This document shows positions 1-42,638 of a stretch of DNA of 42,638 nt, piece after piece. The notes under the pieces were generated by a model. It ran no database searches. It was not told the origin of the DNA and saw nothing but the letters and a program-made list of their open reading frames with translations. The DNA is from Lentihominibacter faecis (lineage in GTDB: Bacteria; Bacillota; Clostridia; Peptostreptococcales; Anaerovoracaceae), in assembly GCF_014306095.1 (NCBI RefSeq), contig NZ_JACRWC010000057.1, positions 1-42,638 on the forward strand. The letters run 5' to 3'. Position 1 is the stretch's first letter. The number at the start of each line of letters is the position of its first letter. The translations under genes and the position numbers were made by a program.

Positions 1-540
1 CAGCGCATCCAGATTGACGTTAAATTTGTTCCCTCAGTCTGTCTGGTCGGTGATGCCGAAGGTAAAAAATTCTATCAGTACACTGCGATCGACGAGTATT
101 CCCGCTGGCGTTATGTGGAGGCCTTTGAAGAACACAGCACCTATTCCTCTTCTGTTTTTCTCGAACATCTTATCCGACATTTTCCAATGCCTATAGAATG
201 TGTTCAAACAGACAATGGCGCAGAATTCACCAAACGCTTTACTCAGCCGGGAAAAGAAACTCTAACGATGTTTCAACGCACACTCAGAAACAACGACATC
301 TGCCATAAGCTGATCAAACCTTTTACACCAAGGCATAATGGGAAAGTAGAACGCAGTCATCGCAAAGATAACGAACGATTTTACGCCACTCATAAGTTTT
401 ATTCCTTTGAGGATTTTTCAAAACAGCTGCAGCGATACAACTACAGGGATTACAATCGTTTTCCTATGCGCCCGCTAGGATGGAAATCTCCTCAAACTGT
501 TTTAGATGATTTCGTGCTTGATGGTGTAACATATGTTTGA
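1..540 (+). CDS. IS transposase, integrase core (5' end missing)
   Basis: The frame is open from the first base of the window, so this is the C-terminal 179 residues of a DDE transposase cut by the contig edge. Motifs of the rve integrase core are visible in order: QIDVKFVP (first Asp) at the very start, TAIDEYSRWRYVEAF, QTDNGAEFTKRF (second Asp) near residue 70, and HNGKVERSHRKDNERFY with the catalytic Glu near residue 118. The tail (YNRFPMRPLGWKSPQTVL) is the usual end of IS3/IS481-superfamily enzymes; I lean to IS481-like because no separate upstream helix-turn-helix frame is needed, but the missing N-terminus prevents a firm family call. It acts on DNA by cut-and-paste or copy-paste transposition. 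The stop at 540 is followed 26 bp later by tandem 25-bp repeats that may be the element's end. Confidence 0.85.
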   Translation, partial: QRIQIDVKFVPSVCLVGDAEGKKFYQYTAIDEYSRWRYVEAFEEHSTYSSSVFLEHLIRHFPMPIECVQTDNGAEFTKRFTQPGKETLTMFQRTLRNNDICHKLIKPFTPRHNGKVERSHRKDNERFYATHKFYSFEDFSKQLQRYNYRDYNRFPMRPLGWKSPQTVLDDFVLDGVTYV

Positions 541-566
541 CAAACCTACACTCACGGATAGTTGGG

Positions 567-632
567 CAGGTCGGGCGGATCCGGGTCCTGGCAGGTTTGA
601 TAGATCCGGATCCTGGCAGATCGGGCGGATCC
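567..632. repeat. 25-bp tandem repeat, 2.6 copies
   Basis: Units at 567-591 and 592-616 are each 25 bp and start CAGG; a third partial unit runs 617-632 (CAGATCGGGCGGATCC). Units share CAGG/CAGA, GATCCGG and TCCTGG blocks. The array begins right after the transposase stop, so it may be the subterminal transposase-binding repeats of that insertion sequence. The last 12 bases of the array recur at 6297-6308 at the left edge of the second 280-bp element. Confidence 0.8.
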
Positions 633-644
633 TCACGCACAACA

Positions 645-924
645 AATCATGAATTCCCATATTCCCAAAAAATCAACTCCGATTTGGATTTTTTGCTGTT
701 TGCGAGCAACATGCACCTCTTTGGATTCCCGTTTTGCAAAAACAAAGATCAAGATGGGAAGTTTTTTGTAATATATTTACATGATAAAAAATGGCAGTTC
801 CCAGGTAATAAATTTTTACGTCATTTTAGGAACTATAACATGTACTGTATACGGATTTTTAACTATTTTCCCCTTTGCAGTTCCCATATAGCTTTGAAAA
901 AATCAAATATGGGAATTCATGATT
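645..924. mobile_element. 280-bp MITE-like element, copy 1
   Basis: The element is bounded by a perfect 19-bp inverted repeat: 645-663 (AATCATGAATTCCCATATT) and 906-924 (its reverse complement). It has no convincing coding capacity: an open frame crosses it, but the differences from copy 2 at 6321-6600 are mostly amino-acid changing, as expected for non-coding DNA. Length and ends fit a miniature inverted-repeat transposable element. I see no clear target-site duplication. An alternative is a structured non-coding RNA gene or a palindromic intergenic unit. Confidence 0.65.
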
Positions 925-972
925 CTAAACTCCCCCCAGATCGGGTCTTCAAACCCACAGGTCTGCATTGCC

Positions 973-1038
973 TTATTCAGCAGCCTCTTCCGTAAAAGCA
1001 CTTTTGATATCAAATGTATGATCCCTGCCGCCGCCTCC
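973..1038 (-). pseudogene. thiD 3' relic with internal deletion
   Basis: Bases 973-1024 match the last codons and TAA stop of the intact thiD (6648-6699). The match then continues at 1018-1038 with thiD positions 6973-6993. The two thiD segments are joined at the 7-bp direct repeat ATGATCC (6693-6699 and 6973-6979), which removed exactly 280 bp. The remaining gene is absent; sequence from about 1036 belongs to a group II intron relic. This cannot encode a working kinase. Confidence 0.8.
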
Positions 1039-1290
1039 GGCGGCACCTTTGTTTCGCTTGACTGCTTTTATTGCCTCGTCAATATTCCCGTCCTGTAATA
1101 TCCATTCCATTAATTCCACTTGTTGCTCCGGTTTCTGTTCGTAGGATCATAGGCTCGCCGGCTTTGCTACACCACTTCCTCCCCCTTGGCATTGCCGCTT
1201 TCGGCTTGTGGTTCGCTACACTTGGCGGTACATACCCGTGACGGGGCTTTTACCCGCTAGAACTGTGCCATGCCCGGCACACTACTGCAA
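1036..1290 (-). mobile_element. Group II intron relic with maturase N-terminus
   Basis: On the minus strand, 1036-1146 reads as the start of a group II intron reverse transcriptase/maturase: LMEWILQDGNIDEAIKAV then KRNKGAAG, the residues that precede GVDGM in this family. The frame has a TGA just upstream and is cut off at the thiD relic junction. The sequence upstream on the same strand (about 1150-1285), with blocks such as AGCGGGTAAAAGCCCCGTCA and GTGTAGCGAACCACAAGCCG, resembles intron domain I RNA sequence seen ahead of such maturases. The 3' four-fifths of the intron is gone, so it cannot splice or move. Confidence 0.65.
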
Positions 1291-1326
1291 AGGGAGCGGC
1301 TGCACATTCTGCAATCCGCTCCCTTT
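1289..1326 (-). terminator. Strong hairpin downstream of the LRR protein
   Basis: AAAGGGAGCGG at 1289-1299 pairs perfectly with CCGCTCCCTTT at 1316-1326 (11 bp, 16-nt loop). It sits 28 bp past the stop of the leucine-rich-repeat gene and could end its transcript. No U-run follows on either strand, so it could instead be part of the intron relic. Confidence 0.4.
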
Positions 1327-1354
1327 CTATTCAGTATATACAAGACAATTTGTA

Positions 1355-4300
1355 CTAGTGATTCATTTTTCTCCGGCGACCGTATGCTGCTGTCCCTGCT
1401 AATCCTGCAGTCCCTGCCAGCATGAGGGCAATCCATAATGCCAGATCAGTGGAATCGCCTGTTGAAACCGATTTATCAGCTGCCTTTCCGGTTGATTGAC
1501 CTGCGGAATTCTTGTCTGCACCATTTCCATGATTCAGATCACTACCGCTCGCCGGTTTTTCAGATTTGTCAGGGTTGACCGGGTCCGGTTTCGAAACAAT
1601 TTTCAGCTCAAATCCGTTCGCTTCTGCAAAGGCTGCTGCAGCACTATCCTTGCTGTCCGTCATAATCACAGTGTCCTCACGATTAAGAAATGCATCATCT
1701 GCAATGCTGGTTACTGAGGAAGGGATGTACACACTTTTCAGCATATTGCTCCCTTCCTTGCCCATAAACGCCTTCGATCCGATTTCCTGCAACATGGATG
1801 GCAATGTCAGACTCTCCAGCGAATCCAGTCTTGCAAACGCCTCTGCACCTATCGAAGTGACCCCTTCCGGAATCACCAGCTTTTTCACATCCTTGGCCCA
1901 TGAAAATGCTGAGTTTCCGATAATCTTGAGTGTTGACGGCAGATTGATTTCCTCCAGACCTTCTTCATATCCCCAGAAGGAGAATTCTTCGATTTTTGTG
2001 ATGCCTTCCGGAATTGTCAGCTTGCTGCCTTTGCATTCTGCAAAACCATATGCACCTATTGTTTTTACCGTTGATGGAATTCTATCGACACCAGTCCAGT
2101 TTTCTGCACCGAAGAAAGCAGAATCCTTCACCGTCACAAGGCCCTTCGGTAGTTCACACTCCGTAAGTGCTTCATCATACTGGAATGCACCTTTTCCAAC
2201 CACTTTCAACGTATCCGGCAGCTTTACGGACTCCAGATCGAAACACATAAAGAACGCCATGTCTCCGATTTCCGTAACTCCGTCAAGTACTTTTGCACTT
2301 GTCACGCCTCTCGGGCAGAACACCACTTTAGTGGCATTTTTATTATAAAGTATACCATCATGGCTGCTGTAAAGAGGGTTATCATCAGAAACCGTGATAG
2401 TCTTCATCGCCGTGTCCGCAGGACTCTTTCCCGCAACCTCGAACACATCTCCCATATAGGATCCACCCATATCTTTAAATGTAGATGGCAGATGCAGTGT
2501 TGAAATGTGAGTCCTGTAAAGTGCTTCCTGTCCGATGGTTTTCAGCCCTTCATTGAGCGTTATTTTTGTCAGCGCATTACAATTGGAAAATGCACTTTCT
2601 CCGATGGATTCCACTGTCTTTGAAAGGGTAACATCAGTCAGTGCTCTGCATGACAGGAAAGCTTTTTTCGGAATCGATGTAAGTCCTTCGCCCAGTTTGA
2701 TGCTTTTAAGACCCGTTTCTGCAAAGGCAGCTTCTCCCATCCTGGTCACTTTGTCAAAATTCACAGCAGTTAAATTCGTACAACCGCGAAAAGCTTCTTT
2801 TTCTATAGACATTGAAACGTCCGGCAGAACGACTTCTTTTATTGCCGTCTGACCCTTGAATGCACCTTCTGCAATTCCTTTTACCTTAGTCCCGTTCACT
2901 TCCTCCGGGATCTGCAGCTTGCTCATGTCAGTTCCCAGATATCCTGTGATCAGTCCATCCTTCGAAATGCTAAAGTCGCTCTCTTCGTCCTCTTTGACAA
3001 CCTTTATCTGGCACTGAGCGGTCAGATCACCTGCTCTGGCAGTAATCACCGCCATTCCCGGCTGAACTCCCGTTACAGTTCCCTTGCTGTTCACAGTTGC
3101 CACTTTGGTATCACTGCTGCTCCATGATACGATCGGCATATGGGAACCTTCCGGATTTGCAGAAGCCAAGAGCGCTTTTTCTTCCTGCCTGCTAAGGGTC
3201 AATGAAGATTCGCTGATTTTCAGCTCAGTCGCAGCCACAAATTCATCGATCGGGTGAAATTTCAGTTTGCTGCTGCCTGACGCTTTTGCGTTATTTACAT
3301 ACTCTTCCGCTTTAGAACCCGATGGAGCGTACACATCAACAGCATACCAGGATGGAATTGCAGATGTGCCGATCGTTGTATCAGATCCTTTTATTACAAT
3401 ATATTTATCCGTTCCGTAGTCATAATCGAAATTCCACTCGCCGATACTCTTTACAGATGCCGGAATCGTTATTCCTCCTATGTGAGCTGCCGAAAAAGCG
3501 TATCCGCCAATCGTCTCCAGTCCTTCGTTAAGACTTACAGACTGTATTGCTGCATTGAAAAATGCATTTTTCCCTATTTTTCTGACAGTATCCGGGAATT
3601 TCAGATATTTAACCGATGAAGCGTAAAACGCTGCATCTCCTATGGTCTCAAGCTTTTCCGGAAGTTCCATAGAATTTATTTTACTATTGTAAAACGCATA
3701 TTTCCCAAAAGTCGTTGTGTTTTTATCAAAGCTAATAGAAGTCTTTTTTGCGGGACAGTATAAGAGTGTAGTTCCGTCCGCACTGTAAACCACGCCATCT
3801 TTTGAAGAATAAGTTTTGCCACCTTCTGCCACGTTGATCGACGCAAGCTTTACTGGAATTCCCTGCGGGGTACCTGTTTTAGATACGCTGACAAACAGTT
3901 CTCCGAACCACGATTCCTCCGAATCGCCTGCCGTTGTAAGCGATGCCGGGAGATTAAGTGTCTCCAGAGCATTCATACCGTAAAACGCCTTCGCTGCGAT
4001 TTTAGTAACACCTTCCGGAACCGTAAGCTCTGTGATTTTTGTCCCTTTGGAAAATGCATTTGCGGCGATTTCCTTAACACCGGAAGGGATTATTACTTTC
4101 GTATCACTGCCATTATAAGCGGTAAGGACACCATCTGTGATCTCAAAATCATCTGGATCGCTCACTGTAACAACGCATTCGCCTGTTTTATCTCCCGCTG
4201 CTGCCGTTATCTTTGCAGTTCCTGCCGCAGCGGCAGTTACTTTACCATTCTGATCAACAGTAGCGATATTATTATCCGATGAGCTCCAGGTTATTTTTTT

Positions 4301-5104
4301 ATTTGTTGCATTTTCAGGCAGCACCTTTGCCGAAAGGGTGGTCTCACCGCCTGTTGAAAGTCCAATATTTTTCGGAGTGACTGTCACCGATTCAACAGCA
4401 ATATCCAAAGCACTGTCTATATCTACAAATTCGAGTCTGCAACTATCCCCTTTTGAGGTCTTTAACGAGCTTACATATGTATCAGCAGTCGAATTCTTAT
4501 GCCCATATACCTTGACATTGTTATAGTAAGCTACAAATCCGCTTCCAAGAGTCGTATCCTTTCCCTTGACTTTGATTGCAGATAATCCGTTTTCGCCGAG
4601 TCCAAGACAATCGAACGCATCACCGCCTATGCTGGATACACTTGCCGGGATTTCGATCGTTGTCCCCGCCGGGAAATATACTTCGCTGAAAGCTCCGTAT
4701 CCTATACTTTCAAGACCTTCATGAAAAGTTACCGTTTTGATCTTTGCCGCATAAAACGCCATACTGTCAATCGTTTTAACCGACGACGGTATGTCGATCT
4801 CCGTTATCCGTGAATTAAAAAATGCATTCTTGCCTATCTTTGTTACAGAATTCGGTATTGTAACGCTTGTGCATGTTGAGTTTTTCAAAGCGTTTTCACC
4901 TATTTCTGTAACTGAATCAGGTATTGTTACTTTGCTGTCTGTTCCTGTATATGATTTCAAAACGCCATTTTCTATAACGAATCCCTGACCGTCTGTACCA
5001 CTTTCCGTTCCCGCATATGCTGGCGCAACCTGTGTAATTCCCAAGAGCACCACAAGGATGACCGCTAAAACATATGCGGCCCTGCTTTTTAAATTTAAAA
5101 TCAA
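1355..5104 (-). CDS. BspA-type leucine-rich-repeat surface protein
   Basis: 1249 aa. The start is a TTG at 5102-5104, chosen because AGGAGG lies 5 nt upstream and no ATG precedes the signal peptide (hydrophobic stretch YVLAVILVVLLG, cleavage near AYA, residue 31). Three blocks of LRR_5/BspA repeats (about 40-225, 322-615, 705-1140) with the recurring pattern of small beta-strands and 'IGxxAFxxC' are separated by two Ig-like Big_2 domains (about 237-315 and 623-702, with WSSSD and ATV motifs). A Ser/Asp/Lys-rich stretch leads to STGDSTDLALW, a membrane helix and the basic tail GRRRKMNH. It should be a wall- or membrane-anchored adhesin-like protein facing outward. There is no LPxTG; the TGD-x6-W tail resembles the anchor of the 1385-aa protein. 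Function beyond binding is not predictable. Confidence 0.9.
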   Translation of the reverse strand: MILNLKSRAAYVLAVILVVLLGITQVAPAYAGTESGTDGQGFVIENGVLKSYTGTDSKVTIPDSVTEIGENALKNSTCTSVTIPNSVTKIGKNAFFNSRITEIDIPSSVKTIDSMAFYAAKIKTVTFHEGLESIGYGAFSEVYFPAGTTIEIPASVSSIGGDAFDCLGLGENGLSAIKVKGKDTTLGSGFVAYYNNVKVYGHKNSTADTYVSSLKTSKGDSCRLEFVDIDSALDIAVESVTVTPKNIGLSTGGETTLSAKVLPENATNKKITWSSSDNNIATVDQNGKVTAAAAGTAKITAAAGDKTGECVVTVSDPDDFEITDGVLTAYNGSDTKVIIPSGVKEIAANAFSKGTKITELTVPEGVTKIAAKAFYGMNALETLNLPASLTTAGDSEESWFGELFVSVSKTGTPQGIPVKLASINVAEGGKTYSSKDGVVYSADGTTLLYCPAKKTSISFDKNTTTFGKYAFYNSKINSMELPEKLETIGDAAFYASSVKYLKFPDTVRKIGKNAFFNAAIQSVSLNEGLETIGGYAFSAAHIGGITIPASVKSIGEWNFDYDYGTDKYIVIKGSDTTIGTSAIPSWYAVDVYAPSGSKAEEYVNNAKASGSSKLKFHPIDEFVAATELKISESSLTLSRQEEKALLASANPEGSHMPIVSWSSSDTKVATVNSKGTVTGVQPGMAVITARAGDLTAQCQIKVVKEDEESDFSISKDGLITGYLGTDMSKLQIPEEVNGTKVKGIAEGAFKGQTAIKEVVLPDVSMSIEKEAFRGCTNLTAVNFDKVTRMGEAAFAETGLKSIKLGEGLTSIPKKAFLSCRALTDVTLSKTVESIGESAFSNCNALTKITLNEGLKTIGQEALYRTHISTLHLPSTFKDMGGSYMGDVFEVAGKSPADTAMKTITVSDDNPLYSSHDGILYNKNATKVVFCPRGVTSAKVLDGVTEIGDMAFFMCFDLESVKLPDTLKVVGKGAFQYDEALTECELPKGLVTVKDSAFFGAENWTGVDRIPSTVKTIGAYGFAECKGSKLTIPEGITKIEEFSFWGYEEGLEEINLPSTLKIIGNSAFSWAKDVKKLVIPEGVTSIGAEAFARLDSLESLTLPSMLQEIGSKAFMGKEGSNMLKSVYIPSSVTSIADDAFLNREDTVIMTDSKDSAAAAFAEANGFELKIVSKPDPVNPDKSEKPASGSDLNHGNGADKNSAGQSTGKAADKSVSTGDSTDLALWIALMLAGTAGLAGTAAYGRRRKMNH

Positions 5105-5226
5105 GCCTGCCTCCTTTGTAATCTTTTAAATTGACATACAGCATCCGGCCCCGATGCTGTATGCACTAATTTGTTATCAAGCACTGCAGTGGTTTGATGC
5201 TTATATTGTTTGTTTTTTGATCATTG

Positions 5227-5242
5227 GTTAGCGAGCACTAAC
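5227..5242. promoter_or_regulatory. Palindromic operator at the LRR-gene start site
   Basis: GTTAGCGAGCACTAAC is an interrupted palindrome (GTTAG..CTAAC with inner G and C also symmetric). It lies immediately downstream of the -10 box, across the expected start of transcription, the typical position of a repressor site. The spacing and size suit a TetR-family dimer; no TetR gene lies in the window. Confidence 0.5.
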
Positions 5243-5250
5243 TATGTGTT

Positions 5251-5279
5251 ATTATAATATCTCTTCTCTCCAGTGTCAA
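5251..5279 (-). promoter_or_regulatory. Consensus sigma-A promoter of the LRR gene
   Basis: On the minus strand TTGACA (5274-5279), a 17-bp spacer and TATAAT (5251-5256) match the vegetative consensus in all 12 positions. The predicted start near 5244 gives a leader of about 140 nt before the TTG codon. Confidence 0.85.
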
Positions 5280-5354
5280 GGTTTGTTGCAGTTCTACTTT
5301 TTCCTGTATGTTTCGCATATGATAATGAGCTGCGACATGAGAGGCTTATCTGCC

Positions 5355-5413
5355 GGGAGGCTAAAGTGATATGCTGCTTGCTCCCGCCTCCCAGGCTCCT
5401 GTCGCAGGAGCCT
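5355..5413. repeat. Adjacent inverted repeats in the intergenic region
   Basis: GGGAGG (5355-5360) can pair with CCTCCC (5387-5392), and immediately next to it AGGCTCCTG (5393-5401) pairs perfectly with CAGGAGCCT (5405-5413) around a 3-nt loop. Position downstream of the Fic-family tail on the minus strand suggests a transcription end or a structured RNA. There is no U-run. The rest of 5280-5460 shows nothing else recognisable. Confidence 0.4.
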
Positions 5414-5460
5414 CGTTGTCAAATGCACCGTGGAAAATAAAACTTCAGATAAGATATACA

Positions 5461-5895
5461 TTACTTCTTGAATTTATATTTTCCTTTTCCATGACCGGAT
5501 ACCGGCTCAATAATATCTGCCTGCACCAAATTGGAAAGAAGTTTTGAGGCACCTGAACCTTTCAACTCAAGAAGCTCCATAACTGCACTTCTTCCAAACA
5601 CCTCATCAAAATCAAACTTCTCAAAGAGTCTATGGATATGAACTGTCGTTTTTACTGAGAAATCACTACCTTTTTCGGAAAGTACACTTTCAATATCCAC
5701 TTTTTTGTCTTGAATATCCACTTTTGTATCCCCAATGTCCACTTTTTCTTCGTTCAAAAGTTCACTTATATGAAGAGTTCGATTATGAAGCTCATTTTTC
5801 TCGTTCAAAAGCAGATTTCTGAGAAATGCTTCCAGATACTCTGTTGTTTCGTGAATACCTTTTTGCTCAAAGCACCGCCTTCTTCCATTACTCAC
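5461..5895 (-). pseudogene. C-terminal fragment of a Fic-family protein
   Basis: The 144-residue frame contains ETTEYLEAFLRNLLLNEKNE and ends in a winged-helix-like segment (FGRSAVMELLELKGSGASKL ... GKGKYKF), the arrangement found at the C-terminus of Fic-domain proteins. The catalytic HPFxxGNGR motif and the whole Fic domain are absent. The only start is a GTG at 5893-5895 without a good ribosome site, and an in-frame stop lies just upstream. A linker repeats KVDI three times. I treat it as a 5'-truncated remnant; it could still be expressed as a small DNA-binding-like protein. It sits beside another broken mobile-element gene. Confidence 0.65.
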
Positions 5896-5972
5896 GGAAC
5901 TTTATGACTTCTTGATTACTTCCCGAAAAAGAAAAGCCGCCGTCGCCTGACAGCAGCCTTTCTGATAGCTTG

Positions 5973-6296
5973 TTATGCGTAAATCAAATCGCTTGAAACA
6001 ATCTCCATAGCGGTTTTGCGGATGTTGTTCATCTTCTATACCCACAGCATTTGGTTTTCCGCTTTGATCGCTTCCGTTACACCCTCCTTTTCGGCAAGTT
6101 GTTTTACCAGCCGAGAGAACATATCCTCTGCCTGCTCGTTTAGGTCGGCAAGGTAATCGTTCAGCTTGCCGCTTATCAGCAGTTCGGAATAGAGTACCTT
6201 GTGATGCTGATTCAGATACCGCAAATGCCGCTGCCCCCGTATGCCAATAGGTCTGCTCTCCGGTTCGTCCTCTCCGGCAATCAGATAGTAGTCCCC
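5973..6296 (-). pseudogene. TnpV transposon protein, broken
   Basis: Minus-strand translation gives GDYYLIAGEDEPESRPIGI followed by RHLRYLNQHHKVLYSELLIS and KAENQMLW, then an in-frame TAG (6036-6038), then KMNNIRKTAMEIVSSDLIYA and a TAA at 5973-5975. This is the TnpV small protein carried by Clostridial transposons, in which the residue at the TAG is normally a basic residue before MNNIR. Its N-terminal 25 or so residues are missing because the frame is cut at 6297 by the duplicated segment. Both the nonsense codon and the truncation make it inactive. Confidence 0.8.
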
Positions 6297-6699
6297 TCGG
6301 GCGGATCCTCACGCACAACAAATCATGAATTCCCATATCCCAAAAAAATCAACCTTGATTTGGATTTTTTGCTGTTTGCGAGCAACATGCTCCTCTTTGG
6401 ATTCCCGTTTTGCAAAAACAAACATCAAGATGGGAAGTTTTTTGCAATATATTTACATGATAAAAAATGGCAGTTCCCAGGTAATAAATTTTTACGTCAT
6501 TTTAGGAACTATAGCATGTACGGTATACGGATTTTTAACTATTTTCCGCTTGGCAGTTCCCATATAGCTTCGAAAAAATCAAATATGGGAATTCATGATT
6601 CTAAACTCCCCCAGATCGGGTCTTCAAACCCGCAGGTCTGCATCTCCTTATTCAGCAGCCTCTTCCGTAAAAGCACTTTTGATATCAAATGTATGATCC
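6297..6699. repeat. Segmental duplication, copy 2 (paired with 621-1024)
   Basis: This copy is joined to the intact thiD and is probably nearer the original arrangement. Its left edge (6297-6308, TCGGGCGGATCC) equals the end of the 25-bp repeat array beside the transposase at 617-632, and it abuts the truncated TnpV gene. Confidence 0.85.
6321..6600. mobile_element. 280-bp MITE-like element, copy 2
   Basis: It has the same length as the copy at 645-924. The right end 6582-6600 is identical to that copy's; the left end starts at 6321 and matches for 17 of 19 bp. It lies 47 bp beyond the stop of thiD, so the thiamine transcript would run into it. Point differences from copy 1 are scattered along the length. 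Confidence 0.65.
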
Positions 6700-7457
6700 A
6701 TCGGCCCGCTGCCCTGTCCCAGATCGAGCCGGGCGGACAGAGCTCCTGTGATATACGCCTTGGCGCGCTCAATGGATTTTTCCATGGAAAAGCCTTTAGC
6801 GAGATTCGATGCAATAGCGCTGGAAAGGGTGCATCCCGTACCGTGGGTATTGGGATTGTCGATCCGCTCGCCCCGAAACCAGATGCGCTGCGAATCTGTG
6901 CACAGCAGATCGCTGGCATCGCTCACCTTGTGTCCGCCTTTGCAGAGAACGTCGCAGCCGTATTTCCGGCTGATGATCCCTGCCGCCGCCTCCATCTCCG
7001 CTTCACTTCCGATCTTCATATCAGCAAGCACCTCTGCCTCCGGGATGTTTGGAGTCAGAAGATCCGCCAGAGGCATGAGCTCGGTTTTCAACGTTTCGAT
7101 GGCATCATCGCTGATGAGCTTCGCCCCGCTGGTCGCTACCATCACCGGATCCACCACCACGTTTTTCGCATCGTATTCCTTTAACTTCTCAGCGATCTTG
7201 CTGATGAGCTGCGCAGATGCCACCATGCCGATCTTCACGGCACCGGGGCGGATATCTGTAAAAACAGAATCGATCTGTTCTCCCAGAAACTTCGGCGTCA
7301 CTTCCATGATATCCGATACACCCGTCGTATTCTGTGCGGTCAGGGCAGTGATCGCACTCATAGCATACACGCCATTGGCAGCCATGGTCTTGATATCCGC
7401 CTGGATACCGGCGCCTCCGCTGGAATCACTGCCAGCGATCGTTAATGCTGTTTTCAT
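6648..7457 (-). CDS. thiD: Hydroxymethylpyrimidine/phosphomethylpyrimidine kinase
   Basis: 269 aa, the usual length. ThiD phosphorylates HMP and then HMP-phosphate to HMP-PP, the pyrimidine substrate of ThiE, in the cytoplasm. Ribokinase-family motifs are intact: GSDSSGGAGIQADIKT at residues 8-23, VVDPVMVATSGAKL near 100, and the ATP/anion-hole motif NTHGTGCTLSSAIA near 210 with the catalytic Cys of this family. The ATG has AAGGAGAGG just upstream. It is the last gene of thiM-thiE-HAD-thiD (24-bp gap from the HAD gene). Its 3' end has been copied to 973-1038. Confidence 0.95.
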   Translation of the reverse strand: MKTALTIAGSDSSGGAGIQADIKTMAANGVYAMSAITALTAQNTTGVSDIMEVTPKFLGEQIDSVFTDIRPGAVKIGMVASAQLISKIAEKLKEYDAKNVVVDPVMVATSGAKLISDDAIETLKTELMPLADLLTPNIPEAEVLADMKIGSEAEMEAAAGIISRKYGCDVLCKGGHKVSDASDLLCTDSQRIWFRGERIDNPNTHGTGCTLSSAIASNLAKGFSMEKSIERAKAYITGALSARLDLGQGSGPMDHTFDIKSAFTEEAAE

Positions 7458-7481
7458 AACCTCTCCTTTTCTATATATAAA

Positions 7482-8165
7482 TCATACTGTGAGTTCTTCG
7501 ATAATCCTCTGCACATCTTCCAAAGATTCCAGTGCCAGATCCGCCTCCTTCTGCAGATCCTGCCAGTCATCACGGCTGGAAGCGTCGTACACACCTACGG
7601 TGAAATACCCCGCTTTATTGGCCGTCCTGACAGCATACAATCCATCCTCCACGACACAGGTATCTTCCGGTGCAGTCCCCATGAGTGCAGCCGCCTGGTG
7701 AAATATCACCGGCTCATTTTTACTGACGCCCACTTCACCGCAGGTGAAGATCTCCTGAAAATACTTTGCCATATCAAGGTGCTCCAGCGCACTGCGGATC
7801 TGCCGCTTATCACTGGACGTGGCGATGGTCATGGCAACGCCCTTTGCAGAAAGGGCTTCCAGCAACTCCCGCACACCTGCCTTGGCCTGTGCCTCGTCGT
7901 GGTAAAACGCATCCACGATATCCAGGATCCCCTGATGGATCTCGCCGGTAGTCTCCGGCAGCTCATAGGTTTCTTTTAAATAGGTCGCGCCGTCTGCCAG
8001 GCTCATGGAAAACAGGATCCGGGAAAGCCCCGGTTCTGCCTGCCTGCCCCGGCTTTGCAAATAGCGTTCTCCCGCATTGTCCCAGATTTTCATGGAGTCC
8101 AGCAACGTTCCGTCCACATCGAAGATCGCTCCCCGGATACATCGTTTTTTTGTCTTGTCGTTCAT
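7482..8165 (-). CDS. HAD-superfamily phosphatase in the thiamine operon
   Basis: 227 aa with all four HAD motifs: DVDGTLLDS (nucleophile Asp, residues 16-24), ATSSDKRQ (motif II), a Lys in GVSKNEP (motif III) and VVEDG (motif IV). An alpha-helical cap follows motif I, as in the beta-phosphoglucomutase-like subfamily. Start has AAGGAG 5 nt upstream. It sits between thiE and thiD with gaps of 18 and 24 bp, so it is co-transcribed. In this context it may dephosphorylate a thiamine intermediate, such as thiamine monophosphate to thiamine, or clear a damaged or surplus phosphorylated pyrimidine; this is inference from position only. HAD enzymes of this group act on many sugar phosphates. Confidence 0.85.
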   Translation of the reverse strand: MNDKTKKRCIRGAIFDVDGTLLDSMKIWDNAGERYLQSRGRQAEPGLSRILFSMSLADGATYLKETYELPETTGEIHQGILDIVDAFYHDEAQAKAGVRELLEALSAKGVAMTIATSSDKRQIRSALEHLDMAKYFQEIFTCGEVGVSKNEPVIFHQAAALMGTAPEDTCVVEDGLYAVRTANKAGYFTVGVYDASSRDDWQDLQKEADLALESLEDVQRIIEELTV

Positions 8166-8183
8166 TCTCGCTCCTTATATCCT

Positions 8184-8849
8184 TTATTCCTGCAAAGCCT
8201 CCGCGGGTGCTGTCACCATTTCTGCCGTCAGGTCGTGAAGTTCTTTCGATGCTGCCTTCACGTCTTTTTGTGCAAAGATCGCGCTGATGACCGCGATGCC
8301 GCAGATCCCGCTTCCTGTCAGCTGAGAGACATTTTCTTTGCTGATGCCGCCGATAGCGATAACTGGTATGCTGACCGCCTGACAGATATCCCGAAGCGTC
8401 TGGGGACCGACCTCTACTGCGTCATCCTTGGAGCCAGTCGCAAATACCGCTCCCACACCCAGATAGTCCGCTCCGTGAGCCTCAGCCAGCTTCGCCTGCT
8501 CCACAGTCTGCGCTGACACGCCGATGATCTTGTCCGGACCTAATTTCTCCCGAACGTCTCCGGCCTCCATATCGCTCTGTCCCACGTGGACGCCGTCGGC
8601 ATCCATGGCTAATGCAATGTCCACGCTGTCGTTGATGACGAACGGGATCTTCCGGGCATTGCAGAGTTTCTTGATCTCCTTGGCTTCCTCCAGGAACAAG
8701 TCTTTTGCCAGTTCTTTTTCCCTGAGCTGCACGAAAGTCACTCCACCGTCGATAGCCTGTTCCACTACCTGATATAATGTCTCACCGTCTGCCAGCCACC
8801 GCCGGTCAGTCACGGCGTATAATAATAGATCTTTTTTAGCGCACTTCAT
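8184..8849 (-). CDS. thiE: Thiamine-phosphate synthase
   Basis: 221 aa TIM-barrel enzyme that joins HMP-PP and thiazole phosphate to thiamine phosphate in the cytoplasm. Family motifs are present: YAVTDRRWL at the N-terminus, FVQLREKEL near residue 40, GVHVGQSDM near 90, GVGAVFATGSK near 132 and AIGGI near 168. The start is supported by GAGGAG upstream and overlaps the end of thiM by 14 bp, which suggests translational coupling. Confidence 0.95.
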   Translation of the reverse strand: MKCAKKDLLLYAVTDRRWLADGETLYQVVEQAIDGGVTFVQLREKELAKDLFLEEAKEIKKLCNARKIPFVINDSVDIALAMDADGVHVGQSDMEAGDVREKLGPDKIIGVSAQTVEQAKLAEAHGADYLGVGAVFATGSKDDAVEVGPQTLRDICQAVSIPVIAIGGISKENVSQLTGSGICGIAVISAIFAQKDVKAASKELHDLTAEMVTAPAEALQE

Positions 8850-9657
8850 ATTTTGCTCCTCTTTTCAGGGTTTCACCATCCATGTTAAAGATCGCATCAA
8901 TGATCCGGTTACGATACGTTGAATTCCCATCTCCTTCTGCCATGTGGCTCCAGCCGATCTCTCCGGCAAGTCCCATAGCGCACACCGCTGCAGCTGCCGC
9001 AGCCAGCTTGTTTTCCGGGTTTGCTGCAAGGAACGCCGTCATCATGCCTGAAAGCTGGCATCCTGTTCCGGTGATACGCCCCATTTCAGCTCTGCCGTTT
9101 CGGATAACGTAACAGTTTTCCGCGTCTGCAACAAGATCGATAGCTCCGGTGATGGCGATGATGCTGTCGGTTTTCGCTGCAAAGTTTTTTGCAAAGGCTA
9201 CGGCGTTGTCCAGGGTGCTTTCCGTCACGGCGTCAGCTACATCGGCGTCCACGCCCCTGGTGGTGCCGCTTCCCAAAGCCAGCGTCTTGATCTCGGAAAT
9301 ATTCCCGCGGATCACGTCCGGTTTCAATTCGTCTAAAATCTTCACGGCCGTTTCCGTCCGCAGCTTGCTTGCCCCTGCGCCTACTGGATCCAGCAGCAGT
9401 ACGTGCCCCAGTGCTTTGGATTTTTTACCAGCCAGGAACATGCTCTCGATGGATCTCTTGTTCAGTGTTCCGATATTGATATTAAGTCCTACGCAGATGG
9501 ATGTGATATCCTCCACGTCGTCCGGTTCATCTGACATGATGGGACTTCCTCCGCATGCCAGCAGGACGTTAGCGACGTCGTTTACAGTAACGTAATTTGT
9601 AATGTTGTGGACCAGCGGTGCCTTTTCCCGCACGTTGTCCATGCATGTCTTGATCAT
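8836..9657 (-). CDS. thiM: Hydroxyethylthiazole kinase
   Basis: 273 aa. ThiM phosphorylates salvaged 4-methyl-5-hydroxyethylthiazole for ThiE. Motifs include PLVHNITNYVTVNDVAN near residue 14, LLDPVGAGAS near 88 and ITGTGCQLSG near 190, the ribokinase-like active-site Cys motif. The ATG follows GGGAGG by about 7 nt. It opens the thiM-thiE-HAD-thiD group. No thiazole-synthesis genes (thiG, thiS, thiH) are in the window, so the thiazole half probably comes from salvage or from genes elsewhere. A hairpin 32 bp upstream separates it from the VWA gene; no separate promoter is obvious in that gap. Confidence 0.95.
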   Translation of the reverse strand: MIKTCMDNVREKAPLVHNITNYVTVNDVANVLLACGGSPIMSDEPDDVEDITSICVGLNINIGTLNKRSIESMFLAGKKSKALGHVLLLDPVGAGASKLRTETAVKILDELKPDVIRGNISEIKTLALGSGTTRGVDADVADAVTESTLDNAVAFAKNFAAKTDSIIAITGAIDLVADAENCYVIRNGRAEMGRITGTGCQLSGMMTAFLAANPENKLAAAAAAVCAMGLAGEIGWSHMAEGDGNSTYRNRIIDAIFNMDGETLKRGAKYEVR

Positions 9658-9674
9658 TTTTATACCTCCCGCAG

Positions 9675-9706
9675 ATAAATAAAATAATGCTCCGGCCGTC
9701 CGGAGC
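9675..9706 (-). terminator. Hairpin between the VWA gene and thiM
   Basis: GCTCCGG/CCGGAGC (9689-9706, 7-bp stem, 4-nt loop) is followed on the minus strand by ATTATTTTATTTATC. It fits an intrinsic terminator for the thiC-to-VWA transcript. Since thiM starts only 32 bp further on with no clear promoter, partial read-through into thiMED is likely. Confidence 0.6.
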
Positions 9707-9721
9707 GGGGAAATCGTCTCA

Positions 9722-10912
9722 TTAGTTCCCTCGCATCAGCTTGTACATCCCGTCTTTAAGTCCGTCGATGGAAAGCCGGAACATGGGAAAAACTTTTTCG
9801 ATCTCAACGAAAGATTCCGGCATCCATGCCAGCTCCTGCTCCCGCTCCTGGGGATGGAGCCAGATGGAATGAGGATATTTCTCCCGAAATCTTCGGAACC
9901 AGGTGATGCCATCGTCGGAAGCTGTCGACCAGCTGCTGCCGGAACCATCCATCAGTTCATGGATCGCCATATCCGCATCTCCCACGAAGATGACCTTGTA
10001 CTCGCTGGAAATATTCCGCAGGATCCAGTCGGTTTTAATGCTTTTCGCCGGATCCACTTCCGGGTCTTCATAGACCCGCTGCTCCAAGCAGTTATGAAAA
10101 TAATAGATCTTCAGATCAGAAAAAGTATTTGCCTTATGCAGCGACTGAAACAGCAGACTGCAAAGCTGCTCGTAAGGCCGCATAGATCCGCCTGAATCGA
10201 TGAGGATCATGACCTTCAGCCGGTTCTTTCGCGGCGGCTGCATCCGGATGTCCAGGATCCCGCCCCGTCTGCAGGTATGATCTATCGTACCGCGAATATC
10301 CAGCTCTTCCTCGCTGGTTTCCAGCTTGCGTGACAGTTCCCGCAGCAGTCGGAACGCCATCTGAAACTGTCTTGATTCGATGGTGCAGTCGGTCCGCCAG
10401 TCGCGAAACTGTCTGTCTCCGCGCGCATGAACGATACTCTTCCCACCTGCTCCCTGCATCATGGCACCATTACCTGTTCCCGGGCCTGCTCCTGTCCCGC
10501 CAGGCACATTGCCGAATGCCGTTGCAGCATTTACCGCCACCGGTGCAGATAAAAGTTCTCTGGTCTCTGCCAGACGTTCTTCTATCTGCAGCATCGCTTC
10601 ACCAAGGGGCATGTCATTCTTCTGAAAATACCCGGCAAATACCTTTGCAGCAACATCAGGCTGCGCCGTAAGCTCTCTGATCTCCTGCGAGATCTTTACA
10701 GGATCTACAGCCTCGAAATATCGGTGAAACATCTCGTCGAACTTGTCCAGATCGCTCTCCGTCTTGACAAGCAGCGTCCTGCAAAGGATATAAAACCCAT
10801 GGAAGCTCTGACCGTGAAGCCCCTGGTGCAGTCCCTCGATAAGAGACATCCAGTCGTGAAGCGTCACTTTGAGTCCGCCGCTTCGCAGGAACAGCAAAAA
10901 TCCCAGGAACAT
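9722..10912 (-). CDS. VWA-domain protein, CoxE-like, MoxR partner
   Basis: 396 aa. The N-terminal half is helical with no catalytic motif; a low-complexity Gly-rich linker (GNVPGGTGAGPGTGNG) sits near residue 150. The C-terminal half is a von Willebrand factor A fold with the metal-binding DSGGSM motif (DxGxS) near residue 240 and a later VGDADMAIHEL. CoxE-like VWA proteins pair with MoxR ATPases and help to mature or remodel target proteins. Its ATG shares one base with the TAA stop of the MoxR gene (TAATG), so the two are translationally coupled. The client is not evident from the context. Confidence 0.85.
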   Translation of the reverse strand: MFLGFLLFLRSGGLKVTLHDWMSLIEGLHQGLHGQSFHGFYILCRTLLVKTESDLDKFDEMFHRYFEAVDPVKISQEIRELTAQPDVAAKVFAGYFQKNDMPLGEAMLQIEERLAETRELLSAPVAVNAATAFGNVPGGTGAGPGTGNGAMMQGAGGKSIVHARGDRQFRDWRTDCTIESRQFQMAFRLLRELSRKLETSEEELDIRGTIDHTCRRGGILDIRMQPPRKNRLKVMILIDSGGSMRPYEQLCSLLFQSLHKANTFSDLKIYYFHNCLEQRVYEDPEVDPAKSIKTDWILRNISSEYKVIFVGDADMAIHELMDGSGSSWSTASDDGITWFRRFREKYPHSIWLHPQEREQELAWMPESFVEIEKVFPMFRLSIDGLKDGMYKLMRGN

Positions 10913-11754
10913 TACCGCAGTCCTCCGCGAAGGCCGCCGGTGCTCTGTTTTACCGTTTCCAGGTCCTCATCCTTTTTGATAAGGAAGCTTAAAAGCGGCA
11001 GGTCGGATCTCAGTTTATCCGTCGGTATTCCTGAAAGTTTCAGTGCGCCGATCCAGTCCAGCACCTCGCTGGTGCTCGGTTTTTTCTTCAGCTCGAAGTA
11101 CTCCCGCACGTAGAAAAAGGCGTCCAGCACCTGATCCATCAGTTCCGTCTCAATGTCCGGATAATGCGCCAGTATGATGTCCCGCATCAGCTTTTCGTCT
11201 GGGAACTCGATGAAATGGAACGCGCACCGGCGCAGGAAAGCATCCGGCAGTTCTTTCTCCGCATTGGATGTGATGATAACGATGGGGGAATGCTTCGCCT
11301 TTATGGTCTCGTCGGTTTCCGGGATATAAAATTCCATACGGTCCAGCTCCCATAAAAGGTCGTTGGGGAATTCCAGATCCGCTTTATCGATCTCATCGAT
11401 GAGCAGGACGCACTGCTCATCAGCGCAAAACGCCTCGCCGATCTTGCCCATTTTGATATATCTGCTGACGTCATCCACACCTTCATTGCCCAGCTCACTG
11501 TCATAGAGCCGCCGGACCACATCGTACTGATACAGCCCGTCCTGCGCTTTCGTGGTGGATTTGATGCTCCAGACGATCAGCTTCCTTCCGAGGGCCTTGG
11601 CAATGGATTCTGCCAGTGCCGTCTTGCCTGTGCCCGGTTCGCCTTTGACCAGCAGAGGCTTGTTCATTCTGATGGCAATATTTGCCGTCAACATCAGATC
11701 ATCGCTGATAATGTAATCGTCCGTTCCCCGGAATTGATAATTTGATTCGTTCAT
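10912..11754 (-). CDS. MoxR-family AAA+ ATPase
   Basis: 280 aa AAA+ protein with Walker A GEPGTGKT at about residue 38, Walker B VLLIDEIDKAD near 115 and a sensor-1 region VIITSNAEKELPDAFLRRC near 155 that includes the arginine finger. MoxR ATPases act as chaperones with VWA proteins, and the next gene supplies exactly that partner. It follows the DUF445 gene by 43 bp on the same strand. Confidence 0.9.
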   Translation of the reverse strand: MNESNYQFRGTDDYIISDDLMLTANIAIRMNKPLLVKGEPGTGKTALAESIAKALGRKLIVWSIKSTTKAQDGLYQYDVVRRLYDSELGNEGVDDVSRYIKMGKIGEAFCADEQCVLLIDEIDKADLEFPNDLLWELDRMEFYIPETDETIKAKHSPIVIITSNAEKELPDAFLRRCAFHFIEFPDEKLMRDIILAHYPDIETELMDQVLDAFFYVREYFELKKKPSTSEVLDWIGALKLSGIPTDKLRSDLPLLSFLIKKDEDLETVKQSTGGLRGGLR

Positions 11755-11797
11755 ATCCTTTATTCCTTATTTTTTTACCATGTTTCAAGAGTCGCAC

Positions 11798-12706
11798 TTA
11801 AATAAAAATATTCAGGATGCCGATCACAAATCCGATCAGCGCGCCAAGATTGACGATAGTATTGAGCTCTTTTTTCATGACCGAAAGCACCATGTTCTCC
11901 AGTTCCATGACATCCATGGCGTTGATCTTGTCCTCAATGAGCGACGCCAGATCGATCTTCTGCATGAATCCGTCCATATGATCTTCCACTGCATGGGCAT
12001 AAAAAGACTTCACGGTACTCCGCACCATATCCTTGCTGATGGAAAAGTCATACAGCATCTGAACTCCGGATTTTTCTCCCATCTCATCGACTTTCTGTTC
12101 CAGCGCCGGGCGGATGTATTCCAGTCCGTGGTCTTTCACATACTTCTGCATTTTCTCTCCTGCAGGCTCGATGATCGACGCCAGACGTTCCGGCGGGAGC
12201 ATCATGGCGATCATGCCGCCCATCATGCCGTCTCCGCCCATTTCCGCCAGTTTTTCCTGAGCGTACCGGAGCATGGATTCCGAGATTTTTTCCTGCAAAG
12301 GCATCTGCAGTACGGTTTCGTAGATTTCCTGGCTCAGCTTATCGCACACTTTTTCTTTTGTCGTCTCGTACTCCTTGTCATCCCAGCGGGTCAGACGGCA
12401 GACTGCTGTCTGCAGTCTGCTTTGCAGGATGGACTCTGCCTTATCTGCCACAGCCTCCTGCATAGAGTCCGACAGCAGGCTCTTTCTGATATCCTCGCCT
12501 GTGACCAGGGTGTCTGCGACCGTCCGCCCGATCACCCGTGCCAGCCGCGGCTTTCCTTTCGGGATGACTCCCGGTGTGAAAGGCAGTGTTTTGCTGCCGA
12601 TCTTGATTTCTCTTCTCGGACGGAACAGCATTTTAACTGCCAGATAATTGGTGAAATAGCCGATAACTGCCCCGATCAGAGGGCCGGCTATGATCGTCAA
12701 GTCCAT
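11798..12706 (-). CDS. DUF445 membrane protein (YheB-like)
   Basis: 302 aa. Hydrophobic segments lie at each end: GPLIGAVIGYFTNYLAVKML (residues 8-27) and LGALIGFVIGILNIFI (last 16 residues), with a long amphipathic, charged middle. The N-terminal motif FRPRREIKIG...LPFTPGVIPKGKPRLA is diagnostic of DUF445. AAGGAG lies 8 nt before the ATG. The biochemical role of the family is unknown; Bacillus relatives are linked to envelope or spore functions. It lies 16 bp after the DUF169 gene. Confidence 0.85.
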   Translation of the reverse strand: MDLTIIAGPLIGAVIGYFTNYLAVKMLFRPRREIKIGSKTLPFTPGVIPKGKPRLARVIGRTVADTLVTGEDIRKSLLSDSMQEAVADKAESILQSRLQTAVCRLTRWDDKEYETTKEKVCDKLSQEIYETVLQMPLQEKISESMLRYAQEKLAEMGGDGMMGGMIAMMLPPERLASIIEPAGEKMQKYVKDHGLEYIRPALEQKVDEMGEKSGVQMLYDFSISKDMVRSTVKSFYAHAVEDHMDGFMQKIDLASLIEDKINAMDVMELENMVLSVMKKELNTIVNLGALIGFVIGILNIFI

Positions 12707-12722
12707 GATGTCAGCTCCTTTG

Positions 12723-13487
12723 CTATGCTAATGATGTATATTTCTTTTCAGGAACAGCGTCGTCCTTATGGATCCGCAGGCGGATCTTTTTGAAGACTGG
12801 CGAGTGGAAGTAACACTCCTGCGTGATATCTAAAATCTGGTTAAACTCCCATCCGGCGATAGAAAGCGCTACCAGATTTTCATCGATAAGATGACGCTGC
12901 GCCAGGTCAGTTCCTGTTATGACCGCACGCGGCTGATCCTTCTTCATCTCTGCAAACGGGATCCGCAGCATGGACGCACATCCTGAGACTGTCGTGGCGA
13001 TAGCGGTATCGTAAGCCGACTTGTTATAGCCATGAAGCACCAGCATACCGGACAGCTGATCCGGATCCACGAATGCAACAACCAGATCAGGCTTCATACC
13101 TTCCTTGTATGGCTCGAATCTGATGGCATCGAAACCATCCATCACGTCTTTAGGAAGCTGCTGGAACATAGCATCTGCCGTTTGTGGATCGCACTTGAAT
13201 TTTTCGCCGGGCGGCGTCCACTGCTGGTCGGAACCATAGGACAGAAATACGCCGAATCCACCGGGGATCTTCGGTTTTTCGTCGTTGAGACCGCTGTTGT
13301 GATCGAACCCCCCACAGCTGCAGGAACCTTCCTTTAATACAAGAGTCTCCCCGTTCAGCACTCTTTCAAACCGTTTATAGACACATCCAAAGATATCGTT
13401 CACCTTCTCGTCTTTCGCGTGCACTCTTGTGACTGCCATCAGCCGGTTTTCCAGTTTTAATTCCTTTACCAGTTCCGAATAGCTCAT
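12723..13487 (-). CDS. DUF169 family protein
   Basis: 254 aa soluble protein that fits the DUF169 family: an N-terminal segment (YSELVKELKLENRLMAV), a Cys-containing stretch (GSCSCGGFDHNSG) near residue 57, and a central GMLVLHGYNKSAYDTAIAT/SGCASM region with conserved Cys. DUF169 proteins are common in anaerobes and methanogens and have no defined reaction; the Cys clusters suggest metal or cofactor binding. It follows thiC by 40 bp on the same strand, so it is probably co-transcribed with HMP synthesis. A direct role in thiamine metabolism is unproven. Confidence 0.8.
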   Translation of the reverse strand: MSYSELVKELKLENRLMAVTRVHAKDEKVNDIFGCVYKRFERVLNGETLVLKEGSCSCGGFDHNSGLNDEKPKIPGGFGVFLSYGSDQQWTPPGEKFKCDPQTADAMFQQLPKDVMDGFDAIRFEPYKEGMKPDLVVAFVDPDQLSGMLVLHGYNKSAYDTAIATTVSGCASMLRIPFAEMKKDQPRAVITGTDLAQRHLIDENLVALSIAGWEFNQILDITQECYFHSPVFKKIRLRIHKDDAVPEKKYTSLA

Positions 13488-13527
13488 GTTACTACCAACC
13501 TTTCCTCATTAAAAAGAGATATTTCTT

Positions 13528-14838
13528 TTATAAAATATCGATATATTCTCCTGCCAGGGCTTTGTTCATGCTGCGCACTGCACAGAACTTGCCACACATG
13601 CTGCAGGTATCTCCGTGATCTTCCTCGGGTGCTCTGCTGTCGCGGATAGCTCTCGCCGTTTCCGGATCCAGTGCACATTCATACTGAGCTTCCCAGTCCA
13701 GTTTCTGCCGTGCGTCCGCCATACGATCATCAATGTCGCGTGCTCCCGGAACGCCCTTGGCAATATCCGCTGCGTGAGCCGCGATCTTGGATGCGATGAT
13801 ACCCTGTTTCGTATCCTCAACGTCAGGCAGTGCAAGGTGCTCCGCCGGCGTGACATAGCACAGGAACGATGCTCCGCTCATTGCTGCTACCGCTCCGCCG
13901 ATGGCAGATGTGATGTGGTCATATCCCGGTGCGATATCTGTTACGATCGGTCCCAGCACGTAGAACGGTGCTCCCATGCAGATGCTCTGCTGCACTTTCA
14001 TATTAGCTGCCACCTGGTCGAGAGGCACGTGTCCAGGGCCTTCTACCATGACCTGAACGTTGTGATCCCATGCTCGTTTCGTCAGCTCACCCAGGCGGAC
14101 CAGTTCTTCGATCTGACAAACATCGGTAGCATCAGCCAGACATCCCGGACGACATGCGTCTCCCAGGGAAATGGTCACATCGTATTCCTCACAGATATCA
14201 AGGATCTCGTCATAATGTTCATAGAACGGATTTTCCTCGCCAGTCATGCTCATCCAGGCAAATACCAGGCTTCCGCCGCGGCTGACGATATTCATCTTTC
14301 TCTTGTGTTTCTTGATCTGTTCGATGGTTTTCTGTGTGATCCCGCAGTGAAGCGTAACAAAGTCCACGCCATCTTCTGCGTGCATTCGTATCACATCTAT
14401 AAAATCCTGTGCAGACAGAGTTGCCAGATCTCTCTGGTAATGGATCACACTATCATAGACCGGAACAGTCCCGATCATAACAGGACATTCGCTGGTCAGC
14501 TTGCGACGAAACGGCTGGGTATCTCCATGGCTGGAAAGATCCATGATGGCCTCCGCGCCCAGATTTACCGCGCTCATCACTTTTTTCATTTCTACATCGT
14601 AATCCTTGCAGTCACGGGAAACACCCAGATTGACGTTGATCTTGGTGCGAAGCATGCTGCCTACGCCCTCTGCGCTCAGGCAGGTGTGATTTTTGTTGGC
14701 ACAGATCGCAACTTTGCCCTCTGCCACCAGCTTCATCAGCTTGTCTTCATCCATGTGTTCTTTCTCCGCCACCGTCTTGATTTCCGGTGTCAGGATCCCT
14801 TTTCGTGCTGCATCCATCTGCGTCGTATAGTTTCTCAT
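13528..14838 (-). CDS. thiC: Phosphomethylpyrimidine synthase (radical SAM)
   Basis: 436 aa from the ATG at 14836-14838, which has GGAGG 8 nt upstream; an upstream in-frame ATG at 14853 lacks a ribosome site. ThiC rearranges aminoimidazole ribotide to HMP-phosphate using SAM and a [4Fe-4S] cluster. The C-terminal cluster motif CSMCGKFC (CxxCx4C pattern) is intact near residue 410, and family motifs such as [35 protein letters not shown] and [12 protein letters not shown] are visible in order. It is the first gene of the thiamine region and is preceded by a long structured leader, not a recognisable TPP riboswitch. Confidence 0.95.
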
Positions 14839-15105
14839 TTGTTTTGCCTCCATTCTTTATTCACATGATCAAAACTATAGGAATCAGACGTTAGCAAAAC
14901 AGACAGCAGTGGGAGCTGCTGTCATTTCCGGAAAGCCGCAGGCTTCCCGTTTTTCTTGCCGACGCCTTCTCCGGGATAACCCGAAGATCTCCGGAACTCA
15001 AGCAGGATCCTTTGCATAAAACTGCAAAGAGTTCTGCCGATCCGGCTTTTGTATAGCGGCACAAGGTGGTGTCCCCAATTTACCGCTTTTAAAACTACAG
15101 ATTTT
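14839..15105 (-). promoter_or_regulatory. Structured 5' leader of thiC, class unknown
   Basis: From the predicted start near 15100 the transcript runs about 260 nt before thiC. On the minus strand it can form several hairpins in series: AGCGG...CCGCT enclosing GGGGACACCACC; GCCG-GAT-CGGC; CTTTGCA-GTTTTA-TGCAAAG; TCCGG...CCGGA; a GGGAAGCC/GGCTTTCC pair; and last GACAGCAG-CTCCCA-CTGCTGTC followed by TGTTTTG, which could be an attenuator. TPP aptamer landmarks (CTGAGA, ACCTGA) are not found. It may be another thiamine-precursor-sensing RNA or a new element. Confidence 0.5.
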
Positions 15106-15134
15106 ATTTTACACGAAAGGACTGCGGATTGCAA
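15106..15134 (-). promoter_or_regulatory. Putative thiC promoter
   Basis: TTGCAA (15129-15134), 17-bp spacer, TAAAAT (15106-15111) on the minus strand. The -35 hexamer is palindromic and is shared with the divergent promoter. Confidence 0.55.
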
Positions 15135-15156
15135 TATGGTCAGATAGTGCTACATT
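15129..15156 (+). promoter_or_regulatory. Putative promoter of the XRE regulator
   Basis: TTGCAA (15129-15134), 16-bp spacer, TACATT (15151-15156), followed by AAGGAGG 9 nt before the ATG at 15184. Confidence 0.45.
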
Positions 15157-15183
15157 CGTAATGACAAGGAGGCAAACTAACCA

Positions 15184-15390
15184 ATGAAAAATCTAAAATT
15201 AAAAGCCGCCCGTGCTGCCAAAGATCTCTCTCAGCAGGCTCTGGCCGATCTGGTGGGCGTTTCCCGCCAGACCATCAATGCCATCGAAAAGGGCGACTAT
15301 AATCCGACTATTAAGTTATGTATCGCGATCTGCAAGGTGCTGGATAAGACTCTGGATGAGCTGTTTTGGGAGGAGCAGGCACTCCTATAA
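15184..15390 (+). CDS. XRE-family HTH regulator, small
   Basis: 68 aa made almost wholly of one Cro/CI-type helix-turn-helix. The recognition region is QQALADLVGVSRQTINAIEK followed by GDYNPTIKLCIAICKVLDKTLDELF. The start has AAGGAGG at the right distance. It is the only plus-strand regulator in the central region. It diverges from thiC, with a shared -35 element, so it could control thiC or itself. Its last 6 bp overlap the 3' end of the convergent serine dehydratase gene. The target is unknown. Confidence 0.9.
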   Translation: MKNLKLKAARAAKDLSQQALADLVGVSRQTINAIEKGDYNPTIKLCIAICKVLDKTLDELFWEEQALL

Positions 15391-16590
15391 ATCAAACTCC
15401 AGAGCCAGTCCGCCCAGAGAAGTTTCTTTATAGGCTTTATTCAAATCGTGACCGGTGTTTTTCATTACGTTTACTACGGCATCAAAGGATACTTTGTTTT
15501 TACGGACGTATCCCAGGTTCTTGGCGTAGATCGCACAGTCGATGGCTCGAAGTGCTGCGTAGCCGTTTCGCTCGATGCACGGGATCTGAACATAGCCGCC
15601 AACCGGATCGCAGGTAAGCCCCAGGTTGTGTTCCAGCCCCATTTCTGCGGCGTATTCGATCAGACTGTTGTTGAGTCCCAGGATCCAGGCATACAGTGCT
15701 GCACCCATAGCACAGGCGCTTCCGATCTCTGCCTGACATCCTGCGTCAGCACCGGAAATGCTGGCGTTGTTCTTGATTACATTGCCAAAAACACCGGCAA
15801 CAGCAAGAGCTTTGATGAGCCGAGGTTTCTCTACATTCAGCTGCTTGTAGCAGTAATACAGGATGGCCGGAAGGACCCCGCTGGAACCGCAGGTCGGTGC
15901 AGTAACGATGGTCTGCCCTGAAGCATTTTCTTCTGCGACCGCATAGGCATAACTACTGAGGATCAGTGTTTCCCGTTCACTTCCTGCCGGCAGATTGATG
16001 GCCTGCGTATACATCTGCTTGGCCACACGAGGAAGCTGGAGCTTGCCGGGGATCGTACCTTCCCGCTTCAGACCTCGCTCCACAGAATCAAACATCGTAT
16101 CCAGTATTTCATACAGATAATCAACAAAGAGAGCATTTTCATGCTCCATCACATAATCGTAAAAAGAATAGGCATTTCGATCCAGAGTTTCCAGGATCTC
16201 TTTTAAATTCTTTTCGCGATATACATTTTTTCTTGACATGCTAAAATCATCCTCACCCTCCCAGATGATGGATCCTCCGCCGACAGAATATGCCGTAATA
16301 TCATCTTTTAGCTCGCCGTCTTGATAGATGTGAAACACCATACCGTTGGGATGAAACGGCAGGGTTTCTTCGCAGAAATTCACCTGGCAGTTTTCTCCCA
16401 GTGTTTCATGTATGATGTAGTCGGTCAGATGTCCCTTTCCCGTCATGGAGAGTGATCCGTAAAGATCCACCACATATTCGGCGTCCTCTCCAAATCTTTT
16501 TTTAATAATTCTTGCTGCTCTCTCCGGTCCCATGGTATGGGACGAGGACGGACCCTTTCCTATTTTAAATAATTCTCTTAATGATTCCAT
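15385..16590 (-). CDS. L-serine ammonia-lyase, [4Fe-4S], single chain
   Basis: 401 aa fusion of the beta-like N-terminal and alpha-like C-terminal parts of iron-sulfur L-serine dehydratase. It converts L-serine to pyruvate and ammonia in the cytoplasm. Diagnostic segments: KGPSSSHTMGPERAARI (residues 12-28), SVGGGSI near 102, APTCGSSGVLPA near 232, DAGCQAEIGSACAMGAAL near 280 and LTCDPVGGYVQIPCIERNG near 328; cysteines in these motifs bind the cluster. Upstream ribosome site is weak (AAGGAACGGAAG). It converges on the XRE gene with a 6-bp overlap. In an anaerobe this serves amino-acid fermentation. Confidence 0.93.
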   Translation of the reverse strand: MESLRELFKIGKGPSSSHTMGPERAARIIKKRFGEDAEYVVDLYGSLSMTGKGHLTDYIIHETLGENCQVNFCEETLPFHPNGMVFHIYQDGELKDDITAYSVGGGSIIWEGEDDFSMSRKNVYREKNLKEILETLDRNAYSFYDYVMEHENALFVDYLYEILDTMFDSVERGLKREGTIPGKLQLPRVAKQMYTQAINLPAGSERETLILSSYAYAVAEENASGQTIVTAPTCGSSGVLPAILYYCYKQLNVEKPRLIKALAVAGVFGNVIKNNASISGADAGCQAEIGSACAMGAALYAWILGLNNSLIEYAAEMGLEHNLGLTCDPVGGYVQIPCIERNGYAALRAIDCAIYAKNLGYVRKNKVSFDAVVNVMKNTGHDLNKAYKETSLGGLALEFDL

Positions 16591-16623
16591 ATTGTCAGTC
16601 TTCCGTTCCTTTTAAAGTCGCTC

Positions 16624-17181
16624 TTAATTCGCTGCGCCTTCGTCGCTGCGCTTTAGGATCTTGCCTGTTGCGCCATCGATTTCAAACTCGTGCTTCGAAC
16701 CATCGTATTTGATCTCGATCTCATACACGATCGCCCCGTGTTCCGTATCTACATCCATCTCCGTGATGCAGTCCGCATCTGCACCGGGAACATTCTCCAA
16801 TGCGATCTCTGCCGCTTTTTCGATGCCGATATCCGTCGTCTGCACCGCCTGCTGACCAGAATCATCCTGTCCATAATTAGTGTCCTGCTTTTCTCTGCCG
16901 GTGATCTTGCCATTGCGTACATTTATCTGATAGTTGTACAGAATGCCATCGCTGACGATGGTCACATCGTATTTCATGCAGCCGTCATCGAAAGTCTTGT
17001 CCACTGCGATGGAATACTGCGCATCGCCAAGCCCTGCATCGTCTCTGGCGATCTCCTCCGCCTTCACGCTGCTGATCCCGCCAAAAAGACCCATCAGCCA
17101 GCACACCAGAAGAGCGATCACCACAACTGCTGCTATGATCCCTCCGATGATCATTCCCTTTTTTCGGTTCTTCTGTTCCAT
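16624..17181 (-). CDS. Membrane-anchored PepSY-domain protein
   Basis: 185 aa from the ATG at 17179-17181, preferred over one 18 bp upstream because GAGGGG lies 7 nt before it. A single N-terminal membrane helix (GMIIGGIIAAVVVIALLVCW) anchors two PepSY domains outside the cell: about residues 38-100 and 112-180 (EKAAEIALENVPGADAD ... EFEIDGATGKIL). PepSY domains are thought to inhibit proteases or bind the cell wall. A possible extended -10 (TGATATACT) lies just upstream on the minus strand. No neighbour clarifies its partner. Confidence 0.85.
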   Translation of the reverse strand: MEQKNRKKGMIIGGIIAAVVVIALLVCWLMGLFGGISSVKAEEIARDDAGLGDAQYSIAVDKTFDDGCMKYDVTIVSDGILYNYQINVRNGKITGREKQDTNYGQDDSGQQAVQTTDIGIEKAAEIALENVPGADADCITEMDVDTEHGAIVYEIEIKYDGSKHEFEIDGATGKILKRSDEGAAN

Positions 17182-17257
17182 AAAAAATCCCCTCTTCATC
17201 TATTGAATTTCCAAGTTGTTTTAGTATATCACAGATTCCGGGATAAATTCTATCCTT

Positions 17258-18937
17258 TTATTTCAAAACCGACTCAAAGCTGACTCCTGTCAGTGCAGCA
17301 TCCGCAATGTTTGCACAGGAATTGCCGATTCGATCGAAACTGTGAAGGATCCTCGTAAAGTCGCTTGTCATCTCCGAGTCACATGCTCCCTGTTTTACAC
17401 GCTTCATGTGATTTTTACGCAGCTTCAGAGTCAGGTCCAGCACGTTATCCTTTTTATGAACGATCTTCCGCGCATCCTCACCATTACCTGTCCGAATAAC
17501 TTCCAGCACATTCCGATACATATCTTCTATGATTTGCAATCCCCGGCACAGATCTTCCACAGCCTCCGGCGAAAGCTTGTGCTTCTTTTCCAGGATACTC
17601 TGCAAAGACTCCGTCGCCTCTGTGCAAAGGGCGTCTGCCCTCTCGATATCGCTCAATATGTACATCATGCCCGCTGTCTGAGTCGCCTGCTCTTCCGTCA
17701 TAGAACCGGAAGAAAAAAGACTGGAAAGATACGATACGATATTGTCGTAAAGCTTTCTTACAACGACAGCCTGTCTCAAGATAGAATCCACACGGCGCAG
17801 ATCCTGTCTCTCGATGGCGTGGTTCAGACGATGGATCATTTGCTCCACCATACCACTGCACCGCAGGATCTCACGCGCCACCATTTCCATAGCAGCAGCC
17901 GGCTGTGAGATCAGACGCGGATCCAGGAAAATCGGAACGTCCTTCTGCTTGCTGTTCTTCTCCTTGTACGGCAGGATCTTTACCACGATTTTCACCAGCA
18001 GCCAGATCAGAGGCAGCCAGATCAGCGTCATGGTGATGTTAAAGATCGTATGAGCGTTAGCGATCTGCCTTGCAATGACTTCAACTTCCGGACCCTTTGT
18101 AGAGATCGCCTGGATAAAATGAGCATACGGCTTCACGAACCAGATGAACAGAAAAGCTCCTGTTATATTGAAGGTACAATGAGCCAGCGCCGTGCGCTTT
18201 GCATCACGGCTCTGACCGATACACGCTAAAAGCGCCGTGATCGTCGTTCCTATGTTATCCCCCAGAAGAACAGGGATGGCACCTTCCAGGCCGATGATGC
18301 TGGAAACGCCATCCGGGCCTGCCTGCGCTGCAAAGTTCTGCAGAACCGCAATGGTCGCGCTGCTGCTTTGCACCACCAGAGTCATCAGCGTTCCCACCAG
18401 TACGCCAAGCACCGGTATTCCGGAAACGTGATCGATCATATTGATGAAAACCGGACTTTCCGCCAGCGGTTTCATCACGCTGCTCATGATCTGTATGCCC
18501 TCAAACAGCAGCCCGAATGCGAAGATCGTCTGACCGATGCTCTTGATTTTTTCTGATTTAAAGACAAAGGACACGATAAAGCCCACGAAAATGATGACGA
18601 AAATATAATCACTGATGTTAAATGCCAGAAGCTGTGCTGTCATCGTGGTCCCGATATTGGCTCCCAGAATAACGGAAATACCCTGCTTCAAAGTCATCAA
18701 CCCTGCACTGACGAACCCGATGACCATGACCGTCGTGGCACTGCTGCTCTGCATCACCGCCGTTGCAATGGTTCCTGCCAGGACCCCCATCACCGGATTC
18801 ACCGTAAGGATCCCCAGGATCTTCTTCATCTTTTCCCCGGCCGCCTTTTGCAGCGACTCACTCATCATGTTCATGCCGAAAATAAAGATTGCCAGCCCGC
18901 CCAGCAGGCCGAATGTGATCTGAAAAGCGTCGTTCAT
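17258..18937 (-). CDS. Na+/phosphate cotransporter family protein with PhoU-like domain
   Basis: 559 aa. The N-terminal 330 residues hold multiple membrane helices and the duplicated signature QSSSATTVMVIGFVSAGL (near residue 63) and QSSSATIAVLQNF (near 190) of the NptA/PNaS family, with GANIGTT/GDNIGTT motifs. Residues about 350-545 form a PhoU-like helical domain. The protein should move phosphate (or another anion) with sodium across the membrane. AAGGAG precedes the ATG. The promoter carries TTAACA-type repeats with about 11-bp spacing, which suggests control by phosphate starvation through PhoP. Confidence 0.9.
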   Translation of the reverse strand: MNDAFQITFGLLGGLAIFIFGMNMMSESLQKAAGEKMKKILGILTVNPVMGVLAGTIATAVMQSSSATTVMVIGFVSAGLMTLKQGISVILGANIGTTMTAQLLAFNISDYIFVIIFVGFIVSFVFKSEKIKSIGQTIFAFGLLFEGIQIMSSVMKPLAESPVFINMIDHVSGIPVLGVLVGTLMTLVVQSSSATIAVLQNFAAQAGPDGVSSIIGLEGAIPVLLGDNIGTTITALLACIGQSRDAKRTALAHCTFNITGAFLFIWFVKPYAHFIQAISTKGPEVEVIARQIANAHTIFNITMTLIWLPLIWLLVKIVVKILPYKEKNSKQKDVPIFLDPRLISQPAAAMEMVAREILRCSGMVEQMIHRLNHAIERQDLRRVDSILRQAVVVRKLYDNIVSYLSSLFSSGSMTEEQATQTAGMMYILSDIERADALCTEATESLQSILEKKHKLSPEAVEDLCRGLQIIEDMYRNVLEVIRTGNGEDARKIVHKKDNVLDLTLKLRKNHMKRVKQGACDSEMTSDFTRILHSFDRIGNSCANIADAALTGVSFESVLK

Positions 18938-18980
18938 TAGTTTCTCCTTCTGATCTTAATTATCTATTCTTATTGCTCTT

Positions 18981-19064
18981 ATTATAAAAGGGCTGTGTTA
19001 ACTTACGTTTAACAGCCCTGTTAATTCGATATTAAGTTTGAAGGTAATGTTAAGGGTGGGTTAA
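18981..19064 (-). promoter_or_regulatory. Promoter with PhoP-box-like hexamers
   Basis: On the minus strand TTAACC (19059-19064), TTAACA (19048-19053) and TTCAAA (19037-19042) are spaced exactly 11 bp apart. A second group, TTAACA (19019-19024), TTAAAC (19007-19012) and TTAACA (18996-19001), is spaced 12 and 11 bp. A TATAAT -10 box lies at 18981-18986, 9 bp beyond the last hexamer, and no TTGACA is present. This is the layout of PhoP-activated promoters in Bacillus, placed in front of a phosphate transporter. Confidence 0.6.
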
Positions 19065-19162
19065 GACTGATATGTATTTTTACTCTGCTTCTGGCAAGGC
19101 TTGTTCTTCCCTATGATTCAGACCCAGGCGCTATGTTAAATGTTTGTAAAATGATGGAAAAT

Positions 19163-19208
19163 AAAAAAACAGTAAAGCCTTCGGAAGGATCCCAAAGGTA
19201 TCGCTGTT
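19163..19208 (-). terminator. Imperfect hairpin with T-run
   Basis: On the minus strand AACAG...CCTT pairs with AAGG...CTGTT with a few mismatches, and seven or so T residues follow (19163-19169). It would stop minus-strand read-through before the phosphate transporter promoter. The remainder of 19065-19230 shows no gene I can support. Confidence 0.4.
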
Positions 19209-19231
19209 TCGATGTATTGCTAAAATTATCC

Positions 19232-19260
19232 TTGTACTTTTTGTAAGTATATGGTATATT
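19232..19260 (+). promoter_or_regulatory. Promoter of the mini-toxin mRNA
   Basis: TTGTAC (19232-19237), 17-bp spacer, TATATT (19255-19260) with a TGG just upstream of the -10. The start would fall near 19267, giving a leader of about 56 nt. Confidence 0.5.
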
Positions 19261-19322
19261 ATTCCTGCGGAAGGCTGCCGGGATACGGTGGACGGTTGCT
19301 CCCTGAGAAGGGAGGTGATTCA

Positions 19323-19409
19323 GTGTACTTAACGTTTTCCGATCTATTGGGATTCGGGATGTTCGTTATTGCTCTGATCGCCTTGATCGTACAGATCAGG
19401 CGTAAATAG
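19323..19409 (+). CDS. Holin-like small hydrophobic toxin (type I TA)
   Basis: 28 aa, GTG start at 19323 behind a very strong site, GGGAGGTGAT. The product is one membrane helix (LLGFGMFVIALIALIVQI) with an acidic residue before it and a basic tail RRK, the pattern of the 'putative holin-like toxin' family of Bacillota. It would insert in the cell's own membrane. The gene is too short for standard gene callers. A perfect-stem bidirectional terminator follows 15 bp later and a convergent RNA promoter faces it, as expected for an antisense-RNA-controlled toxin. Confidence 0.75.
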   Translation: MYLTFSDLLGFGMFVIALIALIVQIRRK

Positions 19410-19414
19410 TTTTA

Positions 19415-19529
19415 CCATAAAGTAAAACACCCGTCCATCATTCCCCTTGGACGGGTGTTTTCCACACTCACACTATGGGGAACCGTTCCTAGTCTGACCT
19501 GACCGTCAGACTCCCGGCAACCCTTCTGT
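19415..19529 (-). ncRNA. Antisense antitoxin RNA (predicted)
   Basis: Starting about 7 nt past the TATAAT box, a minus-strand RNA of roughly 110 nt would run to the shared terminator, overlapping the 3' untranslated part of the toxin mRNA. It contains two further perfect hairpins: AGTCTGAC/GTCAGACT (about 19491-19512) and GGAAC/GTTCC nearby. Its first bases (GAAGGGTTGCCGGGA) closely resemble the start of the toxin mRNA (GAAGGCTGCCGGGA). Confidence 0.55.
19424..19461. terminator. Bidirectional terminator shared by toxin and antisense RNA
   Basis: AAAACACCCGTCCA (19424-19437) and TGGACGGGTGTTTT (19448-19461) form a perfect 14-bp stem with a 10-nt loop and A/T runs on both sides, so it works in both directions. 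It is also the first strong terminator after ecfT at 19571 and may end the long corrinoid operon. Confidence 0.85.
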
Positions 19530-19535
19530 ATCATT

Positions 19536-19564
19536 ATTATAAAACGATTCTCACAGAAAATCAA
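19536..19564 (-). promoter_or_regulatory. Promoter of the antisense RNA
   Basis: TTGATT (19559-19564), 17-bp spacer, perfect TATAAT (19536-19541) on the minus strand, directed toward the toxin gene. Confidence 0.7.
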
Positions 19565-19570
19565 TTGAAA

Positions 19571-20452
19571 CTAAATATTCTTCCTCTTCCGCTGAAACCG
19601 CCACTGCCCTAACAGTTCCAGTCCCATGGGCAGAAGCAGGAACGCTCCATAGATGCCGTAGAACACATAGGACCAGAAGGTCACCCGGTTCCAGATGATC
19701 TCCGGGTCGTAGTGGACCCGTGTCTGATCCAGCATCAAAGCCGCTGCCAGTCCGCCAAGACAGGCAGACAACACTATGACCAGGCTGCGATCCCGATTGT
19801 CGAATCGATAAATGGAATACGCCGTCCGCCCTCGGAGGCCGCATCCCCGGCTCTTCATGGAAAATCCGCTTTCGAAAAAACTTTCCAGCATCCAGGTGAT
19901 CAGGATCGACAACTCCCGTACTCCATTTTTCATTCGCTGCCAGAGGCTTCCCTGGTGCACGCCTTTACCCAATCCCCGCCGAGCCGTTTCGGTCTGAGAT
20001 GCTCGCACTCGCACCCGACCGAACATCCGCAATGCCACCGACAGCATGAGAGAAAGCCGCGGAGAGATCTTTCCAAAAAGATAAATGATCTTGTCCACGG
20101 AAAATACCGCCAGAAAGCAGCTGAACATCATCAAAAAAGCCGCCGTCGTCGTCCCCAGCACCAGCCCGTAGACGATGGATTCCAAGGTGATTTCGTTACC
20201 GATAAAATCGGTCGCAAGATCCGTCACTCCAAAGTGATTATAAGACGCATACACCCCGGCATACAGCAGGATCAGAGGCACCAGGCACAGATCGAAGATC
20301 AATCCGCGCTTTCCTCGCAGCTTCACCGACCAGGCAAAGGATGCCGCAAACGAAATAGCCAGGAAAACCGGATGACGAAACAGAATGATCCCTGTCAGCG
20401 CTGCCGCAAAATATATCAAATTGATCACAGGATGATAACTGCTGAATTTCAT
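19571..20452 (-). CDS. ECF transporter T component (EcfT), copy 1
   Basis: 293 aa integral membrane protein with about six helices. EcfT couples the two ATPases to the substrate-binding S component. The cytoplasmic coupling region shows the two Arg-containing motifs typical of the family: TARRGLGKG near residue 155 and SMKSRGCGLRGR near 200. GGAG lies before the ATG, 3 bp after the S-component stop. It is the last gene of the riboswitch-controlled unit. A second EcfT (22926-23819) is in the same operon, which is unusual for a single ECF transporter. Confidence 0.9.
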   Translation of the reverse strand: MKFSSYHPVINLIYFAAALTGIILFRHPVFLAISFAASFAWSVKLRGKRGLIFDLCLVPLILLYAGVYASYNHFGVTDLATDFIGNEITLESIVYGLVLGTTTAAFLMMFSCFLAVFSVDKIIYLFGKISPRLSLMLSVALRMFGRVRVRASQTETARRGLGKGVHQGSLWQRMKNGVRELSILITWMLESFFESGFSMKSRGCGLRGRTAYSIYRFDNRDRSLVIVLSACLGGLAAALMLDQTRVHYDPEIIWNRVTFWSYVFYGIYGAFLLLPMGLELLGQWRFQRKRKNI

Positions 20453-20455
20453 AAT

Positions 20456-21196
20456 CTACTCCGCTTCCATAAGTCCATACTTGACTTTGATGCGATCCAG
20501 TTTTTCGATCATCGGATGCGCCAGAATAAGCAGGGTCAGAAATACCGCCGCCCCGTGCACAGCATTGAACGGCAGCCCCGACAGATACACCGCTCCCACC
20601 GCCTCTGTATTGATCACTGAACTCATGGTAAACAATGTACACGTGTCCAGGATCGGTCCAATGAGAACCAGGATCATCCCGCCGCCGATGAGTGCTGTCA
20701 CAAGCCGCCTTCCGCCAGTCATCACGCCCGCTCTGCAAAGGTATCCCGCCAAAAGCCCTGCCAGCCCGAAGGCGAACATCTGCCACGGCGTCCACGCTCC
20801 CTGGCCGAATATGAAATTGCTGACAAAAGCACTGATGCTTCCGGTCATAAAACCGGCCTGCGGACCCAGAGCCATACCGCAGATCATGACGATCCCCACA
20901 ATAGGTTTGAACTGCGGAAACATAATAAACGCTGCCCGCGAAGCCACAGCGATCGCACACATCACAGCGATCAGCACCATTTCCCTCGTCTTGGGTCTGC
21001 GTCTCTCGAAACTGAGCCAGAATGCCGCAACAGCGCACAACAAAACCAGCATACTGGTAAGATAATATTTCCGATCACCCATCTGCCAGGAAAGCAGCAG
21101 CACTGCCGGAATCCCGATGATCACAAGTCCCAGCGCGATCCACTGTTTCACAGACCTGCGCCCCGCCCAGTTCTCTTTTATCGATTTTTCCTGCAT
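20456..21196 (-). CDS. ECF transporter S component, probable corrinoid specificity
   Basis: 246 aa with six or more hydrophobic segments and a short basic N-terminal extension. Features of S components are visible: MVLIAVMCAIAVASRAAF (residues about 73-90, the T-binding AxxxA-like helix), IVGIVMICGMALGPQAGF and FGQGAWTPWQMFAFG. S components bind the vitamin and topple in the membrane during transport. Specificity cannot be read from the sequence; placement in a cobalamin-riboswitch operon points to cobalamin or another corrinoid, in the sense of the CbrT/CblT systems. Its start overlaps the end of the ATPase gene by 19 bp. Confidence 0.85.
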   Translation of the reverse strand: MQEKSIKENWAGRRSVKQWIALGLVIIGIPAVLLLSWQMGDRKYYLTSMLVLLCAVAAFWLSFERRRPKTREMVLIAVMCAIAVASRAAFIMFPQFKPIVGIVMICGMALGPQAGFMTGSISAFVSNFIFGQGAWTPWQMFAFGLAGLLAGYLCRAGVMTGGRRLVTALIGGGMILVLIGPILDTCTLFTMSSVINTEAVGAVYLSGLPFNAVHGAAVFLTLLILAHPMIEKLDRIKVKYGLMEAE

Positions 21197-22953
21197 AGCT
21201 CGATCACATCCTCTACATTGACCGCATTTTGAAATATGTGACGGCTCATGCGGTTTGCCGCCGTCGTGTAAAAGCTGTTGCGTGCAAAGAATTTCTCCGG
21301 TGTGTTAACCGTCACGATACTCCCGTCAAAGAACATCCCCGTCAGATCTGCGTACCGTGCGCAGAATTCCACATCGTGAGATACCATAACGACGGTTACG
21401 CCCTCTGTCTGCAAACGCTTTAACACTCTCGCAAATTTCTGTTTAAAGAAGCTGTCCATACCCTTGGTCGGTTCATCCAGCAATAATATCTTCGGTTCCG
21501 TCAGCATAACCTTGGCAAGAGCTGTCCTCTGCTGTTCCCCACCGGAAAGATCATAAGGATGGCGATCCAGCAGGTCATCGATTTCACAGAGTTCCGCGAT
21601 CTTCAGAATCTGCTCTTCTTCGGAAGCTGCGCTCCGGTCTGCTGCTCCGTTTGCTGCACGTCCGTCGCACATTTCCAGCAGTTCCTCTCTCACCGTCTTC
21701 TTCACGAATACGCTTTTCGGATCCTGAGGCAGCATGGCCAAAGTTCCAGCAAAAAGTTCCCCGCCTTTATATTTATCCAGACGTTTCCCTTCGATCCAGA
21801 TCTTGCCGCGGTACGGCCTGCAAACACCGCAAACACTCTTCAGCATAGTGGATTTCCCCGTGCCGTTTCCTCCGACTACTGCAAAGATGCTGCCCTGGGG
21901 GATCTCAAGATCCACGCCTCGCAGCACGTCCGGCGTATCCTTTTCATAACGGAACCAGACTTCCTTCATGACGATGGATAATGGGGAATTTTCCAGCTCT
22001 CCCTCTGATTTATGACGCCCCGAAACTTCGATCTCCTGCACCAGCGACTCCGGATCTCGTCCAGCAAAAATACCGCTTAAAAAGCTGCGGCCTTCTCTCA
22101 CGGTAAGAGGGCAGTTTTCTACCGCTACGCCACCGGTCCCATAATACACCTGCACCGGTGCCGGCATGGCCGTAAACATCTCGTGCTCCCGTCCTTGCAG
22201 AAAATCGCAGACCTGTCTCGGCGTACCATCCGTCAGGATCTGCCCCTGATCCATGACGACCACCCGGTCGGCCGCATGGTAGATATCTTCAAGCCGGTGC
22301 TCCGTGATCAGTATGGTTGTTCCCAGCTCCAGGTTTATCTTGCGGACAGTGTTGAGAAAGTCCGCCGCTGCGATGGGATCCAGCTGGCTTGTCGGCTCGT
22401 CCAGGATCAGTACGTCCGGCTGCATGGCCATGATGGACGCTAGATTCAGCAGCTGCTTCTGCCCTCCGGAAAGCTGACCCACATCTTTACAAAACCAGTC
22501 CTGTATCCCGAAATAGCTGGCCATTTCCGCCACTCGAAGCCGCATGGTCTTCTGATCCATCCCCAGGCTTTCCAGTCCGAAAGCCAGTTCATGCCACACC
22601 TTATCGGTCACGATCTGAGCGTCCGGATCCTGCATGACGTAGCCGATCCTGGCCGCCTGCGTCCGCTGATCGGATTTCTCAAGGGGTTTGCCATGAAACA
22701 GTATTTTCCCTTCTCGTTTTCCATGAGGCGTCAGAACCGTCTTGCAGTGTCGCAAAAGAGTCGTTTTGCCGCAGCCGCTTTTGCCGCACAGCAAAACATA
22801 TTCCCCGTCCTCTACCGTCAGATCGATATCCTGCAAAGCCTTCGGCGTATCAAAATATCCCGGTGCGCCGGAGTGCTCCCGATCGCCTTCGGATGCTCCG
22901 CCCGGTGCTCCCGGATAAGAAAAACTTAAATTTTTGATCTCAAAACATGCCAT
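21178..22953 (-). CDS. ECF transporter ATPase, fused EcfA-EcfA'
   Basis: 591 aa carrying two full ABC domains. Domain 1: Walker A GKSGCGKTTL near residue 58, signature LSGGQKQLL near 165, Walker B VLILDEPTSQLD near 185. Domain 2 (from about 325): Walker A GGNGTGKSTM, signature LSGGEQQRTA, Walker B ILLLDEPTKGMD. Separate EcfA and EcfA' are more common; fusion fixes a 1:1 pair. It powers vitamin uptake with EcfT and the S component. GGAGG lies upstream of the ATG, which overlaps the end of the second EcfT gene by 28 bp. Confidence 0.95.
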   Translation of the reverse strand: MACFEIKNLSFSYPGAPGGASEGDREHSGAPGYFDTPKALQDIDLTVEDGEYVLLCGKSGCGKTTLLRHCKTVLTPHGKREGKILFHGKPLEKSDQRTQAARIGYVMQDPDAQIVTDKVWHELAFGLESLGMDQKTMRLRVAEMASYFGIQDWFCKDVGQLSGGQKQLLNLASIMAMQPDVLILDEPTSQLDPIAAADFLNTVRKINLELGTTILITEHRLEDIYHAADRVVVMDQGQILTDGTPRQVCDFLQGREHEMFTAMPAPVQVYYGTGGVAVENCPLTVREGRSFLSGIFAGRDPESLVQEIEVSGRHKSEGELENSPLSIVMKEVWFRYEKDTPDVLRGVDLEIPQGSIFAVVGGNGTGKSTMLKSVCGVCRPYRGKIWIEGKRLDKYKGGELFAGTLAMLPQDPKSVFVKKTVREELLEMCDGRAANGAADRSAASEEEQILKIAELCEIDDLLDRHPYDLSGGEQQRTALAKVMLTEPKILLLDEPTKGMDSFFKQKFARVLKRLQTEGVTVVMVSHDVEFCARYADLTGMFFDGSIVTVNTPEKFFARNSFYTTAANRMSRHIFQNAVNVEDVIELCRKNR

Positions 22954-23819
22954 CGCATTTCCTCCACTACATCAACTGCGACCGGAATACTTAAAAATAC
23001 AAACCAGCAGATGCTCCCGATCCAAAGCCACGGATCATCGTATCCTGACACCAGCAGTTCCGGTGTGTAGGATGCACGTGTCCCGCCTCGGAGCACAGCC
23101 GCAAGGATCCCCATCATAAGCAGGATCATCAGGCAAACCGTCAGTCTGTCCCGCTTCACAAAGGAATAGATGGAAAACGCGCTTCGCTTTCCGCTTCCAT
23201 AGCCCCTGCTCTGCATACTGTCCGCCGTGATCACTCCTCCTTCCAGTGCCCAGGACGTCAAAGCCGAAACCACCGCAAACGACGGCAGGAGTTTGCTTTG
23301 CAGCGAAGATCCAGTTTCCATCCGTCCGATACACCTGCGGGCCGTTGTGATCTGACGCGCCTTTCGCTGAAATCCCGGCACCATCCGAAACACCATAGTA
23401 AGGATCATGGAGATCACGGGACTTTTTCGCCCGAATACGAACATGAATTTATCGCTTGTCATGGTTCTGTTATAAGATGCGAACCACAGGATCACCGCTG
23501 TGAGCATACATCCCAGCGCCATGCCGTAATACAGGGCTTCCAGCGTGTAAGGCCGCTGTCCCAGATAGAACAAGGCCCTGTCGCCTCCGGTGTTGAGAAG
23601 CGGATTGATTGCACTGACCACCACGAAGACCGGGCTCATGCCAACGATCGTCCGAAGCCCCTGCCGCCCTCGGACCTGCAGATAATACACGGCCGCAAGC
23701 ACCAGGGAACAGATCAAAAACGCCGGATGCACAATCAGCACCGTAAAAAATACGGTGCCGATGTAAAATATGAAATTGACTTGCGGGCTGTACCCCGAAA
23801 ATGCATCCTGTCTATTCAT
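22926..23819 (-). CDS. ECF transporter T component (EcfT), copy 2
   Basis: 297 aa, several membrane helices (FIYIGTVFFTVLIVHPAFLI near the N-terminus) and the coupling motifs TTARRCIGR near residue 158 and SMQSRGYGSGKRSAFS near 205. It is clearly homologous to the EcfT at 19571 but divergent. Two T proteins flanking one ATPase fusion and one S protein may form an asymmetric transporter, or one may serve S components encoded elsewhere. It starts 12 bp after the cysteine-rich gene. Confidence 0.9.
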   Translation of the reverse strand: MNRQDAFSGYSPQVNFIFYIGTVFFTVLIVHPAFLICSLVLAAVYYLQVRGRQGLRTIVGMSPVFVVVSAINPLLNTGGDRALFYLGQRPYTLEALYYGMALGCMLTAVILWFASYNRTMTSDKFMFVFGRKSPVISMILTMVFRMVPGFQRKARQITTARRCIGRMETGSSLQSKLLPSFAVVSALTSWALEGGVITADSMQSRGYGSGKRSAFSIYSFVKRDRLTVCLMILLMMGILAAVLRGGTRASYTPELLVSGYDDPWLWIGSICWFVFLSIPVAVDVVEEMRWHVLRSKI

Positions 23820-23831
23820 GGATCCATCCTA

Positions 23832-24158
23832 TCAGATTTTTTCCGGACTGTCTACCGGCTCCTTTTCCTGCGCCAGCACCACCAGTTCACCGAAGCGTGA
23901 AGTGATATAATCGTAGGCATTGTGACTGTGAGGGATCAGACAATCGGTGCAGTCTTTGACCCCTTTATAGTAGGTAAAATTACCGCCGCAGTCCTCGCCC
24001 AGAGCATAGAGAGGGCAGTAGCAGAAGAGGCAGTTGAAGTCTTCTTCCGCCATACCGCCTTTCAGCCGGTGACACGGGAAGTATTCGCATTGTCTGTGAC
24101 TGAAAAACTTGAAATTCTCTGTTTTAGGCGGTTCATACCCGCCGGTTTTACTACTCAT
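23832..24158 (-). CDS. Cysteine-rich small domain protein
   Basis: 108 aa, soluble, with eight cysteines in tight groups: QCEYFPCHR, FNCLFCYCPLY, EDCGG and KDCTDCLIP, plus His residues, which predicts metal (zinc or iron-sulfur) binding. It fits the 'cysteine-rich small domain' family, which in other genomes occurs next to or fused with cobalamin-biosynthesis enzymes. That supports the corrinoid reading of this operon. The ATG overlaps the stop of the 2851-aa gene by 8 bp, with GAGGGG just upstream. No enzymatic role is known; cofactor handling at the membrane is a guess. Confidence 0.8.
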   Translation of the reverse strand: MSSKTGGYEPPKTENFKFFSHRQCEYFPCHRLKGGMAEEDFNCLFCYCPLYALGEDCGGNFTYYKGVKDCTDCLIPHSHNAYDYITSRFGELVVLAQEKEPVDSPEKI

Positions 24159-27100
24159 AAAATCCCCTCTTGTTTCTCCGCTTTCTCATGACGATAATGG
24201 CGATCAGGATCGCCGCTGCGATAGCTCCTGTGATGATCCACGGCATCACGTCGCGGGCTGCCTGTGCTCCCAGCAGGGAATCAATGGACTGATCGGATCC
24301 TGCGATCCCATACAGGGAGAAGTCGGATGCTTCAAACTCGATGGTGCCTCCTGCCGAATCCACGTGACCCTCGATGAGACGGATCTTGCCGCTGTCAGCG
24401 ATATATACGATGACCGGAGTCTTATAGTTTCCTATGCTGACCATCGGCATCTTGACGCGGATCAGACCGCTCGGATGCCACTCGCTGTTATCCAGCGTGT
24501 TGATGAAGTGGATATCGTACAGGGTGAACAGTTCGCTGTTATCGCCCAGCACGTCCTGCACCTTAGTCTTTTGTTTCTCACTTGCCGTCTTCGGCGTCGC
24601 CACCAGCTTGATGTACCACGGCAGGTTTTCTGCACTGGTAGCTCTCACATCGATACCGGTCGATTCATCGTAATGATACATGCTGCCCAGGTTCTGTGTG
24701 ATCTCTGTAAATGCAGTCCAGGTATCTGTCGCCTCGATGGCTTTCTTTTCCGATACGGAAAGGGCATTGTAGGCTTTATACGCATCCAGGATCTGCCTGA
24801 TCTGATCGTCAGTATACTCCTTCGCATTCTGCGGGAGGTTCGCATTGACGACAGCATCCAGCTTGCCCTGCACCGCCTTTGCAGCTTCCGTCATCTTGCC
24901 AAGCTTGATAGTAGCTTTCTTCGTGATGGATCGGGTCGTACCGGAAGCTGCCAGAGAGCTGCCGGAAGCCAGGGTATCCTTCTTCGGATCCTTTGCAGAA
25001 TCTCCACCGTTTACCACGGTTTTCTCTATGATCTTAGACATCGTCGTTACGTCGCTCATATCGTACAGAGACGTCTTCCCGGCCTTCAGCCGATACCAGG
25101 AGGCTAGCGCATAATAGGCCTGTTCCGTGGCCAGGCCATTAGACGATGTGGTATCGCTCTGGCTGTGCTTGAAGCCGCCCTTATCATTATAGAAGGTCGC
25201 CAACGCATCCAAGGTGCTGTAGCCGTTCTTGATGAACCGGCCGTCGGACGCCGGATCGATGCCCAGGCTTGTCAGTGCAACGATGACCTGTGCCACCGAT
25301 TCCGCATTAGCAGTGCCCCACGATGTATATCCGCCGTTAACTTCCTGCATCTTGGACAATCGCTTCAATGCATCATCTACTGCCGATTTTACTTTCGCAT
25401 TACTGCTATAATATGGAGCCAGTGCCTGGATCGCCATGGCCGTCATATCTGCGTCAGCACCATTTCCATTGACATTCCAGCCTCCGTCGCTCAACTGTGC
25501 CGCCAGGATGGCGTCGATGAGAGCTTCCCGCGTAGTCTGCGTCTTACCTGCTGCCGCCTTCGGGATCTCGTAATCATGAGAATCCAGAGCGATCAGTGCA
25601 AAGATCGGTCCGTTGATTCCCTGGCTCTTCACGTAGTCCAGATCGGCTAATGCTTCCAGCAGATCATATCCAGCAACGTCACTCGGATCTTTGCCGATGG
25701 ACGTCAGCGCCAGGATCATACGGGAGTTCTCCGTAGACTTGCTGTCGCTGATGGTGGAAGAACCTTTTTTCTTCACATATTGATATGCTGCCTGTGCGTA
25801 CTGCTCCGCCAGCGTGTCGCTGATGGATCCGGAACGTGCCAGTCCCAGTGCGACCCATTCACCGCCGGATGTTCCTGCCGTCAGCCCTGCCTTGGATGCC
25901 AGAGCTGCCTGACTGCTTCCCGTCTCTTGATAGATCTTATCAAATTCTTTCTGGTTAGTCTTCTGCAGCTGTGCGATCTTAGCCACGGCGGCATCCAGCT
26001 TCGTCTTCAGGTTCTTGGAAATCAGAGCTTTAGCTTCATCGGAAAGTGCATTATAGGCGCTCTGTGCCCGACCTACAGCCGCCGCATCGTCCAGCGATAG
26101 CTTATCCACATCCGGAAGAGCTTCGATCATGGCCGCAACTTCATCCGCAGCTTCCTGAGGAGTCTTGTTGCCCGCCCAGTCGATCGTGCGATAATCGTCC
26201 ACGTAGAAGAACTGCATCACATCGCCGTCATTTAATGTAACAGCGCTCATGTAGTCCACGAATTTACCGTTGATGGTGTACATCCATCCGCTGTACGGTC
26301 CGTTGGACAGCTCGCTTAACGTAACTTTTTCTTTTGCATTGCTAATGGACGATACGTAGCTGTTTCCAGACATTTCATAGTCCAGGCCGGCATCTCCCAG
26401 GGCCTTTTCGAAGAGATCCTGTGCCGTCGCACCTTTCTTCAATGTATAGGCCGTCGAACCGATCCAGGTCACATCTCCTGTATGCTTTCCTTTCTCACCG
26501 TGAACTGTATCTCCTGTTAATCCAAAGCTTACGCTGATCTCGGTCTTGTCCGGATCTTCCGGCTTCGTCGTGCTTCCGCCCTCAGAAGAGCCTTCCGTCT
26601 GCCATTTTAAAATCGGATATCCGCCATTCAGTTTTTCCGTATCTTCTGCAAAGTACTCCGTACCGATCTGCTGATTCAGTTTCTTCACGAATCCGGCTTT
26701 CTTCATGGTTTCCGAAGAAGCTCCCATCGCCGTTTTATCCGTTGCCGCTGCCTGGGATTCAGCCAGGTAGAAGCTTCCCGTTGTCTGACTGATATAGGCA
26801 GATCCTGTATAGCTGCCTACCGAACCGCCTGTGTTGATACCGGACGCTACGCTTCCGATATTGTAGCAGCCCTGCGGCACGGCGCAGACCGTCGCTTCAC
26901 CGGCCAGACCGCCCAGATTCTTTTTACCGATTACGGTTCCTGTATTGTAGCAGCCTTCCACGACTGCGTAGTTGGACATCAGTCCTACGATACCGCCAGC
27001 CTGCTGGCTCTTGCCCTCCGTTCCGACGCTTCCCGTATTGATACACTTGCTGATAGTTCCATAGGATACAGCGCCTGTGATACCACCGATACTCTGTGTA

Positions 27101-30100
27101 CCAGCTACCGATGCTGTATTGCGACATTCCGTCACCTTGGCGTTGAGCCCGGTCTGACCTGTGATACCGCCGACGTACATACCCCCGGAAACCGATCCAC
27201 TATATTCACAGTAGATGATCTTACCTTCCAGATATCCAGCGATACCACCGGTGGAGAGACTATCGCCTGTCACCTTAATATCTCCGGAAATCTTCAAGTT
27301 TTTAACAGTTCCCTTGCCGTCTATATTTCCAAAGAATCCCTGCTCGTTCTTTTCTCCGCGGATCACCATGCCTGTGACTCTGTGATTCTGTCCGTCGAAA
27401 GTTCCCTTGTAGGAGTTCTTGTCGTTGCCGATCGGGTACCAGTTGCCGGCAGTTCCATCAGCAGTACTCAAGGTAATATCTGTCGTCAGCGCTCCGTTGA
27501 TCGCAGTATTGCCACCGTTGACGGCGTTGACGAACCACTTCAGTTCCTTCTCACTGGAGATTTGGTGCACGCCGGATTTCACTGCCGGTTCGCTGCACTG
27601 ATCCTCCGGCCAGATGCCTGCCGACGCGCCATCCTTGATGGTGCCTGTCTTCGCTTCAACATAGCCTGCCAGACTTCCGGTCACGCGAATGGAAATTTCC
27701 TTGCCCAGATCATCGTCGGTCAGTTTATATGTTTCATTAGTCGCACCATCGATGGCTTTTGATCCGCGATACCACTGGTACTTTGGTGCTTTTTCGCTAC
27801 CCTTGTAAACAGCCGTCAAGGTGTGTCCCGCGACTTCCTGTCCCTGGATCTTGACCGTTCCCGACATGCCCTGCACCTTGCCGGACTCTGCCGTCTTGAT
27901 GCCGTAGTGATCCCCGTCCATGCACTTGACGTAAACCTTGACGCCGACCATATCGTTCGGAACGGTAAAGCTTTCTCCAAAGCCCAGGATCTGTTCCTCT
28001 CCGCCCCAGTCTCTGTACCAGACGAACATCGGATCCTGGCCGTTACCGTCAGTGTAGGAGGCCTTGATAGTTTCTCCCGCCTGAACGTCTTCCGGCAGCG
28101 TTACAGTTCCTGTCAGAGTCTCCTTGCTGCCCGCCAGCGAAGCCAGATTTCCTGCCTTGTTTTTAATGGTTCCTGCGTCGGCTTTATTGGCGCTGGAGCT
28201 GTCCGCATCTGCGATAGCCAGGGAGCTGAGATACCAGCAGTCGGTACCTGCTGTACCTCCGCCTATGACACCGCCTACATTGAAGACTTCTCCCGTCTCC
28301 GTATCGGCATAAGAACCGGCTACATCCCCCAGGTTATACAGGCTTTTGGCCGTAGAACCCGTCGTATTGCAACCCAGACATCCGCCTACATAGCCGCCTC
28401 GGCTGACTACGTTTCCTGTATTGTAAAGGCTGCTGACACTGGCGTTGTTCCAGCCAACGACGCCGCCCGCATAAGCTCTTTCTGCTGACGAGCTAACGAT
28501 TACATGTCCGCTGTTGGCAGACTTGCTCACGTTTGCCGCTTCACTCTTTACAGCATTGGTATTAGCCGCCGCGATACCTCCTGCAAAGGTGCTTCCGGCA
28601 GTGATCACAGCCGTGTTGCTGCATCCCGACACAGAACCTTCGTTATATGCCACGATACCTGCCGCATAGGATTCCCCGGTCACTGCACCCGTATTGTGAC
28701 AGTCTTTGATGACGCCATCCTTGGTGTTGTTTCCGGCGATCCCGGCAATTTTGTTTCCACCCGTTACCGTCACGTTGGAAGTGATCTCCTCCAGCGTTCC
28801 CGCATTGGTTCCTGTCAATGCGGCTGTTTCATCTCCGCCCTTGAGGATACCTGCCAGGGTAAGGTTCTTCACCGTTCCCTTGTTGTACGGGATCAGGCCC
28901 TTACCGTTTTTCAGGTAAAGGTTTTTAATGGTGTGTCCCGCACCGTCCAGAGTTCCTGCAAAGCCCGTATCTGCAGTCTGTCCGCCGATGCCGGTCCAAA
29001 CGTTGTTGTTGAGATCCAGATCTGCTGTCAAAACAGCTTTCAGATCAGTGGAATCCTGTGCAGCTTTTTCGGCAAACCATGCCAGTTCTGCCGGCGTTCC
29101 GATCTGATATACGCCGTCCTTCTGCTGCGGCACAACCTTGGCCGCTTCGCCCTGCCATCCGTTGTCGTCCTTTTCCGGATCGTCGGATTTCACAGTCCCG
29201 TTCTGCCATGCCAGCACCGGATATCCGCTGTTGATCCCATTGGTATCTGCTGCAAAGCCGTCGCCCAGGTCTTCGCTGGTGAGGGCTTTCAGCTCGTCGG
29301 AAGTTTTGGCGGTTGCCGTGCCGTTTTGGATCGTGCAGCCATTCAGATTGCCGATTGCCTCGTATTCGGCAGAATAGAATACGTTTTGGAGCGTTTTGTT
29401 GCCACCAGTCCATTCTAATCTTCCAGCCACGCCGCCTTTTGTCGAGGCTTCCACCAGACCTGCATTATATGCATTCTTCAGCGTGCCATATCGAAACGCC
29501 CCAACGATGCCTCCTGCAACGCCCTTTGAAGCAGAAACACTTCCAGTATTATAGACATTCTGTATTCCTCCTCCATTATATAGATGCCCTGCGATACCTC
29601 CAACATTTGCTACTCCGGTAATTCTTCCGGTATTATAAGAATCCGTCAACGCATTGGATGCGTTGGACTGCACACGTCCAGCGATGCCCCCTGCATAACC
29701 ACTCGTTCCGGTTCCCTGTACCTCCCCGGCATTGGAACACTGAGCCAGAGACATATTGCTGTCCAATTCTCCAACAATCCCTCCGACATAATTTGCTCCG
29801 GTCACGCGAGTCGTCGCTGTAGTATGACAGTTTGTGATATTCCCCTTGGAATCTCCTACAACTGCTCCCGTATAATTCTGTGTCGATGTAATGACACTGT
29901 CTGAAATCGTTACATTTTTGATCTCACCTGCTGCACCAACGTAACCAAACAAACCTGTATTGGCCGCTGTACTGTTGATATACAGTCCCGAAATGGTATG
30001 TCCATTTCCATCGAAATTTCCTGTATACGCCTTAGTTTTGTCCATTCCGATCGGCGTCCACTTGTACTTCTGGGAAGTCGCATCAGATCCTGACACATCT

Positions 30101-32706
30101 TCATTGATGGTGATATCCGCCAGCAGTTTCGCTGAATCGGTCATCTTGGCGTTTTTATCGAACCACATCAGCTCGTCCGGGCTGGAGATCAGATAAACGC
30201 CCTGCCCATTCTTTGCAGGTTCTGTATAAGATTCCCCGTCCCAGGAAGTCTGTATCTCAAGCTGAATACCGTCTACAGTCAGGTCTTTCCCGGAAACTGT
30301 AAACTCGCCTCGAACCGTCTTGTATCCAGAACAGGAAACACTATAGGAATAGTCGCCGTCCGGCAAGTGGTAGTCGCCGTCCTCATCCGCTTCCAGATCG
30401 GCATCCTTGTCATCCTTGCTGGTCACCGTGATGACCGGCGTGGAATCCTGTCCGCCCGCTGCTTTTTCTACTGTAAAGTTTACTTTATAGACCGGTAGCT
30501 TTTTCAGGGTCACGCTCTTCTTATCATTGTCCGCATTACCCTTGACATTCAGCGTACCGCTCTTGGTTTCATATCCGAATTTTTCTACCGTGTAACGATA
30601 TGGATTGCCCTTTTTCGCCAGTTGATAGGTTCTACCGTCCGCCAGAGACTTCTGGACATCATTGCCGGATTTCACCGTCAGCTTCGCATCCTCCGGATCA
30701 GTGGTGAAGACGTAATCGTATTTCTGGATATCCAGAGAAACGCTGATGCTCTGTCCGCTGTATGCCACCGTAAAGCTTCCCGTCTTCGTCTTGTACTCGT
30801 CCGCCGTCACTTCATAGGTATATGTACCGTTTTTCAGTTTATAGGTTCCGTCGCTCTCTGGATCCACCGTTTTGTCAGAAGAATCCTTGACTACCAGCTT
30901 GGCGTCTTCTAGGTTGATATTGAATGTCACTTTATAGGTCGCATTGGGATCCTGCCAGCCCAGGATCGGATGACCATCCGGGCCCATGACCCAGCCGTCG
31001 CCGATATCGCCATCTGCGATCTGTTTTGCCGTCTTGGCTGTGATGCCCGATGCGTTTTTATTGTAGCCGTCACCCTGCGCCGCTGTCGTATCCAGATACC
31101 AGCAATTGGTCACGGTCATCAGGTTTTCCGTTGCTGTGCCGCTGTAAGTTTTGGCTGCGCTGCATCCAACGATCCCGCCGACCGTAATATCCGTCAGCGT
31201 GGAAGCATTGCTGACTGTTCCCATATTGTAGCAGCCGGAAACAGAAGCCTTGTAGCTGGTACCTCCCACACCACCGATGATGCCGCCGATCCCCTTGGCA
31301 TTGGTATCCTTGAAAGACGCCGACGGCGATACACCTTTTACGTCTCCCGTATTATAGCATCCAGTGACTTTTGCATCAGATGTCCCCGAATCTCCTGCGA
31401 TCCCGCCGACGCCGTAAATACCAGTGATCGTTCCTGTATTAAAGCAAGCATTGATAGTACCTCCGGCACTTCCTGCAATGCCGCCGGTACGTTTTAATGT
31501 ACTAGTAATATTTCCCGTATTCCCGCAACGTTCTACGGTAACACCGGTGGAAATACCGCCTGCAATACCACCGGTACTGTAAGCATAGCTGCTGGGTTTT
31601 CCTGTGTTTGTAACCACTCCATGGTTAAAGCAGCCTGTAATCGTTGTCGTTGATCCTGTTACCGTTCCTGCAACACCGCCCACGTAATCTCCATATCCGG
31701 ACACCATGCCTTTATTGGTGCAGGATTCCAACTTCGAACCATTTATCACATATGCGCAAACACCTGCAGCATATCCCTTGGCACTCGCCGTCACATCCAC
31801 CTCGTTGGTGCAGTTTTTTATAGTTACAGGATTTCCGTAGGATACGATCCCCGCTGCGTATGACGAACTTTTCGTAGAAGTCTTAACGCTGCCTTTAACC
31901 GTCAGATCCTGTATCGTTCCGCCTTTTACATAACCAAATAGCGCCTGATATGTCTTGGCATTATTGATCGTCAGCCCGGAAACCGTATGTCCGCCCCCAT
32001 CAAACGTACCACCATAATAAACACAGTCACTATAGCTGTTGTAACATCCAATCGGCGTCCATTCTTTCCCCGTCAGGTCAATATCAGATGTCAGTTTTGC
32101 ACACAAATTGGATGTACTCTTTTTCGTGCTGCCATTGACCTTTGCGGCAAACCACATGAGCTGATCGGCGTTCCCGATCTGATATGGATCGGCTGCCGTA
32201 CCGCTTCCAGACGGTTCTTCCGTGCTGGCATCCGCCGCCTGAGTCGCAACCGCATTTTCTGCTACCGTGACCGTGATGGTTTCACCGGCAGCGGAGGATG
32301 CAGATCCGCCCGCCGTATTGGTTACCAGAACGCGGTAATATACCGTGCCCGCTTCCCCGGTCTGCGGGGTGTATTCCGCATTGGTAGCATCTTTGATATC
32401 GGTAAAGTTCTTTCCGTCTTTGCTGCTCTGCCACTGATAGGTCAGCGTGCCGCCGTCGGAAGCAGAAGCCTCCGCTTTCAGCGGCTTTGCAGGATCACCT
32501 GCTGCATACTGATATGCCTTGACGGAGAGCTTTGCAAGAACCGGCTCTGCCGCACCACTGGTTTCCACTGCTGCAGCCTGGCTCTCCTGCACACTATTCT
32601 GTGCTGCCGGAGCCGCCTCCGTTCCGAAGGCCCAGGTAGGCGCCAGCGTCGTCGCCACCATCAGGAGCATCACTATAATACTTAATGCTTTTTTACTTCG
32701 TTTCAT
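24151..32706 (-). CDS. Giant transcobalamin-like surface protein
   Basis: 2851 aa. Signal peptide (about 1-30), then an Ig-like domain (55-150); four GLUG-type beta-helix blocks (about 170-585, 837-1165, 1199-1500, 1712-2030), each with many GGIAG..NxGxV turns and three ending in GYPxLxWQ or GHPILGWQ; PEGA-like beta modules (587-815) and two Ig-like modules (1530-1690). At about 2055-2170 is a DUF4430/transcobalamin-C-terminal-like domain (GPYSGWMYTINGKFVDYMSA). At about 2275-2550 is an alpha/alpha-barrel with terpenoid-cyclase-type repeats (LSDGGWNVNG, VNGGYTSWG, DKGGFKHS). These two domains together make up intrinsic factor and transcobalamin, in the opposite order. A C-terminal helix (WIITGAIAAAILIAIIVM) and basic tail anchor it. 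Probable role: capture of corrinoids at the surface. AAGGAG precedes the ATG; ATGA overlap with the gene before. Confidence 0.85.
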   Translation of the reverse strand: MKRSKKALSIIVMLLMVATTLAPTWAFGTEAAPAAQNSVQESQAAAVETSGAAEPVLAKLSVKAYQYAAGDPAKPLKAEASASDGGTLTYQWQSSKDGKNFTDIKDATNAEYTPQTGEAGTVYYRVLVTNTAGGSASSAAGETITVTVAENAVATQAADASTEEPSGSGTAADPYQIGNADQLMWFAAKVNGSTKKSTSNLCAKLTSDIDLTGKEWTPIGCYNSYSDCVYYGGTFDGGGHTVSGLTINNAKTYQALFGYVKGGTIQDLTVKGSVKTSTKSSSYAAGIVSYGNPVTIKNCTNEVDVTASAKGYAAGVCAYVINGSKLESCTNKGMVSGYGDYVGGVAGTVTGSTTTITGCFNHGVVTNTGKPSSYAYSTGGIAGGISTGVTVERCGNTGNITSTLKRTGGIAGSAGGTINACFNTGTITGIYGVGGIAGDSGTSDAKVTGCYNTGDVKGVSPSASFKDTNAKGIGGIIGGVGGTSYKASVSGCYNMGTVSNASTLTDITVGGIVGCSAAKTYSGTATENLMTVTNCWYLDTTAAQGDGYNKNASGITAKTAKQIADGDIGDGWVMGPDGHPILGWQDPNATYKVTFNINLEDAKLVVKDSSDKTVDPESDGTYKLKNGTYTYEVTADEYKTKTGSFTVAYSGQSISVSLDIQKYDYVFTTDPEDAKLTVKSGNDVQKSLADGRTYQLAKKGNPYRYTVEKFGYETKSGTLNVKGNADNDKKSVTLKKLPVYKVNFTVEKAAGGQDSTPVITVTSKDDKDADLEADEDGDYHLPDGDYSYSVSCSGYKTVRGEFTVSGKDLTVDGIQLEIQTSWDGESYTEPAKNGQGVYLISSPDELMWFDKNAKMTDSAKLLADITINEDVSGSDATSQKYKWTPIGMDKTKAYTGNFDGNGHTISGLYINSTAANTGLFGYVGAAGEIKNVTISDSVITSTQNYTGAVVGDSKGNITNCHTTATTRVTGANYVGGIVGELDSNMSLAQCSNAGEVQGTGTSGYAGGIAGRVQSNASNALTDSYNTGRITGVANVGGIAGHLYNGGGIQNVYNTGSVSASKGVAGGIVGAFRYGTLKNAYNAGLVEASTKGGVAGRLEWTGGNKTLQNVFYSAEYEAIGNLNGCTIQNGTATAKTSDELKALTSEDLGDGFAADTNGINSGYPVLAWQNGTVKSDDPEKDDNGWQGEAAKVVPQQKDGVYQIGTPAELAWFAEKAAQDSTDLKAVLTADLDLNNNVWTGIGGQTADTGFAGTLDGAGHTIKNLYLKNGKGLIPYNKGTVKNLTLAGILKGGDETAALTGTNAGTLEEITSNVTVTGGNKIAGIAGNNTKDGVIKDCHNTGAVTGESYAAGIVAYNEGSVSGCSNTAVITAGSTFAGGIAAANTNAVKSEAANVSKSANSGHVIVSSSAERAYAGGVVGWNNASVSSLYNTGNVVSRGGYVGGCLGCNTTGSTAKSLYNLGDVAGSYADTETGEVFNVGGVIGGGTAGTDCWYLSSLAIADADSSSANKADAGTIKNKAGNLASLAGSKETLTGTVTLPEDVQAGETIKASYTDGNGQDPMFVWYRDWGGEEQILGFGESFTVPNDMVGVKVYVKCMDGDHYGIKTAESGKVQGMSGTVKIQGQEVAGHTLTAVYKGSEKAPKYQWYRGSKAIDGATNETYKLTDDDLGKEISIRVTGSLAGYVEAKTGTIKDGASAGIWPEDQCSEPAVKSGVHQISSEKELKWFVNAVNGGNTAINGALTTDITLSTADGTAGNWYPIGNDKNSYKGTFDGQNHRVTGMVIRGEKNEQGFFGNIDGKGTVKNLKISGDIKVTGDSLSTGGIAGYLEGKIIYCEYSGSVSGGMYVGGITGQTGLNAKVTECRNTASVAGTQSIGGITGAVSYGTISKCINTGSVGTEGKSQQAGGIVGLMSNYAVVEGCYNTGTVIGKKNLGGLAGEATVCAVPQGCYNIGSVASGINTGGSVGSYTGSAYISQTTGSFYLAESQAAATDKTAMGASSETMKKAGFVKKLNQQIGTEYFAEDTEKLNGGYPILKWQTEGSSEGGSTTKPEDPDKTEISVSFGLTGDTVHGEKGKHTGDVTWIGSTAYTLKKGATAQDLFEKALGDAGLDYEMSGNSYVSSISNAKEKVTLSELSNGPYSGWMYTINGKFVDYMSAVTLNDGDVMQFFYVDDYRTIDWAGNKTPQEAADEVAAMIEALPDVDKLSLDDAAAVGRAQSAYNALSDEAKALISKNLKTKLDAAVAKIAQLQKTNQKEFDKIYQETGSSQAALASKAGLTAGTSGGEWVALGLARSGSISDTLAEQYAQAAYQYVKKKGSSTISDSKSTENSRMILALTSIGKDPSDVAGYDLLEALADLDYVKSQGINGPIFALIALDSHDYEIPKAAAGKTQTTREALIDAILAAQLSDGGWNVNGNGADADMTAMAIQALAPYYSSNAKVKSAVDDALKRLSKMQEVNGGYTSWGTANAESVAQVIVALTSLGIDPASDGRFIKNGYSTLDALATFYNDKGGFKHSQSDTTSSNGLATEQAYYALASWYRLKAGKTSLYDMSDVTTMSKIIEKTVVNGGDSAKDPKKDTLASGSSLAASGTTRSITKKATIKLGKMTEAAKAVQGKLDAVVNANLPQNAKEYTDDQIRQILDAYKAYNALSVSEKKAIEATDTWTAFTEITQNLGSMYHYDESTGIDVRATSAENLPWYIKLVATPKTASEKQKTKVQDVLGDNSELFTLYDIHFINTLDNSEWHPSGLIRVKMPMVSIGNYKTPVIVYIADSGKIRLIEGHVDSAGGTIEFEASDFSLYGIAGSDQSIDSLLGAQAARDVMPWIITGAIAAAILIAIIVMRKRRNKRGFYE

Positions 32707-33986
32707 GCTTTTTCTCCTTGTTCCCCTTTACATTCCCGTGCAGGTATAGCTCCAGACGACGCATCGCCATCCTTCAGCTTATAGCTGGAGCATCCGTAAT
32801 TCGGGAACCATCCGTTGACCTTGTACATCCAGCCCGACTGGCTGCCGCAGTCGAATTCATACAGATGATTGATCCCTTCCACATAATAGCTGCCGTACAT
32901 CGGCGTATAGGAATATTCCAGCTGGATCCCCGTGTAGGAGCAGGCTCGTTTCAGCACGTCGAAGACCGTTTCTCCATCTGCGAATTCCACCTTGCTGGTG
33001 GCCAGGATCACGCCGTTTGCCGGCACGTATTTATTCTTGCCTTCCTTTAGATCCCCCATGTGTTTCAGGATGGAATCGCAGCGGATCTGGATGGTGCAGG
33101 TCTTGACTTTGGAAGAGCTGCCGCTTTTTCCGGATTTGCTGCCGGACACTGATGAACTTCCGGACTGACTGCCGTCGGACGACATGATCTCTTTATACAG
33201 AGCGTCTTCTTTCGCTGCCGCCTCCTGTGCTTTCTGCTTCTCAGCAGTCCGTGTTTCCTGTACTTTTTTCAGATCCTTGGCCGCAAAGCAAAGATCGTCT
33301 TTACTGTCGCATTTTAACGCCTGTGTCAGCACAAAATCGTCGAAAGATTCAGCCTTGAGAGTCGCGATCTCTGCACTCAGATGCCCTTCGTTATCGTGGG
33401 CGATCAGCAGGGATTCTCCAGCTTTCACATCTTTTTCCGTTCCGTCCTCGATGCTTACGCTGAGGCTTCCTCTCATAACGCTGACCGTCGCACTTCCCTT
33501 TTGCTGCGAGGCTGCAAAGGTTACTGCGTCCCCGGATTTTGCCGCATGCACGGTGTTTTTGTCCAGCGCTACATCAAATGTTTTCCCCGGATCTTTCCCA
33601 TCTGCAAAGATCTCGCCTTCATTCAGCGTAAAGGCTACGTCGTTCTTCTCGCTGTTTTTTACGGACAGTTCCGCATTTTCATTTAAGGTAAGCGCGTTGT
33701 GGCCACTTACTTTCGCCGTTACCGTGGAACCTGTTTCGGTCTCTATGATATCTCCGGCCTTCAAAGGTACTTTTTCCTTTAAGCTGTACCCTACGCCGCT
33801 TCGCTCAATATTGGCAACTCCGCTGATTTCCTTCGTGACCACCGCGGAGCTGGAATCACCACTGCCGAACCATCCCCTGATATGACCGACCGCCATGACT
33901 GAACAAAAGGCAATCACGGCGATCATGGCGATCATTAGGATGTTAAACAGCTTTTTATTTTTCTTTTTCTGCTGCTGCGTCTGCAT
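32703..33986 (-). CDS. Membrane protein with FecR-like and DUF4430-type domains
   Basis: 427 aa from the ATG at 33984-33986, chosen because AGGAG sits 7 nt upstream; an ATG 18 bp earlier lacks a site. N-terminal signal-anchor (LFNILMIAMIAVIAFCSVMA), then a FecR-like beta domain (about 45-185: GVANIERSG, ALTLNENAELSVK, VSVMRGSLSVSIEDG), a charged helix, a Ser/Gly linker, and a transcobalamin-C-terminal-like domain (about 295-405: VFDVLKRACSYTGIQ, GWMYKVNGWFPNYG). It should sit outside the cell tethered by its N-terminus, possibly passing ligand from the surface proteins to the S component. FecR domains usually sense or bind cell-surface ligand complexes. Four-base overlap (ATGA) with the 2851-aa gene indicates coupled expression. 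Confidence 0.85.
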   Translation of the reverse strand: MQTQQQKKKNKKLFNILMIAMIAVIAFCSVMAVGHIRGWFGSGDSSSAVVTKEISGVANIERSGVGYSLKEKVPLKAGDIIETETGSTVTAKVSGHNALTLNENAELSVKNSEKNDVAFTLNEGEIFADGKDPGKTFDVALDKNTVHAAKSGDAVTFAASQQKGSATVSVMRGSLSVSIEDGTEKDVKAGESLLIAHDNEGHLSAEIATLKAESFDDFVLTQALKCDSKDDLCFAAKDLKKVQETRTAEKQKAQEAAAKEDALYKEIMSSDGSQSGSSSVSGSKSGKSGSSSKVKTCTIQIRCDSILKHMGDLKEGKNKYVPANGVILATSKVEFADGETVFDVLKRACSYTGIQLEYSYTPMYGSYYVEGINHLYEFDCGSQSGWMYKVNGWFPNYGCSSYKLKDGDASSGAIPARECKGEQGEKA

Positions 33987-34021
33987 TTTTCTCTCCTGAT
34001 TCATCGATATAACATTTTTAT

Positions 34022-37000
34022 TTAGAAACGGTCATCCCGTCTTTGTGCTGCTGCGTAGATGTAAACTGCCGCCACCATGGAAGCCAGCATCAGCATCATC
34101 CACACATAAAGCTGTGCATCGTCTCCTGTCCTGGCGCTGCCGCCGGAAGCACTTCCGCCGCCACTGCCGTCAGACCCACCGTTTCCGCCTGCTCCAGCCT
34201 GCAGTGTCGTCTTGTTCTTATTAAGATCCCGGATCGCGTTGTCTTTCTTCGGATCGTCCTTTTTCATATCATCCTTGCTCGGATCGTCCGGATCTACCAC
34301 CTGACTGTCGCCGATGGTGATGTCCGCATGAGCGGACACATAATAATCAAACGGAGCTGCTGTTACATCAGCACTATAGCTGCCTGCTTCAGAAATCTTA
34401 AAGGTAACGATACCGTCCTTATCGGTCGTACCCTCTGCGACCTGCTTGCCGTTGCTGTCCGCGAGGACGACTTTGCAGTTTTCCTGCGGAGAACTTACCG
34501 GCTTCCAGTTTGCATCATACCCGCTTCTCATCAGCGTCAGCGAAACCTCACCCAGCTCCTTCTGCTGGATCTGGGAATCTACGAAATACAGATACGTGTC
34601 AGAATAATTTTGAGTGTCACCATACTGATACACAGTCACGACATCGCCTGTTTTGATCGGGGAATTATTGCAGAGCGTCGCACTCCCATTTAAATCTGCC
34701 GGCGACTGATCATTGAGCAGATATCCTATCGCACCAGTCTCTATTCCCCAGAATTTCTGGATCCATCCGCCGTTGATAATCAAATATTTTCCTGGATCTT
34801 TCCCAAAGTCATCGCCGTACATCTTCTGATGTGCCGCTACCATAGCGTCCAAAATAGTCACGGTGTTTTCAAATCCTTCCGGCTTGGAGAAGCCTGCCTT
34901 GGCCGCCATATCGGAAGTTACTTTTACTGTATAGGATTTCCCCGGTTTTCCGGAATCCATATTGATACGAACGCTTACGGATGCTTCTTTTGCGTTCTGC
35001 AGAGCCTTCGCATCCTTTACAGCCTGCTGCAAATCAGCGATGGCTGCATCCTGCTGCGCTTCTGTAGCGTCTTTATCGTCAGCTACTGCCTGCGCTCTGG
35101 CGATGGCTTCTGCCAGAGCAGCCTTTGCACCCTTCTGGTATTCGCCCGGCTGAGTGCCTTCTACCATGCTATCGTAAAGCTTCTGGGCTGACTCGATCTC
35201 TGCCAGCAGAGCTTCGGCAGACGCCTTGGTGCCCTTGACGGTCACAGTTACGGAAACTTCCTGCTTGTAAAGCTTCTGCAGCTTCTCATTGTTCGGATGG
35301 TCCTTGGCGAACTTACCATATTTCTCACTGGAAAGGAGCGAGGAAATCGTGATCTGCGTCGAGTTTTCTGGGCGGGTCACCAGCAGATTTTCGTGAGTTA
35401 CGATAGCGTTGTTGGAAGATTTGAACCGATTATACGGCCATCCCGTCTGCCCCAGGGAACCATCCTGGTAATCGTCCGGTATGATGCCTGTACCGGTTTT
35501 ATCGTCAACATTGTACGCCCATACCGGATTCCCCTGCTCATCCAGACTCATTTCACAGAATGCATGAAGGTTACCTGTGATGGAATCCTTGTCCGCATAC
35601 TTGCCGTCGTTGATGCCGTCAAAGTAATGCTCCTTCGCTTTTTCCATCATGGCCAGTTCCTTATCCAGCTCTTTGTCTGTGATCATGCTGACTGTAAGCG
35701 GGATCTTCTTAGAAACGGTCACGCCGTCTCTCGTAAAGGTAACGATCAGATTAACGGTTTCCTTCTCGTTCTGACTTGCAAACCGGTCTACCGCTGCACG
35801 GTAGCCATTGATTTTGAGGATATCTTCCTTGTCTGTAGTTACTGTAATTTCCTTGTTGGCGAAAACGTCTTTGTTGTTTTCATCTTTGATCCTCGTGTAT
35901 CTTGGCAGCTGGATATCGCCTGTTACATTGGCAGGATCCACCTTCTCCTTTGTATTAGGATCCGTCAGGCTGTCCGCTGTGTAATATTTGTCCAGAATCG
36001 CCTTCAGTTCATCTTCCGTCGGCTTGGCAGCCTGCTTGCCCTTGACTGTGACTTTGAAAGTCTTGGTGATGGTACCGAAATCGCCGACTTTTTCCACGTA
36101 CTCATTGAGATCAGCTTCGTTCGCCTGGAACGTAGCCGTAAGAGTAACTACGCGGTCTTCACTCGGCTGTGTCACCGTTCCCTTCTTCGGGTCGATCATG
36201 GAGTCATATCCCGTCTTGTCGATGGAAATGAGTGAAGGATCCGAAGACGTCCAGGTCACCTTGGACCAGACATTCCTGGCGGAAGTCCCCATGCACTGCG
36301 GAAGGGTCAGATCCGTGGTTACTTCGTCTTGTTTCAGGTTGGCATTTTTGATCGTGTCCCATGTAAGGGAGTCTGCCTCCTTCTGCATCTGAGATTTGAA
36401 ATAGTCTCTGTCCCAGCAGATGGTCGCACGCGTTTCAGCGGAAACGGCTTCCGCATTGCCTGCTTTGAATACAAAGATATTTCCTGTTACCGTAGTACTG
36501 TTATTTCCCCACTGATCGAGGGCGCCGTTCTTATAGATGATCGTGCCATCATTTTTAATGTAATTCGTATCACCAGACGTTTTCAGTTCTACCGTTACGC
36601 CGTCGGTCGTCAGGTCCGTGTATCCCTTTATCTGGCGGAGCACCAGATCCGTGATCTTTTTATCCTTCGAAAAATCCGGTCTGAGAACGCTGGTTTCTTT
36701 ATCAAACTTTGCTTTAATAGCGTCCACTTTCGCCTGATCTGCAGGATCGACAGTCTTCGTGGATTTCAAGGTGATCGTTTTCGTAATGTCTTCGTTATCA
36801 CCGCTCGGAGTATACGTCCCTGTCGCTTTTTCATACCCGTCGGCGGTGATCGTATAGGTGTATTTCGTGGATTTGTCCAGTTTGTATGATCCGTCTTTTT
36901 CCGGTTCTACTGTGATTTCATTTGTGACCCAGTTCCAGTCGTCATCGTAATCGGAATCTTCATATGTTACTTTGATTGCAGCATCCGCAATATCCTTATC

Positions 37001-38179
37001 ATTGCTGTCGACCGGCTTGAATGTAACGTTATATTGGGAGATGTTCTTCGTCATCGTGATGTCGATAGTCTGGTCACCTGACGGGATAAAGCTCACGCTG
37101 TTTATCGAAGTGTAATTAACAGCCTCTACCGTGTAATTATATGTCACGCCGTTTTTTAGCTTATAACTTCCGTCACTTTGCGGACTTACGGTATCATAGT
37201 ATCCCTGTTTGACCTTCACCGTCGCTCCATCAATGTTCTTTCCTGAAGAATCCTTGATGTTGAACTTAATGGTGCTGTATGCCGCCTTAGTCAGCGGGAT
37301 CTTCACCTCTCCGCCCTGCTTTGGCTGGAACTCATCCCTATAATCCAGATAATCATCAGCAGTTATTTTCAGAGTGTATTTCTTATCCTTGGATAAGTTT
37401 TTATAAACACCGTTGGTTGGATAAACAGTGCTCCAGTTTTCTTCTAATGTAATGCTTGCACCCGAAATTTCTGCACCAGTTTCACTATCGACTGGTTTAA
37501 AGCTGACATCGAAGGTGGATGGAGTCTCCACTTCACCGGTGCCCTTTATCGTAATCAGGAACTCCTGCGATGCCAGCGCTGCAGAATTGTCCATGGATGC
37601 AGTTTCTCCATTGATCATATCATCCCCTGTGCCGCTTGGAAACAGCTTTAATGTCACCTTAAAAGTCTTGTCTGCATCAGGCTGATTGATATTGATGCTT
37701 CCAGGGTTTCTTGCGGTCCAGCTTCCGGATCTCGGCTCAATCGTATTTCCAACATCTTTCTGGTCGTTGATATACCATCCGCTCTTATAAAGACTTGTTC
37801 CTGTCCCGCTTTCATACGCAAGACGAAAACTCGATTTACTCGATGGTATGATCGCATGACAAGTATCCTTTTCCTGTGTGCTGCCAGTGATAATTTTCGT
37901 AGTGGCAGACACATACTTATTCTGCAAATATGTCATCGCAGCTTCTGCATCCGCTGAGTTTCCCTCAGCATCCTGCGTCAGCCAAATGCCGTTCTCGGCA
38001 CTGCTTCCATTTCCCGCTAGAATTTCTATGGTTCCGGCAATGGCTTCTGAGAATCCTCCTGCGCGAGCATTCAGTTCCACGCCATAAGCGGCCGTCGGCA
38101 GCGCAGCAGTTATGACCATAACTGCCGTCAGCACGATCCCCAGCGATCGCTTCCATAATTTTTTCGGTGATTTGTTCAT
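34022..38179 (-). CDS. Transcobalamin-C-terminal-like surface protein, first gene of the B12 operon
   Basis: 1385 aa from the ATG at 38177-38179 (AAGGAG 6 nt upstream); a longer frame to 38239 runs into the riboswitch terminator and is rejected. Signal peptide (SLGIVLTAVMVITAALPTA), a unique N-terminal domain to about 220, three to four PEGA-like beta modules with DGSYKL motifs (about 225-480), Ig-like modules of the atrophied Big type (TWTSSDPSLISID; about 600-970), a FIVAR helical module (about 988-1062) and a DUF4430-like domain (about 1065-1203: LIINGGWIQKFWGIETGAIG). A last beta module precedes ARTGDDAQLYVW, a membrane helix and QRRDDRF. It lacks the alpha/alpha barrel. Directly downstream of the cobalamin riboswitch, it probably binds corrinoid or partners the 2851-aa protein. 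Confidence 0.85.
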   Translation of the reverse strand: MNKSPKKLWKRSLGIVLTAVMVITAALPTAAYGVELNARAGGFSEAIAGTIEILAGNGSSAENGIWLTQDAEGNSADAEAAMTYLQNKYVSATTKIITGSTQEKDTCHAIIPSSKSSFRLAYESGTGTSLYKSGWYINDQKDVGNTIEPRSGSWTARNPGSININQPDADKTFKVTLKLFPSGTGDDMINGETASMDNSAALASQEFLITIKGTGEVETPSTFDVSFKPVDSETGAEISGASITLEENWSTVYPTNGVYKNLSKDKKYTLKITADDYLDYRDEFQPKQGGEVKIPLTKAAYSTIKFNIKDSSGKNIDGATVKVKQGYYDTVSPQSDGSYKLKNGVTYNYTVEAVNYTSINSVSFIPSGDQTIDITMTKNISQYNVTFKPVDSNDKDIADAAIKVTYEDSDYDDDWNWVTNEITVEPEKDGSYKLDKSTKYTYTITADGYEKATGTYTPSGDNEDITKTITLKSTKTVDPADQAKVDAIKAKFDKETSVLRPDFSKDKKITDLVLRQIKGYTDLTTDGVTVELKTSGDTNYIKNDGTIIYKNGALDQWGNNSTTVTGNIFVFKAGNAEAVSAETRATICWDRDYFKSQMQKEADSLTWDTIKNANLKQDEVTTDLTLPQCMGTSARNVWSKVTWTSSDPSLISIDKTGYDSMIDPKKGTVTQPSEDRVVTLTATFQANEADLNEYVEKVGDFGTITKTFKVTVKGKQAAKPTEDELKAILDKYYTADSLTDPNTKEKVDPANVTGDIQLPRYTRIKDENNKDVFANKEITVTTDKEDILKINGYRAAVDRFASQNEKETVNLIVTFTRDGVTVSKKIPLTVSMITDKELDKELAMMEKAKEHYFDGINDGKYADKDSITGNLHAFCEMSLDEQGNPVWAYNVDDKTGTGIIPDDYQDGSLGQTGWPYNRFKSSNNAIVTHENLLVTRPENSTQITISSLLSSEKYGKFAKDHPNNEKLQKLYKQEVSVTVTVKGTKASAEALLAEIESAQKLYDSMVEGTQPGEYQKGAKAALAEAIARAQAVADDKDATEAQQDAAIADLQQAVKDAKALQNAKEASVSVRINMDSGKPGKSYTVKVTSDMAAKAGFSKPEGFENTVTILDAMVAAHQKMYGDDFGKDPGKYLIINGGWIQKFWGIETGAIGYLLNDQSPADLNGSATLCNNSPIKTGDVVTVYQYGDTQNYSDTYLYFVDSQIQQKELGEVSLTLMRSGYDANWKPVSSPQENCKVVLADSNGKQVAEGTTDKDGIVTFKISEAGSYSADVTAAPFDYYVSAHADITIGDSQVVDPDDPSKDDMKKDDPKKDNAIRDLNKNKTTLQAGAGGNGGSDGSGGGSASGGSARTGDDAQLYVWMMLMLASMVAAVYIYAAAQRRDDRF

Positions 38180-38224
38180 TGCTTCTCCTTCCCATAATAA
38201 AATTGACATCTCCTCCGAGATGCC

Positions 38225-38271
38225 AAAAAACGTACACAAAGCTACGGTCTGACCGACCGTATGTTAAACGT
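38225..38271 (-). terminator. Riboswitch-controlled terminator
   Basis: On the minus strand a TACGGTC/GACCGTA stem (7 bp, 5-nt loop) is extended by imperfect pairing out to ACGT/ACGT and followed by TTTTTT (38225-38230). It lies between the aptamer and the first gene, so high cobalamin probably ends transcription here. Confidence 0.7.
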
Positions 38272-38295
38272 CGTCCTACCTCAGAAGACTTTTGT

Positions 38296-38505
38296 TTTAA
38301 GCGTGCAGGTCTCCCGACTTAATCCTTGACCGTCAGAACGCCTTCCCAGAGAGCTTCGCCGGCTTATAGCCTTTACAGAAATAAAGCCCGCTCCCCAGTG
38401 ACTGCAGGATGCTTTGCAGCAAACCTCGCGTGTTCCTCCGCAGATATCACGGTTGCTGAGACACAGTGCCGGACTCACACCGGCTTCCGAAGTGCCCACT
38501 CACGA
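38296..38505 (-). promoter_or_regulatory. Cobalamin riboswitch
   Basis: Minus-strand sequence contains the conserved aptamer blocks in order: AAGCCGGTGTGAGTCCGGCACTG, abbreviated here as GCCGGTGTGAGTCCGGC, then CAGCAACCGTGAT, CACTGGG, GGGAAGGCG and, near the 3' end, the B12-box end AAGTCGGGAGACCTGC (38303-38319). These match the RF00174 class in sequence and order over about 205 nt. It regulates the whole 38179-19571 unit, repressing it when cobalamin is plentiful. Confidence 0.93.
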
Positions 38506-38521
38506 TATTTTCTTCAATTAC

Positions 38522-38550
38522 ATAATAGGGGATAATACTCTAGTTGTCAA
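38522..38550 (-). promoter_or_regulatory. Promoter of the riboswitch operon
   Basis: TTGACA (38545-38550), 17-bp spacer, TATTAT (38522-38527) on the minus strand; transcription would begin about 10 nt before the aptamer. Confidence 0.85.
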
Positions 38551-38604
38551 GGTTTTTTTAGTATTTATCATAACTCTTTTGCTATCAGCGGCATTTTTGA
38601 TTGC

Positions 38605-39792
38605 CTATTTTATTGATTCGATTTTTTCCAGCAGCTTCGGCGTCATAAAATTAGCGATAATCAAAGCTGCAACACCCGCAGTTACTTTCCCCAAAATCAT
38701 CGGCACCAGCATCTCCTGATCGACTCCTGCTGTAAATCCCAGGAAGTCACCGAATACAGCGAAGCTGCCTGTTCCGAAAGCCAGGCTCACGATTTTCCCT
38801 TTTGATCCCATCTTTTCCAGCGAAGTGACCAAGGGAATCAAATTCGCCAAACCTCCAATCATTCCAGCACAGTCATCTTTTTTCAGTCCAAATCGGCTTC
38901 CGATCCCTCCCAGCTCTTTTCCAAAAGTGCTCGTAATCCATTTCATTAAAGGGAACGCCCCCGCCAGAACGATTCCGATTTCTCCACAAACGAGAATCCC
39001 TGATTCCAGACCAGTTAGTCCCGTCGTTTCATCCGGGATCGCCATGGCACAAAAGCCCGGCAGTAAAATCCCTGTAACCTGTTGAAAAACAGCAATTACA
39101 ACAAGCCCTGTCGCCAAACCCGTGATCACCGTTCCCACAGCACTAAAACTCCTGATTACTTGGTCAGGAAAAAACCACAATGATACAATAACCAAGCTTG
39201 CAATCACTGCAATCGGCAGCGTATTAAATAATAATGCATAAAGCGAAAGCTTATACACGGTCAACTTCATAGCGAAACCACCCACAAGGCATCCCAGCGG
39301 AACAGATACAAGGCCTGCCAGAATTCCCGCCGCCAGAAACGGTCTGTCCTTGACTTTGATCAAGGAAAACGCCACAGGAATCGTAAATGTGATCGTAGGA
39401 CCCATAATGCTTGCTACGATAAGTCCATTGAATTTTCCCACCGCTTCATTTTCTGCAAGCGCAGTCGCCATAGGATATCCTCCCATATCAGCACCAAGTA
39501 AAATACCTGCCACAACCGAGGGATCCGCTCCGATCGCATGGGCAATCGGTGTCACCAGCGGTCTGATCCATTGCGAAAGACAGGGTGCTATCGCAATGAT
39601 CGCCGCTACCGCCATGGCCAGCGTCCCCATCGTCTTAAAACCTTCTTCGAATTCTTTTCCGTACCCCAGCTTATTCCCCCGAATGTAGTCAACTCCACCG
39701 ATCACCATAAAAATCATCATGATCATCATAATAATGGAATTCGCCGAAATATGTGTTATCCAATCAGTTAGTGATCCCAGAAACAATTGCAT
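38605..39792 (-). CDS. eutH: Ethanolamine transporter EutH
   Basis: 395 aa, about ten membrane helices, over the full length of the EutH family. Features include SIIMMIMMIFMVIGGVDYI at the N-terminus, ILLGADMGGYPMA near residue 97 and LVCGEIGIVLAGAFPLMKW near 270. EutH moves ethanolamine across the membrane. Ethanolamine ammonia-lyase needs adenosylcobalamin, so this gene fits beside a B12 uptake operon, although no other eut gene is present. AGGAG precedes the ATG. It lies upstream of the riboswitch promoter on the same strand with no strong terminator between, so some read-through is possible. Confidence 0.9.
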   Translation of the reverse strand: MQLFLGSLTDWITHISANSIIMMIMMIFMVIGGVDYIRGNKLGYGKEFEEGFKTMGTLAMAVAAIIAIAPCLSQWIRPLVTPIAHAIGADPSVVAGILLGADMGGYPMATALAENEAVGKFNGLIVASIMGPTITFTIPVAFSLIKVKDRPFLAAGILAGLVSVPLGCLVGGFAMKLTVYKLSLYALLFNTLPIAVIASLVIVSLWFFPDQVIRSFSAVGTVITGLATGLVVIAVFQQVTGILLPGFCAMAIPDETTGLTGLESGILVCGEIGIVLAGAFPLMKWITSTFGKELGGIGSRFGLKKDDCAGMIGGLANLIPLVTSLEKMGSKGKIVSLAFGTGSFAVFGDFLGFTAGVDQEMLVPMILGKVTAGVAALIIANFMTPKLLEKIESIK

Positions 39793-39925
39793 CTTTTTTC
39801 TCCTATTATAAATTCCCTATTTACATTATGTGTTATTATATATATAATCATAAGTACGATAATATTTATTATAATTCACATGATCAAAAAAAGCAAACAC
39901 ACATTTTTTCAAAAAGGAGGCAATT

Positions 39926-40792
39926 ATGAAAAAAGTTACAGTAGTTGGATGTGGCGTTATGGGAAGCGCTATCATCCGCGCGTTAATGGCAAAAGATTTT
40001 CAAGTCACGATCGTTGACCTAAACATGGAAGCTGCGCAGCCTTACATCGAAAAAGGTGCTAAGTATGCAGCATCTCTGGATGAATCCAGAGAAGAAGATT
40101 TCATTCTGTTGAATCTGCCAACACATGATATCGCAGCAGCAGTTATCAAGAATACTTCTGATAAGAAACTGGCTGGCAAGATCCTGGTAGATACCACGAC
40201 TTCCACACCATCCGAAGTAAAAGATATGGCAGCGATCACAGCAGAACGTAATATGATCCACCTGGATGCTGCTATTGAGGTTTATCCCGGAGACATTGGA
40301 ACTCCAACCGGATATATCGTATATGCCGGAAGTGAAAAGGCATTTAACGAAACAAAGCCTGCGCTGGAAGCCCTGGGAAAAGCTGTGTATCTGGGCGACG
40401 ATATCGTCGGTGCCAGCGTAACTGACCTGGCGGTACTGCAGGTTCACTTCGCTGCTATCGCGGGCCTTGCAGAGGCTTCTGCATTCTGTCTGAAAAACGA
40501 TTATTCCGTTCAGAAATTCGTTGATCAGACTCGCGAGATCCTGCCGATCATGCTGGAAGGCAACCTTAGAGCCTTCGGATCAGAACTTGCTGATTACAAT
40601 AGAGAATTCGATGATGCCAGCGAATGTACTTTGAACATCGAAGCAACTGCTACTGAAACGATTCTCCGCGCAATGCATGAATACGGTGTAAAGACTCCTT
40701 GCGGCGATGCCGTGCTGAAGCTGTTCCAGGATGGCATCAAGAGCGGTTACGAAAAGAAGAATGTCTGCTCTGTAGTCAACGAGCTGATATAA
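39926..40792 (+). CDS. NAD(P)-dependent oxidoreductase, imine-reductase-like
   Basis: 288 aa. N-terminal Rossmann fold with GCGVMGSAIIRALMAKDF (GxGxxG) at residues 8-25 and NLPTHD near 65; DTTTSTPSEV near 94 is the substrate-side motif of the beta-hydroxyacid dehydrogenase family. The C-terminal helical domain (YNREFDDASECTLNIEATA) matches the imine reductase/reductive aminase type. It likely reduces an imine or beta-hydroxyacid in the cytoplasm; the physiological substrate is unknown. AAAGGAGG precedes the ATG. It diverges from eutH, so ethanolamine- or amine-related metabolism is a reasonable guess. Confidence 0.85.
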   Translation: MKKVTVVGCGVMGSAIIRALMAKDFQVTIVDLNMEAAQPYIEKGAKYAASLDESREEDFILLNLPTHDIAAAVIKNTSDKKLAGKILVDTTTSTPSEVKDMAAITAERNMIHLDAAIEVYPGDIGTPTGYIVYAGSEKAFNETKPALEALGKAVYLGDDIVGASVTDLAVLQVHFAAIAGLAEASAFCLKNDYSVQKFVDQTREILPIMLEGNLRAFGSELADYNREFDDASECTLNIEATATETILRAMHEYGVKTPCGDAVLKLFQDGIKSGYEKKNVCSVVNELI

Positions 40793-40809
40793 CACACCTT
40801 AATACTTAA

Positions 40810-40855
40810 AAATATGCTCGCCTAAAAGCACTCCCACTTTAAGGCGAGCATATTT
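40810..40855. terminator. Strong terminator after the oxidoreductase
   Basis: AAATATGCTCGCCT (40810-40823) pairs perfectly with AGGCGAGCATATTT (40842-40855), 14 bp with an 18-nt loop, followed by ATTTTAGTG on the plus strand. The AT-rich stretch from 40860 to about 41140 holds no gene or signal I can support. Confidence 0.85.
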
Positions 40856-41149
40856 ATTTTAGTGAGACTGTGAAATAAAGTCTCTATTTTGCAATCACAT
40901 TTACGATCGTTTTTGCGTGCAAAATTGTTTTTTGGTTTATTGAGCCATCTGTTTTGATCGATTGGCTTCGAGTTTTGGTCTTCTGCATCGAAAACTATAT
41001 TATTTCGTAAAGTTTCTGACTTGTAAGTCGGAAACTTTTGACCACGCCGAATGTTCATATATAGTAATTATAATGAAGATCTAAATAGACCCGAAAGACT
41101 AACATTTCCAATTTCTCAGGTTTTATTAAGGAATATACCATTTGGCATT

Positions 41150-41334
41150 TACTTCGTACGTTATTATATGTATAATAATAATATTAATAATATATCACAA
41201 TTCGCACGTTTTAAAGTAGACAAACATTTTTATAAAAAAAGAAAGCAAATGTGAAAAATTCCACTGCAGCTGAATGTAGCGTTATGGGATGCGTTATCAT
41301 TCGTGCATTAATGGTAAAGCTTTTCAAGTTGCGA
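41150..41334 (+). pseudogene. Decayed copy of the oxidoreductase promoter and 5' end
   Basis: Bases 41251-41334 align with codons 1-27 of the gene at 39926 (GTGAAAAAT..., GCGTTATGGGATGCGTTATC against GCGTTATGGGAAGCGCTATC), with one deleted base near the end that breaks the frame. Upstream, 41150-41250 also resembles 39820-39925 (TTATTATATGTATAATAATA against TTATTATATATATAATCATA). So a promoter-plus-start fragment was duplicated and then decayed; it now leads into the DUF1349 gene. Confidence 0.7.
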
Positions 41335-41345
41335 AGGAGGATTTT

Positions 41346-41936
41346 ATGGAATTTAAATGGTTGAATGAAAGCAAAATTAAAACTAGTGGAGATCAAATCG
41401 AAATATTGGCTCCTCCTCAAAGTGATTTCTTCTACAATAACGGTTCAATCAATGAGGACGGAATCACCCCAGAGTCTTTATGCAATGCGCCTTTTTACTA
41501 CACTGAACTGACAGGAGATTTTGTAATGAAAGTACAAGTATCTCATGATTTCAAAGACACTTACGACTCCGCTTCTATTATGGTAATGCAAGATATTAAA
41601 AACTGGGCAAAAGCATGCTTCGAAAAGACCGATTTCAATACACATGCTGCCGTAAGCGTAATTTCTCGCAATGGGGAGTGTGACGATGCTAACGGTTGCA
41701 ACATCGAGGGAAAAAATGCCTGGCTTCAAATATGCAGATGCGGCGATTCCTTTGCATTTCACTATTCTACCGACGGACAACAATTTTACATGATGCGTTT
41801 TTTCAATTTTGCCGCAGGAAGTACCGTTAAAGTAGGATTATCCGCTCATGCTCCCGTAGGAAATGGTGGTATTCGGACATTCTCAAATCTCATTATAGAG
41901 AACAAAACGGTTAAGAATATTCGTGAAGGCATGTAA
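41346..41936 (+). CDS. DUF1349 family, concanavalin A-like fold protein
   Basis: 196 aa from the ATG at 41346, which has GAAGGAGG 5 nt upstream. The sequence fits DUF1349: FKWLNES near the N-terminus, FYYTELTGDFVMKVQVS near 60, DSASIMVMQDIKNWAKACFE near 85 and a C-terminal FSNLIIEN strand. Proteins of this family have a concanavalin A-like beta sandwich and are thought to bind carbohydrate; activity is not established. There is no signal peptide. Expression probably depends on the duplicated promoter fragment upstream. A strong terminator follows. Confidence 0.85.
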   Translation: MEFKWLNESKIKTSGDQIEILAPPQSDFFYNNGSINEDGITPESLCNAPFYYTELTGDFVMKVQVSHDFKDTYDSASIMVMQDIKNWAKACFEKTDFNTHAAVSVISRNGECDDANGCNIEGKNAWLQICRCGDSFAFHYSTDGQQFYMMRFFNFAAGSTVKVGLSAHAPVGNGGIRTFSNLIIENKTVKNIREGM

Positions 41937-41971
41937 ACTATCTCCATATTCGTATAATTAATTTTAAAAAA

Positions 41972-42005
41972 GAATACCTGTTGCCATTATTTGCAACAGG
42001 TATTC
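41972..42005. terminator. Terminator after the DUF1349 gene
   Basis: GAATACCTGTTGC (41972-41984) and GCAACAGGTATTC (41993-42005) form a perfect 13-bp stem with an 8-nt loop, followed by CTTTTTAATTT on the plus strand and preceded by A-rich sequence, so it may work in both directions for the convergent VOC gene. Confidence 0.88.
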
Positions 42006-42097
42006 CTTTTTAATTTACAAAATAAAGATGATCCTTTTTTATTTCACAGCGTGCCATTGGCAATTTATACAGTAAAATCATCGAGGAAAAACATATA

Positions 42098-42602
42098 CTA
42101 TTCCTGTGTCAGCTCAAATACCGTCCCTTCAAAATTCTTCATGTATTCCCAGCAAACATTGCCATCATCGAGAGGCTTATACAGTGGTTCGCAGCCTGCC
42201 TTCTTTAATTCTGCATGCGCCTCCTCCATATTTTCTACTTCGTATGCAACGTGATGTTTCCCCACATAATTTAACGGTGTTGGTGTAACATCTGAGATTT
42301 TAGGATATTCATAATAAAGAGCCTCTATAATCTGACCTGAAGGCATTTCAAACATAGCAGTTGCGGAAGTCACATTCTGAAGTTCCAGATATCCAAGCCC
42401 CTTTGCTTCCATTTCATCTGTTTCCAGCTCCGGTTTCATTACCATTTTAAATCCCATGGTATTTTCAAAAAAGTCGATTGCTTTATCCATATCTGTTACC
42501 GTGTGGCCCACATGAAGAAGCTTAATATAATCCTGACTTGTATCCGCATTGGCTTCCTGCATAAACTCCAGAATCATTCCATCTGCATCAGTCATATAAG
42601 AC
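42098..42602 (-). CDS. VOC (glyoxalase-like) protein, 5' end missing
   Basis: About 168 genomic residues remain. A first half-domain survives only as SYMTDADGMILEFMQ; the second beta-alpha-beta3 module begins at LLHVGHTVTDMDKAIDFFEN and ends in WEYMKNFEGTVFELTQE, with the metal-ligand positions His (LHVGH), Glu (MFEMPSGQIIEALY) and Glu (FELTQE) of the vicinal oxygen chelate family, plus HHVAYEVENMEEAHAELKKA. Substrate is unknown; family members act on methylglyoxal adducts, aromatic diols or antibiotics. The apparent N-terminus MGSEMCIRDR is translated adapter, not protein. Confidence 0.85.
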
Positions 42603-42636
42603 CTGTCTCTTATACACATCTCCGAGCCCACGAGAC
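42603..42636. other. Nextera/Tn5 adapter sequence (artefact)
   Basis: CTGTCTCTTATACACATCT (42603-42621) is the Tn5 mosaic end used in Nextera libraries, followed by the index-read adapter CCGAGCCCACGAGAC (42622-42636). It is not part of the genome. Confidence 0.98.
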
Positions 42637-42638
42637 GG

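What the first reader, a model, noticed from the sequence alone, without database searches (positions are those of the whole stretch)
19571..38550. B12-riboswitch-controlled surface corrinoid capture and ECF uptake system
Seen: consensus promoter, cobalamin riboswitch and terminator, then eight tightly packed minus-strand genes (gaps under 40 bp or overlaps) coding for three extracytoplasmic proteins with transcobalamin-C-terminal-like domains, a cysteine-rich small protein and a full ECF transporter. Known: Bacteroides use surface lipoproteins such as BtuG to take cobalamin to BtuB; mammals use intrinsic factor and transcobalamin; ECF transporters import cobalamin in some Bacillota. Inferred: here a Gram-positive cell uses giant transcobalamin-like surface proteins to harvest corrinoids for an ECF importer. 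I know of no described system with this make-up.
Basis: partly seen in the sequence, partly recalled or inferred. Interest (0 to 1): 0.92.

Follow-up and report, generated by a model that had tools for sequence, protein, structure and literature searches.

The report
Bacterial transcobalamin-like vitamin B12 uptake operon
A Clostridia-type bacterium carries a vitamin-B12-switched set of genes for large surface proteins related to our own B12 carriers plus a membrane importer; the general idea was predicted in 2007, and the operon seen here gives it a concrete, testable form.

Summary
A promoter-like site, a cobalamin riboswitch (RF00174, 34.8 bits, cut-off 31.5) and a terminator-like hairpin precede eight packed minus-strand genes. 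Two of three extracytoplasmic proteins carry DUF4430, the transcobalamin C-terminal domain, above Pfam's cut-off; the third has at most a remote version. The 2851-aa protein adds an alpha/alpha toroid; the pair, folded together, finds cobalamin-bound transcobalamin first in the PDB. The S component is nearest to CbrT, a proven B12 S component. In 99 class-level genomes, S component and DUF4430 co-occur: 41 both, 3 S only, 9 DUF4430 only, 46 neither.

Best explanation: transcobalamin-like surface proteins catch corrinoids and hand them to a CbrT-type ECF importer. Ligand and hand-over are inferred.

Burroughs et al. 2007 (PMC1796856) already predicted B12 scavenging by such proteins in operons with CbiO/CbiQ genes. 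Added here: the riboswitch link, the CbrT assignment, frequent splitting of toroid and DUF4430 into neighbouring genes, small riboswitch-linked DUF4430 lipoproteins, and a compact Latilactobacillus curvatus version. A new variant of a predicted kind for which I found no experimental test.

The parts
38522..38550 (-). sigma-70-type promoter-like site TTGACA-17-TATTAT
   Evidence: 11 of 12 matches
38309..38488 (-). cobalamin riboswitch aptamer (RF00174)
   Evidence: 34.8 bits, gathering 31.5, E 2.6e-5
38203..38226 (-). terminator-like hairpin with T-rich tail, the likely expression platform
34022..38179 (-). extracytoplasmic protein 1 (1385 aa from ATG; 1405 aa from TTG 38239): N-terminal hydrophobic segment, CarboxypepD_reg and aBig_2 domains, C-terminal ARTGDD plus membrane segment and basic tail (sortase-like, recalled)
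34556..34819 (-). divergent DUF4430-like domain in protein 1 (tentative)
   Evidence: no Pfam hit; hhalign probability 73, E 3e-5 against the DUF4430 profile
32703..34004 (-). FecR + DUF4430 protein (433 aa) with one N-terminal membrane segment; tail appears frameshifted against relatives
   Evidence: FecR 3.9e-8, DUF4430 8e-17
32763..32975 (-). DUF4430 (transcobalamin beta-domain-like) of the 433-aa protein
   Evidence: residues 344-414
24151..32706 (-). giant surface protein, 2851 aa: N-terminal signal-like segment, weak CarbopepD_reg_2 and GLUG matches (both under Pfam's cut-off), DUF4430, alpha/alpha toroid, C-terminal membrane segment
26203..26433 (-). DUF4430 of the giant protein (residues 2092-2168)
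25048..25866 (-). alpha/alpha toroid of the giant protein (residues 2281-2553)
23832..24158 (-). cysteine-rich small protein PF04071 (108 aa)
   Evidence: 8.2e-26
22926..23819 (-). EcfT-like transmembrane protein 1 (297 aa)
   Evidence: own profile and motifs; that profile finds the annotated EcfT of two lactobacilli; no Pfam EcfT hit
21178..22953 (-). fused ECF ATPases A1A2 (591 aa)
   Evidence: TIGR04520 6.1e-99 over cut-off; motifs
20456..21196 (-). ECF S component, nearest to CbrT (246 aa)
19571..20452 (-). EcfT-like transmembrane protein 2 (293 aa)
   Evidence: own profile and motifs; no Pfam hit

Best explanation
A cobalamin-repressed corrinoid scavenging operon. When intracellular coenzyme B12 is low, the riboswitch lets transcription run past the hairpin (inferred from anatomy). 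Surface proteins built from the two halves of a transcobalamin, an alpha/alpha toroid and a beta-grasp DUF4430 domain, catch corrinoids outside the membrane. The membrane-tethered FecR-DUF4430 protein, whose relatives are often encoded directly ahead of the transporter genes, passes the corrinoid to the CbrT-like S component. The fused A1A2 ATPase and the EcfT protein(s) then drive import. The cysteine-rich small protein probably acts on corrinoids inside the cell. Shown here: genes, riboswitch, conserved linkage and predicted folds. Inferred: ligand, hand-over, sign of regulation, role of the small protein.
For: RF00174 upstream. S-component profile: best PDB match 6fnp_A (E 5e-14), next RibU 1e-6; 6FNP is ECF-CbrT, shown to import cobalamin and cobinamide (PMC5997447, passages). 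DUF4430 profile: best PDB match transcobalamin-2 (E 0.086, weak). Two-domain AF2 model pLDDT 88.8; Foldseek rank 1 is cobalamin-bound transcobalamin 2v3n, E 2e-4. Of 36 genomes that I picked, 33 have DUF4430 within 25 kb of the S gene and 20 have an over-cut-off RF00174 within 25 kb upstream on its strand, 0.41 expected for random placing. Of 26 DUF4430 hits elsewhere in those genomes, 6 lie under 3 kb downstream of RF00174, 0.037 expected. In 99 genomes drawn by the tool: S and DUF4430 41 both, 3 S only, 9 DUF4430 only, 46 neither, p 2e-15; same contig and strand under 25 kb in 31 of the 41. In L083 RF00174 is followed by a 140-aa DUF4430 protein and an S-like protein (own profile 2.6e-9). 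CbiC is not found in 28 of the 36 picked genomes.
Confidence: 0.82

Rival explanations
1. The operon takes up a corrinoid precursor or fragment (cobinamide, cobyric acid, a lower-ligand base) rather than complete cobalamin; same mechanism, different cargo.
For: CbrT imports cobinamide as well as cobalamin (PMC5997447, passages). PMC6593275 lists CbrUVT as a B12 transporter (passages), and a review writes 'cbrUVT (cobyrinate diamide uptake)' (PMC8123684, passages). PF04071 genes lie near RF00174 or the S gene in 4 of the 14 picked genomes that have PF04071.
Against: The beta-hairpin of transcobalamin contacts the nucleotide base of cobalamin (PMC1796856, passage), which suggests, but does not require, a complete corrinoid here.
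Confidence: 0.3
2. The ligand is another tetrapyrrole such as heme, or another small molecule; some members of the family have moved away from B12.
For: An ECF importer for heme exists (LhaSTA, PMC7299338, passages). The L. curvatus operon has no RF00174 within the 12 kb read. A reviewer of the 2007 paper warned of ligand diversity (PMC1796856, passage).
Against: The window and many relatives are under a cobalamin riboswitch, and the S component is nearest to CbrT.
Confidence: 0.07
3. The large surface proteins are adhesins or wall-polymer binders that merely share an operon with the importer.
For: CarboxypepD_reg and aBig_2 domains are common in surface proteins (commonness recalled); a LRR/Big_2 surface protein lies elsewhere in the window. 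The 2007 authors suggest that such extra domains tether the protein to the wall.
Against: DUF4430 and toroid recur together and beside this importer while the other domains change; small DUF4430 proteins lie next to RF00174 away from this importer.
Confidence: 0.06
4. The toroid is an enzyme, a class II terpene cyclase relative, acting on a lipid or terpenoid.
For: Best structural matches are drimenyl diphosphate synthase and squalene-hopene cyclase; an Asp-x-Asp-x-Thr stretch is kept.
Against: The last Asp of the DxDD acid motif (motif recalled) is M, I, V, L or T in all 27 aligned rows; the protein is extracytoplasmic, fused to or encoded near DUF4430, and under a B12 riboswitch.
Confidence: 0.03

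Closest known systems
Transcobalamin-like SLBB proteins of Gram-positive bacteria (Burroughs, Balaji, Iyer and Aravind 2007, PMC1796856)
   Same: Secreted or wall-anchored beta-grasp domain, toroid on either side, paralogues in one operon with CbiO-like ATPase and CbiQ-like membrane genes, proposed B12 scavenging
   Different: The passages and sections that I saw do not mention a riboswitch, a CbrT-type S component, FecR-DUF4430 anchors or toroid and beta domain as neighbouring genes; its figure and supplement were not seen
CbrT / CbrUVT cobalamin ECF transporter (Santos et al. 2018, PMC5997447; Rodionov et al. 2019, PMC6593275)
   Same: S component with 6fnp_A (CbrT) as best PDB match; duplicated ATPase (that CbrU is duplicated is recalled)
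   Different: L. delbrueckii CbrT shares a common ECF module; here the module is dedicated, often with two EcfT genes (31 of 63 loci with context on both sides), and comes with surface proteins
Animal transcobalamin, intrinsic factor, haptocorrin
   Same: Two-domain build: alpha/alpha toroid plus DUF4430-type beta domain
   Different: Domain order reversed in the window (beta domain before toroid), with a helical linker between; part of a very large anchored protein
BtuG and BtuH surface B12-binding lipoproteins of Bacteroidetes (BtuH: PMC8941943, passages; BtuG recalled)
   Same: Surface capture of B12 ahead of a membrane transporter
   Different: Feed TonB-dependent BtuB (recalled); [quoted passage not shown]

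Membership tests
Cobalamin riboswitch (RF00174) | covariance model score over gathering cut-off | tested here: met
   34.8 against 31.5 bits; local match 47-167 of 189
Cobalamin riboswitch (RF00174) | ligand-dependent control of the operon | not testable with these tools
   needs RNA or reporter data
ECF transporter | two ATPases with Walker A, signature and Walker B | tested here: met
   both halves of the 591-aa protein; TIGR04520 over cut-off
ECF transporter | EcfT membrane protein with two Arg-containing coupling motifs | tested here: met
   ARRxxG and SRGxG in both T proteins (motif meaning recalled); annotated EcfT of two lactobacilli found by the same profile; no Pfam EcfT hit
ECF transporter | membrane S component | tested here: met
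   PF12822 1.4e-10, PF07155 3.9e-14; six hydrophobic segments
CbrT (cobalamin S component) | closest solved relative is CbrT | tested here: met
   6fnp_A, E 5e-14 with profile, 3e-8 with single sequence
CbrT (cobalamin S component) | binds and transports cobalamin | not testable with these tools
   needs an uptake assay
Transcobalamin-like SLBB / DUF4430 | PF14478 over cut-off | tested here: met
   433-aa and 2851-aa proteins
Transcobalamin-like SLBB / DUF4430 | third copy in protein 1 | tested here: inconclusive
   no Pfam hit; hhalign probability 73
Transcobalamin / intrinsic factor architecture | alpha/alpha toroid joined to the DUF4430 beta domain | tested here: met
   AF2 model and Foldseek rank 1 transcobalamin; toroid alone not specific; order reversed
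Transcobalamin / intrinsic factor architecture | corrinoid bound between the two domains | not testable with these tools
   no ligand docking or assay
Class II terpene cyclase | complete DxDD motif (recalled) | tested here: not met
   position after the second Asp is M, I, V, L or T in 27 of 27 rows

The most novel reading that the evidence does not exclude
ECF importers are taken to need no extracellular binding protein because the S component itself binds the substrate. Here a lineage of ECF cobalamin importers has a dedicated extracellular relay, a 'split transcobalamin': in many genomes the toroid is a surface protein and a DUF4430 half is a separate protein encoded beside the importer, so that the corrinoid may be closed in between two proteins and then passed to the S component. 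The two-domain B12 carriers of animals would then be a fused form of this bacterial pair.
Probability: 0.45. Interest if true: 0.82.

Novelty: new variant of a known kind. Interest (0 to 1): 0.63.

Why it matters
[quoted passage not shown] This operon offers a candidate answer for Clostridia, many of which lack a marker of the corrin pathway, places the 2007 prediction under a B12 riboswitch, and points to a compact Latilactobacillus curvatus version suited to the bench. If true, it shows how a Gram-positive cell catches scarce corrinoids outside its membrane and points to the bacterial form of the animal B12 carriers.

Tried and rejected
Single-sequence AF2 of DUF4430 + toroid gave pLDDT 49 and was not used; a 27-row alignment gave 88.8. 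Putting lone DUF4430 rows into the toroid alignment misaligned them, and some two-toroid proteins misaligned too; lone DUF4430 rows were then aligned apart. The giant-protein search listed 120 of 4598 hits, all 98-100% identical over the region, so L045's protein was used as a second query. Phmmer with the single DUF4430 + toroid sequence finds terpene cyclases, not transcobalamin, in the PDB. VIA-align ranks cyclases and sugar epimerases above transcobalamin for the toroid. NCBIfam names neither of the two surface proteins scanned (433 and 1405 aa) nor the giant protein's DUF4430 piece. Rodionov et al. 2009 (PMC2612444) is not held. Ten paper searches, all used, listed no paper that I recognised as an experimental study of a bacterial DUF4430 or toroid B12 binder; I judged most by title and start of abstract only. 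'cbrS' next to cbrT in L. delbrueckii might be a DUF4430 gene; not tested.

Rows dropped before counts. The 44 genomes were picked by me from the 80 loci (36 with DUF4430, toroid or long flanks; 8 others), so one search is the fairer sample, although its centre genome G006 is one of my own loci. In one search I left out RF00174 hits under cut-off and three DUF4430 rows at or under cut-off. In one search I left out 15 DUF4430 rows (ten that repeat within a frame already counted, one separate frame in G006, four at or under the cut-off; a few other repeats were kept), five S rows (three weaker than 1e-20, two second pieces of genes already counted), and RF00174 rows on contigs without DUF4430 or far from it. 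One search's own list was cut, so riboswitch counts there are lower bounds.
Full report
OBSERVATION. On the minus strand a promoter-like site (38550..38522), a cobalamin riboswitch (RF00174, 38488..38309, 34.8 bits against 31.5) and a terminator-like hairpin (38226..38203) precede eight genes separated by 17, -4, -8, 12, -28, -19 and 3 bp. The first frame is listed from a TTG ahead of the hairpin; the ATG at 38179 behind a ribosome-binding-like site is more likely. The neighbours are a EutH gene upstream on the same strand and a Na/phosphate cotransporter gene downstream.

THE PROTEINS. Protein 1 (about 1385 aa) has CarboxypepD_reg and aBig_2 domains, an N-terminal hydrophobic segment and a C-terminal ARTGDD plus membrane segment. 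Protein 2 (433 aa) has one N-terminal membrane segment, FecR and DUF4430 (8e-17). Protein 3 (2851 aa) has DUF4430 (5.9e-7), a following alpha/alpha toroid and a C-terminal membrane segment. Protein 1 has no Pfam hit for DUF4430; a region of it matches the DUF4430 profile by hhalign at probability 73, so 'three transcobalamin-like proteins' is two firm and one possible. Gene 4 is PF04071 (8.2e-26). Genes 5 to 8 are EcfT-like, a fused A1A2 ATPase (TIGR04520 over cut-off), an S component and a second EcfT-like protein. The EcfT names rest on my own profiles, on motifs, and on two annotated relatives that the profile finds; Pfam has no EcfT hit for gene 5 and none at all for gene 8.

TRANSPORTER. 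The S-component profile matches 6fnp_A best (5e-14), then RibU (1e-6). 6FNP is ECF-CbrT of Lactobacillus delbrueckii, shown by others to import cobalamin and cobinamide (PMC5997447, passages).

CONSERVATION. A scan of genome contigs with the S alignment gave 197 relatives, of which the best 80 loci were kept. With my own profiles 39 of the 80 show a DUF4430-type domain, 25 the toroid, 42 either; 38 show neither, many being short or cut. 23 of the 80 have a DUF4430 gene directly ahead of an EcfT gene. T-AA-S-T is seen in 31 of 63 loci with context on both sides, T-AA-S without a second T in 25; 7 are irregular by my rule. Of 44 genomes that I picked from these loci, 24 have RF00174 upstream of S on the same strand within 25 kb, 20 of them over cut-off. 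All 20 fall among the 36 chosen for DUF4430, toroid or long flanks, against 0.41 expected for random placing, and 33 of these 36 have DUF4430 within 25 kb of S; among the other 8 none is over cut-off. Because of that choice I repeated the test on 99 class-level genomes drawn by the tool (its centre, G006, is one of mine): S in 44, DUF4430 in 50, both in 41, neither in 46 (Fisher p 2e-15, relatedness not corrected), same contig and strand within 25 kb in 31 of the 41; at least 25 of 101 DUF4430 hits lie under 3 kb downstream of RF00174. DUF4430 is not confined to this system: it also rings in the control genomes of Lactococcus lactis and Methanosarcina acetivorans, and 9 of the 50 DUF4430 genomes have no S of this family.

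MINIMAL FORMS. In L083, RF00174 is followed by a 140-aa DUF4430 protein and then a 191-aa S-like protein whose listed start overlaps it (own S profile 2.6e-9, but no Pfam hit and no NCBIfam hit near a cut-off). In L082, RF00174 is followed by a 137-aa DUF4430 protein with a lipobox-like start. In L081 two cassettes of riboswitch, PF04071 gene and 138-aa DUF4430 lipoprotein-like gene stand ahead of riboswitch + FecR-DUF4430 + 2179-aa DUF4430/toroid protein, then riboswitch + T-AA-S-T. In Latilactobacillus curvatus an LPXTG toroid protein (own toroid profile 9e-49), a DUF4430 protein with an N-terminal hydrophobic stretch, EcfT, ATPase and S component form one cluster, with no RF00174 within the 12 kb read. 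A T-AA-S cluster on a Lentilactobacillus kefiri plasmid has no annotated DUF4430 gene nearby.

SPLIT TRANSCOBALAMIN. Of 27 toroid frames (window included), 7 also carry a DUF4430-type domain; of the other 20, 16 have a separate DUF4430 gene in the same locus (frames cut by contig or locus ends are counted as seen, and the whole-genome search shows at least one of them, that of L047, to carry DUF4430 further out). In the listed hits of a protein search with L045's module, toroid and DUF4430-type domains also occur together in one protein. Toroid and beta domain thus travel together as one protein or as neighbours. This suggests, and does not show, that they act together. FecR is found in 5 of 8 relatives' DUF4430 proteins scanned.

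PHYSIOLOGY. CbiC, a marker of corrin synthesis, is found in 8 of the 36 picked genomes, which fits scavenging, though their completeness is not known. PF04071 is found in 14 of the 36; in 4 of these it lies next to RF00174 or the S gene.

PRIOR ART. Burroughs et al. 2007 (PMC1796856; abstract, passages, section 7 part 1 and one reviewer's report read) described Gram-positive transcobalamin-like domains as secreted or wall-anchored, fused to toroids on either side, with paralogues in operons with CbiO and CbiQ genes, usually in bacteria lacking key B12 synthesis enzymes, and proposed scavenging of B12 or precursors.

VERDICT. A real, conserved corrinoid-uptake operon; the function is very likely, the hand-over mechanism is a proposal, and novelty lies in the details rather than in the idea.

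Noticed in passing
32703-32780: The last ~20 codons of the 433-aa FecR-DUF4430 gene differ from the aligned relatives and look frameshifted, removing the last beta strand of its DUF4430; either a real lesion or an assembly error. Copies with the usual ending exist in relatives.
   Followed up: partly
42603-42636: The right end of the window reads like an Illumina Nextera transposase adapter (adapter sequence recalled), an assembly artefact.
   Followed up: no
38605-39792: A EutH (ethanolamine permease) gene lies directly upstream on the same strand; ethanolamine lyase is B12-dependent (recalled). Co-regulation untested.
   Followed up: no
1355-5104: A 1249-aa BspA-type LRR and Big_2 surface protein, not part of the finding.
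   Followed up: no
7482-14853: Thiamine cluster (ThiC, hydroxyethylthiazole kinase, ThiE, HAD) interrupted by DUF169, DUF445, AAA and a weak VWA/CoxE-like gene.
   Followed up: no
L081:14109-16161: Two tandem cassettes of cobalamin riboswitch, PF04071 gene and 138-aa DUF4430 lipoprotein-like gene; the two lipoproteins are identical, a recent duplication or an assembly repeat.
   Followed up: partly
L090:2348-2532: Lentilactobacillus kefiri plasmid: a 71.9-bit cobalamin riboswitch on the opposite strand ahead of a DUF5776 surface protein, next to a T-AA-S cluster.
   Followed up: partly
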